This document shows, one piece after another, positions 1 to 64,000 of a DNA stretch of 64,000 nt. Numbering within the stretch: position 1 is the first letter of the stretch; every line of letters starts with the position of its first letter. The notes under the pieces were generated by a model. That model made no database searches and had not been told where the DNA came from. It saw nothing but the letters and a program-made list of their open reading frames with translations. The position numbers were made by a program, and so were the translations under genes. Origin of the DNA: Mycolicibacter algericus DSM 45454 (lineage in GTDB: Bacteria > Actinomycetota > Actinomycetes > Mycobacteriales > Mycobacteriaceae); contig NZ_MVHC01000005.1 of the NCBI RefSeq assembly GCF_002086455.1, positions 94,001-158,000 of the forward strand, given 5' to 3'.

Positions 1-55
1 TCGGATAGTATCCACTCGCGCCATCCCACGAGTGTTCTTAAAGGAGCCTGCCGTT

Positions 56-862
56 ATGGGGATCAAGGACCTGACCTCGTGGTCCCCGCAGCTGGCGATC
101 GGGCGGCTGTCGGAGCCGATGCAGGCGGTCGGGGGGCTTTTCGCCATGACCGTGGATGCGGTGCGCTTCTTGTTCAAGCGCCCGTTTCAGGGGCGGGAGT
201 TCCTCGAGCAGTCCTGGTTCGTCGCCCGGGTGTCCCTGGCGCCCACCTTGCTGGTGGCGATTCCCTTCACGGTGCTGGTCAGCTTCATCCTGAACATCCT
301 GCTGCGTGAGCTCGGCGCGGCGGACCTCTCCGGTGCCGGCGCTGCGTTCGGGGCGGTCACCCAGGTCGGGCCGATGGTGACGGTGTTGATCGTGGCCGGG
401 GCCGGCGCCACCGCCATGTGCGCCGACCTGGGCTCGCGCACCATCCGCGAAGAGATCGACGCCATGGAGGTGCTGGGCATCAACCCGGTGCAGCGGCTGG
501 TGACGCCGCGCATGCTGGCCGCCGGGCTGGTGGCGCTGTTGCTCAACAGCCTGGTGGTCATCATCGGCATCCTCGGCGGCTACGTGTTCTCGGTCTTCGT
601 CCAAGACGTCAACCCGGGCGCGTTCGCGGCCGGCATCACCTTGCTGACCGGGGTGCCCGAGCTGATCATCTCCTGCATCAAGGCGGCGCTGTTCGGCCTG
701 ATCGCCGGCATGGTCGCCTGCTACCGCGGCCTGACGATCTCCGGCGGCGGCGCCAAGGCCGTCGGCAACGCCGTCAACGAGACGGTGGTGTACGCGTTCA
801 TGTCGTTGTTCGTCGTCAACGTGGTGGTCACCGCGATCGGCATCAAGATGACGGCGCGCTGA
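56..862 (+). CDS. YrbE/MlaE-family permease, first of a pair (YrbE-A type)
   Basis: A 268-residue polytopic inner-membrane protein of the MlaE/YrbE permease family. In Mce systems two such subunits form the membrane part of an ABC-type lipid importer. Hydrophobic segments lie near residues 65-90, 105-130, 155-185, 195-230 and 240-265, and the conserved stretch SRTIREEIDAMEVLGINPV is characteristic of the family. The ATG at 56 is preferred over the upstream in-frame GTG at 32 because AAAGGAG at 40-46 is well placed for it. The second permease gene follows after 3 bp. No Mce substrate-binding gene follows the pair; what lies upstream is outside the window. Confidence 0.9.
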   Translation: MGIKDLTSWSPQLAIGRLSEPMQAVGGLFAMTVDAVRFLFKRPFQGREFLEQSWFVARVSLAPTLLVAIPFTVLVSFILNILLRELGAADLSGAGAAFGAVTQVGPMVTVLIVAGAGATAMCADLGSRTIREEIDAMEVLGINPVQRLVTPRMLAAGLVALLLNSLVVIIGILGGYVFSVFVQDVNPGAFAAGITLLTGVPELIISCIKAALFGLIAGMVACYRGLTISGGGAKAVGNAVNETVVYAFMSLFVVNVVVTAIGIKMTAR

Positions 863-865
863 GCC

Positions 866-1720
866 GTGGCGCTTCGGGCTCTGCAGGCGGTCTATCCGGG
901 GGTAACCCGGCAGGTTCGGCGACCCATCGCAGCGCTGGGCCGGCTCGGTGACCACACGCTGTTCTACGGCAGGGCGATCGCCACGGCGCCGTTCGCGTTC
1001 ACCCATTACCGCCGGGAGGTCGTCCGGCTGATCGCCGAGATCAGCATGGGCACCGGGACGCTGGCGATGATCGGCGGCACCGTGGTGATCGTCGGCTTCC
1101 TGACCCTGGCGGCCGGCGGCACCCTGGCGGTGCAGGGTTACAGCTCGCTGGGCAACATCGGCATCGAGGCGCTGACCGGGTTCCTGGCGGCGTTCATCAA
1201 CGTCCGGATCTCGGCCCCGGTGGTCGCCGGCATCGGGCTGGCGGCCACCTTCGGCGCCGGGGTGACGGCGCAGTTGGGCGCGATGCGCATCAACGAGGAG
1301 ATCGACGCGCTGGAATCGATGGCGATCCGCCCGATCGCCTACCTGGTCAGCACCCGCATCGTCGCCGGACTGGTCGCCATCACACCGCTGTACTCCATCG
1401 CGGTGATCCTGTCGTTTATCGCCAGCCGCTTCACCACGGTCTTTCTGTTCGGGCAGTCGGCCGGCCTGTACGACCACTACTTCCGGACCTTCCTGAACCC
1501 CATCGACCTGCTGTGGTCGTTCCTGCAGGCCTTCCTGATGGCGGTCACCATCTTGTTGATCCACACCTATTTCGGCTACTTCGCCGCGGGGGGCCCGGCC
1601 GGGGTCGGCGTCGCGGTGGGCAACGCGGTGCGGACGTCGCTGGTGGTCGTCGTCTCGGTGACGCTGCTGGTGTCGCTGTCGGTCTACGGCGCCAGCGGCA
1701 ACTTCAACCTGGCCGGATAG
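866..1720 (+). CDS. YrbE/MlaE-family permease, second of a pair (YrbE-B type)
   Basis: A 284-residue MlaE/YrbE permease paired with the preceding gene, starting at a GTG three bases after its stop. The family signature is seen in AQLGAMRINEEIDALESMAI (residues about 135-154), with hydrophobic segments near 60-90, 95-130, 165-190 and 215-275. The expected role is to dimerise with the first YrbE in an MCE-type lipid transporter. In mycobacterial mce operons the next gene would be mceA. Here an 80-bp gap with an operator-like site leads instead into a cobalamin-dependent mutase, so the pair is either an orphan or belongs to genes left of the window. Confidence 0.9.
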   Translation: MALRALQAVYPGVTRQVRRPIAALGRLGDHTLFYGRAIATAPFAFTHYRREVVRLIAEISMGTGTLAMIGGTVVIVGFLTLAAGGTLAVQGYSSLGNIGIEALTGFLAAFINVRISAPVVAGIGLAATFGAGVTAQLGAMRINEEIDALESMAIRPIAYLVSTRIVAGLVAITPLYSIAVILSFIASRFTTVFLFGQSAGLYDHYFRTFLNPIDLLWSFLQAFLMAVTILLIHTYFGYFAAGGPAGVGVAVGNAVRTSLVVVVSVTLLVSLSVYGASGNFNLAG

Positions 1721-1757
1721 CCGTGGCGGCGGCCGTCAGCCGGTCACGCGGCCGTGA

Positions 1758-1774
1758 TGGTATTGGCATTCTCA
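1758..1774. promoter_or_regulatory. Operator-like site, copy 1 of a shared 17-bp motif
   Basis: Read on the minus strand the site is TGAGAATGCCAATACCA, which keeps the full TGAGAATG half of the palindrome TGAGAATGTTATTCTCA found at 24519 (12 of 17 positions identical). It lies 26 bp before the mutase start codon. The binding protein is not identifiable from sequence. Confidence 0.45.
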
Positions 1775-1799
1775 TTTTTTGCAAGTACCGTATCCATCG

Positions 1800-3376
<1,577 letters not shown>

Positions 3377-3377
<1 letters not shown>

Positions 3378-3802
3378 TGACTGCTCCGCTCCCTTCGGCT
3401 GTGCCCCAGCGGGTTCTGGTCGCCAAGCCCGGCCTCGACGGCCACGACCGCGGTGCCAAGATCGTCGCGCGGACGCTGCGCGACGCCGGCTTCGAGGTCA
3501 TCTACACCGGCATCCGGCAGCGTGTCGAGGACATCGTCGCGACCGCGCTGCAGGAGGACGTCGCGGTGGTGGGCTTGAGCATTCTGTCCGGCGCGCACGT
3601 TGCGCTGACCGCCCGCATCGTGGAGGCCCTGCGGGCCGCCGACGGCGGTGATATCGCGGTGGTGGTGGGCGGAACCATCCCGCAGTCCGACGTGGACAAG
3701 CTGTTGTCGCTGGGGGCGGCGGCGGTCTTTCCCACCGGAACGTCATTGGACGAGCTGGTGACCGGGGTTCGCCAGGTCATCGGCCATATGGAGGCCTCCT
3801 GA
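3377..3802 (+). CDS. B12-binding small subunit of the acyl-CoA mutase
   Basis: A 141-residue stand-alone cobalamin-binding domain. It carries the base-off/His-on signature DGHDRG (Asp21, His23, Gly26; DxHxxG), the LSILSG loop near residues 59-64 and the VVGGTIP nucleotide-loop motif near 95-101. It should bind adenosylcobalamin and dock on the preceding barrel subunit to form the active mutase, the split layout used by archaeal MCM, Icm and Hcm enzymes. Its ATG overlaps the TGA of the large-subunit gene, indicating translational coupling and equal expression. Confidence 0.9.
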
Positions 3803-3803
3803 C

Positions 3804-4760
3804 ATGCGACTTGGGGTGATGATCGGCGCCGAGCGCGGCGACATGGCGCGCAAGGTCAAAAAACTGATCTCCGATATCGAGTGGGCCGATGAGGCGGGGC
3901 TGTCCACCGCGTGGATGCCGCAGGTGCCCGACGATTTCGATCTGCTGACCATGGTGACGCTGATGGCCTGCCACAGCAGCCGGATCGAACTCGGCACCGC
4001 CGTGGTGCCGTTGCAGGCTCAGCACCCGATTGCGTTGGCGCGCCAAGCGCTTTCGGTGCACGCCGTCTCCGGCGGCCGGCTGGCCCTGGGCGTCGGGCCG
4101 TCGCACCACTGGATCATCCGGGACATGCTCGGCCTGCCGTATGACAAGCCGGCCGCCTACACCCGCGACTACCTGCAGGTGCTCAACGCCGCCCTCGCCG
4201 GCCCGGGACCGGTGGACGTCGAGAACGACCACTTCACCGTGCACAACCCGACCGCACTGGGTGCCGAGACCAAGATGCCGGTGCTGGTGGCCGCGCTCGG
4301 TCCGGTGATGTTGCAGATCGCCGGCGAGCACGCGGACGGCACGTCGCTGTGGATGGCCGATGAGAAGGCGATCGCCGAGCACATCGCGCCGAAGATCAAC
4401 AAGGCCGCGGCCGATGCGGGCAAGCCCGCACCGCGCATCGTCGCCGGTATCCCGGTCACGCTGTGCGCCAATTCCGAGATCGAGACCGCCAAAGAGCGCG
4501 CCAACCGGATCCTGGCCGAGGCCGAGACGTCGCCGAACTACCAGCGACTGCTCGACCGCGGCTCGGCCCGCGATGTCGGCGACCTGTGCGCGGCCGGCGA
4601 CGAGGAGTCGATCCTGAAGCGGTTCCGCCAGTTCGCTGACGCCGGGGTGACCGACCTGTCGGTGCGGCTGCTGCCGATCGGCGACAACCGCGACGAGCTG
4701 ATCGCCTCGAAGTACCGCACCCGCGAGGTGATCGCCGAGCTGGCCAAGGAGATTTCGTGA
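3804..4760 (+). CDS. LLM-class (probably F420-dependent) oxidoreductase
   Basis: A 318-residue luciferase-like monooxygenase-fold protein. The N-terminal MRLGVMIGAERGD strand, the ELGTAVVPLQAQHPIALARQALSVH stretch (residues about 57-80) and SGGRLALGVGPSHH (about 84-97) are typical of the actinobacterial F420-dependent branch. It starts 2 bp after the small mutase subunit, with GGAGG in front, and its stop overlaps the next start. Operon position suggests it reduces or oxidises an acyl-CoA or its aldehyde/alcohol product in the mutase pathway. Substrate and cofactor choice (F420 or FMN) cannot be decided by eye. Confidence 0.85.
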   Translation: MRLGVMIGAERGDMARKVKKLISDIEWADEAGLSTAWMPQVPDDFDLLTMVTLMACHSSRIELGTAVVPLQAQHPIALARQALSVHAVSGGRLALGVGPSHHWIIRDMLGLPYDKPAAYTRDYLQVLNAALAGPGPVDVENDHFTVHNPTALGAETKMPVLVAALGPVMLQIAGEHADGTSLWMADEKAIAEHIAPKINKAAADAGKPAPRIVAGIPVTLCANSEIETAKERANRILAEAETSPNYQRLLDRGSARDVGDLCAAGDEESILKRFRQFADAGVTDLSVRLLPIGDNRDELIASKYRTREVIAELAKEIS

Positions 4761-5779
4761 GCGGACCGCTGTCGGGGATCCGCATCCTCGAAGTGGGAGT
4801 GATGCTGGCCGGTCCGTACGCGACGATGCTGCTGGCCGATCTCGGGGCCGAGGTCATCAAGATCGAACCGCCGAGCGGGGAGATCTCCCGCCAGGTCGGC
4901 CCGAGCTACTTCGCCAGCCTCAACCGCAACAAGCGCAGCGTCCGGCTGGACCTGACCACCGACGCCGGGCAGGCGCGGCTGGGTGAGCTGGCCGCGGAAT
5001 CCCATGCGCTGCTGGTGAATATGAAACCGTCGGTGATCAAGCGGTTGGGGCTCACTTATTCGGCACTGTCGCGCTTCAATCCGAAGATCGTCTGCGTGGC
5101 GCTGACCGGATTCGGGCTGGACGGCGGCGACGAGCCGGCGTTCGACTACGTGATCCAGGCGGCCACCGGGATCGCCGCGATGACCGGCGACCCGAACGGC
5201 CCGCCGACGCTGCCGGGCTATTCATCGGCGGACAACTCCACCGGCCTGGCGGCCGCCCTGGGTCTGCTGGCCCAGATCGTCAGTGGCCGCGGCGGCCAGG
5301 TCGAAGTGTCGCTGCTGGACGTGATGTTGTCCCAGCTGAACTACCGGGCGTCGGCCTGCCTCAACGACGGCGTCGAGCCGCAGCGGCATCCGCACGGCGC
5401 ACACTCCTATTACGTTCCAGCCCAGCTATTTCCGACGGCAGCGGGCTATCTGGCGCTGTTCGTCACCCATGACGGATTCTGGAAGAGCTTTGCCACCGAA
5501 GCGGGTATCGACGGCTTCGCGACCATGGAGGAGCGGGCGTCCCGCCGCTCCGAAGTGCTGGCCGTGGTCACCGCCGCGCTGGCCGGCGACACCGCGGCGG
5601 GCTGGGAGCGGCGACTGCGACCGCTGGGGATCCCGGCGGCCGCCGTTCGCACGATGCCCGAAGCGCTCAAGGAATACCACCACGCGATCGTCACGGCTGG
5701 GGACTTCCGGTTGGTGGGCAGCCCGATTCGCGTCGCCGGCTACGAACCGGCATACCGGCCGCCGCCGGCGCTGGATTAG
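4757..5779 (+). CDS. Type III (CaiB/BaiF/Frc) CoA-transferase
   Basis: A 340-residue family III CoA-transferase, somewhat shorter than the usual 380-400. The start GIRILEVGVMLAGPYATMLLADLGAEVIK is the family hallmark. Asp159 in SADNSTGLAAALGLLAQI fits the catalytic aspartate (Asp169 in formyl-CoA transferase) that forms the aspartyl-CoA anhydride. It would move CoA between acids, activating a pathway intermediate without ATP. The GTG start overlaps the LLM gene by 4 bp, so it is the last gene of the mutase operon. Donor and acceptor are unknown. Confidence 0.9.
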   Translation: MSGPLSGIRILEVGVMLAGPYATMLLADLGAEVIKIEPPSGEISRQVGPSYFASLNRNKRSVRLDLTTDAGQARLGELAAESHALLVNMKPSVIKRLGLTYSALSRFNPKIVCVALTGFGLDGGDEPAFDYVIQAATGIAAMTGDPNGPPTLPGYSSADNSTGLAAALGLLAQIVSGRGGQVEVSLLDVMLSQLNYRASACLNDGVEPQRHPHGAHSYYVPAQLFPTAAGYLALFVTHDGFWKSFATEAGIDGFATMEERASRRSEVLAVVTAALAGDTAAGWERRLRPLGIPAAAVRTMPEALKEYHHAIVTAGDFRLVGSPIRVAGYEPAYRPPPALD

Positions 5780-5829
5780 CCGGATGGTGGTCAGACCCCG
5801 GGACGAAGCTCGACGGGGGCACTGCTGCG

Positions 5830-6237
5830 CTATCGGAGCAGATCGATCTCCACCGGGATGCCGAGCTGGTCGGCAGCATCGACCAAGCGGCTGTCGATGG
5901 TGATCACGGCCGCGGAACGTTCCACCGCGACAGCGACATACAGGCCGTCGTAAATCGAGATGTTGTGCCGCCACGCCCAGGCGGTGCGCAGCAGCAGCGC
6001 GTCGGGAGGCACGTATTCGACGGCGAGTGCGGTTGCGGCCTCGGCAGCGGCTTCGGCGTCCGCAAGCTCCAATTGGTTGCGCAGTACGGCTTTGTGCAGG
6101 GTTCGCAGTACCTCGCCGGGCATATGAGCCGGTGCGAGCAACCCGTCGTCGCCGCTCAGAGCTGTGCGTGCCGCGTCGCCTTGGGGAGTGGCGCTTGTGA
6201 GTGCCAACACCAGCACGCCTGCGTCCACCACGATCAC
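5830..6237 (-). CDS. VapC-type PIN-domain ribonuclease toxin
   Basis: A 135-residue PIN domain toxin. Acidic metal ligands are visible: Asp5 in VVDAG, Glu42 in MPGEVLRTL, Asp97 in SIYDGLYVAVA and Asp115 in ITIDSRLVDAA. Such proteins are Mg-dependent RNases that cut tRNA or rRNA when released from their antitoxin. It starts with GTG ten bases after the antitoxin gene, the normal vapBC order, on the strand opposite to the catabolic operon before it. Confidence 0.9.
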   Translation of the reverse strand: MIVVDAGVLVLALTSATPQGDAARTALSGDDGLLAPAHMPGEVLRTLHKAVLRNQLELADAEAAAEAATALAVEYVPPDALLLRTAWAWRHNISIYDGLYVAVAVERSAAVITIDSRLVDAADQLGIPVEIDLLR

Positions 6238-6247
6238 TGGCGGGACC

Positions 6248-6478
6248 TCATCCGTCGCGATCGGCGTGGATGACCGTTGCCACTTCCTCGGCCGTCATGG
6301 TGAGGCTGCGATGGCGAGCCAACGCCTCCAAGAGCTGGCGGTTGCGTTGCGCCTGGTATTCCCGCTCCAACAACGATCGCAGATAAGCCTGGGTGGACTG
6401 GCCGCGCGCTTCGGCGCGGGCCACTAGTGCGTCGCGGACTTCTTCAGGGACGTCTTTGATCTGTATTGCCACGGCCAT
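6248..6478 (-). CDS. VapB-type (FitA-like, ribbon-helix-helix) antitoxin
   Basis: A 76-residue protein. The N-terminal strand AVAIQIKDVPEEVRDALVARA, followed by QSTQAYLRSLLEREYQ, is a ribbon-helix-helix DNA-binding domain of the FitA/VapB kind. The C-terminal tail (residues about 50-76) would occupy the VapC active site. ATG 6478 is preferred over 6493 because the RHH strand normally begins within a few residues of the start. A doubled palindrome at 6493-6513 directly upstream is the likely autoregulatory operator. Confidence 0.88.
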   Translation of the reverse strand: MAVAIQIKDVPEEVRDALVARAEARGQSTQAYLRSLLEREYQAQRNRQLLEALARHRSLTMTAEEVATVIHADRDG

Positions 6479-6492
6479 AGCCCAACCTATCA

Positions 6493-6513
6493 CATGCGCA
6501 TGGCATGCGCATG
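6493..6513. promoter_or_regulatory. Doubled palindrome upstream of vapB, probable VapBC operator
   Basis: Two copies of the self-complementary decamer CATGCGCATG (6493-6502 and 6504-6513) are separated by one G, about 15 bp before the antitoxin start. Ribbon-helix-helix antitoxins bind such repeated short palindromes cooperatively, so autoregulation is the simplest reading. This is inferred from position and symmetry. Confidence 0.6.
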
Positions 6514-6540
6514 CCGCCCGGGAGGTCCAGCTGTGGGTGC

Positions 6541-7695
6541 TCAGACCGAGACGATCGTCGCCGACGCGGTGCCCGGCGCCCCGTAGACCTGCGCGAACCC
6601 GACCTTCGGTTCGCCGGGCACTTGGCGGTCACCGGCCCGGCCGCGCAGCTGCACCACCAGCTCGTGCAGCTGGCGAAGTCCGGACGCGCCGATCGGCTCG
6701 CCGTTGGCGATCAGGCCGCCGTCGGTGTTGACCGGAAGCGATCCGGAGATCTCGGTGGCGCCGTCGGCGAGCAGCTTCTCCTGGTCGCCGTCGGCGCAGA
6801 AACCGCACTCGGCCATGTGGATGACCTCGGCGCCGGCGTCGGTGTCCTGCAGCTGGATCACGTCGACGTCTTCGGGTGCCACACCGGCCTTTTCGAACGC
6901 GGCGCGGGCCGCATACACCGTCGGTGCGACGTCTTCTTCGATCGGAGCCGACGTCCCGTGTACCTCGTAGGCGCCGAAGGTGCGGGTGCGGATCTCGGTG
7001 GCCTTCAGATACACCGGCTTGTCGGTGTAGCGGTGGGCGATGTCGGCACGGCACATCACGATGGCGGCGGCGCCCTCGTCCGGCGCACAGAACATGTACT
7101 GCGTCAGCGGGTAGTTCAGTACCGTCGAGTTGAGGATGGTGTCCTCAGGTATCGGTTTGCGCCGGAAGGCATTCGGGTTCAGCGCGCCGTTGCGGAAGTT
7201 CTTGGCGGCGACCTTGGCCAGCGTCTGCTGCGAGATGTTGTGCTTGTGCAGGTAGCGGTTGGCCTTCATGCCGAAGAACTTGGTGGTGACGAACTGACCG
7301 TTCTCGGCGTACCAGGCGGGCAGCGCCAGCTTGGCCGGGTCATCGGTGAACGCCCCGCGGGGGTGCTTGTCCATGCCGATCGCGATGCCGATGTCGTACT
7401 TGCCGGATCGGATGTTGTCGGCGCAGACCTGGGTGGCGGTGGCCGCCGTCGCGCAGGCGTTGAACACGTTGGTGAACGGGATGCCGGTGAGCCCGACCAG
7501 TCGGGTCACCGCGTCGGGGTTGGAGATCTCGTAGCTGCCGCCGACCCCGAACTGGATGTCGCGCCACTCGACACCGGCGTCGGCCAGCGCGGTGTGGATC
7601 GCCTCGGCGCCCATCTGCATCGCCGATTTGTCGAACCGGCCGAACGGGTGCAGGCCGACGCCGATGATCGCCACATCGTTGTTGGTTACCGTCAT
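6541..7695 (-). CDS. Thiolase-superfamily protein of the SCP-x/lipid-transfer (Ltp) type
   Basis: A 384-residue thiolase-fold protein like the Ltp/SCP-x thiolases and steroid aldolases of actinobacteria. The nucleophile-position Cys81 is kept in FNACATAATATQ. The usual GHPxGATG histidine is replaced by Glu333 in NGEPIGASG, and the C-terminal catalytic Cys (CxG) is absent (YGAPGTASATI). A classical beta-ketothiolase mechanism is therefore doubtful. The gene follows a DUF35 gene by 13 bp with AAGGAG before its ATG. Ltp2-DUF35 partners act as retro-aldolases on acyl-CoAs with tertiary hydroxyl groups, a plausible role here. Confidence 0.82.
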   Translation of the reverse strand: MTVTNNDVAIIGVGLHPFGRFDKSAMQMGAEAIHTALADAGVEWRDIQFGVGGSYEISNPDAVTRLVGLTGIPFTNVFNACATAATATQVCADNIRSGKYDIGIAIGMDKHPRGAFTDDPAKLALPAWYAENGQFVTTKFFGMKANRYLHKHNISQQTLAKVAAKNFRNGALNPNAFRRKPIPEDTILNSTVLNYPLTQYMFCAPDEGAAAIVMCRADIAHRYTDKPVYLKATEIRTRTFGAYEVHGTSAPIEEDVAPTVYAARAAFEKAGVAPEDVDVIQLQDTDAGAEVIHMAECGFCADGDQEKLLADGATEISGSLPVNTDGGLIANGEPIGASGLRQLHELVVQLRGRAGDRQVPGEPKVGFAQVYGAPGTASATIVSV

Positions 7696-7708
7696 GTCGC
7701 AGGTCTCC

Positions 7709-8125
7709 TTAGACGGGCTGGAAGGCCCAGGTGAGAATCTCGGTTCCGTCGTCGTCGACGTAGAACGGCACCATGGTCAGTTCGACGTCCATCCCGAATT
7801 TCAGCTTGGCGGGATCGGATTCGGTCAGGCGGGCCTCGACCTGGATCACGTCGCCGAGCCGGATCAATCCGACGCCGAAGGGCGTGAAGCTCTCGGCGGT
7901 CTCGCCGCCGGCGTAGGGCAGCTTCGGCACGAAGCCCTGGGTGGTCCAGGCTTCCAGCGTGCCCTGCCGGGGCAGCAGCAGATCCTGCATGCGCGGGCCG
8001 CTGCAGCGCGGGCAGTGATCCTGCCGCGGCCACACCGTCGCCTCGCAGTCGTCGCATTGGCTGCCGACCAGGGCGAGGTTCTCGTCGGGCCAGTTGGTGA
8101 CCTCGGGAGCCAGGACTTTACGCAT
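7709..8125 (-). CDS. DUF35 OB-fold protein with rubredoxin-like zinc ribbon, partner of the thiolase-like protein
   Basis: A 138-residue acyl-CoA-binding DUF35 protein. The N-terminal zinc ribbon uses Cys24, Cys27, Cys38 and Cys41 (CDDCEATVWPRQDHCPRC). An OB fold follows, with the typical FTPFGVGLIRLGDVIQVEARL stretch near residues 80-100. DUF35 proteins form obligate complexes with Ltp-type thiolases or aldolases and help bind the CoA ester. ATG 8125 is chosen; an in-frame GTG lies nine bases upstream. An operator-like 17-mer lies at 8156-8172. Confidence 0.85.
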   Translation of the reverse strand: MRKVLAPEVTNWPDENLALVGSQCDDCEATVWPRQDHCPRCSGPRMQDLLLPRQGTLEAWTTQGFVPKLPYAGGETAESFTPFGVGLIRLGDVIQVEARLTESDPAKLKFGMDVELTMVPFYVDDDGTEILTWAFQPV

Positions 8126-8155
8126 GGGCGGCACCCGCCCGGTGACGGCACAATG

Positions 8156-8172
8156 TGGAAATCACATTCTCA
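8156..8172. promoter_or_regulatory. Operator-like site, copy 2 of the shared 17-bp motif
   Basis: Read on the minus strand, the direction of the DUF35/thiolase operon, the sequence is TGAGAATGTGATTTCCA, identical at 14 of 17 positions to the perfect palindrome at 24519. It sits 30 bp upstream of the DUF35 start codon, a position where a repressor could block transcription. Confidence 0.5.
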
Positions 8173-8288
8173 ATTAGAGCATATGACCATCTGGGAGGGA
8201 AGTCGATGCCGGCTTCGGGCGTCGCGCTGGCGGTCGTGCCGGGTGCGAGCGTGCGCAAACCCGGGAATTTCGGCGGCGTGTCGACCGG

Positions 8289-8363
8289 GGACGCGCACTG
8301 TCGCTGCGATAGCGGACGCGCACGGCCGCGGCGATAGCGGACGTGCACGGCCGCGGCGATAGG
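8289..8363. repeat. Tandem 25-bp repeat, three units (VNTR-like)
   Basis: Three consecutive 25-bp units start at 8289, 8314 and 8339. Units 2 and 3 share GCACGGCCGCGGCGATAG and differ at one internal base and the last base; unit 1 is more diverged (GCACTGTCGCTGCGATAG). The array lies between the 3' end of a TetR gene and the DUF35 promoter and codes for nothing. Such short arrays are the variable-number loci used for mycobacterial strain typing. Confidence 0.85.
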
Positions 8364-8369
8364 GGCGAG

Positions 8370-9020
8370 TCAGTTGGCGAGGCCGTGGGCGCAGAAGTCC
8401 CACACCTCGTCGGCGGTGATGGGATGGACGGCCGGGTCGTCGGATTCGCCGCTGGACTGCGCCACGAACATCACGGTCTGCATGGTCATCGCCGCCATGC
8501 GTCGCGCGTTGACGCCCTTCCGCAACTCGCCGGCCTGCTCGGCGGCCTCCATCAACTCGGTGAGCAGACTCAGCAGCGGGTTGAAGGCGACCCGGACCTC
8601 GGTGGGATGCGAAACCAGCAGCCGCGGTGCGAAATCGGTGAACAGCGGGCGCTTGGCCGACGGGTCCGGCCGGGACAGCTCGAAGAGCAACTCGACGGCG
8701 ACCTTCAACCGCTGCAGTGGCTTGGTCTGGTCCTCGGTGGCGGCGCGGATCTGGTCGGCGGTCCGGCTCAGGGCGTCCTCGAACAGCGCCAGCAGCAACT
8801 CATGCTTGCCGTTGAATTGCAGGTAGAAGCTGCGCAGCGACTGCCGTGAGCGCTCCACGACCTCCTGGACGGTGAAGTCCGTGCTGCCCTTCTCGATGAT
8901 GATGGCCTGGGCGGCGTCCAGAAATCGCTGGACGCGCTGGGCGGCGCGCAGCCGTGCGGTCTTGATCGATCGCTCGACCGCCCGCTGCTTCCAGACGGGC
9001 TCCTCTTCGGGGTTGCTCAC
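8370..9020 (-). CDS. TetR-family transcriptional regulator
   Basis: A 216-residue TetR protein. The N-terminal helix-turn-helix lies near residues 20-65 (AAQAIIIEKGSTDFTVQEVVERSRQSLRSFYLQF); the rest is an alpha-helical ligand-binding domain. GTG 9020 is chosen because GGAG lies 7 bases upstream and the HTH begins at the usual distance. It is divergent from the crotonase gene at 9195, and the 174-bp gap contains two GAGAATG half-sites (near 9073 and 9140). It is therefore a candidate for the regulator that reads the shared motif. The ligand, possibly an acyl-CoA, is unknown. Confidence 0.88.
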   Translation of the reverse strand: MSNPEEEPVWKQRAVERSIKTARLRAAQRVQRFLDAAQAIIIEKGSTDFTVQEVVERSRQSLRSFYLQFNGKHELLLALFEDALSRTADQIRAATEDQTKPLQRLKVAVELLFELSRPDPSAKRPLFTDFAPRLLVSHPTEVRVAFNPLLSLLTELMEAAEQAGELRKGVNARRMAAMTMQTVMFVAQSSGESDDPAVHPITADEVWDFCAHGLAN

Positions 9021-9194
9021 CAGCGGCTCCGACCGTTGCCTTTTTGGGAGAACACGAATGCACCTTACCGGAGAATGCCGCCATATCGTGGGCGCCGATC
9101 GCGGCGGTGCCGTCCCGGCGGCGAAGATGGTAACTTTCCGAGAATGAGAAGCGGCTTCTCGTCGATTGCCGATCCCGCAACCCCAAGGACACTT

Positions 9195-9977
9195 ATGTAC
9201 ATCGATTACGAGGTCGCCGACCGGATCGCGACGATCACGCTGAACCGGCCCGAGGCCGCCAACGCCCAGAACCCCGAGCTGCTCGACGAGCTCGACGCGG
9301 CCTGGACGCGCGCCGCCGACGACGACGATGTCGCCGTCATCGTGCTGCGGGCCAACGGCAAACACTTCTCGGCCGGCCACGACCTCAAAGGCGGCGGCCC
9401 GGTGCCGGACAAGATCACCCTGGAGTTCATCTACAAACACGAGTGCAAGCGCTACCTGGAGTACACGCTGCGGTGGCGCAACGTGCCCAAGCCGTCGATC
9501 GCCGCGGTGCAGGGCCGGTGCATCTCCGGTGGGCTGATGTTGTGCTGGCCGTGCGACCTGATCATCGCCGCCGATGACGCCCAGTTCTCCGACCCGGTGG
9601 TGCTGATGGGCATCGGCGGCGTCGAGTACCACGGGCACACCTGGGAACTGGGCCCGCGCAAAGCCAAGGAGATCCTGTTCACCGGTCGCGCGATGACCGC
9701 ACAGGAAGTCGAGCAGACCGGGATGGTCAACAAGGTGGTGCCGCGCGACGAGCTCGACGCCGAGACCCGCCGGCTCGCCGAGCACATCGCCACCATGCCG
9801 TCCTTCGCGCTGCGGCAGGCCAAGCGGGCGGTGAACCAGACCCTGGATGTGCAGGGCTTCTACTCGGCGGTCCAGTCCGCCTTTGACATCCACGAGACCG
9901 GCCACGGCAATGCGCTGTCGGTATGCGGCTGGCCGGTGCTGGTCAACCTCGACGAGATGAAGTCGCAGGTCAAGTAG
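9195..9977 (+). CDS. Crotonase-fold protein lacking both hydratase glutamates
   Basis: A 260-residue enoyl-CoA hydratase/isomerase superfamily protein. The CoA/oxyanion-hole segments HFSAGHDLKG (residues 57-66) and GRCISGGLMLCWPCD (107-121) are present. The two glutamates of enoyl-CoA hydratase are replaced: Met115 stands at the Glu144 position and Val135 at the Glu164 position. Classical hydration is therefore unlikely; isomerase, hydrolase, decarboxylase or C-C lyase chemistry is possible. ATG 9195 fits the usual crotonase start. It is transcribed away from the TetR gene. Confidence 0.85.
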   Translation: MYIDYEVADRIATITLNRPEAANAQNPELLDELDAAWTRAADDDDVAVIVLRANGKHFSAGHDLKGGGPVPDKITLEFIYKHECKRYLEYTLRWRNVPKPSIAAVQGRCISGGLMLCWPCDLIIAADDAQFSDPVVLMGIGGVEYHGHTWELGPRKAKEILFTGRAMTAQEVEQTGMVNKVVPRDELDAETRRLAEHIATMPSFALRQAKRAVNQTLDVQGFYSAVQSAFDIHETGHGNALSVCGWPVLVNLDEMKSQVK

Positions 9978-10045
9978 TCGGGACGAGCAGCCGGCAGACG
10001 GTAACCCAGCTGGATCTGTGCGACTTCCGGTGAAAACCTGGGGCC

Positions 10046-10954
10046 ATGAGCACGATCGACGATGCCCTCGCCCTGGCGGCCTCCCACGGGTTGAACCTCG
10101 TCTCCCGGGGCGCCCGGGTGAACGACGCCGGCCTGGATTATCGGGTCGTGATGGCTTCCGACGAGGGCGGGCGCCGCTGGGTGCTGCGGCTGCCGCGGCG
10201 TGCGGACGTCGTGGCCGGGATGGCCGCCGAGGCCCGCGTCCTCGGCCTGGTGGGCCCGGTACTCGCCGCCGACGGGATCGCCGTCCCGGACTGGCGGATT
10301 AGTTCTCCGGAGCTGGTCGCCTACCCGGCCCTGACCGGTGCGCCGGGCCTGACCCTGAACGACGACGGCGGCCCGGACTGGCATATGGATCCCGCCAGTC
10401 CCGACTACGCGGTCCGCCTCGGCCGACTGCTGGCCCGGCTGCACTCCATCACCGGCGAGCAGGCCGCGGCCGCCGGGGTCGAGGTGCGCACGCCCGAGCA
10501 GGTCCGGCAGTCGTGGCGCGACGACATCGCGGAGGTGCGCTCGGAGTTCACCGTCGCGCCCGAGCTCGCCGAGGCCTGGCAGAGCTGGCTGGCCGATGAC
10601 ACCTGTTGGCCCGACCAGACCGTGATGACCCACGGCGAGATCTACCCCGCACACGTCCTCCTCGCCGAGGACGGCACCCTGGTCGGGCTGCTGGACTGGA
10701 CCACCGCGCGCGTCGACGACCCCGCCCGCGACCTGGCCGCCCAGTACGGTGCCGCCGGCGAAGAGATGCTGCAGGCGACACTGGCGGCCTACGCGCAGGC
10801 TGGCGGCCAGGTGCGCCCGGGTCTGACGGCCCAGACCCGCCGGCTGTGGCACGCCGCTTCGATCGGTTATGCCCGGTACGCGCTGACCACCCGAGTCGAG
10901 GGCGATGTCGCGGCCGCGGCGGCGATGCTGAATCCTCGAAGCCGCCGCCGCTAA
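10046..10954 (+). CDS. Phosphotransferase of the APH/Mph (macrolide phosphotransferase-like) family
   Basis: A 302-residue aminoglycoside/macrolide phosphotransferase-fold protein. The catalytic-loop motif reads MTHGEIYPAHVLL (residues 194-206), with Glu198 where most APH proteins have the catalytic Asp and His203 where Asn is common. The metal-binding Asp217 is in GLLDWTTARVDDPARDLA. The Mph branch is the closest match I recognise. It could phosphorylate a hydroxylated small molecule; resistance is not shown by sequence alone. Its 3' end overlaps the convergent FadD gene by 4 bp. Confidence 0.8.
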   Translation: MSTIDDALALAASHGLNLVSRGARVNDAGLDYRVVMASDEGGRRWVLRLPRRADVVAGMAAEARVLGLVGPVLAADGIAVPDWRISSPELVAYPALTGAPGLTLNDDGGPDWHMDPASPDYAVRLGRLLARLHSITGEQAAAAGVEVRTPEQVRQSWRDDIAEVRSEFTVAPELAEAWQSWLADDTCWPDQTVMTHGEIYPAHVLLAEDGTLVGLLDWTTARVDDPARDLAAQYGAAGEEMLQATLAAYAQAGGQVRPGLTAQTRRLWHAASIGYARYALTTRVEGDVAAAAAMLNPRSRRR

Positions 10955-12441
10955 TTTCCCGGCAGGGTTGCCATGTCGCCGGCCAGCGACCGCAGCTCGC
11001 GTTTGAGCACCTTGCCGTAGCTGTTCTTGGGCAACGCGGCGACGAACTCGTAGCGCTTGGGGCGCTTGAACCGGGCGATGCGTTCCAGCAGATGGGCGTC
11101 CAGTTCGGCCGCCGAGGCCTCGCCGACGATGAAGGCGACCACGATCTCGCCCCATTCGGCATCCGGTGCGCCCACCACGCCGGCCTCGACGACACCCGGG
11201 TGGTCCAGCAGCGCCTCTTCGACTTCGCGCGGATAGATGTTGCTGCCGCCGCTGATCACCACGTCCTTGGAACGGTCCCGCAACGTGAGAAACCCGCGTT
11301 CGTCGAAGCAGCCCTTGTCGCCGGTGAACAACCAGCCGTCCCTGATGGTCGCGGCGGTGGCTTCCGGGTCGTTCCAGTAGCCGCCCATCACCACGTCGCC
11401 GCGGCAGACGATCTCACCGACCTCGCCGACCGGCGCGGAGGTGCCGTCGTCGCGCAGCACCGAGACTTCCACTCCGGAGCGCGGATAGCCCACCGAGGCC
11501 AGCATCGCGTCGTCGCCGCTGTCGTGGTCGGCACGGCTCAGGCCGGTGATCGTCATCGGGGCCTCGCCCTGGCCGTAGAGCTGGGCGAATACCGGCCCGA
11601 ACGCGGCCAGTGCGCGCTTGAGGTCCCCGAGGTACATCGGGCCGCCACCGTAGATGATGGTGCGCAGGTTGGGCGGCCGGTCGCGGCCGGTGGCCAGCAG
11701 CCGCGCCACCATGGTGGGCGCCAGAAACGCGGTGGCGCCGGGATGATGCCCGCACAGGTCGAGGAATTCGTCCGCGTCGAACGACCCCGATGCCGGTACC
11801 ACCTGGCGGGCGCCGCGCAGCAGGTAGGGCGCGATGTACAGCCCGGAGCCGTGCGACATCGGGGCGCCGTGGATCAGGCTGCAGTCGGCGTCGGGGTCGT
11901 CGAGATCGGCCAGGTGCGCCACGGTCATCGCCACCAGGTTGCGGTGGGTGAGCATCGCCCCCTTCGAGCGCCCGGTGGTGCCGCTGGTGTAGAACAGCCA
12001 CGCCAGCCGGCTCGGATCCGGATCCGGCGGCGCGGCCGGTTCGGTCTGGAACCGCTCCAGATATGCTGCGCTGCCGATGATCTCGATCCGAATGGGTACC
12101 GCGCCGGTCAGTCCGGCGGCGAGCGTCGGGGACGCGAAGGCCAGGTCGGCGCCCGCGTCGGAGATGATCTGGGCCATCTCGCGCGGGTGCAGTTTGTAGT
12201 TGAGCGGGACGACGACGCAGTCGGCCGCCCAGGTGGCGAACATCAGCTCGATGATCTCGGGCCGGTTCTCGCTGGCGATCACGATCCGTGCGCCCGGCCC
12301 ATGCGCCCGCAGCGAAGTCGCCAATCGCCCTGCGCGGTCGGCCAATTCACGCCAGGTGTGCAGCAGGCGCTCACCGTGATACACCGCCCCCCGCTCGCCG
12401 AATCGGGCCGCGGCCTGATCCAGCAGCGTGAAGAGGTTCAC
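10951..12441 (-). CDS. Acyl-CoA synthetase (FadD-like, ANL superfamily)
   Basis: A 496-residue AMP-forming acyl-CoA ligase. Seen are the P-loop FYTSGTTGRSKGAMLTH, the YGQGEAPMT region, TGDKGCFDERGFL, the hinge DRSKDVVISGGSNIYPREVEE and the catalytic lysine motif PKNSYGKVLKRE near the C-terminus. It would activate a carboxylic acid with ATP and CoA. The GTG start overlaps the SDR stop by 4 bp, and it is the last gene of a five-gene minus-strand operon. Chain length or ring specificity cannot be inferred. Confidence 0.9.
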   Translation of the reverse strand: MNLFTLLDQAAARFGERGAVYHGERLLHTWRELADRAGRLATSLRAHGPGARIVIASENRPEIIELMFATWAADCVVVPLNYKLHPREMAQIISDAGADLAFASPTLAAGLTGAVPIRIEIIGSAAYLERFQTEPAAPPDPDPSRLAWLFYTSGTTGRSKGAMLTHRNLVAMTVAHLADLDDPDADCSLIHGAPMSHGSGLYIAPYLLRGARQVVPASGSFDADEFLDLCGHHPGATAFLAPTMVARLLATGRDRPPNLRTIIYGGGPMYLGDLKRALAAFGPVFAQLYGQGEAPMTITGLSRADHDSGDDAMLASVGYPRSGVEVSVLRDDGTSAPVGEVGEIVCRGDVVMGGYWNDPEATAATIRDGWLFTGDKGCFDERGFLTLRDRSKDVVISGGSNIYPREVEEALLDHPGVVEAGVVGAPDAEWGEIVVAFIVGEASAAELDAHLLERIARFKRPKRYEFVAALPKNSYGKVLKRELRSLAGDMATLPGN

Positions 12442-13211
12442 GGCTGCACCCAGTGCGAGTCGAGCCCGAAGTCCGAGAGGTACTTGGTCGAACTCCAACC
12501 GCCGTCCACCACGATGGTCTGGCCGTTGATGAACGCGCCCGCCTCCGAACACAGGAAGGCGACGGTGTTGGCGATGTCGTCCACCCGGCCCAGCCGCGGA
12601 TACGGCGTCATCTCGGTGTTGATCTTGCGGAAGCGCGGGTCGTCGAGGCGTTGTTCGACCATCGGCGTCACCGTGACGCCGGGGGCCACCGCGTTGCACC
12701 GGATGCCCTGTGCCCCGTACTGGCAGGCGATGTGGGTGGTCAGCGCGGTTAGCCCGCCCTTGGCTGCTGAGTACGCCCCGCCGCGCAACCCGCCGACCAC
12801 GGCGAAGGTCGAGGTGACGTTGATGATCGCCGACCCGGGCCGCAGGTGGCCCAGCACCTCACGCGTCAGCCGGAACGGCGCCCGCAGCATCAGGTTCAGG
12901 AAGTGGTCGAGGGTGTCGTCGTCGGTGTCGTGCAGCGGCTTCGGGCTGCCGACGCCGGCATTGTTGATCAGATAGTCCACCCGGCCCCACCGGGCCAGCG
13001 CGGCATCGACGATCTGCTGCGGCGCGTCGGCCGCGGTGAGGTCGACGGCCAGCGTGGCGACCCGGTCCGGATCGTCGATCTCGGCGGTGAGCCCGGCCAG
13101 CCGATCGGTGTCGCGGCCGGTCCCCAGCACGGCCAGCCCGTCCGCGGCAAGCTTTGTGGCGCAGCCGAATCCGATTCCGCTGCTGGCGCCCGTCACGATC
13201 GCCACCTGCAT
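12438..13211 (-). CDS. Short-chain dehydrogenase/reductase
   Basis: A 257-residue classical SDR. The NAD(P)-binding motif TGASSGIG is at residues 7-14, NNAGVG near 84-89, the catalytic Ser in INVTSTFAV and the YSAAK pair near 148-152. The C-terminal GQTIVVDGGW strand is typical. It probably oxidises a hydroxyacyl-CoA or cyclic alcohol in this pathway. It lies between two FadD genes, 2 bp from the upstream one and overlapping the downstream one. Confidence 0.92.
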   Translation of the reverse strand: MQVAIVTGASSGIGFGCATKLAADGLAVLGTGRDTDRLAGLTAEIDDPDRVATLAVDLTAADAPQQIVDAALARWGRVDYLINNAGVGSPKPLHDTDDDTLDHFLNLMLRAPFRLTREVLGHLRPGSAIINVTSTFAVVGGLRGGAYSAAKGGLTALTTHIACQYGAQGIRCNAVAPGVTVTPMVEQRLDDPRFRKINTEMTPYPRLGRVDDIANTVAFLCSEAGAFINGQTIVVDGGWSSTKYLSDFGLDSHWVQP

Positions 13212-13213
13212 GC

Positions 13214-14761
13214 TCAGTCACCTACCTCAGGCCGGGCCAGCACCGCCCGGATGCGCTGTTTGACCACCTTGCCGGCATCGTTCTTCGGCAGTTCGTCCCA
13301 GATCTCCACCTGTTCGGGCGCCTTGAACACCGCCACACCCTGCGCGGTCAGCAGCTCGCGCAACTCGGCCACGTCGGGGCCGGTGCCGCCGGCCGGGACG
13401 ATCACGGCGCAGGCGCGTTCCCCGGTGCGCTCGTCGGGTACACCCACGACGGCGATCTCGGCGATACCGGGATGGCTGATCAGGATGTCCTCCACCTCTC
13501 GCGCGGAGATGTTCTCCCCGTTGCGGATGATGACGTCCTTGAGTCGGCCGGTGACCAGCAGGTACTCGTCGTCGACCCAGCGGCCCAGGTCGCCGGTCGC
13601 GAAGTAGCCTTCGGCGTCGAAGCAGCCCTGCGCGTCCTCGCTGCGCCGGTAACCCACCAGCATCTGCGGCCCCCGGACGTAGATCTCGCCCTCGCCGTCC
13701 GGGGCGCCGCGGTGGGCGACCAACTTGATGTCGGCGATCCCGGCCCGGCCGTCGGTGTCCGCGGCGTAGGCGCGCTCGTGGGCGCCGACCGCGCCGACCG
13801 TGGTCACCGGAACCTCGCTGGACCCATACACCCGGGTGACGGCGGCGGTGCCGAAGTAGTCGGCCGCCTCGCGGATCAACGACGCCGGCACGGCTGCCCC
13901 GCCGCAGACGAAGAGCTTCAGGTCGGGCAGCCGGGTGCCGGCGCGGCGGGCGGCGGCCAGCAATTGGGCCAGAAACGGCGTCGCCCCGGCCACGTGGGTG
14001 CAGTGTTCGGCCAGCATCAGCGCCACCGCCGCGTCGGCATCCCAGGTGTCCATCAGCACGGCGGTCGTGCCCAGCAGCAGCGGGGCCTCGAACGCATAGA
14101 TCGACCCGCCGATATGGGCGATCGGCGACGGCACCAGGAACGTGGTACCGGTCTGAATCAGCCAGTGCCGGCCGAGCTGAGCGATCAGCGCGTTGATCGA
14201 GTTATGGCTGTGCAGCACGCCTTTCGCTCGGCCGGTGGTTCCGGAGGTGTACAGCAGCAACAGCACCGCGTCCGGGTCCACCGGCGTCGGCGACACCGCG
14301 CGCGGGTGGTCGGTCAGCGCGCGGTAGTCGGTGCCGGCGGACGGGCCGGATGCACGCACCAACACCACCTCCGGCGGCTCGGCGAGTGTAGCGGTCACCC
14401 GGGCCAGCATGGCGGCGTAGTCGTGACCGCGGAAGCCCTGCGGGGCGAACAACATTCGGCTGCCCGAATCCGACAGGATGAACGTCAGCTCGGCATCCCG
14501 CAGCGACGGCAGGATGGGGTTGACCACCATCTGAGCCAGTGCCGCGGCCAGGTAGACCACGGCGGCCTCGTGCCAGTTCGGCAACATGAACGACACCACG
14601 CTGCCCGCCGGCATCTTCTCCGACATCGCGCCGGCCAGCGCGTGGGCCGCCGAATGCAACTCCCGGCAGGTCAGTCGGGTGTCGCCGTCGATGAGCAGAA
14701 CTCGGTCGGGAGCCCGATCGGTTTCCTGTGCCAAGGCGTCGGCCAGCGTGTGCAGCCTCAT
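13214..14761 (-). CDS. Acyl-CoA synthetase (FadD-like)
   Basis: A 515-residue ANL-superfamily ligase. Motifs are LLYTSGTTGRAKGVLHSH (P-loop), YGSSEVPVTT, GYFATGDLGRWVDDEYL, the hinge GRLKDVIIRNGENISAREVED and PKNDAGKVVKQ with the catalytic Lys. It is distinct in sequence from the FadD at 10951, so the operon carries two acid-activating enzymes, possibly for two intermediates. The ATG overlaps the GntR stop by 4 bp (ATGA). Confidence 0.9.
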   Translation of the reverse strand: MRLHTLADALAQETDRAPDRVLLIDGDTRLTCRELHSAAHALAGAMSEKMPAGSVVSFMLPNWHEAAVVYLAAALAQMVVNPILPSLRDAELTFILSDSGSRMLFAPQGFRGHDYAAMLARVTATLAEPPEVVLVRASGPSAGTDYRALTDHPRAVSPTPVDPDAVLLLLYTSGTTGRAKGVLHSHNSINALIAQLGRHWLIQTGTTFLVPSPIAHIGGSIYAFEAPLLLGTTAVLMDTWDADAAVALMLAEHCTHVAGATPFLAQLLAAARRAGTRLPDLKLFVCGGAAVPASLIREAADYFGTAAVTRVYGSSEVPVTTVGAVGAHERAYAADTDGRAGIADIKLVAHRGAPDGEGEIYVRGPQMLVGYRRSEDAQGCFDAEGYFATGDLGRWVDDEYLLVTGRLKDVIIRNGENISAREVEDILISHPGIAEIAVVGVPDERTGERACAVIVPAGGTGPDVAELRELLTAQGVAVFKAPEQVEIWDELPKNDAGKVVKQRIRAVLARPEVGD

Positions 14762-15495
14762 GGGCCGGGTTGTCCCATCACCCGGTGCAGCGTCATCGAG
14801 TACCGGTAGTCGTCGCCGGCGTGGGTGTTCACCGTCACCTGGGCGATCTCGCCCTCGGAGGTGGTGTAGCTGCGCTGCATCTGCAGTGCGGCGGTTCCGG
14901 GTTCGACGGCCAGTTCGCCGGCGAGTTCGGCGGTGATGATCACCGCGCGGATGTGCTGGCGCACCTCGACGACGCTGACGCCGAACACGTCTTCGATCAG
15001 CGGGAAGATGGGACCGGTGTGCCGCTGCAGCAATCGGCCGACACGCGCGAATGCGCGGTTGATGTAGTACTCGGTCCGGCAGATCGGCGCGCGCCGGCCG
15101 TCGGCTCGCCGGTAGCCGCGCACCGCCAGCCAGTCGGTGCCGGCCGGCAGCCCGGTGCGCGCGGCGATTTCGCCGTCGACGGTGACCATGGCATTGGAGT
15201 CGATCTCGAAGGAGGCGCCGGCCGCGAAGGCGACCAGATCGTCGATCGACACCACGTCCTGGGCGTAGCAGTTCGTCGCCGCGCGGGGAATCACCACGGT
15301 GCCCGCGCGTGGCCGGGACACCACCAGGTTGTCCTCCCGCAGCCGCCGCAGCGCTTCGCGGACGGTGTAACGGCTGACCGAGAACCGTTCGCACAGTTCG
15401 TGTTCGGTGGGCAGCTGCGAACCCACCGGGTAGACCCCGTCGGCGATCTCCTTGCGCAGTGCCCGCGCAACCTTGAGGTAGCGGTGGTCGGTCAC
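14758..15495 (-). CDS. GntR-family (HutC/UTRA-type) transcriptional regulator
   Basis: A 245-residue regulator. The winged-helix domain spans residues about 5-70 (LPTEHELCERFSVSRYTVREALRRL), followed by a UTRA ligand-binding domain containing RTEYYINRAFARVGRLLQ. It is co-transcribed, with 4-bp overlaps, between the beta-propeller gene and a FadD gene, so it is likely a local sensor. The inverted repeat at 17191-17209 in the divergent promoter region is a candidate operator. Ligand unknown. Confidence 0.9.
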   Translation of the reverse strand: MTDHRYLKVARALRKEIADGVYPVGSQLPTEHELCERFSVSRYTVREALRRLREDNLVVSRPRAGTVVIPRAATNCYAQDVVSIDDLVAFAAGASFEIDSNAMVTVDGEIAARTGLPAGTDWLAVRGYRRADGRRAPICRTEYYINRAFARVGRLLQRHTGPIFPLIEDVFGVSVVEVRQHIRAVIITAELAGELAVEPGTAALQMQRSYTTSEGEIAQVTVNTHAGDDYRYSMTLHRVMGQPGP

Positions 15496-17096
15496 GGGCC
15501 GACCGGGTGTAGTGCCAGCACGCTGCCCTCCCCGTCGGCCGCGACGAACAGCGTGCCGTCCGGGCCGCGTGCGATGCCGGCGAACGGGCCCTGCGGGCCG
15601 GAGAACGGCGGCATGCCCCGCAGCGGTTTGGGCACCACGCCCGGCGGCGGTCCGATCGGCAGTCCGGCGGCGATGGTGTGCCGCGATCCGGTGGCCAGGT
15701 CGACGGCGAGCACCTCGCGGTTGCCCGCGTCCACGATGTAGAGCCGGCCGTCGGCCGGCAGAATGCCCTGCGGCCGGGCCAGGCCGTCGACCACCGTCTC
15801 GGTCCCGGACGCGCCGACCCGCACCACCCGCCCGGCGCCGGATTCGGCGACCAGGTGGGAACCGTCGCCCACGGCGGCGATGCCCACCGGGCCGGCCAGT
15901 CCCGCGGCGAGCACCTCGGTCTCACCGGCGCCGACGCGCAGCACCCGGCCGGTGCCGAACTCGGTGACCACCACCCCGGCGGGTCCGGCGGTGACCCCGT
16001 AGAGCTGGTCGAAACCGTCGGCGAGCACCTCGCCGGCCGATTGTGCCGGCAGGTAGCGGCTGACCTGTCCGCCGGAGGTGGTGACGACGAACTCGCCGGC
16101 GCCGACCGCGGTGACCCCGCGGATGAAGCCGGGATAGCCGGGACTGAACAGCATGCCCAGCGTCTGCAGCCGGCGATCGTCGCCGACCGCATAGAAGTAG
16201 GTGCCGTCGGCGACGTGGAGCGTGCCGGTGGCGTCGATGGTCAGATCCAGCGGCCAGTTCAGTCCGCCGGGCAGCACCGTGGTCACCGCACCGCCGGTGA
16301 TCTCGGCGATCTCGCCGCTGAAGTTGGAGACCAACAGCCGCTCGCCGACGAATGTGCAGTTGTCCAGTCCGGGACTCAGCTGTGCCAGCACGGTGTGATC
16401 ACCGGTGCGCGGGTCGATGCGCAACACCTGGCCGCTGGCCGCCTGGGTTGAGACGATGAATCCGTCCGCGTCGAACTTCACCGAGTCGGGAACACCGAGA
16501 TCGCCGGCAACCCGCTGCGGCAGGGCTTCGGTCGCCAACGGGTCGATGCGCCAGATCTCGTTGGCGGTCATCACCGGGAAGTACAGCAGCCCGTCGGGAC
16601 CCACCTCCATGGCGTTGGGCGACGGCAGGTTCTCGGCCAGGATGCGCTGTGCTCCGGTGGCACGGTCCAGCTCCATCAGGCGGCCGCCGTCGCGGCACTC
16701 CCCGACGAACAACCGGTCTTGATGCACCGTGATCCCGTTGGCGCACGGCAGGTCGTCGCGCAGTACCCGGGCGCGTCCGTTGTCGAGCGCGCTGACCCGG
16801 GCGTCCATCACCTCGGTGGCATACAGCGTGCCGGCGGAGTCGAAGGCCACGTCGTCGGGGGCCACGACGTCGCCGCCGCGCGCGCTGATGACGGCCAGTT
16901 CGCCGGTGGACACGTCCAGCGCGCTGATCTGGCTTCCGGTGACCTGGGCGACGTAGACCCGGCCGTCGGGGCCGGTCCGCAGGCCGTTGGCGCCGAACAG
17001 CCGGCTCGGTGCGGTGACCCGCTCCAACCGCCAGCCGGGTGCGACCGTCGGGTCGGTCTGCCCATCGCGCGGAAGAAGCGGGGAGGGTGCCGTCAT
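15492..17096 (-). CDS. Beta-propeller protein of the SMP-30/NHL/Vgb type
   Basis: A 534-residue repeat protein made of many blades with the pattern GPDGRVYVAQ, DGLLYFPV, GTLHVADGTYF, DGRLYIVDAGNREV and DGTLFVAADGEG. The repeats recall SMP-30/gluconolactonase, NHL and virginiamycin B lyase families. No signal peptide is evident, so it is likely cytosolic. Lactone hydrolysis or ring opening would fit a catabolic operon, but this is inference. ATG 17096 is preferred over the upstream GTG at 17114 because the similarity begins after it. It is the first gene of the minus-strand operon. Confidence 0.78.
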   Translation of the reverse strand: MTAPSPLLPRDGQTDPTVAPGWRLERVTAPSRLFGANGLRTGPDGRVYVAQVTGSQISALDVSTGELAVISARGGDVVAPDDVAFDSAGTLYATEVMDARVSALDNGRARVLRDDLPCANGITVHQDRLFVGECRDGGRLMELDRATGAQRILAENLPSPNAMEVGPDGLLYFPVMTANEIWRIDPLATEALPQRVAGDLGVPDSVKFDADGFIVSTQAASGQVLRIDPRTGDHTVLAQLSPGLDNCTFVGERLLVSNFSGEIAEITGGAVTTVLPGGLNWPLDLTIDATGTLHVADGTYFYAVGDDRRLQTLGMLFSPGYPGFIRGVTAVGAGEFVVTTSGGQVSRYLPAQSAGEVLADGFDQLYGVTAGPAGVVVTEFGTGRVLRVGAGETEVLAAGLAGPVGIAAVGDGSHLVAESGAGRVVRVGASGTETVVDGLARPQGILPADGRLYIVDAGNREVLAVDLATGSRHTIAAGLPIGPPPGVVPKPLRGMPPFSGPQGPFAGIARGPDGTLFVAADGEGSVLALHPVGP

Positions 17097-17190
17097 ACCT
17101 CCGGACGCTACCAAGCGCAGTTAGTCCAGACAATAGCCGTCTATGATGCGCCTCCGGGCCTTGACGCGCGAATAAGCACTGCGGAATAGT

Positions 17191-17209
17191 GTTCTGCAAT
17201 ACGCAGAAC
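17191..17209. promoter_or_regulatory. Perfect inverted repeat in the divergent promoter region
   Basis: GTTCTGC and GCAGAAC are perfect 7-bp arms around AATAC. The site is in the 121-bp gap between the propeller-GntR-FadD operon and the CoA-transferase-dehydrogenase operon, 8 bp before the latter's TTG start. A single regulator bound here could control both directions; the GntR protein encoded at 14758 is the nearest candidate. Confidence 0.55.
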
Positions 17210-17217
17210 GGAGTATT

Positions 17218-18408
17218 TTGTCCGAACAAATCACGGTGGACGTTGCTGGGGGCGCGCCGGCGAGCGGACCGCTGCACGGTGTCCGCGTGGTCGACCTGAC
17301 GACGATGGTGATGGGCCCCTACTGCACGCAGATCATGGCCGACATGGGCGCCGACGTCATCAAGGTCGAGCCGCCCGAGGGTGATGCCACCCGCTACATC
17401 TCGGCGGGCCCCGCGCCGGACATGAGCGGGGTGTTCGTCAACGTCAACCGCGGCAAACGCGGCATCGTGCTGGACCTGCGCACCGACGAAGGCAAGGCGG
17501 CGATGACCGCGCTGATCGCCGGCGCCGACGTGTTCATCCATTCGATGCGCGCCAAGGCGATCACCAAGCTGGGCCTGGACTACGGCGCGGTGGCCGCGAT
17601 CAACCCCGCGATCGTCTACACCAACTGCTACGGCTATGGGCGCCGCGGCCCTGACGGCGACCGCCCGGCCTACGACGACACCATCCAGGCCGAATGCGGA
17701 CTGCCCGCGGTGCAACAGCAACTCACCGGCCGGGCCGACTACGTGGGCACCATCATGGCCGACAAGATCGCCGGGCTGACCGCGCTGTACGCCACGATGA
17801 TGGCGCTGTTCCACCGGGAGCGCACCGGGCAGGGCCAGGAGGTCGAGGTCGCGATGTTCGAGACCATGGCCTCGTTCATGCTCGTCGAACACGCCAACGG
17901 CGCGATGTTCGACCCGCCGCTGGGGCCGGCGGTCTACCCGCGCACGGTGGCGCCCAACCGGCGCCCGTATCAGACCAGCGACGGACAGATCGCCGCGCTG
18001 ATCTACAACGACAAGCACTGGAACGCCTTCATCAATGCGGTGCAGCCGGCCTGGGCGTCCGAGCAGTACGCCACCTTGGCGCAGCGCGCCCAGCAGATCG
18101 ACACCGTCTACGGACTGCTGGCCGAGACCATGACGGAACGCAGCACCGCCGAATGGCTGAAGCTGTTGCACGAGTTGGAGATACCGGCCGCCCCGCTGAA
18201 CACCCCGGGCGACCTCTTCGACGACCCGCATCTCAACGCGGTCGGCCTGTTCGAGACCGTCGACACCCCGGCCGGTCCGGTGCGCTTTCCCGGCGTGCCC
18301 ACCTGGCTGTCGCGTACCCCCGGCCGGGTCGCCGGTCCGGCGCCGGAACTGGGTGCCCACACCGCGGCGGTGCTCGCCGAACTCGGCCTCGGCGGGGGGC
18401 CGGCGTGA
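17218..18408 (+). CDS. Type III CoA-transferase (CaiB/BaiF family)
   Basis: A 396-residue family III CoA-transferase. GVRVVDLTTMVMGPYCTQIMADMGADVIK (residues 21-49) is the CoA-binding start, and Asp182 in MADKIAGLTALYATMMALF is the predicted catalytic aspartate. It starts with TTG at 17218 after GGAG and is the first gene of a plus-strand operon that continues into four acyl-CoA dehydrogenase subunits. It probably loads CoA on the substrate that those dehydrogenases oxidise. The N-terminal 15 or so residues are an extension relative to the paralogues here. Confidence 0.9.
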   Translation: MSEQITVDVAGGAPASGPLHGVRVVDLTTMVMGPYCTQIMADMGADVIKVEPPEGDATRYISAGPAPDMSGVFVNVNRGKRGIVLDLRTDEGKAAMTALIAGADVFIHSMRAKAITKLGLDYGAVAAINPAIVYTNCYGYGRRGPDGDRPAYDDTIQAECGLPAVQQQLTGRADYVGTIMADKIAGLTALYATMMALFHRERTGQGQEVEVAMFETMASFMLVEHANGAMFDPPLGPAVYPRTVAPNRRPYQTSDGQIAALIYNDKHWNAFINAVQPAWASEQYATLAQRAQQIDTVYGLLAETMTERSTAEWLKLLHELEIPAAPLNTPGDLFDDPHLNAVGLFETVDTPAGPVRFPGVPTWLSRTPGRVAGPAPELGAHTAAVLAELGLGGGPA

Positions 18409-18418
18409 GCCCGCCGGC

Positions 18419-18468
18419 GACGATGCAGCGCGGAGCTTGCGGAGCGATGCTGAGGTGTGGCGCATGAG
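18419..18468 (+). repeat. Dispersed upstream element, copy 1 (GACGATGCAG...GAGCGATG...ATGAG)
   Basis: The short gap between the CoA-transferase stop and the next ATGAG start is filled by a sequence that shares GACGATGCAG, GAGCGATG and GCGC(C)ATGAG, in the same order, with the sequence before the XPB helicase gene (51399-51440, opposite strand). It supplies the ribosome-binding purines (TGAGG) for the gene it precedes. Mycobacteria carry many such small intergenic elements. Confidence 0.5.
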
Positions 18469-19636
18469 TCTCGACTTCGACATGGGGGCACGCGCCGGCG
18501 CGCTGCGAGGGCAGCTGCGCGAGCTGATCGAACAAGAGCTGCCGGAGCACTTCCCGGGCGCGTTCACCGATGATCCAGCCGATCTGGCTGCGGCGCAACG
18601 GTTCTGCCGGGTGCTCGCCGAGCGCGACCTGCTGTGCCTGTCCTGGCCGCAGCAGTTCGGCGGAGCGGACGCCTCGGTGTGGGAGCAGACCGTGGTCCGC
18701 GAGGAGATGTGGGCCCACCACGAACCCCGCGGGGCGCAGTACATGGGGGTCAACTGGGTCGGGCCGATAATCATGCGGCACGGCACCCCCGAACAGCAGC
18801 GCCGGCATCTGCCGCCGATCGCCGCCGGCGAGGTGATCTGGTGCCAGGGGTTCTCCGAGCCCGAAGCCGGCTCGGACCTGGCGTCGCTGCGTACCCACGC
18901 CCGCCGGGATGGCTCTGCTGGCTGGGTGATCAACGGCCAGAAGATCTGGACCTCCTACGCGACCATGGCGCAATGGTGTTTCCTGCTGGCCCGCACCACC
19001 CGCATCGGTGAAGGATCGGTCACCAAGAAACAGCAGGGCCTGACGGTGTTCCTGGTGCCGATGGACAACCCGGCGATCCAGGTCCGGCCGATCCGCACCA
19101 TGATGGGCCCGCACCATCTCAACGAGGTGTTCTTCGACGACCTGCGGGTGACCGACGCCGACGTGCTGGGCGACGTCGACGCGGGCTGGTCGATCGTGGC
19201 CGACGTGATGTCCTACGAACGCGTGGGCATCGCCCGCTACGCGCGCTGCGAACGACTGCTGGCCGCAGCGCCCGACGCACTCGGCGACCGCTGGGAGAGG
19301 TTGCCCGCCGAATTGACGGCGCGGTGGATGCGGATGCTCACGCACTGCCGGCGCGCCCGGCTGATGGCCTACCGGGTGGTTGCGCTGCAGGCCAGCGGGC
19401 GGATCACGCCGGGGGACGCGGCCGCCTACCGGATCGCGGTCACCCGGCTGGACCAGGAGAGCGCGGAGGTGCTGATGGAGATCGCCGCCGAAGCCCCGGC
19501 GGGACCGCGGGGGCAGTGGTTCCGCGCCGAGGTCGACGACCACTGGCGCTATTCGCAGGCCGCCACCGTCTCGTCGGGCAGCATCGAGATGCAGCGCATT
19601 CTGCTCTCCCGCGCGCTGTTGGCGGGGCCGCGATGA
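18464..19636 (+). CDS. Acyl-CoA dehydrogenase, FAD-binding alpha-type subunit (pair 1)
   Basis: A 390-residue acyl-CoA dehydrogenase with the FAD/substrate motif QGFSEPEAGSDLASLRTHARR (residues about 127-147). A glutamate in MSYERVGIAR sits at the helix-G position used as base by isovaleryl- and long-chain-type enzymes; the C-terminal YEGT base is replaced by SSGS. ATG 18464 is used because family similarity starts there and the dispersed element provides the RBS. It overlaps the next gene by 4 bp, an arrangement typical of alpha2beta2 dehydrogenases that act on bulky side chains. Confidence 0.88.
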   Translation: MSLDFDMGARAGALRGQLRELIEQELPEHFPGAFTDDPADLAAAQRFCRVLAERDLLCLSWPQQFGGADASVWEQTVVREEMWAHHEPRGAQYMGVNWVGPIIMRHGTPEQQRRHLPPIAAGEVIWCQGFSEPEAGSDLASLRTHARRDGSAGWVINGQKIWTSYATMAQWCFLLARTTRIGEGSVTKKQQGLTVFLVPMDNPAIQVRPIRTMMGPHHLNEVFFDDLRVTDADVLGDVDAGWSIVADVMSYERVGIARYARCERLLAAAPDALGDRWERLPAELTARWMRMLTHCRRARLMAYRVVALQASGRITPGDAAAYRIAVTRLDQESAEVLMEIAAEAPAGPRGQWFRAEVDDHWRYSQAATVSSGSIEMQRILLSRALLAGPR

Positions 19637-20559
19637 TCCTGGAACTCGGCGCGGACGCCGAAGAATACGGGCGGGCGGCACTGCGGGCGTTCGACGCGGC
19701 CGGCGGCGACGAGCTGGTGGTGCGCGCCGACGCCGACCCGGCAGTGCGCGACGAGCTGGTCTCCCCGGTGCTGCGTGGACTCGGCGCCTTCGACCTCAAG
19801 CCCCGTGCCGACGCCGACGAGCTCGAAGCCGCCGCGGCGTTGTGCCGCAGCGCCGGTTACTGGGCGCTGCCCTACCCGGTGGCCGAATGTCTTTCGGTGC
19901 CCGCCGATCTCGACGACCTCGATGTCCACGGCCTGATCGTGGTCGCCGACCACGCGCCGGCCGGGGCGGTGGCCGGGCTGTCGAAGCGGTGGGCCGCGGT
20001 CACGGCGGCCGGGGTGCGCAGCACGGCGGTGGCGCACCCGGCCGCCGGACCGGGGTTGGTCGCCGAGCTGACGCTGACCGAGATCGACACCGAGGGCGCC
20101 GATGACGTGGCACTGGCGCTGGCGCTGGGATGCTGGACGTTGCTGGGGATGCTGGACCGGGCGCTGGACCTCACGAAAGACCATGTGCGGCTGCGTGAAC
20201 AGTTCGGCCAGCCGCTGGCGAAGTTCCAGGGCGTGCAGTTCCAGCTGACCGATGCCGAAGTGGAACGCGCCGGGCTGGACATGCTGGCCAAGTACGCGCT
20301 GTGGAGCATCGCGACCGCACGTCCCGAAGCGGTCGACGACGCGCTGGCGCTGCGCTCGGCGGCGCTGGAAGCCGCCGACGTGGTGTTCCGGGTCTGTCAC
20401 CAACTGCACGGCGCCGTCGGGTTCTGCGACGAGACGGCACTGTCCTGGCTGTCGCGTTACAGCCAGCCGCTGCGCCGGCTGCCGTGGGGGCTCTCGGCCA
20501 CCCGCCAGCTGCTGGTCGAGCGCGCCGGCCGCACCGGGCTGACGGGACTCTACGCATGA
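19633..20559 (+). CDS. Acyl-CoA dehydrogenase, short beta-type subunit (pair 1)
   Basis: A 308-residue protein similar to acyl-CoA dehydrogenases only in the C-terminal helical domain (DLTKDHVRLREQFGQPLAKFQGVQFQLTD, residues about 176-204; HQLHGAVGFCDETALSWLSRY, about 256-276). The central TEP-GSGSD FAD motif is missing. This matches the non-catalytic or half-site partner in heteromeric FadE pairs such as those of steroid side-chain degradation. It starts inside the stop of the preceding alpha gene and overlaps the next by 4 bp, so co-translation with both is expected. Confidence 0.82.
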   Translation: MILELGADAEEYGRAALRAFDAAGGDELVVRADADPAVRDELVSPVLRGLGAFDLKPRADADELEAAAALCRSAGYWALPYPVAECLSVPADLDDLDVHGLIVVADHAPAGAVAGLSKRWAAVTAAGVRSTAVAHPAAGPGLVAELTLTEIDTEGADDVALALALGCWTLLGMLDRALDLTKDHVRLREQFGQPLAKFQGVQFQLTDAEVERAGLDMLAKYALWSIATARPEAVDDALALRSAALEAADVVFRVCHQLHGAVGFCDETALSWLSRYSQPLRRLPWGLSATRQLLVERAGRTGLTGLYA

Positions 20560-21779
20560 CGACGGGCTCCGGCGGTTCAGCGAGGTTCGACGCCGGAGAG
20601 GCGAAGCTGGAGCCGCCGTATCAACCTGCCGACTTCCGCGCCCGGGTACGCCAGTGGTGCGCCGACAACATCCCGGCGGACTGGCGCCGCACCCAGACCG
20701 GGGTCAGCGAGGCCGAGTTCGTCGACTTCCAGCGCCGCTGGTTCGCCACGCTGCACTCTGCCGGGTTCGCCGTGCCGCACTGGCCGCGCGAATGGGGCGG
20801 CGGCATGTCGGTGGCCGACCAGGCCGTGCTGTACCAGGAGCTGGCCGCCCACGACGCGCCGCGGCTGGTGCTGGCATTCGTCGGCATCCACCACGCGGCG
20901 GCCACCCTGCTGGCAGCGGGCACCGAGGAGCAGCGCCGCCGGCACCTGCCGGGCATCCTCGACGGCGAGATCTGGGTGCAGGGGTTCTCCGAGCCCGAGG
21001 CCGGCTCCGATTTGGCGTCGCTGCGCACCACCGCGCGCCGGGTGGGGGACGGCTACCTGGTCAATGGCCAGAAGCTGTGGGCCAGCGGCGCCAGTCACGC
21101 CCAGTGGTGCCTGCTGCTGGCCCGCACCGACCCGGAGGCCCCCAAACGTAAAGGGATCTCCTACTTCCTGCTCGACATGGCCACCCCCGGAGTGCAGGTG
21201 CGCCCGATCCGCAACGCCGTCGGCGATCAGCACTTCTGCGAGATCTTCCTCGACGACGTGGTGATCCCGGCGGCGAACCTGATCGGGGCCGAGAACACCG
21301 GCTGGCAGGTGGCGCAGGCGACGCTGGGCGCCGAACGCGGCATGACCATGCTCGAATTGGCCGAGCGGCTGGGCTGCGCGGGCTTTCGCTGGCTGGTGCA
21401 GGCCGCGCCGAGCGACGACCCGGTGGTGGCCGACAAGTTGGCGCAGTTGGAAACCGAGATCACCGGCCTGCGGGCGATGTGCCGACAGCTGGTGGCCGAC
21501 GTCGAGGCCGGCACGGCCGGACCCGCCGACGCCTCGATCGTGAAGCTCTACTACAGCGAGCTATTGCAGCGGCTGACCGACTTCGGCGCCGAGATCGGCG
21601 GTTTGGCCGCGCACACCGCACTGACCAAACCCCTGTCCAGCGGCTGGGAGTCGGGTTCCTGGGTGCTCGATTTCATCGGCTCCTGGGAGTGGACCATCCC
21701 CGGCGGCTCCAGCGAGATCCAGCGCACCATCATCGGCGAACGCGGCCTGGGCTTGCCGCGAGAACCGAGCCTGCCGTGA
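20556..21779 (+). CDS. Acyl-CoA dehydrogenase, alpha-type subunit (pair 2), with a repeat-encoded N-terminus
   Basis: A 407-residue acyl-CoA dehydrogenase. QGFSEPEAGSDLASLRTTARR (residues about 145-165) marks the FAD site, and LGAERGMTMLELAERLG holds the helix-G glutamate. Residues about 6-23 (GGSARFDAGEAKLEPPYQ) do not belong to the family: they are encoded by a 56-bp dispersed repeat (20571-20626) also found inside two other genes here. The start overlaps the previous stop by 4 bp. The insertion lies just after the initiation codon, where the fold tolerates extra residues. Confidence 0.88.
   Translation: MTTGSGGSARFDAGEAKLEPPYQPADFRARVRQWCADNIPADWRRTQTGVSEAEFVDFQRRWFATLHSAGFAVPHWPREWGGGMSVADQAVLYQELAAHDAPRLVLAFVGIHHAAATLLAAGTEEQRRRHLPGILDGEIWVQGFSEPEAGSDLASLRTTARRVGDGYLVNGQKLWASGASHAQWCLLLARTDPEAPKRKGISYFLLDMATPGVQVRPIRNAVGDQHFCEIFLDDVVIPAANLIGAENTGWQVAQATLGAERGMTMLELAERLGCAGFRWLVQAAPSDDPVVADKLAQLETEITGLRAMCRQLVADVEAGTAGPADASIVKLYYSELLQRLTDFGAEIGGLAAHTALTKPLSSGWESGSWVLDFIGSWEWTIPGGSSEIQRTIIGERGLGLPREPSLP
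20571..20626 (+). repeat. Dispersed 56-bp in-frame repeat, copy C
   Basis: It begins GGCGGTTCAGCGAGG, has the core GGAGAGGCGAAGCTGG and ends CCGCCGTATCAACC. It matches the copies at 34108-34163 and 36389-36444 at about 50 of 56 positions. In this gene it is read in the sense that gives GGSARFDAGEAKLEPPYQP, at the extreme N-terminus of an acyl-CoA dehydrogenase. It has diverged more than the other two, suggesting an older insertion. Confidence 0.85.
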
Positions 21780-22786
21780 CCACAACCGATTTCGCCGAAC
21801 TGCACGACGACCTTCGGGCCGTCGCCGCCGATGTGCTGGGCCGCGGCCGCGCCGTCGACTGGCCCACCATTGCCGACGTCGGCTGGGTCGGACTGGAGGT
21901 TCCCGAGGCCTTCGGCGGGGCCGGTGCGACGTTCGCCGAGGTCGCCGTGGTCTGCGAAGAACTGGGAAGGGCCGCCGTCGCCGCCGACTACCTCGGTAGC
22001 GCGGTGCTCACGGTGGGCGTGCTGAACACGCTGCAGCACAGTGCGGTTCGTGACCGATTGCTGACCGATGTCACCGCCGGCACGACACGGGTCGCCACCG
22101 TGATGGGTGGCTTCACCCTGGCCGCCGACGGGCGACTGTCCGGACGTGCCGACTTCGTTCCCGACGCCGACGGCGCCGATTTGCTGCTGGTGCTGGCCAC
22201 CGACCACACCGGCGCCGAGGTCGCCGTGGCCACCGACCTGCTCGCCGTCACTGCGCAGCCGGTGCTCGACCAGACTCGCCGGGTCGCCGCCGTGATCGCC
22301 GAGGGCGTGCGGGTGGCCGAGCCGTTGCGGTTCACCGGGAACCCCCGCTCGGTGCGAAACCGGGCGGCCGTCGCGGTGGCCTGCGACAGCCTCGGTTTGG
22401 CCGAGGCCATGCTGGCCGCCACCGTGTCGTATGCGCAGACCCGCCACCAGTTCGGCCGTCCCATCGGCTCCTTCCAGGCCGTCAAGCACGCATGCGCGGA
22501 CATGCTGGTGACGGTCTCGGTGGCCCGCGCCCTGGTGCGCGAGGCTGTCGACGCGGTGGCCACCACCGGCTTCGATGGCTCCGAGGCCGATGTCGCGGTG
22601 GCCATGGCGAAGTCGTATGCCTGCGGCGGCGCGGTCGAGGTCGTCGGCAAGGCGCTGCAGCTGCACGGCGGGATCGGCTACACGTGGGAGAGCGGCATCC
22701 ACGTCTATCTGAAACGCGCCGTGTTCAACCGGTCGCTGTTCGGGTCACCGGCAGCGCACCGCCGACATCTCGCTCAACGGTATTAA
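21776..22786 (+). CDS. Acyl-CoA dehydrogenase, beta-type subunit (pair 2)
   Basis: A 336-residue acyl-CoA dehydrogenase-like protein without the TEP-GSGSD FAD motif. It has an N-terminal domain with GWVGLEVPEAFGGAGATFAEVAVVCEELG (residues about 35-63) and the C-terminal TRHQFGRPIGSFQAVKHACADM and HGGIGYTWESGIHVYLKRA stretches. It is the likely partner of the alpha subunit encoded immediately upstream (GTG start overlapping by 4 bp). Together the four overlapping genes give two alpha/beta dehydrogenases, perhaps for successive oxidation steps. Confidence 0.85.
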   Translation: MTTTDFAELHDDLRAVAADVLGRGRAVDWPTIADVGWVGLEVPEAFGGAGATFAEVAVVCEELGRAAVAADYLGSAVLTVGVLNTLQHSAVRDRLLTDVTAGTTRVATVMGGFTLAADGRLSGRADFVPDADGADLLLVLATDHTGAEVAVATDLLAVTAQPVLDQTRRVAAVIAEGVRVAEPLRFTGNPRSVRNRAAVAVACDSLGLAEAMLAATVSYAQTRHQFGRPIGSFQAVKHACADMLVTVSVARALVREAVDAVATTGFDGSEADVAVAMAKSYACGGAVEVVGKALQLHGGIGYTWESGIHVYLKRAVFNRSLFGSPAAHRRHLAQRY

Positions 22787-22810
22787 CAAGTCAAGCAAGG
22801 AGTTTCGACT

Positions 22811-24517
22811 GTGGGTGTGCCCGTATATCGCCGGATCCTGGAGTTGTTCGAGGCCGAGGGCGTCAACACGCTGTTCGGCATCCCCGACCCCAACTTCGTG
22901 CACATGTTCGTCGAGGCCGAACAGCGCGGTTGGTCGGTGGTGGCGCCGCACCACGAGGAGAGCGCCGGGTTCATGGCCGAGGCGGCGTCGCGGATGACCG
23001 GGGCGCCCGGACTGTGCATCGGCACCCTGGGGCCCGGCGTGGCCAACATCGCCGGGGCGATGATGTGCGCCAAGGTGGAGAACTCCCCGGTGGTGTTCCT
23101 GGGCGGGCAGCGGGCCCGCATCACCGAGCGGCGAGTGCGGCGCGGGCGTATCCAATTCGTCCGCCAGGAAGAGCTTTTCGCGCCGTCGGTGAAGTACAGT
23201 GCGTCGATCGAGTACGCCGACCAGACCGATGAGATCGTGCACGAGGCGATCCGGCGGGCCCTGTCGGGCACGCCGGGCCCGGCCTATATCGAATACCCGT
23301 CGCACGTGATCCTCGATGAGCTCGATGTCGCCGGCCCGCCGGAGCCGCACCGCTACCGGCTGGTCAACCAGCGGGCCGGGGCGGCCGAGGTCGCCGAAGC
23401 AGCCGAGATCATCCGCAACGCGGCGAATCCGGTGCTGCTGGTGGGGCACGGGGTACACACCTCGCGCAGCGCGGCGGCGGTGCGCGAGCTCGCCGAACTG
23501 ATGGCGTGCCCGGTGATCCAGACCTCCGGCGGCACCGCGTTCATCCCCGGTCTGGAAGACCGCACCTTCCCCTACGGGTTCTCCCAATCGGCGGTCGAGG
23601 CGGTGGTGGCCTCCGACGTCTGTGTGGCGCTGGGCACCGAACTGGGCGAGCCGGTGCACTACGGCACCACCCGGCACTGGGCGGCCAAGAACGCCGAGCG
23701 CAAATGGATCTACGTCGAGCAGGACCCGATGGCGATCGGGGTGAACCGGCCCATCGACGTGCCGCTGGTGGGCGATCTGCGTGGCGTGGTACCCCAACTC
23801 GTGGCGGCACTCAAGCAGACCCCGCGCACCGCGCCGGCCGAGCTGGACCGCTGGATCAAACAGGACGCCGAGCAGCTCGCCGAGCTGGCCGAGACCGCAC
23901 CGACCGGGCGCAGCCCGGTGCACCCGGCACGCTACGTGGTCGAGGCCACCAAAGCGTTCCCCGCCGACGGCATCATGGTGCGCGACGGCGGCGCCACCGT
24001 CATCTTCCAGTGGACCTATTCACAGGCCAAACCGCACGACGTGATGTGGAACCAGAACTTCGGCCACCTGGGCACCGGCCTGCCGTACGCGGTGGGCGCC
24101 TCGGTCGCCGAGGGCGGCAAGCGGCCGGTGATGCTGCTGACTAGCGACTCGGCGTTCCTGTTCCACATCGCCGAGCTGGAGACCGCCGCCCGGCTGAAGC
24201 TGCCGCTGGTCTGCGTGGTCGGGGTGGACCACCAGTGGGGCCTGGAAGTCGGGGTGTACAAGCGCACGTTCGACCAGCCCTCGCCGCAGCCGGGGGTGCA
24301 CTGGAGCAAGGACGTCCGGTTCGACAAGATCGCCGAGGGCATGGGCTGCCACGGCGAGTACGTGCAAGACGAGACGGAGATCGGGCCGGCGATCAAGCGG
24401 GCCTACGCGGCGGGCGGGACCGCGGTCATCCACGTGTGCATCGACCCCAAGGCCAACTCGGAGGAGATGCCCAATTACGCCGAGTTCCGCACCTGGTACG
24501 CCGAAGGAACCCAATGA
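22811..24517 (+). CDS. Thiamine-diphosphate enzyme (acetolactate synthase/2-hydroxyacyl-CoA lyase superfamily) with altered cofactor motif
   Basis: A 568-residue ThDP enzyme with three domains. The activating glutamate is Glu49 in APHHEESAGFMAEAA, and a central Rossmann-like domain follows (VLLVGHGVHTSRSA). The C-terminal ThDP domain has TSDSAF...VVGVDHQWG (Asp446 to Asp473) where the canonical motif is GDGS...NN, so the metal-ligand Asn is Asp and both glycines are changed. Pyruvate-type, oxalyl-CoA-decarboxylase-type or 2-hydroxyacyl-CoA-lyase chemistry are options; the surrounding acyl-CoA genes favour C-C cleavage of an acyl-CoA. GTG 22811 is supported by AAGGAG 8 bp upstream. Confidence 0.82.
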   Translation: MGVPVYRRILELFEAEGVNTLFGIPDPNFVHMFVEAEQRGWSVVAPHHEESAGFMAEAASRMTGAPGLCIGTLGPGVANIAGAMMCAKVENSPVVFLGGQRARITERRVRRGRIQFVRQEELFAPSVKYSASIEYADQTDEIVHEAIRRALSGTPGPAYIEYPSHVILDELDVAGPPEPHRYRLVNQRAGAAEVAEAAEIIRNAANPVLLVGHGVHTSRSAAAVRELAELMACPVIQTSGGTAFIPGLEDRTFPYGFSQSAVEAVVASDVCVALGTELGEPVHYGTTRHWAAKNAERKWIYVEQDPMAIGVNRPIDVPLVGDLRGVVPQLVAALKQTPRTAPAELDRWIKQDAEQLAELAETAPTGRSPVHPARYVVEATKAFPADGIMVRDGGATVIFQWTYSQAKPHDVMWNQNFGHLGTGLPYAVGASVAEGGKRPVMLLTSDSAFLFHIAELETAARLKLPLVCVVGVDHQWGLEVGVYKRTFDQPSPQPGVHWSKDVRFDKIAEGMGCHGEYVQDETEIGPAIKRAYAAGGTAVIHVCIDPKANSEEMPNYAEFRTWYAEGTQ

Positions 24518-24518
24518 G

Positions 24519-24535
24519 TGAGAATGTTATTCTCA
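24519..24535. promoter_or_regulatory. Perfect palindromic operator TGAGAATGTTATTCTCA
   Basis: A perfect 7-3-7 palindrome one base after the stop of the ThDP gene and 49 bp before the next start. It marks a new promoter within an otherwise continuous gene row. Related 17-mers with the same spacing lie at 1758, 8156 and 34528, each before an acyl-CoA gene, which suggests one repressor controlling all of them. The motif is not the KstR or KstR2 box. Confidence 0.65.
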
Positions 24536-24584
24536 TTTCCGGCTAACGCATATCCCTGAGTGCAGCGACGAGCTGGAGGAGACC

Positions 24585-25775
24585 ATGCCCGAAGGAATGA
24601 GCTTCGAGCTGACCGAGGACCAGCAGCTGATCCGGCAGTCGGTCGCCGAGCTGGCGTCCAAGTTCGACGACCACTACTGGATGAGCAAGGACCAGGCGCA
24701 CGAATTCCCGCAGGAGTTCTACGACGCCATCGCCGGCGGCGGCTGGCTGGGCATGACCATCCCCGAGGCGTACGGCGGCCACGGACTGGGTATCACCGAG
24801 GCCACCATCCTGGCCGAGGAAGTGGCGCGTTCCGGCGGTGGCATGAACGCCGCCAGCGCCATCCACATGTCGATCTTCGGGATGCAGCCGGTGGTGGTGT
24901 TCGGCTCCGATGAGATGAAGGCCGAAACCCTGCCGCGCATCGTCAGCGGCGATCTGCACGTGTGCTTCGGCGTCACCGAACCGACCGCGGGACTCGATAC
25001 GTCACGTATCACCACGTTCGCCAAGCGGGACGGCAGCGATTATGTGGTCAACGGCCGCAAGGTGTGGATCTCCAAGGCCATCGAGTCCGAGAAGATCCTG
25101 CTGCTGACCCGCACCGAGTCCCGCGACGACGTGGAAAAGCGAGGGGGCAAACCCACCGAGGGCCTCACGCTGTTCCTCACCGATATCGACCGCGACCACA
25201 CCGACATCCGGCCGATCCCCAAGATGGGCCGAAATGCGGTGTCCTCCAACGAGGTCTTCATCGACGACCTGCGGGTACCGGCCGAACACCGGATCGGCGA
25301 AGAGGGCAAGGGCTTCTCCTACATCCTGCACGGGCTCAACCCGGAGCGCATGCTGATCGCCGCCGAGGCGCTCGGCATCGGCCGGGTCGCGCTGGACCGC
25401 GCGGTCAAGTACGCCAACGAGCGCGTGGTGTTCGACCGGCCGATCGGCATGAACCAGGGCATCCAGTTCCCGCTCGCCGACTCGCTGGCCCGCCTGGACG
25501 CCGCCGAGTTGATCCTGCGCAAGGCCACCTGGCTCTACGACAACGGCAAGTCCTGCGGTCGTGAAGCCAACATGGCCAAATATCTGTGTGCCGACGCCGG
25601 TTTCGCGGCGGCCGACCGCGCTTTGCAGACCCACGGCGGGATGGGCTACTCGGAGGAGTACAACATCTCCCGGTTCTTCCGGGAGTCCCGGTTGATGAAG
25701 ATCGCCCCGGTCAGCCAGGAGATGATCCTGAACTTCCTCGGCTCGCACGTGCTCGGGATGCCGAGGAGCTACTGA
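24585..25775 (+). CDS. Acyl-CoA dehydrogenase
   Basis: A 396-residue single-chain acyl-CoA dehydrogenase. Features in order: N-terminal helices, GGWLGMTIPEAYGGHGLG (about 52-69), FAD motif VCFGVTEPTAGLDTSRI (about 127-143), helix-G glutamate in LNPERMLIAAEALGIG (about 256-271), ANERVVFDRPIG (about 285) and HGGMGYSEEYNISRFFRE near the C-terminus. Glu in PERM takes the isovaleryl-CoA-dehydrogenase base position; the C-terminal base is missing (IAPVSQEM). The start follows GGAGGA by 5 bp. First gene of a five-gene operon under the 24519 operator. Confidence 0.92.
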   Translation: MPEGMSFELTEDQQLIRQSVAELASKFDDHYWMSKDQAHEFPQEFYDAIAGGGWLGMTIPEAYGGHGLGITEATILAEEVARSGGGMNAASAIHMSIFGMQPVVVFGSDEMKAETLPRIVSGDLHVCFGVTEPTAGLDTSRITTFAKRDGSDYVVNGRKVWISKAIESEKILLLTRTESRDDVEKRGGKPTEGLTLFLTDIDRDHTDIRPIPKMGRNAVSSNEVFIDDLRVPAEHRIGEEGKGFSYILHGLNPERMLIAAEALGIGRVALDRAVKYANERVVFDRPIGMNQGIQFPLADSLARLDAAELILRKATWLYDNGKSCGREANMAKYLCADAGFAAADRALQTHGGMGYSEEYNISRFFRESRLMKIAPVSQEMILNFLGSHVLGMPRSY

Positions 25776-26989
25776 TGACCGCACCGCTGGCCGGTGTCAC
25801 GGTGGTGGCCCTGGAGCAGGCGGTGTCCGCCCCGATGTGCACCCGCGCGCTGGCCGACTTCGGTGCGCGGGTGATCAAGGTGGAGAACCCCGACGGCGGC
25901 GACTTCGCCCGCTACTACGACGACGTGGTCGGTGGTCCCGGAGGCCAGGCGGCACACTTCGTCTGGGTCAACCGCGGCAAACAGTCGGTCACCCTGGATC
26001 TCAAAAGCGAGGCGGGACGCGAGGTGCTGCACCGGCTACTGGACACCGCCGACGTGCTGGTCTCCAATCTCGCACCGGGCGCCACCGCGCGGCTGGGGCT
26101 GTCGGCAACGGACATGGCAACCCGGCACCCGAACGTGATCGCCGTGGAGATCGACGGCTACGGCAGCGGCGGACCGCTGTCGCACAAGCGGGCCTACGAC
26201 CTGCTGGTGCAGGCCGAGTCCGGGGTGTGTTCGGTGACCGGCCGGCCGGGGGAGCCGGCCAAGCCCGGGCCGCCGGTGGCGGACGTGACCAGCGGCCTGT
26301 ACTCGGCGCTGTCGATCATGGCGCTGCTGATCGGTCGCAAGGGTGCGGGCAGCGATGAGCCGGCGCCGTCGGTGACCGTCAGCCTGTTCGACACCATGGC
26401 CGAGATGATGGGCTATCACCTGACCTATGCGCGGCACTCCGGCATCGAGCAGCAGCCGCTGGGCATGAGCTCACCGGCCGTGGCACCCTACGGCGCGTAT
26501 GCGACCGCCGACGGGCACACCGTGGTGCTGGGCACCACCAACGACCGGGAGTGGCAGCGGCTGGCCCGCGAGCTGCTGGGCCGCGACGACCTGGCCGACG
26601 ACCCGCGCTTCGCCGGCAACGCCGACCGGGTGGCGAACCGGGCGATCCTGGACGAGGCGATCGGCCAGTGGTGCGCCCGCCACGACCTGGCCAAGATCCA
26701 GCACGCAGCCGATGCCGCCGGAATCGGCAACGCCCGCTACAACACCGCCGGCGATGTGCTGGCACACCCGCAGCTGTCCGAGCGCGACCGGTGGCGCTCG
26801 ATCGACACCCCGGCCGGGCCGATCCCGTCGTTGCTGCCGCCGCCGGTGATCGCCGGCTTCGAGCCGCCGATGGGGCCGGTGCCGGCCCTCGGCGAGCACA
26901 CCGAGGCGGTGCTGGGCGAACTGGGTTTCACCGACACCGAGATCGCCGAGCTGCGCGGCCAGCGGGCGATCGGGCAGGCTGGCAGCTGA
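25775..26989 (+). CDS. Type III CoA-transferase (CaiB/BaiF family)
   Basis: A 404-residue family III CoA-transferase. GVTVVALEQAVSAPMCTRALADFGARVIK (residues 7-35) gives the family start, VNRGKQSVTLDLKSE the second signature, and Asp170 in PVADVTSGLYSALSIM the predicted catalytic aspartate. The ATG overlaps the dehydrogenase stop (TGATG), and the stop overlaps the next ATG. It would transfer CoA to the acid that feeds this operon or recycle CoA from a product acid. Confidence 0.92.
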   Translation: MTAPLAGVTVVALEQAVSAPMCTRALADFGARVIKVENPDGGDFARYYDDVVGGPGGQAAHFVWVNRGKQSVTLDLKSEAGREVLHRLLDTADVLVSNLAPGATARLGLSATDMATRHPNVIAVEIDGYGSGGPLSHKRAYDLLVQAESGVCSVTGRPGEPAKPGPPVADVTSGLYSALSIMALLIGRKGAGSDEPAPSVTVSLFDTMAEMMGYHLTYARHSGIEQQPLGMSSPAVAPYGAYATADGHTVVLGTTNDREWQRLARELLGRDDLADDPRFAGNADRVANRAILDEAIGQWCARHDLAKIQHAADAAGIGNARYNTAGDVLAHPQLSERDRWRSIDTPAGPIPSLLPPPVIAGFEPPMGPVPALGEHTEAVLGELGFTDTEIAELRGQRAIGQAGS

Positions 26990-27777
26990 TGACACCCGAC
27001 ACCGACGTGCTGCTGCGCACCGATCGCGACGGGGTGCGGACCCTCATCCTGAACCGGCCCGCCCGCAAGAACGCGATCAACCCGCAGCTGTGGCGGGCGC
27101 TGCGCGATGCGCTGCGCGATGCCGCCGACGACCGCGACTTGCGCGCCCTGGTCATCACCGGCGCGGGCGGCGCGTTCTGTTCGGGCGCGGACATCGGCAC
27201 CGGTGACGACACCCACCCGGTGCACAAGCTGCAGCGGCTCACCGACGTCGCGCTGGCGCTGCACGAGCTGACGATCCCGACCATCGCCAAGGTGACCGGG
27301 GTGGCGGTCGGGGCGGGCTGGAACCTGGCGCTGGGCTGCGATCTGGTGGTCGCCACACCGGAATCGACGTTCTGCCAGATCTTCTCGAAGCGGGGTCTGT
27401 CGATCGACCTGGCCGGTTCGTGGCTATTGCCCAAGATCGTCGGCCTGCAGCAGGCCAAGCGGTTGGCGCTGCTGGCCGAGACCATCGACGCCACCGAAGC
27501 CCAGGCGCTGAACCTGGTGACGTGGGTGATCGGCGCCGGTGAGATCGACGGGTTCGTCGACGATCTCGCCGACCGGCTGGCCGCCGGCCCGCCGCGGGCG
27601 CTGGCGCAGACCAAGGCGCTGCTCAATCAGGGCGCCGACGCTACCCTGCCCGAGGCACTGGCCAACGAATCCCGAGCCCAGTTAGTCAATTTCGCGGGAA
27701 CCGACGCCGCGGAAGCCTATGCGGCCTTCGCCGAGAAGCGGACACCACGCTTCAGCGGCGGATGGCCTGCCAAGTGA
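26989..27777 (+). CDS. Enoyl-CoA hydratase/isomerase family protein (PaaG-like)
   Basis: A 262-residue crotonase. Oxyanion-hole segments are FCSGADIG (residues 63-70) and GVAVGAGWNLALGCD (104-118). The hydratase glutamates are replaced by Asn112 and Phe132, but Asp140 in GLSIDLAGSWLLP sits at the position of the catalytic Asp of PaaG and dienoyl-CoA isomerases. Double-bond isomerisation is therefore likelier than hydration. It is translationally coupled to the CoA-transferase before it and lies 13 bp from the thiolase gene. Confidence 0.88.
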   Translation: MTPDTDVLLRTDRDGVRTLILNRPARKNAINPQLWRALRDALRDAADDRDLRALVITGAGGAFCSGADIGTGDDTHPVHKLQRLTDVALALHELTIPTIAKVTGVAVGAGWNLALGCDLVVATPESTFCQIFSKRGLSIDLAGSWLLPKIVGLQQAKRLALLAETIDATEAQALNLVTWVIGAGEIDGFVDDLADRLAAGPPRALAQTKALLNQGADATLPEALANESRAQLVNFAGTDAAEAYAAFAEKRTPRFSGGWPAK

Positions 27778-27790
27778 GATCGGAGTAGAG

Positions 27791-28936
27791 ATGCGACCAA
27801 CGGTGATCGTGGGGGCGGTGCGCACCCCGGTCGGCAAACGCAACGGCGGCCTGGCCGGCACGCATGCCGCGGACCTGTCCGCGATCGTGCTCAACGAGCT
27901 GATGCAGCGAACCGGGGTCGACCCGGGAGTCGTCGACGACGTGGTGTGGGGTTGTGTGTCGCAGGTCGGCGACCAGTCCTCCAACATCGGCCGGTACGCG
28001 GTGCTGGCCGCGGGCTGGCCCGAGGCCATCCCGGGCACCACGGTCAACCGGGCGTGCGGCTCCAGTCAGCAGGCGCTGGACTTCGCGGTACAGGCGGTGA
28101 TGTCGGGGCAGCAGGACGTCGTCGTTGCCGGCGGTGTCGAGGTCATGAGCCGGGTCCCGCTCGGTGCGGCCCGGGCCACCGGGGAGCCCTACGGCCCCAA
28201 AGCTCTGGCGCGCTATGACGGCTTCCAGTTCAACCAGGGCATCGGCGCCGAGATGATTTGTGAGAAATGGGGTTTCGACCGCACCAGGGTCGACGAGTAC
28301 TCGGCGCGCTCGCATGAGCGGGCCGCCGCCGCGCAGGATGCCGGGGCGTTTCGCGACCAGATCGTCCCGGTCGTCACCGAAGGTGGGGTGGTGGACGCCG
28401 ACGAGGGCATCCGCCGCGGCACCACCGCCGAGAAGCTGGCCGGACTCAAGCCGGCCTTTCGGGACGACGGAATGATCCACGCCGGCAACTCCTCGCAGAT
28501 ATCCGACGGCGCCGCAGCACTGTTGGTGATGAGCGAGGACGAGGCCGCCCGGCGCGGGCTGACCCCGCTGGTGCGCTATACCGCCGGCGCGGTCACCGGC
28601 GCCGACCCGGTGCTGATGCTCACCGGGCCCATTCCGGCCACCGAGAAGGTGCTCAAACGCGCGGGGCTGCACATAGCCGACATCGGTGTGTTCGAGGTCA
28701 ACGAGGCGTTCGCCCCGGTGCCGCTGGCGTGGTTGGCCGAGACCGGCGCCGACGAGGAGCTGCTCAACCCGGTGGGCGGGGCGATCGCACTGGGCCATCC
28801 GCTCGGCGCTTCCGGCGCGGTGCTGATGATCCGGATGATCAACCACATGCGCGACAACGGAATTCGGTACGGACTGCAGACCATGTGCGAGGGCGGCGGG
28901 ACCGCCAACGCCACGATCGTCGAACTCGTCGGCTAG
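27791..28936 (+). CDS. Acetyl-CoA C-acyltransferase (thiolase)
   Basis: A 381-residue classical thiolase with a complete catalytic set: nucleophile Cys89 in NRACGSSQQALDFA, the histidine of GGAIALGHPLGASG and the second cysteine in TMCEGGGTANATI. It would cleave a 3-ketoacyl-CoA to acetyl- or propionyl-CoA. ATG 27791 is chosen because the thiolase fold begins directly after it (PTVIVGAVRTPVGK). It is the thiolytic step of the 24.6-30.1 kb operon, in contrast to the atypical thiolase-like protein at 6541. Confidence 0.93.
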   Translation: MRPTVIVGAVRTPVGKRNGGLAGTHAADLSAIVLNELMQRTGVDPGVVDDVVWGCVSQVGDQSSNIGRYAVLAAGWPEAIPGTTVNRACGSSQQALDFAVQAVMSGQQDVVVAGGVEVMSRVPLGAARATGEPYGPKALARYDGFQFNQGIGAEMICEKWGFDRTRVDEYSARSHERAAAAQDAGAFRDQIVPVVTEGGVVDADEGIRRGTTAEKLAGLKPAFRDDGMIHAGNSSQISDGAAALLVMSEDEAARRGLTPLVRYTAGAVTGADPVLMLTGPIPATEKVLKRAGLHIADIGVFEVNEAFAPVPLAWLAETGADEELLNPVGGAIALGHPLGASGAVLMIRMINHMRDNGIRYGLQTMCEGGGTANATIVELVG

Positions 28937-28966
28937 GCCGGCCGGATCGGCTAAGGAGACACCGTC

Positions 28967-30115
28967 ATGCAGCGCGTGCTGTTCACCGAAGACCACGAGG
29001 CGTTCCGGGCGCTGGCCCGTGACTTCGTCGAGAAGCACGTGGTGCCCGAATACCCCAACTGGGAGAAGGCCGGCCGGATGCCGCGCGCGGTCTTCGAGCA
29101 GCTGGGCTCGCTGGGGATGCTCGGCATGGCGATCCCCGAGGAGTACGGCGGCGCGGGCATCGACGACTACCGCTACAACGTGGTGCTGCAGGAGGAGGCG
29201 GCCCGCGCGCTGGTCACACTGTCCACGGTGCGCACCCAACTCGAGGTGATCCTGCCGTACTTCCTGCACTACGCCAACGACGAGCAGCGGGCGCGCTGGT
29301 TTCCCGGGCTGGCCGCCGGCACGCTGCTGACGGCGATCGCGATGACCGAGCCGGGCACCGGATCGGATCTGGCCGGGATGCGCACCACCGCGGTGCGCGA
29401 CGGCGACGACTACATCCTCAACGGGGCGAAGACGTTCATCACCGGCGGCATTCAGGCGGATCTGGTGATCGTGGTGGCCCGCACCGCCACCGACCCCGAC
29501 AACCGCCGCGCCGGGCTGACGCTGCTGGTGGTCGAGGACGGCATGCCCGGCTTCGCCCGAGGCCGCGAACTGGACAAGATGGGCTGCAAGGTCCAGGACA
29601 CCGCCGAATTGTCCTTCACCGATGTGCGGGTTCCGATGGCCAACCGGCTGGGGGCCGACGGCGAGGCCTTCAGCTACCTGGGCCACAACCTGGCCCAGGA
29701 ACGACTCACCGTGGCGGTCGGCTCGGTGGCGCAGTCCCGTTCGGCGCTGGCCGCCACTATCGATTATGTGAAGAACCGGAACGTGTTCGGCTCACCGGTC
29801 GCGTCGTTCCAGAACACCAAGTTCGAACTGGCCGCGGTCTCCACCGAGATCGAGGCCGCTCAATGCATGCTCGATAGGGCGGTCATCGAGCACGTCGATG
29901 GCAAGCTTTCGGGCGCCGACGCCGCTCGGGTGAAACTGTTCTGCACCGAGATGCAGGCCCGGGTCATCGATCGCTGCCTGCAGTTGTTCGGCGGCTACGG
30001 CTACATGATGGAATACCCGATCGCGCGGCTCTACACCGACGCGCGGGTGGCCCGGATCTATGCCGGGACCAGCGAGGTGATGAAGATGATCATCGCCAAG
30101 TCGCTGGGGCTCTGA
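28967..30115 (+). CDS. Acyl-CoA dehydrogenase
   Basis: A 382-residue acyl-CoA dehydrogenase, last gene of its operon. FAD motif TAIAMTEPGTGSDLAGMRT (residues about 123-141), substrate motif NGAKTFITGG, helix-G glutamate in LAQERLTVAVGSVAQS, and C-terminal FGGYGYMMEYPIARLY with RIYAGTSEVMKMI, where the YEGT base is Ala. AAGGAG lies 8 bp before the ATG. The helix-G base again points to isovaleryl- or long-chain-type chemistry. Confidence 0.92.
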   Translation: MQRVLFTEDHEAFRALARDFVEKHVVPEYPNWEKAGRMPRAVFEQLGSLGMLGMAIPEEYGGAGIDDYRYNVVLQEEAARALVTLSTVRTQLEVILPYFLHYANDEQRARWFPGLAAGTLLTAIAMTEPGTGSDLAGMRTTAVRDGDDYILNGAKTFITGGIQADLVIVVARTATDPDNRRAGLTLLVVEDGMPGFARGRELDKMGCKVQDTAELSFTDVRVPMANRLGADGEAFSYLGHNLAQERLTVAVGSVAQSRSALAATIDYVKNRNVFGSPVASFQNTKFELAAVSTEIEAAQCMLDRAVIEHVDGKLSGADAARVKLFCTEMQARVIDRCLQLFGGYGYMMEYPIARLYTDARVARIYAGTSEVMKMIIAKSLGL

Positions 30116-30185
30116 GACGGTCTCGCGCCGCGGTTGTGAGTCCGTAACCAAAGATTCTTCGATGAGACCCTTGTCACAGCGCGCA

Positions 30186-30217
30186 AACCAACCTACTGTG
30201 TGTTCACTTGGTTGGTT
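30186..30217. promoter_or_regulatory. Inverted repeat upstream of a TetR gene, probable autoregulatory site
   Basis: AACCAACC (30186-30193) and GGTTGGTT (30210-30217) are perfect 8-bp arms separated by 16 bp, ending 15 bp before the GTG start of the TetR gene. TetR proteins usually bind palindromes in their own promoter. The sequence differs from the TGAGAATG motif, so this regulator probably has a separate target set. Confidence 0.55.
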
Positions 30218-30232
30218 GATCGAAGGAGACCG

Positions 30233-30847
30233 GTGACCTCACCCCGGCCGTACGCCACACTGCTCGCCAAAGGCGAGGACCGCAGGCAGCGGATTCTGTT
30301 GGCAGCCGAGCACCTGCTGGCCCGCAACGGCTGGCGCAACACCTCGCTGGCGCAGATCGCCCGCAACGCCGGGGTCAGCGCGGCGGGCCTGCTGCACCAC
30401 TTCGCGTCCAAGGAACAGCTGCTGCACGCGGTGCTCGACGCCCGCGACGCCGACGACGACACGCACGCCGACCGCAGCGGCGACCTCATCGAGGAGATCC
30501 AACGGGTAGCCGACCGATTCACCCGGGCACCCGAGTTGGTCGGAACCTTCACCGTGCTGCTCGCCGAGAACGTGCTGCCCGAGGCGCCGCTGCACGATCG
30601 GATGCTCAAGCGCTACCACGCCGCGGTCGCCATCGTCGCCGACCTGATCCGCTGCGGCCAGGACTCCGGCCGCTACCGCACGGATTTCGACCCGGCCATC
30701 AAGGCCGCAGAGATTCTCGCCTTTATCAACGGAATGGAGATGTCATGGCTACTGGATCCCTCGATACCGCTGGCCGAGGTGTTCACGGCCTACACGGAAA
30801 CACTGGCCCGCGACTTCGCTCCACTGGAAAAGGACGTCCTGCAATGA
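30233..30847 (+). CDS. TetR-family transcriptional regulator
   Basis: A 204-residue TetR protein. The HTH occupies residues about 18-62 (ILLAAEHLLARNGWRNTSLAQIARNAGVSAAGLLHHFASKEQLL), followed by a helical effector domain. GTG 30233 is chosen because GAAGGAG lies 5 bp upstream; earlier in-frame codons would overlap the inverted repeat. It is the first gene of a unit continuing into two unknown genes and a DoxX gene, with a 4-bp overlap to the next. Confidence 0.9.
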   Translation: MTSPRPYATLLAKGEDRRQRILLAAEHLLARNGWRNTSLAQIARNAGVSAAGLLHHFASKEQLLHAVLDARDADDDTHADRSGDLIEEIQRVADRFTRAPELVGTFTVLLAENVLPEAPLHDRMLKRYHAAVAIVADLIRCGQDSGRYRTDFDPAIKAAEILAFINGMEMSWLLDPSIPLAEVFTAYTETLARDFAPLEKDVLQ

Positions 30848-31380
30848 CCCCCGACCCCGACATGCGGTACCGGTTCGACATCGTCGGCCACAGTGTCGTC
30901 GACATCGTCACGGCGGCGGGCGGCTGGCTCTACGACCGCGCGACGGCGGGCTGGGACGTCAGCGTGATGATGCTCGATGCCTTCGAGGGCACCGACACCC
31001 GCCCGCTGCAGATCCTCGGCGCCCGGGTGCTGGACCTGGCGTCGGTGCTCACCCACTGGGAGCAGTGGCCGCACCCGCAGACCATCGCCGTCTGCGCCGA
31101 GATGTTCGACGGCCACGCACGCGTGCGCCAGGGCGTGCTCGACGCGCTGGAACACAGCAGCACCGAGGTGACGCTGTGGGGCGACGTGCCGGCCGAGTTG
31201 GATCGCGACGTCGACACCCGCCAGCACCGGCTCAGCGCGGCAGCCCGTGCGTTCAAGGCCCAGGCGCTGCGAGCGGCGGGCATCGACCCGAAAGGCGTTG
31301 CCGGATCCGGTCACGTCGAGATGTTCCGCTGCGGGCCGGCGTGTGCGTCGGTCGCGGCAGACTTGAGCCCGGCGAGTTGA
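30844..31380 (+). CDS. Conserved hypothetical protein downstream of TetR
   Basis: A 178-residue soluble protein I do not recognise. It starts MTPDPDMRYRFDIVGHSVVDIVTAAGGWLYDRATAGW and contains LQILGARVLDLASVL and a His- and Arg-rich C-terminal half (DVDTRQHRLSAAARAFKAQALRA). No signal peptide, membrane segment or known catalytic motif is visible. The ATG overlaps the TetR stop by 4 bp, so it is very likely co-regulated and possibly linked to the TetR ligand. Confidence 0.7.
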   Translation: MTPDPDMRYRFDIVGHSVVDIVTAAGGWLYDRATAGWDVSVMMLDAFEGTDTRPLQILGARVLDLASVLTHWEQWPHPQTIAVCAEMFDGHARVRQGVLDALEHSSTEVTLWGDVPAELDRDVDTRQHRLSAAARAFKAQALRAAGIDPKGVAGSGHVEMFRCGPACASVAADLSPAS

Positions 31381-31396
31381 GCGGCGCGATCGCACA

Positions 31397-32095
31397 TTGA
31401 CCGAGAACGTGCCGCTGTCGCGTTCCCTGGTGCTGGTGACCGATTATCGGGTTCCGGATCCGGCCAGGGTCTGGCCGCTGTTGCAGCGCCACCGCGACAG
31501 CCTGGCTCACCTGGGCGCCAGCCACGTGCTGGTCTACACCTCGTCGGTCGATCCCGGCCGGGTGCTGGCACTGATGTCGATCCGCGCCGCGCAGCCGGTC
31601 ACCGATCTGCTCCGCGACGAGGCGTTCATGGCCTGGTTCGACGCGGTCGGCGTCGACGACATCCCCGCCGTCTTCGCCGGTTCGCTGGCGGAGCGCATCG
31701 AGCTGGCCGACAGTTCGAGCCTGACTGAACCGCCGGCCGAACCGCCGGGCGTGGTCGTCGCGGCGGTGGCCGAAGTCGTCGACGCCGAGGCGCTCATCGA
31801 CCATGTCCACGACACCGCGGACGCCTTCGCTGCGGCCGGCATCCGGAAGGTCTTGATATTCCAGGCCTTTGACAATCCTCGCGAGGTGTTCATGCTGCAG
31901 GAGGCCGCTGAGGAAGTGGGCGAGGCCGGCGCCGGGCAGTGGATCAGCCAACCTGAGTTCGCCGCCGAGTGGGTCACCCGGGCCGGGGTCGGCGTCTACC
32001 CGCCGGTTTTCGTCGGCCGGCTGGCGCACCTGATGCGCGTGGCGGATCAGCAAGAGGACCAAGAAGATCGAGCAGAAGGAGAACCCATTCGATGA
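31397..32095 (+). CDS. Hypothetical protein with two similar halves (dimeric alpha/beta-barrel-like)
   Basis: A 232-residue protein starting at a TTG. It appears to consist of two related units of about 95 residues. Unit one runs from VLVTDYRVPDPARVWPLLQRH to DDIPAVFAGSLAERIEL; unit two runs from VVVAAVAEVVDAEALIDHVHD to YPPVFVGRLAHLMRV. Each has the length and alternating pattern of a ferredoxin-like alpha/beta barrel domain. The linker SSSLTEPPAEPPG resembles the reverse reading of the 56-bp repeat (SSSLAEPPG). Function unknown; it lies between the TetR unit and a DoxX gene, overlapping the latter by 4 bp. Confidence 0.65.
   Translation: MTENVPLSRSLVLVTDYRVPDPARVWPLLQRHRDSLAHLGASHVLVYTSSVDPGRVLALMSIRAAQPVTDLLRDEAFMAWFDAVGVDDIPAVFAGSLAERIELADSSSLTEPPAEPPGVVVAAVAEVVDAEALIDHVHDTADAFAAAGIRKVLIFQAFDNPREVFMLQEAAEEVGEAGAGQWISQPEFAAEWVTRAGVGVYPPVFVGRLAHLMRVADQQEDQEDRAEGEPIR
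31715..31734 (-). repeat. Possible decayed part-copy of the 56-bp repeat
   Basis: TCGAGCCTGACTGAACCGCC matches one end of the 56-bp repeat (read on plus as in the copy at 36389-36444) at 18 of 20 positions, and the encoded SSSLTEPP parallels SSSLAEPP of that copy. The remaining two thirds of the repeat cannot be traced. It falls in the linker between the two halves of the host protein. Chance similarity is possible. Confidence 0.35.
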
Positions 32096-32598
32096 CCGCT
32101 TACGGCGTGGGACTGTTGATCGTGCGGCTCTGCCTGGGCCTGACCATGGCCGCGCACGGCTACAACAAGATCTTCTCCGGGGGCCGGATCCCCGGCACCG
32201 CACGGTGGTTCGACAGCATCGGTATGCGGCCCGGTCTCTTCCACGCCCGGGTGGCCGCCGGAACCGAGATCGCCGCCGGGCTGGGCCTGGCCGCCGGCCT
32301 GCTCACGCCGATTCCTGCGGCGGGCTTCGTCGCCCTGATGCTGGTGGCGGCCTGGACAGTACACCGCGACAACGGCTTCTTCATCGTCAAGAGCGGCTGG
32401 GAGTACAACCTGGTACTGGCCGCCGTCGCGGTCGGCATCGCCATGCTCGGCGCCGGGCCGCTCAGCCTGGACCACCTGCTGTTCGGGCAGAACTGGTGCG
32501 ACGGGTGGACCGGGCTGCTGATCGCGGCCGGGCTCGGGCTCGCCGGTGGCATCGGCCAACTGCTGGTGTTCTACCGGCCGGTGCGCGAGCGGGCCTGA
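32092..32598 (+). CDS. DoxX-family integral membrane protein
   Basis: A 168-residue protein with four hydrophobic segments (residues about 5-25, 60-80, 85-100 plus 105-122, and 140-160). The pattern GLLIVRLCLGLTMAAHGYNKIFSGG and GTEIAAGLGLAAGLLTPI is typical of the DoxX/SURF4 family. Members are small quinone- or redox-linked membrane proteins whose biochemical role is poorly defined. It is coupled by a 4-bp overlap to the preceding gene. Confidence 0.85.
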   Translation: MTAYGVGLLIVRLCLGLTMAAHGYNKIFSGGRIPGTARWFDSIGMRPGLFHARVAAGTEIAAGLGLAAGLLTPIPAAGFVALMLVAAWTVHRDNGFFIVKSGWEYNLVLAAVAVGIAMLGAGPLSLDHLLFGQNWCDGWTGLLIAAGLGLAGGIGQLLVFYRPVRERA

Positions 32599-32608
32599 CC
32601 GCCCGCGG

Positions 32609-32911
32609 TCAGTCGCTGGCCGGCAGCGGCTTGGCTTCCTTGAGGGCCAACGGCACGGTGCCGACGCTCAGGGCACCGGCGCCGGCCTTGGTCACCAAGA
32701 CCTCGGCGCCGGCGTCGTCGACGTAGCGCTTGCCCATCACCGCGCCGCCGGCGAAGTCGGGATCCAGGGTCGCCTCCGGCGAGGCGCTGTCCTCCAGGGG
32801 CACCATCGGGGCCCCACCGGCGCGCAGGTCATCGAGGCTGTCGGCGGTCTTCACCACGATGACCTGGGTGTCGCACACCTGGCTCTTCAGACGGGTACCG
32901 GACTTGATCAT
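32609..32911 (-). CDS. Small conserved hypothetical protein next to a FadD gene
   Basis: A 100-residue acidic protein. It starts MIKSGTRLKSQVCDTQVIVVKTADSLDDLRAGG and ends with a strand-rich KRYVDDAGAEVLVTKAGAGALSVG segment. No domain is recognised; it looks like a small beta-barrel. It lies 43 bp downstream of the FadD gene on the same strand, so it probably shares its transcript and regulation. Translation from ATG 32911 is supported by codon bias and by lack of a longer sensible frame. Confidence 0.65.
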   Translation of the reverse strand: MIKSGTRLKSQVCDTQVIVVKTADSLDDLRAGGAPMVPLEDSASPEATLDPDFAGGAVMGKRYVDDAGAEVLVTKAGAGALSVGTVPLALKEAKPLPASD

Positions 32912-32954
32912 TGCGTTCCTTCGGCTTGGAAAACGAGGTGGACTACTTCGCGGC

Positions 32955-34499
32955 TTACAGGTCGTCGAGGAGTTCCCGGCGCAGCACCTTGCCGGTCGGG
33001 GTGGTCGGCAGCTCCGAGCGGAAGACGATCCGATCCGGGGTGCGCGATCCTCGCAGCTGCTCTCGAACATACTCGCGCAGCGCCTCCGGCTCCGGTGACG
33101 CACCGGGCGCCGCAACCACGCACGCGACGATGATCTGGCCCCACTCCGGATCCGGGGCGCCGACCACGGCGACCTCACGGACCTGCGGGTGCTCGACCAG
33201 CACGTCCTCGATCTCGGCGGGCGCGATGTTCTCGCCGCCGCGGATGATGGTGTCGTCGGAGCGGCCGACAATGTACAGGTATCCCTCATCGTCCAGCACG
33301 GCGAGATCACGGGTCGGGAACCAGCCGTCGGCGTCGAGCACCGACCCCATGCCGGTGTAGGTGCCGGAGACCTGCTCGCCCCGGAGGAACAACTCGCCGG
33401 GCTCTCCGGCCGCAACCGGCCGGCCCTCGTCGTCGCGGATGACCACCTCGATGCCCGGGACCGGGCGGCCGACCGACCCCAGCCGCTTGCGGACGGCTTC
33501 GTCGGTGGCCGCGTACGCCGTGCGGTGGTCGTCGGGGGTGAGCACCGCGACCGTCGAACTGGTCTCGGTCAGGCCGTAGGCGTTGACGAAGCCGACGTCG
33601 GGCAGCAGGTCCAGCGCCCGGCGCACCAACGGCAGCGCAACCTTGGAGCCACCGTAGGCCAGGTTGCGCAGCGTCGGCAGTGGAGCCGGGTGGGCTTCCA
33701 GTTCCGACACGATGCGCTCCAGCATCGTCGGGACGACGGTGGCGGTGGTCACCGCCTCATCTTTGACCAGCCGGATCCACTCGGCGGGGCTGAAGCGACG
33801 CAGATAGACCGACTTGCGTCCGGCGTAGAGGTTGCTCAGCGCCGCTCCGACACCGGCGATGTGGTAGGGCGGCACGCAGATCAGCGCCGCGTCCTCGGGG
33901 CCCGCCGAACCGAACTCGACGGTCTGAGTGATGTAACTGGTCAGGTTGTTGTGGGTCAGCTCAACGGCTTTGGGCGCCGAGGTGGTACCCGAGGTGAACA
34001 GCACGACCGCGACGTCGTCGGGGTCCGGCCACTGCACCTCCGGGGTGGTGGTGCGCGCCCGGGCGCAGAAGGTGGCCGAATCGATCGGGCCGATCCCGAT
34101 GTCGCCGGGTTTATGCGGCGGTCCCAGCTTTGCCTCTCCTTCGTCGAGCCTTGCTGAACCGCCGGCATCGCCGACCAGGTCGAGGTATTCCTTGTCGACG
34201 ACGACCAGCGGTTGCGGCAGCCGGCCGATCAGCTCGCGCAGCGCCGGGCCGCTGAGCCGGTAGTTGAGCGGGGCGAAGGGCCGCCCGGCCCGCGCCGCGG
34301 AGAACAACAGCAGCGGCAGCATGTCGCCGCCCATCCCGATGTAGGCCACGCTGCTCGCGCCGGTCTCGTTGATCACCCCGGCGCCGGCGTCGGCGAGGGC
34401 ATTGAGTTCGGCGGTGGTGTAGCGGGTGGTCTCCGAGACGACCGCGACCCGGTCTGGGTCGGCCGACACCGCCATTTCCAGCAACAATGAAATGCTCAC
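32955..34499 (-). CDS. Acyl-CoA synthetase (FadD-like) carrying an in-frame repeat insert
   Basis: A 514-residue ANL ligase. Motifs: FTSGTTSAPKAVELTHNN (residues 168-185), NAYGLTETSSTVAVLT, the GSVGRPVPGIEV region, DGWFPTRDLAVLDDEGYL, the hinge GRSDDTIIRGGENIAPAEIED and TPTGKVLRREL. Residues about 113-131 (GGSARLDEGEAKLGPPHKP) interrupt the family pattern between VDKEYLDLVGDA and the region leading to the P-loop. They are encoded by a 56-bp dispersed repeat, presumably a surface loop. GTG 34499 follows GGGGAG by 7 bp. It is divergent from the crotonase operon, with an operator-like site between. Confidence 0.9.
   Translation of the reverse strand: MSISLLLEMAVSADPDRVAVVSETTRYTTAELNALADAGAGVINETGASSVAYIGMGGDMLPLLLFSAARAGRPFAPLNYRLSGPALRELIGRLPQPLVVVDKEYLDLVGDAGGSARLDEGEAKLGPPHKPGDIGIGPIDSATFCARARTTTPEVQWPDPDDVAVVLFTSGTTSAPKAVELTHNNLTSYITQTVEFGSAGPEDAALICVPPYHIAGVGAALSNLYAGRKSVYLRRFSPAEWIRLVKDEAVTTATVVPTMLERIVSELEAHPAPLPTLRNLAYGGSKVALPLVRRALDLLPDVGFVNAYGLTETSSTVAVLTPDDHRTAYAATDEAVRKRLGSVGRPVPGIEVVIRDDEGRPVAAGEPGELFLRGEQVSGTYTGMGSVLDADGWFPTRDLAVLDDEGYLYIVGRSDDTIIRGGENIAPAEIEDVLVEHPQVREVAVVGAPDPEWGQIIVACVVAAPGASPEPEALREYVREQLRGSRTPDRIVFRSELPTTPTGKVLRRELLDDL
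34108..34163 (-). repeat. Dispersed 56-bp in-frame repeat, copy A
   Basis: Read on the minus strand it begins GGCGGTTCAGCAAGG and ends GACCGCCGCATAAACC. It differs from the copy at 36389-36444 at about four positions. It lies inside the FadD gene in the orientation that reads GSARLDEGEAKLGPP. The reading frame stays open through it. The inner ends GGCGGT and ACCGCC are inverted repeats of each other. Confidence 0.88.
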
Positions 34500-34527
34500 C
34501 GCTCGGCTCCCCGTAATCCGTCGTGGA

Positions 34528-34544
34528 TGAGAACGACATTATCA
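34528..34544. promoter_or_regulatory. Operator-like site, copy 4 of the shared 17-bp motif
   Basis: On the minus strand the sequence is TGATAATGTCGTTCTCA, identical at 14 of 17 positions to the palindrome at 24519. It is in the 111-bp gap between the divergent FadD gene (start 34499) and crotonase gene (start 34611), so one bound regulator could affect both. Confidence 0.5.
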
Positions 34545-34610
34545 TTTTGTGGTAGTCGCGCTACGGCAGGAGTCGGTCCGGGGACCGCCATCGGTACGCT
34601 GACGTGCGTC

Positions 34611-35555
34611 ATGATCAGCGTGGTCGACCTCGATGGCAACCCCGACGCCGAGCCCGGCGCCGGGATCATCATCGCGACGGGTAGCCGCTTCGACACCGCG
34701 CACGCCGAACACTGGTTGCAGCGCGCCACCTTCACCCTCTCGGAGGCCGAGGCCACGGATCGCCGGATCATCACCGTCGGATCGGTGACCGAGGCACTCG
34801 CCGACATCGCCGATCAGTGCCGGCGCCGGCCGCATGCGGCCGCGATCTGCGACGACGTGCTGCGCGCAGTGGACCCGAACGCGCCGGCACGAGCCGGAGT
34901 GATCACCGAATCACTGGCCTACTCGGTGCTGCAGGCCGGCCCGGAGTTCGCCGGCTGGCTGGCCGAGCGCGGCCCGGCCACCGTGCCCGACACCAGCGAG
35001 CCGGTGCTGATCGACCGGGACGGCGACACGCTGCTACTGCGGTTCAACCGGCCGCAGCGCCACAACGCCTTCAGCAATGCGATGCGGGCCGCGCTGCTCG
35101 ACGGCCTGGCCGTGGCCGCAGCCGACACCTCGATCGACGAGGTGGTGCTGTCGGGGGCCGGCCGCTCCTTCTGCAGCGGCGGCGATCTGGCCGAGTTCGG
35201 CGGCTTCACCGATGTGGCCAGCGCCCACCTGGCCCGCACCCGCCACAGCCCGGCGCTGGCGCTGGACGCGCTGACCGCCCGGCTCGGCGCGCGCTGCCGC
35301 GCCGACGTGCACGGCCAGGTGCTGGGCAGCGGACTGGAGATGGCGGCCTTCTGCGGCCGGGTGCGCGCACACCCCGAGGCGGTGCTGGGCCTGCCCGAGC
35401 TCAACCTCGGGCTGATTCCGGGTGCCGGAGGCACCGTCAGCATCACCCGCCGCATCGGACGGTGGCGCACCGGCTATCTGATCCTGTCGGGGCGCACCAT
35501 CGACGCGTCGACCGCGCTGCGGTGGGGGCTCGTCGACGAGGTCGGGAGCCCCTGA
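34611..35555 (+). CDS. Enoyl-CoA hydratase with N-terminal extension
   Basis: A 314-residue protein. Residues about 1-125 form an extension not seen in ordinary hydratases, and a crotonase domain follows from VLIDRDGDTLLLRFNRP. Both hydratase glutamates are present: Glu243 in GSGLEMAA and Glu263 in LPELNLGLIPGAGG. This is the only crotonase in the left region with a complete classical hydratase site. ATG 34611 is chosen because upstream in-frame codons overlap the operator; a start near residue 100 cannot be excluded. It overlaps the following CoA-transferase start by 1 bp. Confidence 0.85.
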   Translation: MISVVDLDGNPDAEPGAGIIIATGSRFDTAHAEHWLQRATFTLSEAEATDRRIITVGSVTEALADIADQCRRRPHAAAICDDVLRAVDPNAPARAGVITESLAYSVLQAGPEFAGWLAERGPATVPDTSEPVLIDRDGDTLLLRFNRPQRHNAFSNAMRAALLDGLAVAAADTSIDEVVLSGAGRSFCSGGDLAEFGGFTDVASAHLARTRHSPALALDALTARLGARCRADVHGQVLGSGLEMAAFCGRVRAHPEAVLGLPELNLGLIPGAGGTVSITRRIGRWRTGYLILSGRTIDASTALRWGLVDEVGSP

Positions 35556-36775
35556 TGGGCGGGGCGGCCTGGGGTGCGTCGGGACTGGCCTGGCTGACCG
35601 GGCAGCCCGACGGCCCGCCGGATTTCTCCCGCGCCGCGGTGCTGCAGCACGCCACCCAGGTGCTGGGCCGCTTCACCACCGCCACCGGTGTCGACGCCGA
35701 CGCCGCGACGCTGCTGGCCGGCCGTGCCGGCCTGCTGGGCTTCAGCCGCGCCGGGCGCGTCTCGGCCGGGGGCGCCTCGCGGCTGTTGGCCGCCGCCGAC
35801 GGCTGGTGGGCGATCACGTTGTCGCGCGCCGACGACGTCGACGCCGTACCCGCCCTCATCGAAGCCGACTGCCCGGAGCCGTGGACAGCTGTTGCCGGGT
35901 GGGCGTCGCAGCGACCGGTGGCCGAGGTCGTCGAGCGGGCGCGGTTGCTCGATCTGCCCGCCGCCGCACTGGGGGAGAGCGCCGCCGCGACACCGTCGAT
36001 CCGCCGGGCCGGGCCTCGCGGTCCGGCCCGTGACGCGCACGGCGCCCTGGTCGTCGACCTGACCTCACTGTGGGCCGGCCCGCTGTGCGGGCAGCTGTTG
36101 ACGCAGGCCGGGGCCACCGTCATCAAGGTGGAAAACCCGTCCCGCCCGGACGGCACGCGGCGGGGCCCGAAGGCCTTCTTCGACTGGATGAACAGCGGAA
36201 AACTGTCCTGCACAGCAGATTTCGATCGTGACACCGCCTTCCTCGCCCGGTTGCTGGATGCCGCCGATGTCGTGCTGGAGGGCTCCCGTCCGGCGGCGCT
36301 GGCCCGCCGCGGTCTCGGCCCGTTCGACGTAGCGGGCCGGCCGGGGCGGGTGTGGCTGCAGATCACCGCGCACGGCGGCGAGGCCCCCGGTTCATACGGC
36401 GGTCCCAGCTTCGCCTCTCCTTCGTCGAGCCTCGCTGAACCGCCGGGGTTCGGCGACGACACGGCGGTGGCGGGCGGGTTGGTGGGCCGCGACGGGGCGG
36501 CGGATCCGGTGTTCTGCGGCGACGCCATCGCCGACCCGCTGACCGGTATCGAAGCCGCCGTCGCGGTGCTCGACTCGCTGGCCGGCGGCGGCGGTGAGGT
36601 GATCACGCTGTCGCTGGCCGCCGTCGCCGCACGCTACGCCGCACTGCCGCTGCATCCCGTCGGCGACTACCCGGTGTCGCCGCCGGCCCGCCCGCATATC
36701 GCGGGCACCGGCCCGCGGCTGGGAGCCGACAACGCCCGGGCCGGCGAACTCGTGAATGCGGCATCGCGGTGCTGA
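35555..36775 (+). CDS. Type III CoA-transferase with N-terminal extension and in-frame repeat insert
   Basis: A 406-residue protein. Residues about 1-160 are poorly conserved and end in a proline/arginine-rich linker. The CaiB-like core starts at GALVVDLTSLWAGPLCGQLLTQAGATVIK, with predicted catalytic Asp327 in CGDAIADPLTGIEAAV. Residues about 280-298 (YGGPSFASPSSSLAEPPG) are encoded by the 56-bp repeat in the orientation opposite to the two other copies, and separate HGGEAPGS from FGDDTAVAGG. The family core survives on both sides, so the insert is probably tolerated in a loop. It may be a half-length transferase needing a partner. Confidence 0.85.
   Translation: MGGAAWGASGLAWLTGQPDGPPDFSRAAVLQHATQVLGRFTTATGVDADAATLLAGRAGLLGFSRAGRVSAGGASRLLAAADGWWAITLSRADDVDAVPALIEADCPEPWTAVAGWASQRPVAEVVERARLLDLPAAALGESAAATPSIRRAGPRGPARDAHGALVVDLTSLWAGPLCGQLLTQAGATVIKVENPSRPDGTRRGPKAFFDWMNSGKLSCTADFDRDTAFLARLLDAADVVLEGSRPAALARRGLGPFDVAGRPGRVWLQITAHGGEAPGSYGGPSFASPSSSLAEPPGFGDDTAVAGGLVGRDGAADPVFCGDAIADPLTGIEAAVAVLDSLAGGGGEVITLSLAAVAARYAALPLHPVGDYPVSPPARPHIAGTGPRLGADNARAGELVNAASRC
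36389..36444 (-). repeat. Dispersed 56-bp in-frame repeat, copy B
   Basis: Minus-strand reading begins GGCGGTTCAGCGAGG, contains GGAGAGGCGAAGCTGG and ends GACCGCCGTATGAACC. The terminal hexamers GGTTCA and TGAACC, and the inner GGCGGT and ACCGCC, are inverted repeats. The host gene reads the plus strand, giving YGGPSFASPSSSLAEPPG without a stop. Both strands of the element are thus open in the frames used by hosts. Confidence 0.88.
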
Positions 36776-38109
36776 TCCAGCGGGCGGTGCTGCTCGACGG
36801 CTCGATGGTCGACATCCGGCTCGGCGACACCATCGAACAGGTCGCGCCGGAGCTGACGGCCCGCCGCGGCGAAGACGTGCTGGACGCGCGTCGCGCCACC
36901 GTGATCCCCGGGCTGCACGATCACCACCTGCACCTGCGGTCGGCGGCCGCCGCGCTGGACTCGGTGTACCTGGGCCCACCGCAGGTGAACACGCTCGACG
37001 AGCTGGCCGCTGCGCTGCGGGTGGCGACGGCGGATCGCGACGGCTGGGTGCGCGGCTACGGCTACCACGAATCGGTGGCCGGAGAACTCAACGCCGCACT
37101 GCTAGACCGGCTCTCGCCCGAGGTGCCGGTGCGGGTGGCGCATCGCAGCGGCGCGCTGTGGGTACTCAACTCGGCCGGCCTGGCCCGCATCGGGCGGGCC
37201 GATCATCCCGACGGCAGGTTGCTGCGGGCCCACGGCGACCCGGCGCCGGAGCTTCCGCGCCGGGAGCCGTCGCTGCGGCGACTGAGCCGGCAGCTGGCCG
37301 CACGCGGCGTCACCGGGATCACCGACGCCACCCCGGGCCACACCGACGCCGACATCGCCGCGTTCGCCGCCGCGCGCCGCAGCGGGGAGCTGTTGCAGCG
37401 GCTGCACTGCATGGCGCCGGCCGCAACGGCCCCGGCGCCCGGCATCACCCTCGGGCCGGCCAAGATCATCCTCGACGACGCCCGGCTGGACCTCGATTCC
37501 TTAGCTGAAGCGTTGTGGGACAACCACGGACGCGATCACGGTGTGGCGCTGCACTGCGTCACCGATGTCCAGCTCACCGTGGCGATCGGGGCATGGCAGT
37601 CCGCGGGGATCCACCGCGACGATCGGATCGAGCACGCCGCGGTGGTGCCCGACGACCGACTGGCCGACCTCGCTGCGCTCGGCGTCACCGTGGTCACCCA
37701 GCCCAACTTCATCGCCGAACGCGGCGACGACTATCTGGCCGAGATCGAACCCGGTCGGCACCACGAGCTGTGGCGGCTGGCGTCGTTGCGGGACAACGGT
37801 ATTGCGGTGGCGCTCTCCACCGACACCCCCTTCGGCGCCGGCGACCCCTGGGCGGCCATGCGGGCCGCGGTGCACCGGACCACCCCTGGCGGCACCGTGC
37901 TGGGTCCGGCCGAGCGGGTCACGGCTCGCGCCGCGCTGGCCATGTTCACCGGCCGGCCCGACCGGCCCGCGACACCGCGCACCGTCAGCCCCGGCGAGCC
38001 CGGTGACCTGTGCGTGCTCGACGGTGATCCGGCCGCGCTGGCCGCCGGTCTGGTCACGGCGACCATCGTCGCCGGCGCCGTGGTGCACCAGCACGACAAC
38101 ATTCGGTAG
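36769..38109 (+). CDS. Amidohydrolase family protein (YtcJ/amidohydrolase-3-like)
   Basis: A 446-residue metal-dependent hydrolase. The N-terminal small beta domain leads into [16 protein letters not shown] with metal ligands His53 and His55. Further ligands are expected in ALHCVTDVQ and [11 protein letters not shown], and the acidic residue in [14 protein letters not shown] matches the conserved catalytic Asp. It would hydrolyse an amide, lactam or related ring bond, possibly opening a ring before or after CoA loading. GTG 36769 overlaps the CoA-transferase stop by 7 bp, placing it last in the crotonase-transferase-hydrolase operon. Confidence 0.88.
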
Positions 38110-38110
38110 C

Positions 38111-38122
38111 CTATCTAGATAG
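38111..38122. promoter_or_regulatory. Perfect 12-bp palindrome upstream of a methyltransferase gene
   Basis: CTATCTAGATAG is a perfect palindrome one base after the amidohydrolase stop and 31 bp before the methyltransferase ATG. Its symmetry and position fit a TetR-type operator, but no regulator gene lies next to it. Confidence 0.4.
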
Positions 38123-38153
38123 TTTGTCGGTTGAGAATTCGGAAGGCACGGCG

Positions 38154-39068
38154 ATGACGCGTACGGACAGTGACAGCTGGGACCTGGCCAGCAGTGTGGG
38201 GGCGACCGCGACCATGGTGGCGGCGCAGCGCGCGCTGGCCACCGCCGGGCCCGACAAGCTGATCAACGACCCGTTCGCGGCGCCGCTGGTGCGCGCCGTC
38301 GGCATCGACTTCTTCACCCGGCTGATCGACGGGGACGTCGCGCTGCCCGAAGGCGACGACTTCGACCCGGTCCGGATGGGGCACGGCATGGGGATCCGGA
38401 CCCGGTTCTTCGACCAGCATTTCCTGGCAGGGACGCAGAGTGGAATCCGCCAGGCGGTCATCCTCGCCGCCGGCCTGGACTCACGTGCCTACCGGCTGGA
38501 TTGGCCGGCCGGCACCGTGGTCTACGAGGTCGACCTGCCCGCGGTGATCGACTTCAAGAGCAATACCCTGGCTGAGCTGGGCGCCGAGCCGACCGCGCAG
38601 CGCCGCACCGTCGCCGTCGACCTGCGCGACGACTGGCCGGCCGCGCTCAAGGCCGCCGGGTTCGACCCGCAGGCGCCGACGGTGTGGAGCGCCGAAGGGC
38701 TGCTCGTCTACCTGCAGCCAGAGGCCCAGGACACCCTGTTCGACACCATCACCGCGCTGAGCGCGCCGGGCAGCCGGCTGGCTTGTGAGTTCATCCAGGA
38801 CACCACGGTGTTCGCCGGCCCGGAATGGCGCGAGCACCGCGAGAAGCTGCAGTCCGTCGGGTGCGAGGTAGAGATCGGCGAGCTGATCTACCACGGCGAA
38901 CGCAACCACGTCGTCGACTACCTGACCCAAGCCGGCTGGACGGTGTCGGGCCGCGAAGTCCGCGACCTCTACACCGAGGCCGGCCTAGAGTACGGCGATG
39001 ACGCCCTGGCGGTGGCGTTCGGCGATCTGACCTACCTGAGCGCCGTGTTGCCCGGCGCGGAGGTATGA
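38154..39068 (+). CDS. Mycobacterial S-adenosylmethionine-dependent methyltransferase (TIGR00027/LCMT-like)
   Basis: A 304-residue class I methyltransferase of the family expanded in mycobacteria. The start [24 protein letters not shown] is its hallmark. SAM-binding motif I is [19 protein letters not shown] (residues about 102-120), followed by [13 protein letters not shown], with the downstream [16 protein letters not shown] segment. Substrates of this family are mostly unknown. It has its own promoter region with the palindrome at 38111 and appears independent of the catabolic operon before it. Confidence 0.92.
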
Positions 39069-39131
39069 AAAGCGTCACAGCCAGTCGGGGTGGCGAGACA
39101 GCAGTACCGCCCGCCACCGGACGTTGATGGG

Positions 39132-39204
39132 TGCCCCCAGTAGGACTCGAACCTACGACCTGCGGATTAAAAGTCCGTAGCTCTACCAACTGAGCTATAG
39201 GGGC
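39132..39204 (-). tRNA. tRNA-Lys (anticodon TTT)
   Basis: Read on the minus strand the gene starts GCCCCTATAGCTCAGTTGG and ends with discriminator A, 73 nt. The acceptor GCCCCTA pairs with TGGGGGC with one G-T pair. The anticodon loop CTTTTAA has TTT at 34-36, and the T-loop reads GTTCGAGTC. The CCA end is not encoded. It is divergent from the Glu-Asp-Phe cluster. Confidence 0.95.
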
Positions 39205-39255
39205 CGTGCCGGAACAGAATACTGCCTTGCCGACCGTTGCCGATGGGGGCCGCGT

Positions 39256-39285
39256 TTGAGGAAAGGACCCACCGTGCCCTAAGCT
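39256..39285 (+). promoter_or_regulatory. Possible promoter of the tRNA-Glu/Asp/Phe cluster
   Basis: TTGAGG (39256-39261) and TAAGCT (39280-39285) with an 18-bp spacer resemble housekeeping -35 and -10 boxes, about 54 bp before tRNA-Glu. The match to consensus is partial. Confidence 0.35.
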
Positions 39286-39338
39286 AGCGAAGCTCCCAAC
39301 GTGACCACGTTGCGAGTCCCCGGAGAGATTCGGTTCTG

Positions 39339-39411
39339 GCCCCCTTCGTCTAGCGGCCTAGGACGCCGCCCTTTCAAGGCGGTAGCGCGGGTTCGAATCC
39401 CGTAGGGGGTA
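39339..39411 (+). tRNA. tRNA-Glu (anticodon TTC)
   Basis: 73 nt. The acceptor GCCCCCT pairs with AGGGGGT (terminal G-T), the anticodon stem is CCGCC/GGCGG around loop CTTTCAA with TTC at 34-36, and the T-arm is GCGGG-TTCGAAT-CCCGT. The D-arm GTCT...GGAC is normal. First gene of the plus-strand cluster; tRNA-Asp follows after 32 bp. Confidence 0.95.
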
Positions 39412-39443
39412 CTCGTATCGCGGAGACGCGGAGCGAAGAGCAA

Positions 39444-39517
39444 GGCCCTGTGGCGCAGTTGGTTAGCGCGCCGCCCTGTCACGGCGGAGGTCGCGGGTTC
39501 AAGTCCCGTCAGGGTCG
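39444..39517 (+). tRNA. tRNA-Asp (anticodon GTC)
   Basis: 74 nt. The acceptor GGCCCTG pairs with CAGGGTC, the anticodon stem CCGCC/GGCGG encloses CTGTCAC with GTC at 34-36, and the T-loop is TTCAAGT. Discriminator G, as usual for Asp. tRNA-Phe begins 29 bp further on. Confidence 0.95.
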
Positions 39518-39546
39518 CTTTATACGGCGAGGCATACGTGCCTTCC

Positions 39547-39620
39547 GGCCAGGTAGCTCAGTTGGTACGAGCGTCCGCCTGAAAAGCGGAAGGTCGCCGG
39601 TTCGATCCCGGCCCTGGCCA
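39547..39620 (+). tRNA. tRNA-Phe (anticodon GAA)
   Basis: 74 nt. The acceptor GGCCAGG pairs with CCTGGCC, the anticodon stem TCCGC/GCGGA encloses CTGAAAA with GAA at 34-36, the T-loop is TTCGATC, and the discriminator is A. It is directly followed by a hairpin and a transposase remnant, so its 3' end borders acquired DNA. Confidence 0.95.
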
Positions 39621-39622
39621 CT

Positions 39623-39865
39623 TCAGAGGCGGTTTTCGCCTCGGCGTTCAAGATCACTTGACGCGATCGCGGCATCATCGACGGTCTTGGGCCGGCCACT
39701 TCGCGGCTCATCGGCAAGCCCGGGCAGCCCCAACCCGGCGAACCGATCCCGCCACTTGATCACCGTCGGTCGCGAAACACCCACCTGCCGCGCCGCACCC
39801 GAGGTGCCGGCACCGTCGGCCACCGCCAACACGATCCGGTCAGGCTCGACATGACCGGCAGGCAT
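39623..39865 (-). pseudogene. IS630-type transposase remnant (N-terminal helix-turn-helix part only)
   Basis: An 80-residue fragment. RIVLAVADGAGTSGAARQVG followed by VSRPTVIKWRDRFAGLGLPG and DEPRSGRPKTV is the N-terminal HTH/linker of IS630-family transposases. The DDE catalytic domain is absent: the frame ends in unrelated sequence beside tRNA-Phe. The fragment is therefore a broken insertion-sequence gene. No terminal inverted repeats could be matched. Confidence 0.75.
39626..39642 (+). terminator. Hairpin after tRNA-Phe
   Basis: GAGGCG-GTTTT-CGCCTC forms a perfect 6-bp stem with a 5-nt loop starting six bases after the tRNA-Phe 3' end. There is no following T run, but mycobacterial terminators often lack one. 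A role in ending the tRNA cluster transcript is likely but not proven. Confidence 0.5.
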
Positions 39866-40313
39866 CGGGTTTGGCTCCCGTCAGCTGGCCGCGGTGGCAT
39901 GCATGGTGGTGGGCCTCGTATTCGACGGGTGGTTGCCGCCCGGACGGCGCGAAGTGGAGCGCATCGACGCCGCTGTCGATTTTGGAGGTGTACAGGCTGT
40001 GCGTCCCGGTCGACTTCGTCAGCGATGGCCAGGAAATCGGTGCTCAATCCGCAGCGCCATGCCGTTCAGCGACTGGCAGAGGAAGCCGAGTGTCACTCGG
40101 TGTGGAGGCCACACTGCCGACCCGTACCGAGCCTTGTGCTTTGGGATGCCGATTCCGTGAAATGCCGACTCCAGCCCGTCGCAGGCCGAGATGGCTTCGA
40201 GGGCATCGGAGTCGAACAAGCCAGGGGTAGCCGCCAAAACCGCTGTGTGACAAGAAAAAAGAGCGATCTCGGCCGGTTCCCCGCCGAGACGTACTGCGAC
40301 GCCGGTGTCCCGC
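39866..40313. other. Gene-poor stretch between transposase remnant and haemophore-like gene
   Basis: About 450 bp without a gene I can support. Open frames exist on both strands (for example minus 40019-40393), but they overlap the 3' end of the next gene, lack recognisable motifs and use codons unlike the neighbours. Together with the adjacent transposase remnant it is probably decayed acquired DNA next to the tRNA cluster. Confidence 0.5.
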
Positions 40314-40679
40314 TTAGTCCGGTAGTTCGTCGGAGGACCAGTTGCAGCGCTTTTGCAGATCATTCCGCGGCTGCCGGATCTTCTTGAGGTCATCGTGCAC
40401 CTGCGGGTGGCTGTCCATGTACGACTCCACCGACGACTGAACCTGTTCGGCCGGCATGGTTTTCAGGCTGGTGAAGAACTCGTTGACATCCGAGTGGGCG
40501 GTCAGATAGGTCTCGGTCTCCGTCGCGACGCTGGCCGAGACCCTGGCCAGATCGGCGGCCGTGCAGCCTGCGGGCGCCGCCGCCGCCGTGCCGGCCGAGC
40601 CGCACAGCATCGCTGCGGCCAAAGCGCCGGCGAAGGCGCTTCCCATGATTCGGTGAGTTCCAATTCGGTTGAAGCGCAA
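40314..40679 (-). CDS. Secreted haemophore-related protein (Rv0203-like family)
   Basis: A 121-residue exported protein. A signal peptide (FAGALAAAMLCGSAGTAAAAPAG) is followed by a helical domain bounded by two cysteines, CTAADLARVSASVATETETYL at the start and NDLQKRC near the end. This arrangement, with the HSDVNEFFTSLKTMP and YMDSHPQVHDDL helices, matches the mycobacterial haem-binding Rv0203-type proteins. It would act outside the cytoplasmic membrane, perhaps in haem or iron uptake. Haem-ligand residues cannot be assigned by eye. Confidence 0.75.
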   Translation of the reverse strand: MRFNRIGTHRIMGSAFAGALAAAMLCGSAGTAAAAPAGCTAADLARVSASVATETETYLTAHSDVNEFFTSLKTMPAEQVQSSVESYMDSHPQVHDDLKKIRQPRNDLQKRCNWSSDELPD

Positions 40680-40837
40680 GATGGAGCTCCTTTGCTCTAC
40701 GCTGCCGGCGTCCGACTCTGTCTGGTTTCCTGTCCCGGGATCAACGACACCGGATCATATCCGTAACAACGGACTTCGGGTTGCATAAACGGAAAAGCCA
40801 CCGACAATCCGGCGTGACACGGCTATGCTGCGTGGCC

Positions 40838-41164
40838 ATGACTGCAAACACCGAGAATCTCGGCGCGTCGCGTCCGCCGAAGGAACAGCGGTCCCGAAAA
40901 TGGTGGTCTCGGAGTGTGGCCGTGCTGTCGGTGCTGGCGGCGCTCGGCGCGTTCGGAACCGTTTCGATCATCCAGTCGCCGGAGGCACAAGCGGTCATCT
41001 GCGTGGGTATCGGGCGCGTGATCGGGATCAGTGATTGCTTCGTCGGTGGCTACGCCATGCACAATCACATGCCTCCACCGAGCGACTATGCGCCGCTGCC
41101 GCAGGACTACGCGCCGGCGTCGCCGCCGCCGACGACTACCACCACACCGCCTCCGGCTCCCTGA
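40838..41164 (+). CDS. Small exported or membrane-anchored Pro-rich protein
   Basis: A 108-residue protein. A basic N-terminus (RPPKEQRSRKWWSRS) is followed by a hydrophobic segment ending in SPEAQA, which reads as a signal peptide with cleavage near AQA-VICVG. The mature part has two cysteines (VICVGIGRVIGISDCF), a His/Met patch (YAMHNHMPP) and a Pro/Thr-rich tail. ATG 40838 is preferred over upstream 40781 because the signal peptide then has normal length. Function unknown. Confidence 0.65.
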   Translation: MTANTENLGASRPPKEQRSRKWWSRSVAVLSVLAALGAFGTVSIIQSPEAQAVICVGIGRVIGISDCFVGGYAMHNHMPPPSDYAPLPQDYAPASPPPTTTTTPPPAP

Positions 41165-41306
41165 CGGAACCACCTCGGGAACCCGGCGCGGGCGATCGGG
41201 CCGACGCGGGGGCCGAACCCGGGGGCGGGGCGTCGGTCGGCGCCCCAGCCGGGTGCTCGGCCTGTCGCGGGCGGTCCGCCAGATCAGGCTCCTAGACTGG
41301 GCCACC

Positions 41307-42104
41307 GTGCACCGTGCCTCCCCACTGACGGCAGCGATCGTTGTGGCCGTCGCCGCCTTGATCGCGTCGATCGGAGTTCCGGTCCCAGCCGCAGCAGGGG
41401 ACCAGATTCTGCTCGGCGGCGGCGCGGCGATCGTGCTCAACGACGACACGCTGTGCACCCTGGCCGCCGTTGGCCACGACAGCGCCGGCCGGCTGATCGG
41501 CTTCACCTCGGCCCACTGCGGCGGGCCCGGATCGCCGGTGGTCGCGGAAGGCGCCGAGGAGCGCGGGGTCGTCGGCACGGTCGTGGCCGCCGACGACACG
41601 CTCGTCTATGCGGTGATCGACTTCGAGCCGGCCAAGGTCAAGCCGATCGCCGACTACGAAGGCTTCGGGATCTTCGGTCTCTGGCCACCGGAGCCCGAAC
41701 CCGCCGGCCCGGAACCCGCCAGCCCGGAACCCGCCGAGCCGGTACCTGCCGACCCAGCAGCCCCGGCGAGCCCGGAACCCGCCGAGCCGGCACCCGCGGG
41801 CCCGGAACCTGCCGCGCCCGAACCCGTCGCGGCCAAACAGGCCTGCAAACTCGGCCGGGGGTCCGGGCTCAATTGCTTCGACGTCGTTCCCGCCGGCCTG
41901 GATTCCGTCGGCGAAAAGTGGTGGCAACCCGGTGACGACGGCTCACCGATCACCATCGACAACCTGCTCGTCGGCATGGTCCGCGACGGATCCGTCCCGG
42001 TCGCACCGCTGGACCAGTCCGGCCCGGGGATCGTGACGTTCAGGGAGATCCTCGACGACGTCAACGCCAAGGGCGGCCCGGGTGCCGGGTTCGGCCTCGG
42101 CTAG
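41307..42104 (+). CDS. Secreted trypsin-like protein with Asp at the catalytic serine position and a Pro-rich insert
   Basis: A 265-residue exported protein with a signal peptide (residues 1-30, IGVPVPAAAG). The chymotrypsin-type His70 is in GFTSAHCGG with Cys50 and Cys71 near it. An acidic candidate, Asp105, is in YAVIDFEP. The serine-loop motif is GDDGSP (209-214), so Asp211 replaces the nucleophile of GDSGSP. A PEPAGPEPASPEPAEP-type linker (about 127-176) splits the two barrels, with Cys180 and Cys190 after it. It is likely a non-catalytic protease homologue acting as a binding protein. GTG 41307 is chosen by signal-peptide fit. Confidence 0.75.
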   Translation: MHRASPLTAAIVVAVAALIASIGVPVPAAAGDQILLGGGAAIVLNDDTLCTLAAVGHDSAGRLIGFTSAHCGGPGSPVVAEGAEERGVVGTVVAADDTLVYAVIDFEPAKVKPIADYEGFGIFGLWPPEPEPAGPEPASPEPAEPVPADPAAPASPEPAEPAPAGPEPAAPEPVAAKQACKLGRGSGLNCFDVVPAGLDSVGEKWWQPGDDGSPITIDNLLVGMVRDGSVPVAPLDQSGPGIVTFREILDDVNAKGGPGAGFGLG

Positions 42105-42115
42105 TACTCAAACAC

Positions 42116-42460
42116 TCAGGGCCGCAACGTCTCCGGGCAGAGCTCGGACTGCGCCGCGGCGATCTGGACGTCGGCGGCCTCGGGACTGTAATAGAACGTG
42201 TTGGTCAGCTGGCGCACCACGTCGCCCGGCGAGAGCCCGGAGCGGTAGGTGCCGGTGTGCCCGTACATCCGCAACAGGGCGCAGACGTAGTGGCCCGACG
42301 TCACCTTGACGTCATCGGCGATCGGGATCGCCACCGGCGAGGCGTTGACCTTCGCCAGATAACTGGCGTCGTCGGCGTGGGCGGCGGGCGCGCCGGCCAG
42401 CACAGCCGTGGCGGCGAACAGGGGCGCGGCGACGCGTGCGGTCACATGCATGACTTCCAT
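42116..42460 (-). CDS. DUF732-family secreted protein
   Basis: A 114-residue exported protein. The signal peptide is ARVAAPLFAATAVLAGAPAAHA, and the mature domain DDASYLAKVNASPVAIPIADDVKV...HYVCALLRMYG...LCPETLRP carries two cysteines in the typical DUF732 spacing. DUF732 proteins are abundant in mycobacteria and of unknown role. The start could be either of two ATGs (42460 or 42451); the first is used. Convergent with the protease-like gene. Confidence 0.8.
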   Translation of the reverse strand: MEVMHVTARVAAPLFAATAVLAGAPAAHADDASYLAKVNASPVAIPIADDVKVTSGHYVCALLRMYGHTGTYRSGLSPGDVVRQLTNTFYYSPEAADVQIAAAQSELCPETLRP

Positions 42461-42547
42461 CGTGCCACCGCAGCTCGGCGGACGAGACACATCCGGGTAC
42501 GGCGCAAATCCCCGCGCACCACCGCGGGGCTGGCTATCGTGCCAGCC

Positions 42548-42991
42548 ATGGCAGTCAAGGATTCCCGCGAAGTGGTCATCGAAGCCAGCCCGGAGGAGAT
42601 CTTCGACGTCCTCGCCGACGTCGAGTCCGTGCCGTCCTGGTCGCCGCAGTACCAGAGCGCCGAGGTGCTCGACACCCATGACGATGGCCGGCCCCGCCGG
42701 GTGCGGATGCGGATCAAGGCGGCCGGTCTGACCGACGAGCAGGTGGTCGAATACAGCTGGACCGCCGACAGCGTCGGCTGGACGCTGGTGTCGGCCGGCC
42801 AGCTCAAGTCGCAGGACGCCAAGTACACCCTGACCCCGCAGGGTGAGGCGACCAAGGTCCGCTTCGACATGGCGGTCGACCCGTCGATCCCGATCCCGGG
42901 CTTCCTGCTCAAGAACACCCTCAAGGGCGGCATGAAGACCGCCACCGACGGCCTGCGAACGCAGGTGCTCAAGGTCAAAAAGGGTCGCTGA
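42548..42991 (+). CDS. SRPBCC (START-like) family protein
   Basis: A 147-residue helix-grip lipid/polyketide-binding fold: VVIEASPEEIFDVLADVESVPSWSPQYQSAEVLD at the start, and a long C-terminal helix after PIPGFLLKNTLKGGMKTATDGL. By order and sequence it corresponds to the SRPBCC pair beside dapC in M. tuberculosis (Rv0856/Rv0857). It probably binds a hydrophobic ligand; no enzyme activity is assigned. It is about 50 percent identical, by eye, to the next gene's product, so the two are a tandem duplication. Confidence 0.85.
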   Translation: MAVKDSREVVIEASPEEIFDVLADVESVPSWSPQYQSAEVLDTHDDGRPRRVRMRIKAAGLTDEQVVEYSWTADSVGWTLVSAGQLKSQDAKYTLTPQGEATKVRFDMAVDPSIPIPGFLLKNTLKGGMKTATDGLRTQVLKVKKGR

Positions 42992-43047
42992 CTTCGGTTT
43001 CACCCCAAACCCCGCTCGGCGCCGGCTACCGGGCTAGGCTCGACGTA

Positions 43048-43500
43048 GTGGCTGTTCGAGCATCGCGGGAAATTGTGATTGACGCGCCGCCGGAGAAGAT
43101 TCTCGACGCGCTCGCCAATGTTGCCGACCTGGTGTCCTGGTCACCGGTGCACAAGCGGGTCGAGATCCTCGACACTTACGAGGACGGCCGCCCCCACCAC
43201 GTGCGTGCCACCGTCAAGGTTCTGGGATTGGTGGACAAGGAGATCCTGGAATACCACTGGGGCCCGGACTGGGTGGTCTGGGACGCCAAGGCGACGACCC
43301 AGCAGCGCGCCCAGCACGTCGAGTACACCCTCACCAAGGAGGGCCCGGACACCACCCGGGTGCGCTTCGACATCACCGTCGAGCCGTCCGGGCCGATCCC
43401 GGCGTTCCTGGTCCGGCGCGCCAGCAAGCTGGTATTGGACACCGCCACCGAGGGGTTGCGGCAGCAGGTGATGGGCACCCGGGCGCCTACCGAGCCGTGA
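43048..43500 (+). CDS. SRPBCC (START-like) family protein, paralogue of the preceding gene
   Basis: A 150-residue helix-grip protein: EIVIDAPPEKILDALANVADLVSWSPVHKRVEILDTYEDGRP, then EYTLTKEGPDTTRVRFDITVEPSGPIPAFLVRR. Closely related to the gene at 42548. It starts at GTG 43048, and its 3' end overlaps the convergent dapC by 14 bp. Ligand unknown. Confidence 0.85.
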   Translation: MAVRASREIVIDAPPEKILDALANVADLVSWSPVHKRVEILDTYEDGRPHHVRATVKVLGLVDKEILEYHWGPDWVVWDAKATTQQRAQHVEYTLTKEGPDTTRVRFDITVEPSGPIPAFLVRRASKLVLDTATEGLRQQVMGTRAPTEP

Positions 43501-44680
43501 CCGGCCCCTCGCGCAGCACCTCCAAACGCCGCAGCGCCTCGTCGAGGGTGTCCTCACGCTTGACAAAGGTGAACCGCACCAGGTGATTCCAAACGTCAGG
43601 CGCGGTCGCCTCGCCCGGAGGCAGGCAGAACGCCGACAGCGGGATGGCCGCAACCCCGGCCCGGTGCGGCAGGTCGGCGCAGAACGCCGTGCTGTCGTCA
43701 TAACCCAGCGGACGCGGATCGGCACACAGGAAATAGGTGCCGAAACTGTCGTGCACCTCGAAGCCGACCCCTGCCAACCCGGCGGCGAGCCGGTCCCGGC
43801 GGGCCTGCATCGTTGCGCGCAGGCCCGCCACCCAAGCGTCCTCGGTGTTCAGCGCCAGCGCCACCGCCGGCTGAAACGGTGCTCCGCCGACATAGCTCAG
43901 ATACTGCTTGGCGGCTCGCACCCCGGCCAGCAGTTCCGCGGGCCCGCAGGCCCAGCCGATCTTCCAGCCGGTGCAGTTGAACATCTTCGCGGCGCTGGAG
44001 ATGGTGACGGTGCGCTGCGCCATCCCCTCGAAGCCGGCCAGCGGCAGATGCGCCCGCCCGGCGAAGACCAGGTGCTCGTAGACCTCGTCGGCGATGACCA
44101 GCAGATCGGCCTCCACCGCGATGCGTGCGATCGCGGCCAGCTCGGACTCGGTGAACACCGTGCCGGTCGGGTTGTGCGGTGAGTTGACGATCAGCGCCCG
44201 GGTCGCCGGGGTGACGGCCCGGCGCAACCGGTCGACGTCCAAGGCGAATCCGCGGCCGTCGGGAACCAGCGGCACACTGACCCGCCGCGCCCCGGCCATC
44301 GCGACCACCGGCGAGTAGGAGTCGTAGAAGGGCTCGACCAACAGCACCTCCGAGCCCGGCTCGACCAGACCGAACACCGCCGCCGCGATCGCCTCGGTGG
44401 CCCCGACCGTCACCAGGACTTCGGTGTCCGGGTCGTAGTCGATGCCGAAGTGCCGCTTGCGCTGGCCGGCGACGGCTTCCCGCAGGGCGGCGATGCCGGG
44501 GCCGGGCGGGTACTGGTTGGCACCGTCGGCGATCGCCGCCCGCGCGGCCTCGAGCATGGCCGGTGGCCCGTCCTCGTCGGGGAAACCCTGGCCGAGGTTG
44601 ACCGCGCCGATCCGCGTGGCCAGCGCCGACATCTCGGCGAAGATCGTGGTGGCATAGGGCCGTAACCGCGACACCGTCAT
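43487..44680 (-). CDS. dapC: Pyridoxal-phosphate aminotransferase, DapC-type (N-succinyldiaminopimelate aminotransferase)
   Basis: A 397-residue fold-type I aminotransferase. GATEAIAAAVFGLVEPG (phosphate-site loop), NSPHNPTGTVF, VIADEVYEHLVF (Asp contacting the PLP nitrogen) and the Schiff-base lysine in SSAAKMFNCTGWKIGW are present. Its place between the SRPBCC pair and divergent fadA matches M. tuberculosis dapC, which supplies the diaminopimelate/lysine pathway for peptidoglycan. ATG 44680 is chosen over upstream codons because it begins the family sequence VSRLRPYATTIFAEMSALA. Confidence 0.87.
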   Translation of the reverse strand: MTVSRLRPYATTIFAEMSALATRIGAVNLGQGFPDEDGPPAMLEAARAAIADGANQYPPGPGIAALREAVAGQRKRHFGIDYDPDTEVLVTVGATEAIAAAVFGLVEPGSEVLLVEPFYDSYSPVVAMAGARRVSVPLVPDGRGFALDVDRLRRAVTPATRALIVNSPHNPTGTVFTESELAAIARIAVEADLLVIADEVYEHLVFAGRAHLPLAGFEGMAQRTVTISSAAKMFNCTGWKIGWACGPAELLAGVRAAKQYLSYVGGAPFQPAVALALNTEDAWVAGLRATMQARRDRLAAGLAGVGFEVHDSFGTYFLCADPRPLGYDDSTAFCADLPHRAGVAAIPLSAFCLPPGEATAPDVWNHLVRFTFVKREDTLDEALRRLEVLREGPVTAR

Positions 44681-44873
44681 AACCAGCCAGCTTAGGAGCC
44701 GCGGTGTGTTCACCCGCGGTATCCGCACGTCGCCGCCGCGGTGCGCCGCCGTCGCGCACGGCCCAACCATCCGGTTGATAGGCGCCCTGTTAGGGTAGCG
44801 ATCAGAGGTCTACGCTCCGAGCAGACGTAATCGAAAATCCGTGTCGAATCCCAACCGAAGAGGAATTCCAGCC

Positions 44874-46085
44874 ATGTCCGAAGAAGCCTTCATCTATGAG
44901 GCCATTCGCACTCCGCGCGGCAAGCAGCGCAACGGGTCGCTGAACGAGATCAAGCCGGTCAGCCTGGCTGTCGGCCTGGTGAACGAACTGCGTAGCCGCT
45001 ACCCCGACCTGGACGTCAACCAGATCAGCGACTCCGTGTTCGGCGTGGTGTCGCCGGTCGGCGACCAGGGTGGTTGCATCGCCCGCACCGCGATGCTGGC
45101 CGCCGGGATGCCCGAGACCACCGGTGGCGTACAGCTCAACCGGTTCTGCGCGTCGGGTCTGGAGGCGATCAACACCGCCGCCGCCAAGGTCAAGGCCGGG
45201 TTCGATGACCTGGTACTGGCCGGCGGTGTGGAGTCGATGAGCCGGGTGCCGATGGGTTCTGACGGCGGCGCCTGGGCGTCTGACCCTGACACCAACTACC
45301 AGATCGGATTCGTGCCGCAGGGCATCGGCGCCGACCTGATCGCGACCATCGAGGGCTTCTCCCGCGAGGACGTCGACCGCTACGCGGCGCGCTCCCAGGA
45401 GCTGGCGGCCGCGGCCTGGTCGGGCGGCTACTTCGCCAAGTCCGTGGTCCCGGTGCGCGACCAGAACGGCCTGGTCGTCCTCGACCATGACGAGCACATG
45501 CGGCCCGGCACCACGGTGGAGAGCCTGAGTCAGCTGAAGACCGCGTTCGACGGGGTCGGCGCCATGGGTGGCTTCGACGACGTGGCGCTGCAGAAGTACC
45601 ACTTCGTCGAGAAGATCAACCACGTGCACACCGGCGGCAACAGCTCCGGAATCGTCGACGGCGCCGCCCTGGTGCTCGTCGGTTCCGAGAAGGCCGGCAA
45701 GGAGCAGGGGCTGACCCCGCGGGCGCGCATCGTGGCGGCCGCCACCAGCGGTGCCGACCCGGTCATCATGCTCACCGGCCCCACCCCGGCCACCCAGCGG
45801 GTGCTCGACCGCGCCGGGCTGACCGTCGATGACATCGACCTGTTCGAGCTCAACGAGGCGTTCGCCTCCGTGGTGCTGAAGTTCCAGAAGGACCTGAACA
45901 TCCCGGATGAGAAGCTCAACGTCAACGGTGGCGCGATCGCGATGGGCCACCCGCTGGGCGCCACCGGCGCGATGATCACCGGCACCATGGTCGACGAACT
46001 GGAGCGCCGGGGTGCCCGCCGCGCTCTGATCACACTCTGCATCGGCGGTGGCATGGGCGTCGCCACCATCATCGAGCGCGTCTGA
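44874..46085 (+). CDS. fadA: Acetyl-CoA acyltransferase FadA
   Basis: A 403-residue thiolase with all catalytic residues: Cys92 ([12 protein letters not shown]), His359 ([10 protein letters not shown]) and Cys389 (CIGGGMGVA). With the FadB product it forms the trifunctional beta-oxidation complex, releasing acetyl-CoA. ATG 44874 is preferred over 44841 because the family start [16 protein letters not shown] follows it and GAGGA lies upstream. fadB begins 14 bp after the stop, so the two are one operon, divergent from dapC. Confidence 0.95.
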
Positions 46086-46099
46086 GAGGGTTTTGGAAA

Positions 46100-48232
46100 A
46101 TGGCAGAGAACACCATTCAGTGGGACAAGGACGCTGACGGCATCGTCACGCTGACCCTGGACGACCCGACCGGGTCGGCCAACGTGATGAACGAGCACTA
46201 CCGCGAGTCCATGCACAACGCCGTGGAACGTCTTGTCGCGGAGAAGGACTCGGTCACCGGTGTGGTCATCACCAGCGCGAAGAAGACCTTCTTCGCCGGT
46301 GGCGACCTCAAGGCGATGATCCACGTCGGCCCGGACGACGCCCAGGCGGTCTTCGAGCAGTGCGAGGGCATCAAGGCTGATCTGCGGGCCCTGGAGACCC
46401 TGGGCAAGCCGGTTGTCGCCGCCATCAACGGCGCCGCTCTCGGTGGCGGCCTGGAGATCGCGCTGGCCTGTCACCGGCGCATCGCCGCCGACGCCAAGGG
46501 CAGCCAGCTCGGCCTGCCCGAGGTCACCCTGGGCCTGCTGCCCGGCGGTGGCGGCGTCGCCCGCACCGTGCGCATGCTGGGCATCCAGAACGCCTTCATG
46601 AACGTGCTGGCCCAAGGCACCCGCTTCAAACCCGCCAAGGCCAAGGAGATCGGCCTGGTGGACGAGGTGCTGCCGACCGTTGAGGAGTTGGTGCCCGCCG
46701 CCAAGGCGTGGATCAAGGCCAACCCCGACGCCGGTGTGCAGCCGTGGGATGTCAAGGGCTACAAGATGCCCGGCGGCACCCCTTCGACCCCGTCGCTGGC
46801 GGCGATCCTGCCGTCGTTCCCGGCGCTGCTGCGCAAGCAACTCAAGGGTGCTCCGATGCCCGCGCCGCGGGCCATCCTGTCCGCTGCGGTCGAGGGTGCG
46901 GCGGTGGACTTCGACACCGCCAGCCGCATCGAGACCCGCTACTTCGTCTCGCTGGTCACCGGCCACGTCGCCAAGAACATGATCCAGGCGTTCTTCTTCG
47001 ACCTGCAGCACATCAACGGCGGCGGCAGCCGGCCCGACGGCATCGGGCAGACCCCGATCCGCAAGATCGGTGTGCTCGGCGCCGGGATGATGGGCGCCGG
47101 CATCGCCTACGTGTCGGCCAAGGCCGGCTACGACGTGGTGCTCAAGGACGTCTCCCTGGAGGCAGCGCAGAAGGGCAAGGGCTACTCGGAGAAGCTGGAG
47201 GCCAAGGCCCTCGAGCGGGGTCGCACCACCCCAGAAAAGTCGAGCGAAGTCCTCAACCGGATCACCCCGACCGGGGATGCGGCCGACCTCAAGGGCGTCG
47301 ACTTCGTGATCGAGGCGGTGTTCGAGAGCCAGGACCTCAAGCACAAGGTGTTCGCCGAGATCGAGGACATCGTCGAGCCCAACGCGCTGCTGGGATCCAA
47401 CACCTCCACACTGCCGATCACCGGTCTGGCGACCGGCGTGAAGCGCCAGGAGGACTTCATCGGCATCCACTTCTTCTCGCCGGTCGACAAGATGCCGCTG
47501 GTGGAGATCATCAAGGGCGAGAAGACCTCTGACGAGGCACTGGCCCGGGTGTTCGACTACGTGCTGGCCATCAAGAAGACCCCGATCGTGGTCAACGACA
47601 GCCGCGGCTTCTACACCAGCCGTGTCATCGGCACCTTCGTTAACGAGGCGCTGATGATGCTCGGTGAGGGTGTGGAGCCGGCCAGCATCGAGCAGGCCGG
47701 TCTGCAGGCCGGCTACCCGGCAGCTCCGCTGCAGCTCTGCGATGAGCTCAACCTGGAGCTGATGCAGAAGATCGCCAACGCCACCCGCGAGGGCATCGAG
47801 GCGGCCGGCGGCACGCTCGAGAAGCAGCGCAACGAAGAGGTCGTCGACAAGATGATCGAGATCGGTCGCCCGTCGCGCTTGTCGGGTGCCGGCTTCTACG
47901 AGTACGTCGACGGCAAGCGCACCGGGCTGTGGCCGGGGCTGCGGGAGACCTTCAACTCGGGCAGCTCCACCCCGCCGCTGCAGGACATGATCGACCGGAT
48001 GCTGTTCGCTGAGGCGCTGGAGACCCAGAAGTGCCTCGACGAAGGCGTGCTGACCTCGACCGCGGACGCCAACATCGGCGCGATCATGGGCATCGGGTTC
48101 CCGCCGTGGACCGGCGGCACGCACCAGTTCATCGTCGGTTACCCCGGCGGACAGGCCGGCTTCGTGGCGCGGGCCAAGGAGCTGGCCGCCCGCTACGGCG
48201 ACCGGTTCAACCCACCACAGTCGCTGCTGTAA
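46100..48232 (+). CDS. fadB: Fatty-acid oxidation multifunctional protein FadB
   Basis: A 710-residue fusion. The N-terminal enoyl-CoA hydratase domain (1-300) has both glutamates, Glu119 in ALGGGLEIA and Glu141 in [15 protein letters not shown]. The 3-hydroxyacyl-CoA dehydrogenase domains follow, with the NAD motif [12 protein letters not shown] near 325-336 and the catalytic His in [12 protein letters not shown] near 456, then C-terminal domains to 710. It catalyses hydration and NAD-dependent oxidation of enoyl-CoA, passing 3-ketoacyl-CoA to FadA. A strong hairpin at 48241 ends the operon. Confidence 0.95.
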
Positions 48233-48240
48233 TACCGGCA

Positions 48241-48298
48241 CGAGCAGACGCGAAAGCCCCCCAAAACCGCTGTTTTGGGGGGCTTTCGCGTCTGCTCG
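48241..48298. terminator. Very strong 27-bp perfect hairpin after fadB
   Basis: Left arm 48241-48267 and right arm 48272-48298 are perfectly complementary over 27 bp, with a CGCT loop. The centre is GCCCCCCAAAAC/GTTTTGGGGGGC and the outer ends are CGAGCAGACGCGAAA and complement. It starts eight bases after the fadB stop and lacks a U tract, as often in mycobacteria. Its perfect symmetry would allow termination in both directions. Part of its right arm recurs inside the next gene. Confidence 0.8.
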
Positions 48299-48359
48299 CC
48301 ATGGTTGGCCGCTGGCGGTGACCCGCCGGCGGCCTTGCGGTCCCCGTTAGGCTGCAGAC

Positions 48360-48650
48360 GTGACTTCCCCCGAACCCTCGTGGCTCCGGGGGATTTCGCG
48401 TCTGCTGGACTACCGGCTGAGCATCACCGTCGGGAAGCTGCTGGAGACGGCGTTGTGGCTGGGCCTGGTCTACGTGATCATCGGGGTGGTGTGCCTGTTC
48501 CTGCGGCCCGACGGTGTGGAGATCCTCCAGACTCGGGCCGAGCAACAGTTCGGGATACCGCCCAACAGCGTCTACGAGCTCGCGACGGTGGCCGGAGTGT
48601 TGCTGTGGCCACTGATGATGTTGTTGCCCGCCAACCCTTGTGGCGGCTGA
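48360..48650 (+). CDS. Small membrane protein of unknown function
   Basis: A 96-residue protein with two hydrophobic segments (residues about 31-47, LWLGLVYVIIGVVCLFL, and about 75-91, VAGVLLWPLMMLLPANP) separated by a soluble loop. No family is recognised. GTG 48360 is the likely start. The codons for residues about 10-16 (GISRLLD) come from a stretch nearly identical to the right arm of the fadB terminator, which may indicate that the N-terminus arose from a terminator copy. Convergent with a methyltransferase gene 3 bp away. Confidence 0.6.
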   Translation: MTSPEPSWLRGISRLLDYRLSITVGKLLETALWLGLVYVIIGVVCLFLRPDGVEILQTRAEQQFGIPPNSVYELATVAGVLLWPLMMLLPANPCGG

Positions 48651-48653
48651 CGG

Positions 48654-49259
48654 TCAGGCCCGGCGAGCCAGCAGATAGTGCCGCACCGGCTGTCCGCCGT
48701 TGGCGGGCACGTAGTGCGGCTCGTCACCGGAGCTGATCAACTCCCACTGCGGAGCGAAGAGCCGTGTGATCTCGGCCTCGTCGATACCGCGGACCCCGAA
48801 CAGCGCGCCGGGGGTGAACGCGACGATCAGCAGCCGCGAGTCGGGTCCGGTCACGGCATTGACCTGCCGGGCATAGATCGCCCGGTCGTGATCGCTCATG
48901 CCGTGCAGGCAACCGCTGTCGGTCACCAGGGCGAAGTCGTCACCGAGACCGGCTGAGGCCAGTTGCGCGATGTCGGCGCAGACGAACCGCACCGACACCT
49001 TCCCGGCCTGGGCCTTGGCGTGGGCGGCGCGCAGCGCCCGCTGGGCGAAGTCGACACCGGTGACCCGCCAGCCGTTCTGCGCCAGGTAGATGGAGTTGTC
49101 CCCGGTGCCGCAGCCCAAGTCCAGCGCGGTGCCCGGCGCCAACCCCACGCCCGCGTCGAGCTCGACCAGATTGCGCAGCCCGCGGGCCAGCGCGTGGCCG
49201 TCCCACGGGGTGAAGCCCAGCCGGTACATCCCCCGAAACAGCAGTCGTCTGGCCGACAT
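48654..49259 (-). CDS. Class I SAM-dependent methyltransferase
   Basis: A 201-residue methyltransferase. Motif I is ALDLGCGTGDNSIYLA (residues about 45-60), the acidic loop is GVDFAQRALRAA, motif II is VCADIAQLA, and a downstream DFALVTDSGCLHG is visible. The fold is like small-molecule O- or S-methyltransferases (thiopurine/tellurite type). Substrate unknown. It lies 5 bp downstream of the flavin/F420-binding protein gene on the same strand. Confidence 0.85.
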   Translation of the reverse strand: MSARRLLFRGMYRLGFTPWDGHALARGLRNLVELDAGVGLAPGTALDLGCGTGDNSIYLAQNGWRVTGVDFAQRALRAAHAKAQAGKVSVRFVCADIAQLASAGLGDDFALVTDSGCLHGMSDHDRAIYARQVNAVTGPDSRLLIVAFTPGALFGVRGIDEAEITRLFAPQWELISSGDEPHYVPANGGQPVRHYLLARRA

Positions 49260-49264
49260 GGCGG

Positions 49265-49690
49265 CTAGATCGCCCCCAGATCCGCCGACACCCAGTGCTG
49301 CGGGCGCAGATAGATGACGACCTGCTCGCCCAGTTGAGCCCGTGCGAACTCAAGGAACCGCTCGGCGCGTTCGGCCGGCAGGTAGCGGTGGGCCAGCTCG
49401 ACGTGCTGTTCGTCGGTGGCCGCTTCGATGCGGCTGACGGGACCGTCCACGGCGACGTAGCGCAGCGTCGGCTCGGTGCGCTCCACCATCAGCGAGAAGC
49501 ACCCGGCCGCCTCGATGAGCTGCGTCTTGCGCGAGTCGGCCCCGGTCAGCACCCACGGCTCGCCGCCGGGTTCGTACTGGTACCAGATCGGCACCGTCAA
49601 CGGGCCACGGTCGCTACCCGCGGTCACCGACAACGCCGCGATATGCGGCTCGGCCAGGAACCGCTCGCGTTCCTCCTTGGAAAGAGCCAT
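49265..49690 (-). CDS. Pyridoxamine-5'-phosphate-oxidase-like (split-barrel flavin/F420-binding) protein
   Basis: A 141-residue split beta-barrel protein of the FDOR/PPOX superfamily: HIAALSVTAGSDRGPLTVPIWYQYEPGGEPWVLTG at residues about 16-50, then CFSLMVERTEPTLRYVAVDGPV. Relatives bind FMN, F420, haem or biliverdin. The cofactor cannot be fixed by eye. The following methyltransferase gene is likely co-transcribed. Confidence 0.8.
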   Translation of the reverse strand: MALSKEERERFLAEPHIAALSVTAGSDRGPLTVPIWYQYEPGGEPWVLTGADSRKTQLIEAAGCFSLMVERTEPTLRYVAVDGPVSRIEAATDEQHVELAHRYLPAERAERFLEFARAQLGEQVVIYLRPQHWVSADLGAI

Positions 49691-49746
49691 GTTCCGAGGC
49701 TAACCGCAGTGCCGCGCTCAGGGCGCTCGCCGGGCGGGCGGGTCGC

Positions 49747-51402
49747 CTAGATTGCCGGTCCCAGCAGGTCATCGGCGTCGCGGATGATGTAGCCGTAGCC
49801 CTGCTCGGCCAGGAACCGCTGCCGGTGCGCGGCGTACTCGGCGTCCAGGCTGTCGCGGGCGACCACCGAGTAGAACACCGCGCCACCGCCGTCGGCCTTG
49901 GGACGCAGCAGCCGGCCCAGCCGCTGGGCCTCCTCCTGGCGGGACCCGAAGGTACCCGAGACCTGGACGGCTACCGAGGCCTCGGGCAGGTCGATGGAGA
50001 AATTAGCGACCTTGGACACCACCAGGGTGGAGACCTCGCCCTTGCGGAACGCGTCGAACAGCTTCTCGCGCTCGGCGGTGCGCGTCGAGCCCTGGATCAC
50101 CGGGGCGTCGAGCTGCTCGCCCAGTTCTTCGAGCTGATCGAGGTAGGCGCCGATCACCAGGGTCTGCTCGCCGGGATGCTGTTTGAGGATCGAGCGCACC
50201 ACCGCGATCTTGGAGTGCACCGTCGAGCACAGCTTGTAGCGTTCCTCCGGCTCGGCGATCGCGTAGGTCATCCGATCGCTCTCGGTCATGGTGACCCGCA
50301 CCTCGATGCATTCGGCCGGCGCGATCCAGCCCTGGGCCTCGATGTCCTTCCAGGGTGCGTCGTAGCGCTTGGGCCCGATCAGGCTGAACACGTCACCTTC
50401 GCGGCCGTCCTCGCGGATCAGTGTGGCGGTCAGCCCCAGCCGCCGCCGCGACTGCAGGTCGGCGGTCATCCGGAACACCGGCGCCGGCAGCAGATGCACC
50501 TCGTCGTAGATGATCAGTCCCCAGTCGCGGCTGTCGAACAGCTCCAGATGCCGGTATTCGCCCTTGGTGCGCCGGGTGATCACCTGGTAGGTGGCGATGG
50601 TGACCGGCCGGATCTCCTTGCGCTCTCCGGAGTACTCGCCGATCTCCTCTTCGGTCAGCGAGGTCCGCGCGATCAGCTCGCGTTTCCACTGCCGGCCGGC
50701 GACGGTGTTGGTGACCAGGATCAGGGTGGTCGCACCCGCTTTGGCCATGGCGGCGGCGCCGACCAGCGTCTTGCCGGCGCCGCACGGCAGCACCACCACC
50801 CCCGAACCACCCGACCAGAACGAGTCGGCCGCCATCTCCTGATAGTCGCGCAGCTGCCAGCCGTCCTGACACAGCGCGATCGGATGCGCCTCGCCGTCGA
50901 CGTAGCCGGCCAGATCCTCTGCGGGCCAGCCGATTTTGAGCAGCATCTGCTTGACCCGGCCGCGTTCGCTGGGATGCACCACCACGGTGTCGTCATCGAT
51001 GCGGGCGCCGAGCATCGGGGCGATCTTCTTGTTGCGCAGCACCTCCTCGAGCACCGCGCGGTCCAGGCTCACCAGGGTCAGGCCGTGCACCGGACTCTTC
51101 ACCAGCTGTAGCCGCCCGTAGCGGGCCATGGTGTCGACGATGTCGACCAGCAGCGGCTGCGGCACCGCGTAGCGGGAGTGGGAGACCAGCGCGTCGACCA
51201 CCTGCTCGGCGTCGTGCCCGGCGGCGCGGGCGTTCCACAACGCCAGCGGGGTGATCCGGTAGGTGTGGACGTGCTCGGGGGCTCGCTCCAACTCGGCGAA
51301 CGGCGCGATCGCGGCGCGGGCCGCGCCGGCCTGCTCATGATCGACCTCGAGCAGCACGGTCTTGTCGGATTGGACGATCAACGGCCCGTCAGCTCCGCTC
51401 AT
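49747..51402 (-). CDS. ercc3: XPB/Ercc3-type DNA repair helicase
   Basis: A 551-residue SF2 helicase. An N-terminal damage-recognition-like domain precedes Walker A PCGAGKTLVGAAA, the DEVH box IIYDEVHLLPAP, TATLIREDGREGD (motif III region), and the C-terminal motifs VVSKVANFSIDLPEASVAVQVSG and RQEEAQRLGRLLR. It corresponds to Rv0861c. It opens DNA in a 3'-5' direction, probably in repair. ATG 51402 is chosen; a dispersed element carrying GAGGAGGAG overlaps this start and provides its RBS. Confidence 0.93.
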   Translation of the reverse strand: MSGADGPLIVQSDKTVLLEVDHEQAGAARAAIAPFAELERAPEHVHTYRITPLALWNARAAGHDAEQVVDALVSHSRYAVPQPLLVDIVDTMARYGRLQLVKSPVHGLTLVSLDRAVLEEVLRNKKIAPMLGARIDDDTVVVHPSERGRVKQMLLKIGWPAEDLAGYVDGEAHPIALCQDGWQLRDYQEMAADSFWSGGSGVVVLPCGAGKTLVGAAAMAKAGATTLILVTNTVAGRQWKRELIARTSLTEEEIGEYSGERKEIRPVTIATYQVITRRTKGEYRHLELFDSRDWGLIIYDEVHLLPAPVFRMTADLQSRRRLGLTATLIREDGREGDVFSLIGPKRYDAPWKDIEAQGWIAPAECIEVRVTMTESDRMTYAIAEPEERYKLCSTVHSKIAVVRSILKQHPGEQTLVIGAYLDQLEELGEQLDAPVIQGSTRTAEREKLFDAFRKGEVSTLVVSKVANFSIDLPEASVAVQVSGTFGSRQEEAQRLGRLLRPKADGGGAVFYSVVARDSLDAEYAAHRQRFLAEQGYGYIIRDADDLLGPAI

Positions 51403-51440
51403 GGCGCTGCTCCTCCTCATCGCTCGCGCTCTGCATCGTC
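51399..51440 (-). repeat. Dispersed upstream element, copy 2 (overlapping the XPB start)
   Basis: Minus-strand reading begins GACGATGCAGAGCGCGAGCG, continues ATGAGGAGGAGCAGCGCC and ends at the ATGA of the XPB start. The first ten bases and the GAGCGATG block are shared with 18419-18468. Both copies end exactly in the start codon of the following gene and supply its Shine-Dalgarno purines. Confidence 0.5.
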
Positions 51441-51482
51441 GGCAGCGCGCATGCGGCCATTATCCGGACGGGCCCGACAAAC

Positions 51483-53768
51483 TCACTGCTCGGTCGAGGA
51501 GATCGACGTGATGCGGTGGATGGTGAAGTCACGCATCTGGCCGGAGGTGGAATCGAATGCCACCAGTTGACCGCCGCGGACCAGCACGGGGGAGACCTCC
51601 CGCTGGGTGGCCACCCCGGCGGCGTCGACGTAGCCGATCAGCACCGTAGAGCCCTCCGACGCGGCCCGTTTCAACATGATCATCGCGGTGACCGGCTCCA
51701 GCCGGATGTTGTCGAACGGCGCCGACGTCACCGTGCGCAGCACCCGGACCAGTGAGGTGAGGCTTTCGCTGCTGGGTCCGGCCACCGGCCGGTGGCCGCG
51801 CCGCTCGGCCGGCGTCGGCACCCGCACGCCGCGCGGCCGGATGTCGACGATCGTTCCGGTGGCGTCTTCGGCGGCCGGTGCGAAACCGGCGTCGCGCAAT
51901 GCCGCCAGCACATCGGAGATCGGGGCCTGCGCCACCGCCACCGTCGGAGCCAACACCCGCAGACCGAGCGCCTCGGCGGCCGGAACCGCGGCCGCCTGGG
52001 CCAGCAGGGCCGGATCCTCGCAGCGCACGAACGACGCCGCCATCCCGATCCGCAGCTGGCCGTGCCGGCGCGCGACGTCGTCGATCAGATAGGTGAGCCC
52101 TTGCGGCACCGGCGTCTTGGAGTGTTTCTCGAAGAACGCCTGTAGCCCCGTGCCGGTCCGGCCCACATCCAGGGCAGCCCGGATGGTCTGTTCGGAGACC
52201 CGGTACACCATCGCGGCGCCGGCCGATTCGACGGTGGCGACGACGGCCAGTTCCTCGGCGAGTTCCCGTTTCAGCGGCCCGGGCACCACCACGGTCAGAT
52301 CGGCCTGCACCAGAAAGTGGTCGATCGGTTCGGGCAGCGCTCGGGTCATCGCGGTGACGGCGGGCGCGGGGTCGTCGGTCGACCCCGCCAGCAGCACCCG
52401 TCCCGGAGTGCTGATCGCGCCGCGGCCCAGCACCCCCAGCGCGTGGGCCTCATCGAGCAGTTCCCCCAGCGGCCCGGGCTGCAGCCGGTTGGCCCAGCGC
52501 GGCCGGCGCCAGACCAATGCCTGCGATGCGGAGACGGCGTCGACCCCGGCACCCTCGGGCAGCTCGGCGAGCATGCCCAGCAGCAGCCGGCGATCCAGCG
52601 GGGCGGCGGTGGAGAACAGCGGCGTGGACAGTGCCGCCCGCGGCTTACCGTCCGCGCCGCGGCTGCCGATCAGGCTCGGCCGGGCCGGCAGCTCCAGCCA
52701 GGTGGCGGCCAGCAGCTGCCAGCGCTCGGCGGTCGGTTGCTCGGCGAACCGGTCGGCGAGCACCGTCGGCGCCCAGTACGGGCCGTCGGCGTCGGGCCAC
52801 TCCCGCTGGTCGACCGTCGCCGGGTCGGGGTAGTCGGAGGCGATGAGCCGGGCGGTGGCCGCCAGTTCGAGCAGCAGGCCCAGCCGGGCCTCGTCGACGC
52901 CGGTCGTCTTGGCCAGTCGCTTGACCTCGCGGACGCCCAGTCCGCCGCTGCGCAACTCCGGCACCGGCATCTCACCCAGGCTGGCCAGGACGACGTCGAG
53001 CTCGCGCAGTAGGTCGATCACCGCGCCGGCAGCGGTGGCGTCGACGTCGGCCGCGGTGGTCTGCGACACCACCGGATCGGGTGCTCGCAGGGCCGCCGGG
53101 CCGGGTTGCTCGCCGCGCAGCACCTGCCCGACCAACCGCGGCAGGATCACCGTTTCGTCGTCGATGCGGCGCAGCAGGCCCGTCGCCAGCAGCCGCGGCA
53201 CCGGATGCTCCGGCGGTGCACCGGGGGCGGCGTCGCGGGTGCGGCCGATCGGGGAGCCCGCCAGGAGCTTGTCCAGCAGGTCGCGTTGCGGTGCGTCGAG
53301 GGCGGCGACGGCCTCGGCGATCTGGTCGCCGCGTTGGGTGGGATCCTCCTGGGTGACCTGGCCCGGATGCCACGGCAGGCCCGCACCGGCCTCGGCGGCC
53401 ACCCGCAGCGCACCGGTGGGCAGCGCGCCCCAGCACAGCGCCCGTTCGACCAGGTCGGTCAACGCCTCGTGCACCGCGTCGGCGGATGCCCGGTCGCCGA
53501 TCAGCGCCAGCAGGTCGGCCACCGGCACCGCGGCCGTGTCGGCCTCCAGCACCAGCAGCGCGTCGATGAGCGCGAGCCGCAGGAAATCCAGCTCGTCGGT
53601 GGCCGCCCGCATCGACTGGCGGGCCTGCGCCCGCGCCGCCAGGGCGGCGATACTGCCCGGCGGCGGTTGGGCGAGGTCGGGCCGCAGCTCCAGTAGCCGG
53701 ATCAGGCCCTCGTCGGGCAGCTCGGCTAGCCACGATCCCAGCGGCACACCCCGGGCGTGTTCGGTCAT
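51483..53768 (-). CDS. Helicase-associated protein (Rv0862c-like)
   Basis: A 761-residue protein corresponding to Rv0862c. Its C-terminal third contains the helicase XPB/Ssl2 N-terminal-like domain (QADLTVVVPGPLKRELAEELAVVATVESAG) and a terminal WYL-like segment (NIRLEPVTAMIMLKRAASEGSTVLIGYVDAAG). The N-terminal half is a series of Leu/Ala/Arg-rich helical units. It sits directly upstream of the XPB helicase and probably acts with it in DNA repair. ATG 53768 is used as it begins MTEHARGVPLGSWLAELP, the conserved start. Confidence 0.83.
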   Translation of the reverse strand: MTEHARGVPLGSWLAELPDEGLIRLLELRPDLAQPPPGSIAALAARAQARQSMRAATDELDFLRLALIDALLVLEADTAAVPVADLLALIGDRASADAVHEALTDLVERALCWGALPTGALRVAAEAGAGLPWHPGQVTQEDPTQRGDQIAEAVAALDAPQRDLLDKLLAGSPIGRTRDAAPGAPPEHPVPRLLATGLLRRIDDETVILPRLVGQVLRGEQPGPAALRAPDPVVSQTTAADVDATAAGAVIDLLRELDVVLASLGEMPVPELRSGGLGVREVKRLAKTTGVDEARLGLLLELAATARLIASDYPDPATVDQREWPDADGPYWAPTVLADRFAEQPTAERWQLLAATWLELPARPSLIGSRGADGKPRAALSTPLFSTAAPLDRRLLLGMLAELPEGAGVDAVSASQALVWRRPRWANRLQPGPLGELLDEAHALGVLGRGAISTPGRVLLAGSTDDPAPAVTAMTRALPEPIDHFLVQADLTVVVPGPLKRELAEELAVVATVESAGAAMVYRVSEQTIRAALDVGRTGTGLQAFFEKHSKTPVPQGLTYLIDDVARRHGQLRIGMAASFVRCEDPALLAQAAAVPAAEALGLRVLAPTVAVAQAPISDVLAALRDAGFAPAAEDATGTIVDIRPRGVRVPTPAERRGHRPVAGPSSESLTSLVRVLRTVTSAPFDNIRLEPVTAMIMLKRAASEGSTVLIGYVDAAGVATQREVSPVLVRGGQLVAFDSTSGQMRDFTIHRITSISSTEQ

Positions 53769-53822
53769 CGACGACCAGCGTAAGGCCCAACCGGTGAGCG
53801 TCGCCGATCGCGACCTGTCAGA

Positions 53823-54020
53823 ATGGACGCCGTGGCTGCAAACCAGGACAAGAAGAATCGGTACGTCGACAACGGGTGGCCCGAGACCGACGGGGAACCC
53901 GCAGTGAGCGAGCTGCGCACCGACCGGGCCGGTGCCCTGTCGCCGTTCGGGAGCTTGGTCTTTCCGCTCCCGTCCGAGGAGCTGCCCTACCTGCATCCGG
54001 TCACCGTCGTCAACCGGTAG
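53823..54020 (+). CDS. Small conserved hypothetical protein (Rv0863-like)
   Basis: A 65-residue protein: [31 protein letters not shown], then [25 protein letters not shown]. Its place between the Rv0862c homologue and moaC2 matches Rv0863. No signal peptide or known domain. It is 11 bp from moaC2 and may be co-transcribed with the molybdopterin genes. Role unknown. Confidence 0.7.
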
Positions 54021-54031
54021 GCGAGGACGCC

Positions 54032-54505
54032 ATGACCGGGCCGCTCTCACACCTCGACGAACGGGGCGCGGCCCACATGGTCGACGTCAGCGCCAAGGCG
54101 ACCACCAAGCGTGTTGCGGTCGCCGGCGGCGTATTGCGGACCACCGCCGAAGTGGTGCAGCTGATCTCGGCCGGCGGGCTGCCCAAGGGTGACGCGCTGG
54201 CCACCGCCCGGGTGGCGGGAATCATGGCGGCCAAACGCACCAGCGACCTCGTCCCGCTCTGCCACCAACTGGCCCTCACCGGGGTCGACGTCGACTTCAC
54301 CATCGGCGAGTCCCGGATCGACATCACCGCCGCGGTCCGCACCACCGACCGCACCGGGGTCGAGATGGAGGCGCTGACCGCGGTGAGCGTGGCGGCACTG
54401 ACCCTCTACGACATGATCAAGGCCGTCGATCGTGCCGCCGTGATCGACGACATCCGGGTGCTGAGCAAAGACGGCGGCCGCACCGGCTCCTGGGAACGCG
54501 GATGA
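54032..54505 (+). CDS. moaC2: Cyclic pyranopterin monophosphate synthase MoaC
   Basis: A 157-residue Moa[20 protein letters not shown] (residues 15-33), [17 protein letters not shown] (about 71-87), [21 protein letters not shown] and the C-terminal [14 protein letters not shown] are family motifs holding the active-site His and Lys. It converts the MoaA product to cyclic pyranopterin monophosphate in molybdenum cofactor synthesis. It overlaps mog by 4 bp and heads the moaC2-mog-moaE2 operon. Confidence 0.95.
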
Positions 54506-54984
54506 GCGCCCGGACCGCCCACGTCATCATCGCCTCCACCCGCGCCTCGGCCGGCGTGTACACCGACCGCACCGGGCCGATCATCGCCGAGTGGCTGACG
54601 CAGCGCGGCTTCGCGCCGGCGCAACCGGAGGTGGTGCCCGACGGGGATGCCGTGGGCACCGCACTGCGGGCCGCGGTGGCAGCCCCGGTCGACCTGGTCA
54701 TCACCTCCGGGGGGACCGGCATCTCGCCGACCGACGACACCCCGGCGCAGACGGCGGCGCTGCTCGACTACGAGATTCCCGGCCTGGCCGATGCGATCCG
54801 CCGGTCGGGGCTGCCGAAGGTGCCGACCGCGGTATTGTCGCGCGGCGTGTGCGGGGTGGCCGGTCGGACGCTGATCGTCAATCTGCCCGGCTCTTCCGGT
54901 GGGGTGCGCGACGGGCTCGGTGTGCTCGCCGACGTGCTCGACCACGCGCTGGATCAACTCGCCGGCGGGGACCACGACCGATGA
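54502..54984 (+). CDS. mog: Molybdopterin adenylyltransferase (MogA/MoaB family)
   Basis: A 160-residue MogA/MoaB-fold protein. [25 protein letters not shown] opens the fold, [21 protein letters not shown] holds the GGTG and catalytic acidic residues, and [17 protein letters not shown] is the conserved phosphate-loop segment. It adenylates molybdopterin before molybdate insertion. Its start and stop overlap moaC2 and moaE2 by 4 bp each. Confidence 0.92.
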
Positions 54985-55418
54985 CATCCACCGGCGTGCT
55001 GGTGCTGCGGGCGGCGGTCACCGAAGAGCCCATCGTGCTGAGCGAACACGAGGCCCTGGTGGGCCACCGCGCCGCCGGCGCGATCGTCGGCTTCGTCGGC
55101 ATGATCCGCGACCACGACCACGGCCGGCAGGTGAGAAGGCTGGAGTATTCCGCGCACCCTACGGCGCAACAGGTGATGGCCGACGTGCTGGCCGAGGTCG
55201 CCGAACAGGCCCGCGGGATCCGCGCGGTGGCGGCCAGCCACCGGATCGGCGTGCTGCACATCGGTGACGCCGCGTTGGTCGCCGCGGTGGCCGCTGATCA
55301 TCGCCGGGAGGCGTTCGAAGCCTGCGCGCGACTGGTCGACACGGTCAAGGAGCGGCTGCCGGTCTGGAAGCATCAGTTCTTCGCCGATGGCACTGAGGAA
55401 TGGGTCGGTTCGGCCTGA
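54981..55418 (+). CDS. moaE2: Molybdopterin synthase catalytic subunit MoaE
   Basis: A 145-residue Moa[33 protein letters not shown] is the family signature, [19 protein letters not shown] the middle strand region, and [22 protein letters not shown] holds the conserved lysines. With thiocarboxylated MoaD it inserts two sulfurs into precursor Z. The partner moaD2 is encoded on the other strand beyond rpfA. A bidirectional terminator follows at 55435. Confidence 0.95.
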
Positions 55419-55434
55419 CCGCAGCCGAGACGAA

Positions 55435-55467
55435 AAAGCGGGGCCGGTGTCACACCGGCCCCGCTTT
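55435..55467. terminator. Bidirectional terminator between moaE2 and rpfA
   Basis: AAAGCGGGGCCGGTG (55435-55449) and CACCGGCCCCGCTTT (55453-55467) form a perfect 15-bp stem with a 3-nt loop, with A- and T-rich ends on both sides. It lies between the convergent moaE2 and rpfA stops and can serve both. Confidence 0.88.
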
Positions 55468-55478
55468 CTCGTTACTGC

Positions 55479-56651
<1,173 letters not shown>

Positions 56652-56896
56652 CTACGAGCGGGGAAAGGCGGATCGACCGGAAGATTTTCGATACACCCGG
56701 GGATGTACCGTAACGGGTCTTACCGGCATCGTCACGTTTAGGGCTCCGGGGTGTTTTCACTGCTGGTTCTTCTCAAAACACCAGGAAGCCGCAGCGTTTA
56801 CGCAGGTCAGAGCGCCCTCTATCAAGCCGTTGTCGCTCTGTTATCAATTCGTTATGTGACGTAGATCATGTTTCGGTTCGGGCGAACCCGCAGCCG

Positions 56897-57175
56897 TCAT
56901 CCGCCCGCGAACGGGGGCAGGACGTCGATCGTCTCGCCTGGCTGCAGCGCTGCGGCATGGTCTCGCACCGCGATCCCGTCGCGTAGGTAGGAGCACCGGT
57001 CCAGCACCGTGGCCAGCCGCTCGTTGCGGCCGGCGAGGGTTTCGGTGAGTTCGGCCACGCCGCCCCCGGCGGGCACGCTGACAGTTTCGGAGTCGGTTCC
57101 CGCGGCCGCGCGCGCCGCGGCGAAGTAGCGGACCGTCACGGCGACTGCGGTGGTGTCGCTCAGCTGTTGGGTCAT
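56897..57175 (-). CDS. moaD2: Molybdopterin synthase sulfur carrier subunit MoaD
   Basis: A 92-residue ubiquitin-fold protein ending in the required Gly-Gly (DVLPPFAGG), which is adenylated and thiocarboxylated to supply sulfur to MoaE. VTVRYFAAARAAAGTD is the N-terminal strand. It starts five bases after the moaA2 stop with AGGAGG overlapping the moaA2 end, so it is translated from the moaA2 message. Confidence 0.93.
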   Translation of the reverse strand: MTQQLSDTTAVAVTVRYFAAARAAAGTDSETVSVPAGGGVAELTETLAGRNERLATVLDRCSYLRDGIAVRDHAAALQPGETIDVLPPFAGG

Positions 57176-57179
57176 GAGT

Positions 57180-58316
57180 TCAGCCTCCTATTGCACTCAT
57201 CGGCCGGTCCGGCTGGATGAAGTCCGGATCGTTGATGCCGTGGCCGGCCTTCTTGGACCACATCGCGGCACGCCACGCCTGCTCGATGGCGTCGTCGTCG
57301 GAGCCGTCCCGCAGCAGCGCCCGCAGATCGGACTCCTCGGCGGCGAACAGGCAATTGCGGATCTGGCCGTCGGCGGTGAGCCGGGTCCGGTCGCAGTCGC
57401 CGCAGAACGGCCGCGACACCGAGGCGATGATGCCGAAGGTGCCGGCCGGATTGTCCGGACCCTCATCGACCAGCCACACCTCGGCCGGCGCCGAACCGCG
57501 GGGTTTCGGATCGGGGCGCAACGCGAACTGTGCCTGCACCAGCTCCAGCAGCTGCTCGACACCGAGGCCGGCGTCGCGGCTCCAGTTGTGGTCGGCGTCC
57601 AGCGGCATCATCTCGATGACCCGCAGTTGGTAGCCGTGCTGCAGGCAGAAGCGCAGCAGGTTGACGATGTCCTCGCCGGTGATCTTGGGGTCGAGCACGG
57701 CGTTGACCTTGATCGGCGCCATGCCGGCCTGCGCGGCCGCCGCCAGGCCGTCGAGTACATCGGGCAGCCGATCCCGCCGGGTGATCTCGGCGAAGTGGGC
57801 GCGGTCGACGGTGTCCAGTGACACGTTGATCCGGTCCAGCCCGGCGGCCACCAGGGCGCCGGCCCGTCGTGCCAATCCCAGACCGTTGGTGGTCAGTGCG
57901 ATCTCGGGACGCGGCTGCAGGCCGGCGGCGGCGGCGATCACCCCTTCGAGGTGGCGGGCCAGCAGCGGCTCGCCGCCGGTGAATCGGATATCGGTGATGC
58001 CCAGCCGGGTGACACCGATGCGCATCAGCCGGATCAGCTCATCGTCCTGCAGCAGGTGTTGGCTGGGAATCCAGTCCAGGCCTTCGGCCGGCATGCAGTA
58101 GGTGCAGCGCAGGTTGCACCGGTCGGTCAGGGATATCCGCAGGTCGGTGTGCACCCGGCCGAACGTGTCGACCAACGGCCCGGAGGTCGGCATCTGCTCG
58201 GCGATGGCCCGCTCCACGGCTTCGTGGAAGGCCTGCCGTGCGGCCGTCTTGTCCTCCGCACCGATAGCGTCCACCTGCGGTGGTGGGGTCTGGGGACCCC
58301 GTTGCCTCAACGTCAT
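57180..58316 (-). CDS. moaA2: GTP 3',8-cyclase MoaA (radical SAM)
   Basis: A 378-residue radical SAM enzyme. The SAM cluster is Cys67, Cys71 and Cys74 in DRCNLRCTYCMP, and the C-terminal second cluster uses FCGDCDRTR and NCLF. The protein ends in the Gly-Gly tail (SAIGG) needed for catalysis. It converts GTP to 3',8-cyclo-GTP, the first molybdopterin step. About 45 residues precede the family core; ATG 58316 is chosen over 58379. It is in operon with moaD2. M. tuberculosis has a membrane-protein gene (Rv0870c) upstream that is missing here. Confidence 0.93.
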   Translation of the reverse strand: MTLRQRGPQTPPPQVDAIGAEDKTAARQAFHEAVERAIAEQMPTSGPLVDTFGRVHTDLRISLTDRCNLRCTYCMPAEGLDWIPSQHLLQDDELIRLMRIGVTRLGITDIRFTGGEPLLARHLEGVIAAAAGLQPRPEIALTTNGLGLARRAGALVAAGLDRINVSLDTVDRAHFAEITRRDRLPDVLDGLAAAAQAGMAPIKVNAVLDPKITGEDIVNLLRFCLQHGYQLRVIEMMPLDADHNWSRDAGLGVEQLLELVQAQFALRPDPKPRGSAPAEVWLVDEGPDNPAGTFGIIASVSRPFCGDCDRTRLTADGQIRNCLFAAEESDLRALLRDGSDDDAIEQAWRAAMWSKKAGHGINDPDFIQPDRPMSAIGG

Positions 58317-58533
58317 ATGCGTATCCGATTCGGTCGGCCGGCCGGAGAGCGTCCCAATCGCGGTCAACGTTCCACGCACGTCTGCTCCAGCGGCTCCCCC
58401 AGCTTACCGAGGAAACCGGGGTGCTCCGCGGGCCGCCATCCGAGTAGGATCACCAGGTGACGCGTCCTGCGAAGGCGGGACGCTTCATTTGTGTCCTCCC
58501 AGTACGTGATCAGTAAGACAGCAGGTGAGACCA

Positions 58534-58944
58534 GTGCCTACCGGCAAGGTGAAGTGGTACGACGCCGCGAAGGGCTTCGGCTTCTTGTCCCAGGAGGAAG
58601 GCGAGGACGTCTATGTCCGCGCCTCGGCTCTTCCGGACGGCGTGGAGGGTCTCAAGGCGGGCCAACGGGTCGAGTTCGGCGTCGCCGCCGGCCGTCGCGG
58701 ACCGCAGGCGCTGACCGTCACGCTGATCGATCCGCCGCCGAGCCTGACCCGCAACCGCCGGGAGGCGGCGCCGGCCGAGCACAAGCACAGCCCCGACGAG
58801 CTGCACGGCATGGTCGAAGACATGATCACCCTGCTCGAAGGCACGGTGCAGCCCGAACTGCGCAAGGGCAAATACCCCGATCGCAAGACAGCCCGGCAGA
58901 TCTCCGAGGTGGTCAAGGCCGTGGCCCGCGAGCTCGACGCCTAG
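58534..58944 (+). CDS. cspB: Cold-shock-domain protein CspB
   Basis: A 136-residue protein with an N-terminal cold-shock domain carrying RNP-1 [17 protein letters not shown] and RNP-2-like [10 protein letters not shown] helical C-terminal half ([23 protein letters not shown]) is longer than classical 70-residue CspA proteins and matches Rv0871. It binds single-stranded RNA or DNA as a chaperone. GTG 58534 is chosen because PTGKVKWYD is the normal N-terminus. Confidence 0.92.
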
Positions 58945-59040
58945 CCAAGGCCGGCACCGAGGTGTAGCGGCCGCCCTGATCGGGGAACACCGGTTGATAG
59001 TCGCTCGACGATGAGCGTCCTCAAACCGGGAGGTGCGGTG

Positions 59041-60981
59041 ATGTCACAGCAGGTCACCGAGGAGCAAGCCAGGGCCGTCGCGGAGGAGTCCCGCGAAAGC
59101 GGTTGGGATAAACCGTCCTTCGCCAAGGGATTGTTCTTGGGTCGTTTCCCGCTTGAGCTGATTCACCCGTTTCCCCGGCCGTCGGATGACGATGCCGCGC
59201 GCACCGAGGAATTCCTGGGCAGGCTGCGGGAGTTCCTTGAAACCGTCGACGGCGCCGTCATCGAACGTGACGCCCGGATCCCGGACGAATACGTCAAAGG
59301 TCTGGCCGACCTCGGCTGTTTCGGGCTGAAGATCCCGGGCGAGTACGGCGGGCTGGGTATGTCGCAGGTCGCCTACAACCGGGCGCTGGTGATGGTGTCC
59401 AGTGTGCATCCCAGCCTGGGGGCGCTGCTGAGCGCGCATCAGTCGATCGGGGTGCCTGAACCGCTCAAGCTGGCCGGCACCGAGGAACAGCAGCAGAAGT
59501 TCCTGCCGCGGTGCGCGGCGGGGGCGATCTCGGCGTTTCTGCTCACCGAACCGGATGTGGGTTCGGATCCGGCGCGGCTGGCCTCGACGGCGACACCGAT
59601 CGAGGACGGCGCCGCCTACGAACTGGAGGGCGTGAAGCTCTGGACCACCAACGGCGTCGTCGCCGACCTGTTGGTGGTGATGGCCCGCGTGCCCAAGGCC
59701 GACGGGCACCGCGGCGGGGTCAGCGCCTTCGTGGTGGAAGCCGACTCACCCGGGATCACCGTCGAACGCCGCAACGCGTTCATGGGGCTGCGCGGGATCG
59801 AGAACGGACTGACCCGGCTCCATGCGGTGCGGGTACCCGCCGAGAACCTGATCGGGCGCGAGGGCGACGGTCTGAAGATCGCCTTGACCACCCTCAACGC
59901 CGGGCGGCTGGCCATCCCCGCGATGGCGACCGGATCGGCGAAGTGGTCGCTGAAGATCGCCCGGGAGTGGTCCCGGGAGCGGGTGCAGTGGGGCAAGCCG
60001 GTCGGCGAGCACGAGGCCGTGGCCAAGAAGATCGCGTTCATCGCCGCCACCGGTTACGCGCTGGAGGCGGTGTTGGAGCTGTCGGGTCAGATGGCCGACG
60101 AAGGCCGCAATGACATCCGGATCGAGGCGGCGCTGGCCAAGCTGTGGTCCAGCGAGATGGCCTGTGTCATCGCCGACGAGTTGCTGCAGATCCGCGGCGG
60201 CCGCGGGTATGAGACCGCGGAGTCACTGGCCGCCCGCGGGGAGCGTGCGGTACCGGTGGAACAACTGGTGCGCGACCTGCGGATCAACCGCATCTTCGAA
60301 GGCTCCAGCGAAATCATGCGGCTGCTGATCGCGCGCGAGGCCGTCGACCCGCACCTGAGCGCCGCCGGGGCGCTCGCGAACCCCAAAGCCGGTCTGCGGC
60401 AAAAGGCCCAATCGGCCGCCGGAGCCAGCGGCTTCTATTCGAAGTGGTTGCCGCAGTTGGTTTTCGGCGAAGGTCAGCGTCCCACCGGCTACCGCGAGTT
60501 CGGCCGGTTGGCGGCGCATCTGCGCTTTGTCGAACGGCATTCGCGGAAGCTGGCGCGCAATACGTTCTACGGCATGGCGCGCTGGCAGGCCGGCTTGGAG
60601 AAAAAACAGGGCTTTTTGGGCCGCGTCGTCGACATCGGCGCGGAGCTGTTCGCGATGGCAGCGGTATGCGTGCACGCAGAAGCGCAACGGGCGGCTGATT
60701 CCGCCGAAGGGCAGCAGGCCTACCAGCTGGCCGACGCGTTCTGTCAGCAGTCACGGCTGCGGGTCGAGGCGCTGTTCGCCGCGCTGTGGACCAACACCGA
60801 CGACACCGACGTGGCGCTGGCGCACGCGGTGCTCGAGGACCGCTGTACCTGGCTGGAAGACGGCATCCTCGACCCCTCGGAGGGCACCGGGCCGTGGATC
60901 GCCCACTGGGAGCCGGGCGCCTCGGACGAGCCCGATCTGGCCCGGCGCTTCGCGGTCGGCTCCGCTGCGCCCCGGACCTGA
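59041..60981 (+). CDS. fadE10: Acyl-CoA dehydrogenase FadE10
   Basis: A 646-residue large acyl-CoA dehydrogenase of the very-long-chain type. The dehydrogenase core spans about 60-440: LGCFGLKIPGEYGGLGMSQ, FLLTEPDVGSDPARLAS (FAD motif), TTLNAGRLAIPAMATGSAK, RGGRGYETAESLAARGE and the C-terminal catalytic Glu in RIFEGSSEIMRLL. About 200 extra C-terminal helical residues follow, as in VLCAD/ACAD9-like enzymes. ATG 59041 follows GGGAGG by 7 bp. The PE_PGRS gene present next to cspB in M. tuberculosis is absent. Confidence 0.92.
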   Translation: MSQQVTEEQARAVAEESRESGWDKPSFAKGLFLGRFPLELIHPFPRPSDDDAARTEEFLGRLREFLETVDGAVIERDARIPDEYVKGLADLGCFGLKIPGEYGGLGMSQVAYNRALVMVSSVHPSLGALLSAHQSIGVPEPLKLAGTEEQQQKFLPRCAAGAISAFLLTEPDVGSDPARLASTATPIEDGAAYELEGVKLWTTNGVVADLLVVMARVPKADGHRGGVSAFVVEADSPGITVERRNAFMGLRGIENGLTRLHAVRVPAENLIGREGDGLKIALTTLNAGRLAIPAMATGSAKWSLKIAREWSRERVQWGKPVGEHEAVAKKIAFIAATGYALEAVLELSGQMADEGRNDIRIEAALAKLWSSEMACVIADELLQIRGGRGYETAESLAARGERAVPVEQLVRDLRINRIFEGSSEIMRLLIAREAVDPHLSAAGALANPKAGLRQKAQSAAGASGFYSKWLPQLVFGEGQRPTGYREFGRLAAHLRFVERHSRKLARNTFYGMARWQAGLEKKQGFLGRVVDIGAELFAMAAVCVHAEAQRAADSAEGQQAYQLADAFCQQSRLRVEALFAALWTNTDDTDVALAHAVLEDRCTWLEDGILDPSEGTGPWIAHWEPGASDEPDLARRFAVGSAAPRT

Positions 60982-61014
60982 ACTCCGCTGTGCCCACCGC
61001 CGATAAGTGCCACC

Positions 61015-62025
<1,011 letters not shown>

Positions 62026-62048
62026 CCGGGCGCAGCGGGCCGCCGCCG

Positions 62049-62558
62049 TCAATCCTGCCTTTGATCCCGCCACTGCAGCCCGACCGCCCATTCGGCGTGC
62101 GGCACCGCGAACTTCTCGTCGGTGTCACGATCGACGACCAGCGTGAGCAGCTGCACCACCAGACCGCGTAGCGGTCCGCGGTGCGGGTCGACGGTGGGGA
62201 TGGTGACCGCCAGGGTGCTGCCCGGCTGATACATCTTGCCGGTGGCGTCGGCCGGATCGTCGTAGAGCCGCAGCAGCCGCCACGGCGCCCGCCCGATGAC
62301 CGTGTCGACCGACAGTTGCACCGGATTCCGTTCGTCGACCGCGAGCGTGCCCTGCGCTTCGGTCAGCACGCACTCGTTGAGGTCGAGCACATCGCAGAAC
62401 ATGTAGGGCCCGGCGTGGGTGAGGCGCCCGTTGGAGTAGGCGCTGATCTGCGGCGGCGTCGGCTCGCCGCCGCGGCTGAACCACCAGGTGGCGAACCCGG
62501 CCAGCGCCGCCGTCGCCGCCACCAGCACCGTCACCAACACGGTCGTCACACGTTTCAC
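62049..62558 (-). CDS. DUF2771-family membrane-anchored protein (Rv0875c-like)
   Basis: A 169-residue protein with an N-terminal membrane anchor or signal (RVTTVLVTVLVAATAALAGFATWWF). An extracytoplasmic domain follows with two cysteines (YMFCDVLDLNECVLTEAQG) and strand-rich sequence PPQISAYSNGRLTHAGPYMFCD. DUF2771 proteins are conserved in mycobacteria without known function. It is 7 bp downstream of the MFS transporter gene, so the two may act together, as in the Rv0876c-Rv0875c order. Confidence 0.85.
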   Translation of the reverse strand: MKRVTTVLVTVLVAATAALAGFATWWFSRGGEPTPPQISAYSNGRLTHAGPYMFCDVLDLNECVLTEAQGTLAVDERNPVQLSVDTVIGRAPWRLLRLYDDPADATGKMYQPGSTLAVTIPTVDPHRGPLRGLVVQLLTLVVDRDTDEKFAVPHAEWAVGLQWRDQRQD

Positions 62559-62565
62559 CTGCTCA

Positions 62566-64000
62566 TCACCCCTGTCTCACGGAATCGCGGCGGGCGCCGT
62601 CCTGTTCGATCAGCACCGGACGGTTGCCCCCCAGGCCGGGGATCAACGAATCGCCGTGGAAGGAAAGGATGGTCTGGGCCAGACCCGGGATCAGCAGTGC
62701 GGTGATCGCGGTGAAGCCCACCCACAGGTCGGTGTATACCAGCACCCCCAGCGCACCGCCGAGCACCCAGCACAGCTGCAGGGTGGACTCGGTGCGGCCG
62801 AACGCCGAGGCCCGCGACTCCTCGGGCAGGTCGTCCTGCAGCGCGGCGTCCAGCGATGCCTTGGCCACCGCGCTGGCGCCGGAGGTGACCAGGGCGGCGA
62901 CGGCCGCCATCACCAGCGTCCCGGCCACCGCGGCCGCCAGCGCGACAGCGGTTACCGCCATGGTGCAGCGCACCACCAGTACCGCGGGGCGACCCAGTTG
63001 CAACCGGGCGCTGGCGAAGTTGCCGGCGAAGTTACCCACCCCGGCGGCCGCGCCGATCAGCCCCAGAATGCCCAGTTGCACCCAACCGTCGGCGTCGTGC
63101 TGTTTGGCCACGAACGCCGGGTACAGGAACAGGAAACCGACCATGGCCTTGATGGTGCAGTTGCCCCACAGGGCGGCGATGATGTTGCGCCCCAGCGGTT
63201 GGCGCAGCGGCTGGCTCAGCGCCCCACCGGCCCGCCGCACCTGCTCGGGCCAGCTGCGGGGCCGTTCGTCGAGGCGGTAGCTCAAGGTGGTCGGAATCTC
63301 GCCGGTGGTCACCTCGACCCACCGCGGGATCCGCATGGACAGCGCCGCCCCGGCCACCGACACCGCGACGAGCACCAACAGTGCCCCCGGTAGCTGCAGT
63401 AGCCGGGTGAAGACGTATTCGGCACCCGCGGCGACGCCGCCGCCGACGATCGTTCCACCGAGCAGCCCGAACATCGTCAGCCGGGAATTGACTCGCACCA
63501 GATCGATCGATGGCGGCATCACTCGGGGTGTCACCGCACTGCGCAGCACCGTGAACGATTTCGACAGCACCATCATGGCCAGCGCACACGGGTAGAGCAC
63601 CCAGGATCCGAAGGTGCCCGCGACGCCGTCGTAGTTACCGATCAGCACCAGGGCCAGCGCGGTGCGCAGCGCGAAGGACATCGCGAGCGCCGCGCGCCTG
63701 CCGTGCTGCAGGCGGTCCAGCGCGGGACCGATCAGCGGCGCGACCACCGCGAACGGCGCGATCGTCACCAGGAGGTAGAGCGCCACCCTGCCCTTGCTCT
63801 CCCCGGCGGCCGCGGCGAAGAACAAGGTGTTGGCCAGCGCGACCGCCATCGCCGCGTCCACCGCGAAGTTGGCCACCACCGGCCACGTCAGCGCGGTCAG
63901 CCCGGATTTGTCGGCGCCGTCGGCGGTGGCGGCGCGCTGCACCAGCCCGTACATCCGAGATCCCATTTCGCGGCTACGGGCCGCGGCGGCCCGGGTCACC
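62566..64000 (-). CDS. Major facilitator superfamily transporter (Rv0876c-like), 5' end beyond the window
   Basis: At least 477 residues with about ten visible hydrophobic segments, including PVVANFAVDAAMAVALANTLFF, LYLLVTIAPFAVVAPLIGPALDRLQHGRR (MFS cytoplasmic loop motif) and VGWAHLGVLGLIG-type segments. A long loop carries YRLDERPRSWPEQVRRAGG. The frame is open to the right edge, and a GTG at 63999 is only the last in-frame start available; the M. tuberculosis homologue is longer, so the true start is probably outside. Substrate unknown. Confidence 0.85.
   Translation of the reverse strand, partial: VTRAAAARSREMGSRMYGLVQRAATADGADKSGLTALTWPVVANFAVDAAMAVALANTLFFAAAAGESKGRVALYLLVTIAPFAVVAPLIGPALDRLQHGRRAALAMSFALRTALALVLIGNYDGVAGTFGSWVLYPCALAMMVLSKSFTVLRSAVTPRVMPPSIDLVRVNSRLTMFGLLGGTIVGGGVAAGAEYVFTRLLQLPGALLVLVAVSVAGAALSMRIPRWVEVTTGEIPTTLSYRLDERPRSWPEQVRRAGGALSQPLRQPLGRNIIAALWGNCTIKAMVGFLFLYPAFVAKQHDADGWVQLGILGLIGAAAGVGNFAGNFASARLQLGRPAVLVVRCTMAVTAVALAAAVAGTLVMAAVAALVTSGASAVAKASLDAALQDDLPEESRASAFGRTESTLQLCWVLGGALGVLVYTDLWVGFTAITALLIPGLAQTILSFHGDSLIPGLGGNRPVLIEQDGARRDSVRQG

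Follow-up and report, generated by a model that had tools for sequence, protein, structure and literature searches.

Rickettsia palindromic elements (RPEs) are, in the passages of a 2024 review that treat them (PMC10969869), repeats of ~150 bp that lie in frame in unrelated metabolic genes and extend the encoded proteins, with many others situated elsewhere; the same passages consider it 'conceivable' that repeats have played a comparable part in how proteins of other prokaryotes evolved. Those of R. conorii end in a CGTC tag according to part of PMC3733652, which also portrays REP/RAYT repeats as short dispersed stem-loops, some of them in genes and notably in replication and repair genes. 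QMITE1/2 of Coxiella are presented, in the relevant section of PMC5896051, as non-autonomous inverted-repeat elements that number ~50 per family and in some cases sit in frame within ORFs, QMITE2 measuring 150-190 bp and having 7-11-nt direct repeats. Single in-frame copies of REPs or MITEs are known elsewhere, as excerpts of both sources indicate (PMC3733652, PMC5896051). Mycobacteria have interspersed repeats of their own, the MIRUs, of 46-101 bp and at 41 loci in M. tuberculosis (in an extract of PMC3914561).

Here we describe a 57-bp repeat of Mycolicibacter algericus DSM 45454, three copies of which lie in a stretch of 64,000 nucleotides (the window; contig NZ_MVHC01000005.1, positions 94,001 to 158,000). 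Like RPEs it is palindromic and was found in frame in unrelated protein genes, but a unit measures 57 bp, next to shorter variants and one of 78 bp, it builds tandem arrays, its host is actinobacterial, and CGTC is absent from both consensus ends; the likeness is one of kind, and the target GAACC|CGGCG belongs to the repeat described here. Whereas REP/RAYT hairpins have GTAG at the foot, this consensus has none, the genome has no Y1_Tnp domain and arrays run head-to-tail; in contrast to QMITE2, the repeat is bordered at either end by a fixed junction motif rather than a clean target duplication, and a parent insertion sequence was not seen. VNTR4155 of leuA likewise has 57-bp units of 19 residues in the portion of PMC2704214 that describes it. 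We found no description of the 57-bp repeat in open-licence full-text literature, and Rfam gave no match up to E 1 over window positions 20000-37000. When the repeat peptide, written twice, was compared with PDB chains, nothing matched at E values up to 10, which speaks indirectly against the leuA VNTR as a member of the same family; the PDB includes full-length M. tuberculosis LeuA, whose repeat reads differently.

The repeat constitutes a dense mycobacterial case: many complete genomes exist for its clade, empty alleles and a target motif are available, core enzymes are among the hosts, and some copies appear to form a series of erosion stages. Two questions become testable: movement without a visible transposase, and the effect of the peptide on host enzymes.

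Three copies and their host genes

The first-pass annotation, made from the window's letters, had reported a dispersed 56-bp repeat inside three catabolic genes. All three copies were confirmed at their positions, the unit being corrected to 57 bp:

20570..20626, plus strand: copy 1 of the 57-bp unit (core 20570-20618, tail 20619-20626), a covariance-model match
20556..21779, plus strand: host of copy 1, an acyl-CoA dehydrogenase with Pfam acyl-CoA dehydrogenase N, M and C domains
34108..34164, minus strand: copy 2 (core 34116-34164, tail 34108-34115), coding GGSARLDEGEAKLGPPHKP
32955..34499, minus strand: host of copy 2, an AMP-binding (FadD-type) acyl-CoA ligase, the insert being residues 113-131 in the peptide frame
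36389..36445, minus strand: copy 3 (core 36397-36445, tail 36389-36396), its host reading the opposite strand
35555..36775, plus strand: host of copy 3, a CoA-transferase of family III with insert PGSYGGPSFASPSSSLAEP

When every window position was scored with a covariance model built from 63 sequences, these three among them, the copies gave E values of 2.9e-21, 5.2e-20 and 2.4e-17, with the next best at 0.0026; the best other 57-mer of the window was identical to copy 3 at just 31 of 57 positions. The pairwise identity of about 50 to 52 of 56 first reported holds for two of the three pairs (50 and 52), the third pair agreeing at 47 of 56.

That family motifs continue on both sides of the insert was borne out for copies 2 and 3, where domain matches span it in the ligase and in the CoA-transferase, the latter being the host that had rightly been said to read the opposite strand. 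It did not hold for copy 1, which is an N-terminal extension of the acyl-CoA dehydrogenase rather than an internal insert; the gene reads MTTGSGGSARFDAGEAKLEPPYQPADFRARV from ATG at 20556, a start codon that we chose. At the place of copy 1, an enoyl-CoA hydratase gene of ~0.78 kb occurs in two relatives; its absence at this locus probably reflects a deletion. No clean empty allele was seen among the relatives compared. Copy 2 is flanked by similar 9-12-bp stretches. In a structure model of the ligase, of which the confidence profile alone was used, the insert has no secondary structure, and pLDDT is <50 at residues 112-135.

Unit structure

The unit of 57 bp, or 19 codons, comprises a 49-bp hairpin core and an 8-bp tail, CATGAACC, so that its ends are CGGCGG and CATGAACC; in the consensus of 45 sites GAACC precedes the core and the tail succeeds it. 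The partly inverted ends noted at first reading do reflect an inverted repeat, whose main arms we amend to CGGCGGTTCAGC and GCTGG(G)ACCGCCG, forming a bulged stem-loop; they are terminal inverted repeats, as in MITEs. Covariation marks the outer stem, with 15 double-change cells versus 5.6 ± 1.4 in shuffles and at most 5 for slid pairings. Among ungapped units of this genome alone 7 double changes fall in the outer stem against a shuffle maximum of 5, and a +2 slide also yields 7 with only 39% paired. The inner stem by itself did not covary above shuffles. Cores fall into size classes of 28, 49 and 70 bp, that is, in 21-bp steps that keep the frame.

Copies across the genome

The genome search that the first-pass annotation had proposed returned 84 matches at 47 sites, both genic and intergenic and in both orientations. 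Neither outcome it had named against a dispersed repeat was found: further copies exist, and orthologues of the three hosts do not all carry the segment. Single copies occupy 29 of the 47 sites, and 18 have tandem arrays of 2-7 near-identical units, head-to-tail. At 13 of the 47 the repeat is read through in one open frame, the host gaining 19 residues or a multiple; 12 of these 13 proteins carry Pfam domains, and they include the FadD-type ligase, the CoA-transferase, MurD, helicases and a P-type ATPase. A UvrD/PD-(D/E)XK protein and a DinG-like helicase are among the hosts, a likeness to the REP hairpins of replication and repair genes. Genic copies are the minority of sites and lie in unrelated genes in both orientations; each of the four frames free of stops is used by some gene and neither of the two with a stop by any, so that different peptides are encoded.

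In one cluster of copies (C19:45-53 kb), nine ORFs were examined, four with matches (TerC, glycosyltransferase, DUF2304 and HAD/cation ATPase) and five without; no transposase is among the nine, and a composite element there was rejected.

Empty orthologous sites

Two sites are exactly empty in a relative, C1:83.5k with a difference of 57 bp and C20:217k with one of 171 bp (3 × 57), and the 57-bp insert in murD is absent from 4 of 10 relatives. The nearest homologue of the FadD-type ligase (P0001) lacks exactly 19 residues and is 98.4% identical outside the insert; none of the 120 homologues listed has a peptide like that of copy 2. CoA-transferase homologues P0125 and P0126 lack the 19-residue insert of copy 3, which is present in at least 5 of the 120 listed. 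These insert-free orthologues with exact 19-residue gaps, together with the further copies in both orientations, support the original suggestion that this is a dispersed mobile repeat which codes for peptide and is conceptually akin to RPEs.

Some alleles are less exact. Copies 2 and 3 differ from genomes G022 and G016 by 66 and 51 bp, not 57, the remainder of which we read as separate indels, and sites 33 and 23 show length differences of 56 and 60 bp; at site 23 the allele of G308 (CATGAACCCGGCG) may represent a footprint instead of a virgin target. Among orthologues of one host gene the insert is gained, kept, eroded or lacking. Its absence from relatives at several occupied spots makes a small mobile element the likely identity of the repeat.

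Target motif and proposed mode of insertion

Flanks at 45 of the 47 sites favour G-A-A-C-C before the unit and CGGCG after it. The target is thus similar to the junction that two units make end to end, GAACC|CGGCG, with ~5-10 bp of homology. Ten empty alleles matched GAACCCGGCG at 77 of 100 positions, against 54.3 for controls (0 of 100,000 draws as high), a motif picked after some junctions had been seen, though it is the unit's own junction; its reverse complement scored 54 against 54.6, indicating a single orientation. Taken singly, 5 of the 10 alleles stand out (fraction of controls as good ≤0.013), the other five lying at 0.10 to 0.44.

Our preferred reading is that this small gene-free hairpin repeat, present at no fewer than 47 sites, is a non-autonomous mobile element inserted in one orientation at sites like its own junction, with a probability of about one half. 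A recombinase or transposase supplied in trans would join a circular or single-stranded hairpin copy into the junction, the circle form having the predicted junction TGAACCCGGCGGTTCA. The unit's right end is identical to the left half of the target and its left end to the right half, and the unit would thereby land between two copies of the junction motif. Insertion in genes is likely tolerated through a length that is a multiple of three and a peptide predicted to be a flexible loop; arrays likely lengthen by local slippage; and old copies would persist, as in PcrA/UvrD, or appear to erode via in-frame deletions.

The junctions temper this reading. The alignments to insert-free orthologues that had been proposed at the outset gave exact gaps and no full target duplication, and junction copies share some site-specific letters. 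The five letters before the unit agree with the last five of the tail more often within sites (115 of 225) than between them (95.3; P 0.0004), as they do in single-copy sites alone (65 of 145 versus 56.3, P 0.03); of three shifted frames, one has a signal, confined to arrays, and the other two have none. Core start and right flank agree slightly within sites (169 of 270 versus 162.0, P 0.001). Net gains at clean sites are 57 or 171 bp, and flank letters agree in part, far from fully. A simple target duplication had been considered in view of the similar stretches beside copy 2, and the weak in-register signal means that some duplication may have occurred. Clean circle integration does not predict letters shared within sites, whereas homology-guided copying or partial target duplication does, and the preferred reading was marked down for it to the value given above.

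Template switching in replication or repair would dispense with a dedicated enzyme: a stalled GAACC end would pair with an existing unit, copy 57 bp and switch back within the motif, the same process correcting one hairpin arm from the other and making arrays. We regard this as a serious possibility that falls short of likely. It would fit a genome without a Y1 transposase, target homology of ~5-10 bp, arrays of near-identical units, and junction letters shared partly and in register, as if switch points lay inside the motif; both arms are altered in concert, for example CGGTGG with CCACCG and CAGCGG with CCGCTG, as a trace of arm-to-arm templating would be. Single-unit sites, at 29 of 47, including one whose unit a near-identical homologue lacks, are in our judgement more than is usually credited to such switching, and the strong lineage restriction suggests a clade-specific factor.

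As to the putative mover, Y1_Tnp (PF01797) had 0 matches in this genome and was absent from 15 of 17 carriers searched; it was found in 3 of the 20 genomes searched, two of these being carriers. Mobilisation by RAYT/IS200 is not supported, PF01797 being absent from the repeat's own genome. Eight places, fetched from those listed as matching the element's ends in this genome, held short or full units or unrelated sequence, and no transposon end. Tentatively, and with some doubt as to the whole, one may go further than insertion by an element and see a frame-preserving, 19-codon mobile hairpin, the mycobacterial counterpart of RPEs, that uses site-specific recombination at its own junction, puts linker peptides into MurD, PcrA/UvrD and acyl-CoA ligases as well as a riboswitch, grows in nested 21-bp hairpin steps, and would depend for its movement on recombination machinery of a kind so far not known to act on such short DNA.

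Distribution and related forms

The repeat occurs in 51 of 396 same-genus genomes, 24 of which have at least 8 matches, and was absent from the other 75 genera sampled. Named stretches with the repeat are Mycolicibacter in 8 of 8 cases, and wherever a dense carrier could be given a name it belonged to Mycolicibacter (M. terrae complex). Nothing matched among phages, plasmids and viral contigs, in sets from which records near this genome may be missing, and no phage or plasmid vehicle is visible.

Among related forms, one of 78 bp (26 codons) is situated in PcrA/UvrD, a helicase, of other mycobacteria and a short one lies within a cobalamin riboswitch; an E2 linker contains four 26-residue units and one partial. 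Retention of the 26-codon form in several mycobacteria, the E2 linker and the stem covariation would suit a useful peptide module or regulatory RNA hairpin spread for host benefit, for example by serving as a flexible linker or by forming a hairpin at transcript ends; we think this improbable, since hosts read four frames and so differing peptides, the insert is variously gained, kept, eroded or missing among orthologues of one gene, and genic copies are a minority. A VNTR/MIRU-type repeat changing only by in-place expansion and contraction from old duplications would account for the tandem units at 18 of 47 sites and has a precedent in the 57-bp, 19-residue VNTR of M. tuberculosis leuA (in the same portion of PMC2704214), but is very improbable given the single-copy sites (29 of 47) and the two orientations in unrelated genes, and is already contradicted by empty orthologous sites, relatives being empty at many of the sites compared. 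Variable tandem copy number, a MIRU/VNTR feature, is nonetheless seen in the arrays of 2-7 and in the CoA-transferase homologue named M. sinensis, which has 26 extra residues beside the insert, one extra unit-sized stretch; the repeat may provide variable-number markers for the M. terrae complex.

The repeat unit and its copies

All three window copies lie where the first-pass annotation had placed them, and its description of a dispersed repeat stands, except that alignment with copies from the rest of the genome makes the unit 57 rather than 56 bp long: a 49-bp core, CGGCGGTTCAGCGAGGCTCGACGNNGGAGAG(G/C)CGAAGCTGG(G/A)ACCGCCG, followed by an 8-bp tail, mostly CATGAACC.

Copies of the 57-bp unit in the window
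20570-20626, + strand, copy 1
34108-34164, - strand, copy 2
36389-36445, - strand, copy 3

The annotation had also proposed looking for further copies. A profile search of the window and 40 stretches of the same genome, fetched around pattern and BLAST matches, gave 84 matches that group into 47 sites: 29 single units and 18 arrays of 2 to 7 units (a partial unit being counted in two of the arrays), with a period of 57 bp, or 56 at some sites. Later pattern searches added five places, divergent, long or short.

Additional places (contig and position in the same genome)
C49:3.0 kb, long form
C39:11.9 kb, C2:69.8 kb and C19:23.9 kb, 28-bp core
C64:181.4 kb, variant

Cores fall into size classes of 28, 49 and 70 bp, a step of 21 bp that keeps the reading frame. 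A weak covariance-model match at 57408-57457 of the window (+ strand, E 0.0026) may be a decayed copy or chance.

Host genes and reading frames

A codon model that had been trained on genes of the window gave one and the same best frame on both flanks at 14 of the 47 sites, one of which contains a stop; the other 13 read through in one frame. Pfam domains were found in the host ORFs of 12, the thirteenth having no domain match.

In-frame hosts by Pfam
THUMP-like-domain protein
metallo-beta-lactamase-fold protein
UvrD/PD-(D/E)XK protein, two units
pyridine-nucleotide oxidoreductase
two AMP-binding proteins
MurD
ABC transporter
methylmalonyl-CoA mutase
P-type ATPase
DinG-like helicase
CoA-transferase (copy 3)

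The GGSARLDEGEAKLGPP frame is read at ten of the 13 sites and the other three stop-free frames once each; neither stop-containing frame is used at any of them. In the AlphaFold model of the FadD-type ligase that hosts copy 2 (mean pLDDT 73.6, with weak stretches elsewhere too), the insert has no secondary structure, and pLDDT falls below 50 at residues 112-135. Some copies lie close to gene starts, among them copy 1, at the acyl-CoA dehydrogenase of the window, and an array of six units at hisF. Gene-order comparison showed an enoyl-CoA hydratase gene between two acyl-CoA dehydrogenase genes in the genomes assigned to [Mycobacterium] kokjensenii and M. heraklionensis (loci L142 2828-3610 and L138 5485-6267) that is missing here, where copy 1 occupies the place (window 20556-20626).

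Empty and occupied sites in relatives

Comparison of the hosts with insert-free orthologues, suggested by the annotation, exposed exact 19-residue gaps. The ligase homologue P0001 is 98.4% identical to the copy 2 host over 495 aligned residues and lacks exactly the 19 residues of the insert; an insert-like peptide was matched by pattern in none of the best 120 of 7899 scored homologues, and the insert is absent from all 40 of these viewed in alignment. For the CoA-transferase, at least five of 120 homologues among the matches listed carry the insert (P0121 to P0124 by pattern and a partial P0128 by eye, with 45 viewed in alignment), P0122, named Mycolicibacter sinensis, being longer by 26 residues, as many as the 78-bp form would encode. 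P0125 and P0126 have 19 residues fewer at that position, with identical flanks AHGGEA and PGFGDD around the gap in P0125.

At the DNA level, copies 2 and 3 differ from M. heraklionensis and [Mycobacterium] kokjensenii by 66 and 51 bp, deviations from 57 that we attribute to neighbouring indels. Among the minority of the 47 sites covered by orthologue comparison, the empty orthologue is shorter by exactly 57 bp at C1:83.5 kb and by 171 bp at C20:217 kb; two further sites differ by 48 and 79 bp, with other changes nearby, the difference from relatives is 56 bp for site 33 and 60 bp for site 23, and at some sites the relative is likewise occupied, or rearranged. The murD insert is present in this genome and M. 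heraklionensis; murD is empty and 57 bp shorter in the genome assigned to M. terrae and three others (G347, G149, G350), retains apparent 3' remnants such as HES in [Mycobacterium] kokjensenii and three more (G291, G069, G371), and has a different loop in G073.

Distribution

A covariance model (E <= 1e-4, 14 candidates scored per genome) matched 51 of the 396 genomes compared from this genus, and 24 of these gave at least eight matches each. In an order-wide sample under strict filters, the 8 matching genomes of 298 were all of the same genus, one of 76 genera. All eight named stretches with an exact 37-bp consensus were Mycolicibacter. From genomes whose matches were mostly weak or few, 19 stretches were examined; in nine of them the repeat lies in the PcrA/UvrD helicase, flanked by DEYQDTN and VGDADQS (four translated, the others assigned from their flanks; seven are long forms, one is short and one truncated), the remainder lying elsewhere. 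The full insert occurs in 13 of 120 helicase homologues listed, several of which carry the name M. gordonae or M. paragordonae; in others of the 120, fragments such as GGPPNQPG remain, apparently an in-frame erosion series. In genome G381 the linker that follows the lipoyl domain of a 2-oxoacid dehydrogenase E2 contains four units of 26 residues and part of a fifth. A cobalamin riboswitch (RF00174, E 8.3e-6) has a short form (28-bp core) in one of its peripheral loops.

Loci in other genomes
L294 1440-3848, + strand, PcrA/UvrD helicase with a 26-residue insert between helicase motifs, several mycobacteria
L296 1431-3044, + strand, tandem E2-linker units in G381
L286 391-567, - strand, cobalamin riboswitch, repeat near 474-502

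Three hosts are of helicase type: UvrD-like with a nuclease domain (L071), DinG-like (L102) and PcrA/UvrD (L294). Intragenic REPs elsewhere have likewise been reported in repair genes (PMC3733652).

Target preference and hairpin

Flanks at 45 of the 47 sites (two with partial end units being skipped) favour GAACC before the core, where position -1 is C in 33 sites, position -4 is A in 23 and position -5 is G in 24; behind the tail they favour CGGCG. The target's left half is thus identical to the right end of the unit, and its right half to the left end. Read as TGAACC-CGGC-GGTTCA, the junction forms an inverted repeat of its own. Ten empty alleles, hand-picked for a readable junction, gave a summed best match to the unit-to-unit junction GAACCCGGCG of 77/100, as against an average of 54.3 in nearby control windows and with none of 100,000 control draws reaching 77; its reverse complement scored 54 (control 54.6). 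Taken singly, five of the ten stand out from controls and five do not.

Letters are partly shared within sites. Between the five letters that precede the core and the five that close the tail, 115 of 225 positions agree (95.3 for re-paired sites, P 0.0004), and 65 of 145 (56.3, P 0.03) in single-copy sites alone; shifts of 1 and 2 gave no signal, and a shift of -1 gave none in all or single sites and P 0.03 in arrays. The core start agrees with the right flank at 169 of 270 (162.0, P 0.001). This partial sharing favours homology-guided copying or partial duplication and disfavours clean circle integration.

The unit ends pair, CGGCGGTTCAGC with GCTGG(G)ACCGCCG, one G being bulged. Across 63 sequences (50 of the 73 distinct units of this genome, hand-picked, usually one or two from each site, plus 13 sequences of other genomes), 93.4% of cells are paired in this structure. 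Both sides changed in 15 cells, against 5.6 ± 1.4 when shuffled (0 of 500 shuffles reached 15; slid maximum 5), and in five pairs (reached by 1 of 500 shuffles; slid maximum 4). For the outer stem, 60 ungapped units of this genome gave seven double changes (shuffle maximum 5); a +2 slide likewise gave seven, with 39% of cells paired as against 95% in register. Pooling 83 distinct units, 24 of them from other genomes, gave 11 (shuffle maximum 6, slide maximum 8). Inner-stem double changes did not exceed shuffles. Two readings of the covariation fit the data equally: the hairpin may be under selection, or one arm may serve as template for the other.

Mode of spread and relation to known elements

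We consider it somewhat likely, at a probability of about 0.5, that the element is non-autonomous and mobile, pasted at sites resembling its own junction by an enzyme acting in trans. Dispersal, empty sites, target preference and sizes that keep the frame are direct observations; on this reading a circle or a single-stranded hairpin would be inserted by a recombinase or transposase. The main rival, to which we give perhaps one chance in three, is that template switching at 5-10 bp of homology copies units; it would account both for the arm-to-arm changes of the hairpin and for the letters shared by a site's two junction copies, a sharing that has raised our confidence in this rival somewhat and lowered that in the trans-acting enzyme.

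The likeness in concept to Rickettsia palindromic elements drawn by the first-pass annotation holds in kind, the element working in a similar way (PMC10969869, PMC3733652), whereas the tag reported for those of R. conorii (PMC3733652) is absent, as are the defining tags of REP/RAYT. No description of the element came up among the open-licence papers listed by our searches. More tentatively, it may be a mycobacterial counterpart of Rickettsia's protein-coding palindromes, a 19-codon mobile hairpin that would be site-specific at its own junction and be moved by a kind of recombination system not known to act on DNA this short.

RAYT-type mobilisation is not supported here, since its defining enzyme, Y1_Tnp (the sole transposase family searched), is absent from this genome and was found in only 2 of 17 carriers. 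These two have one match each, at near-equal scores (147 and 148.3 bits), so that an ordinary IS200-type insertion sequence is likely; one non-carrier has nine matches (Y1_Tnp-positive genomes G002, G086 and G180, loci L194-L203).
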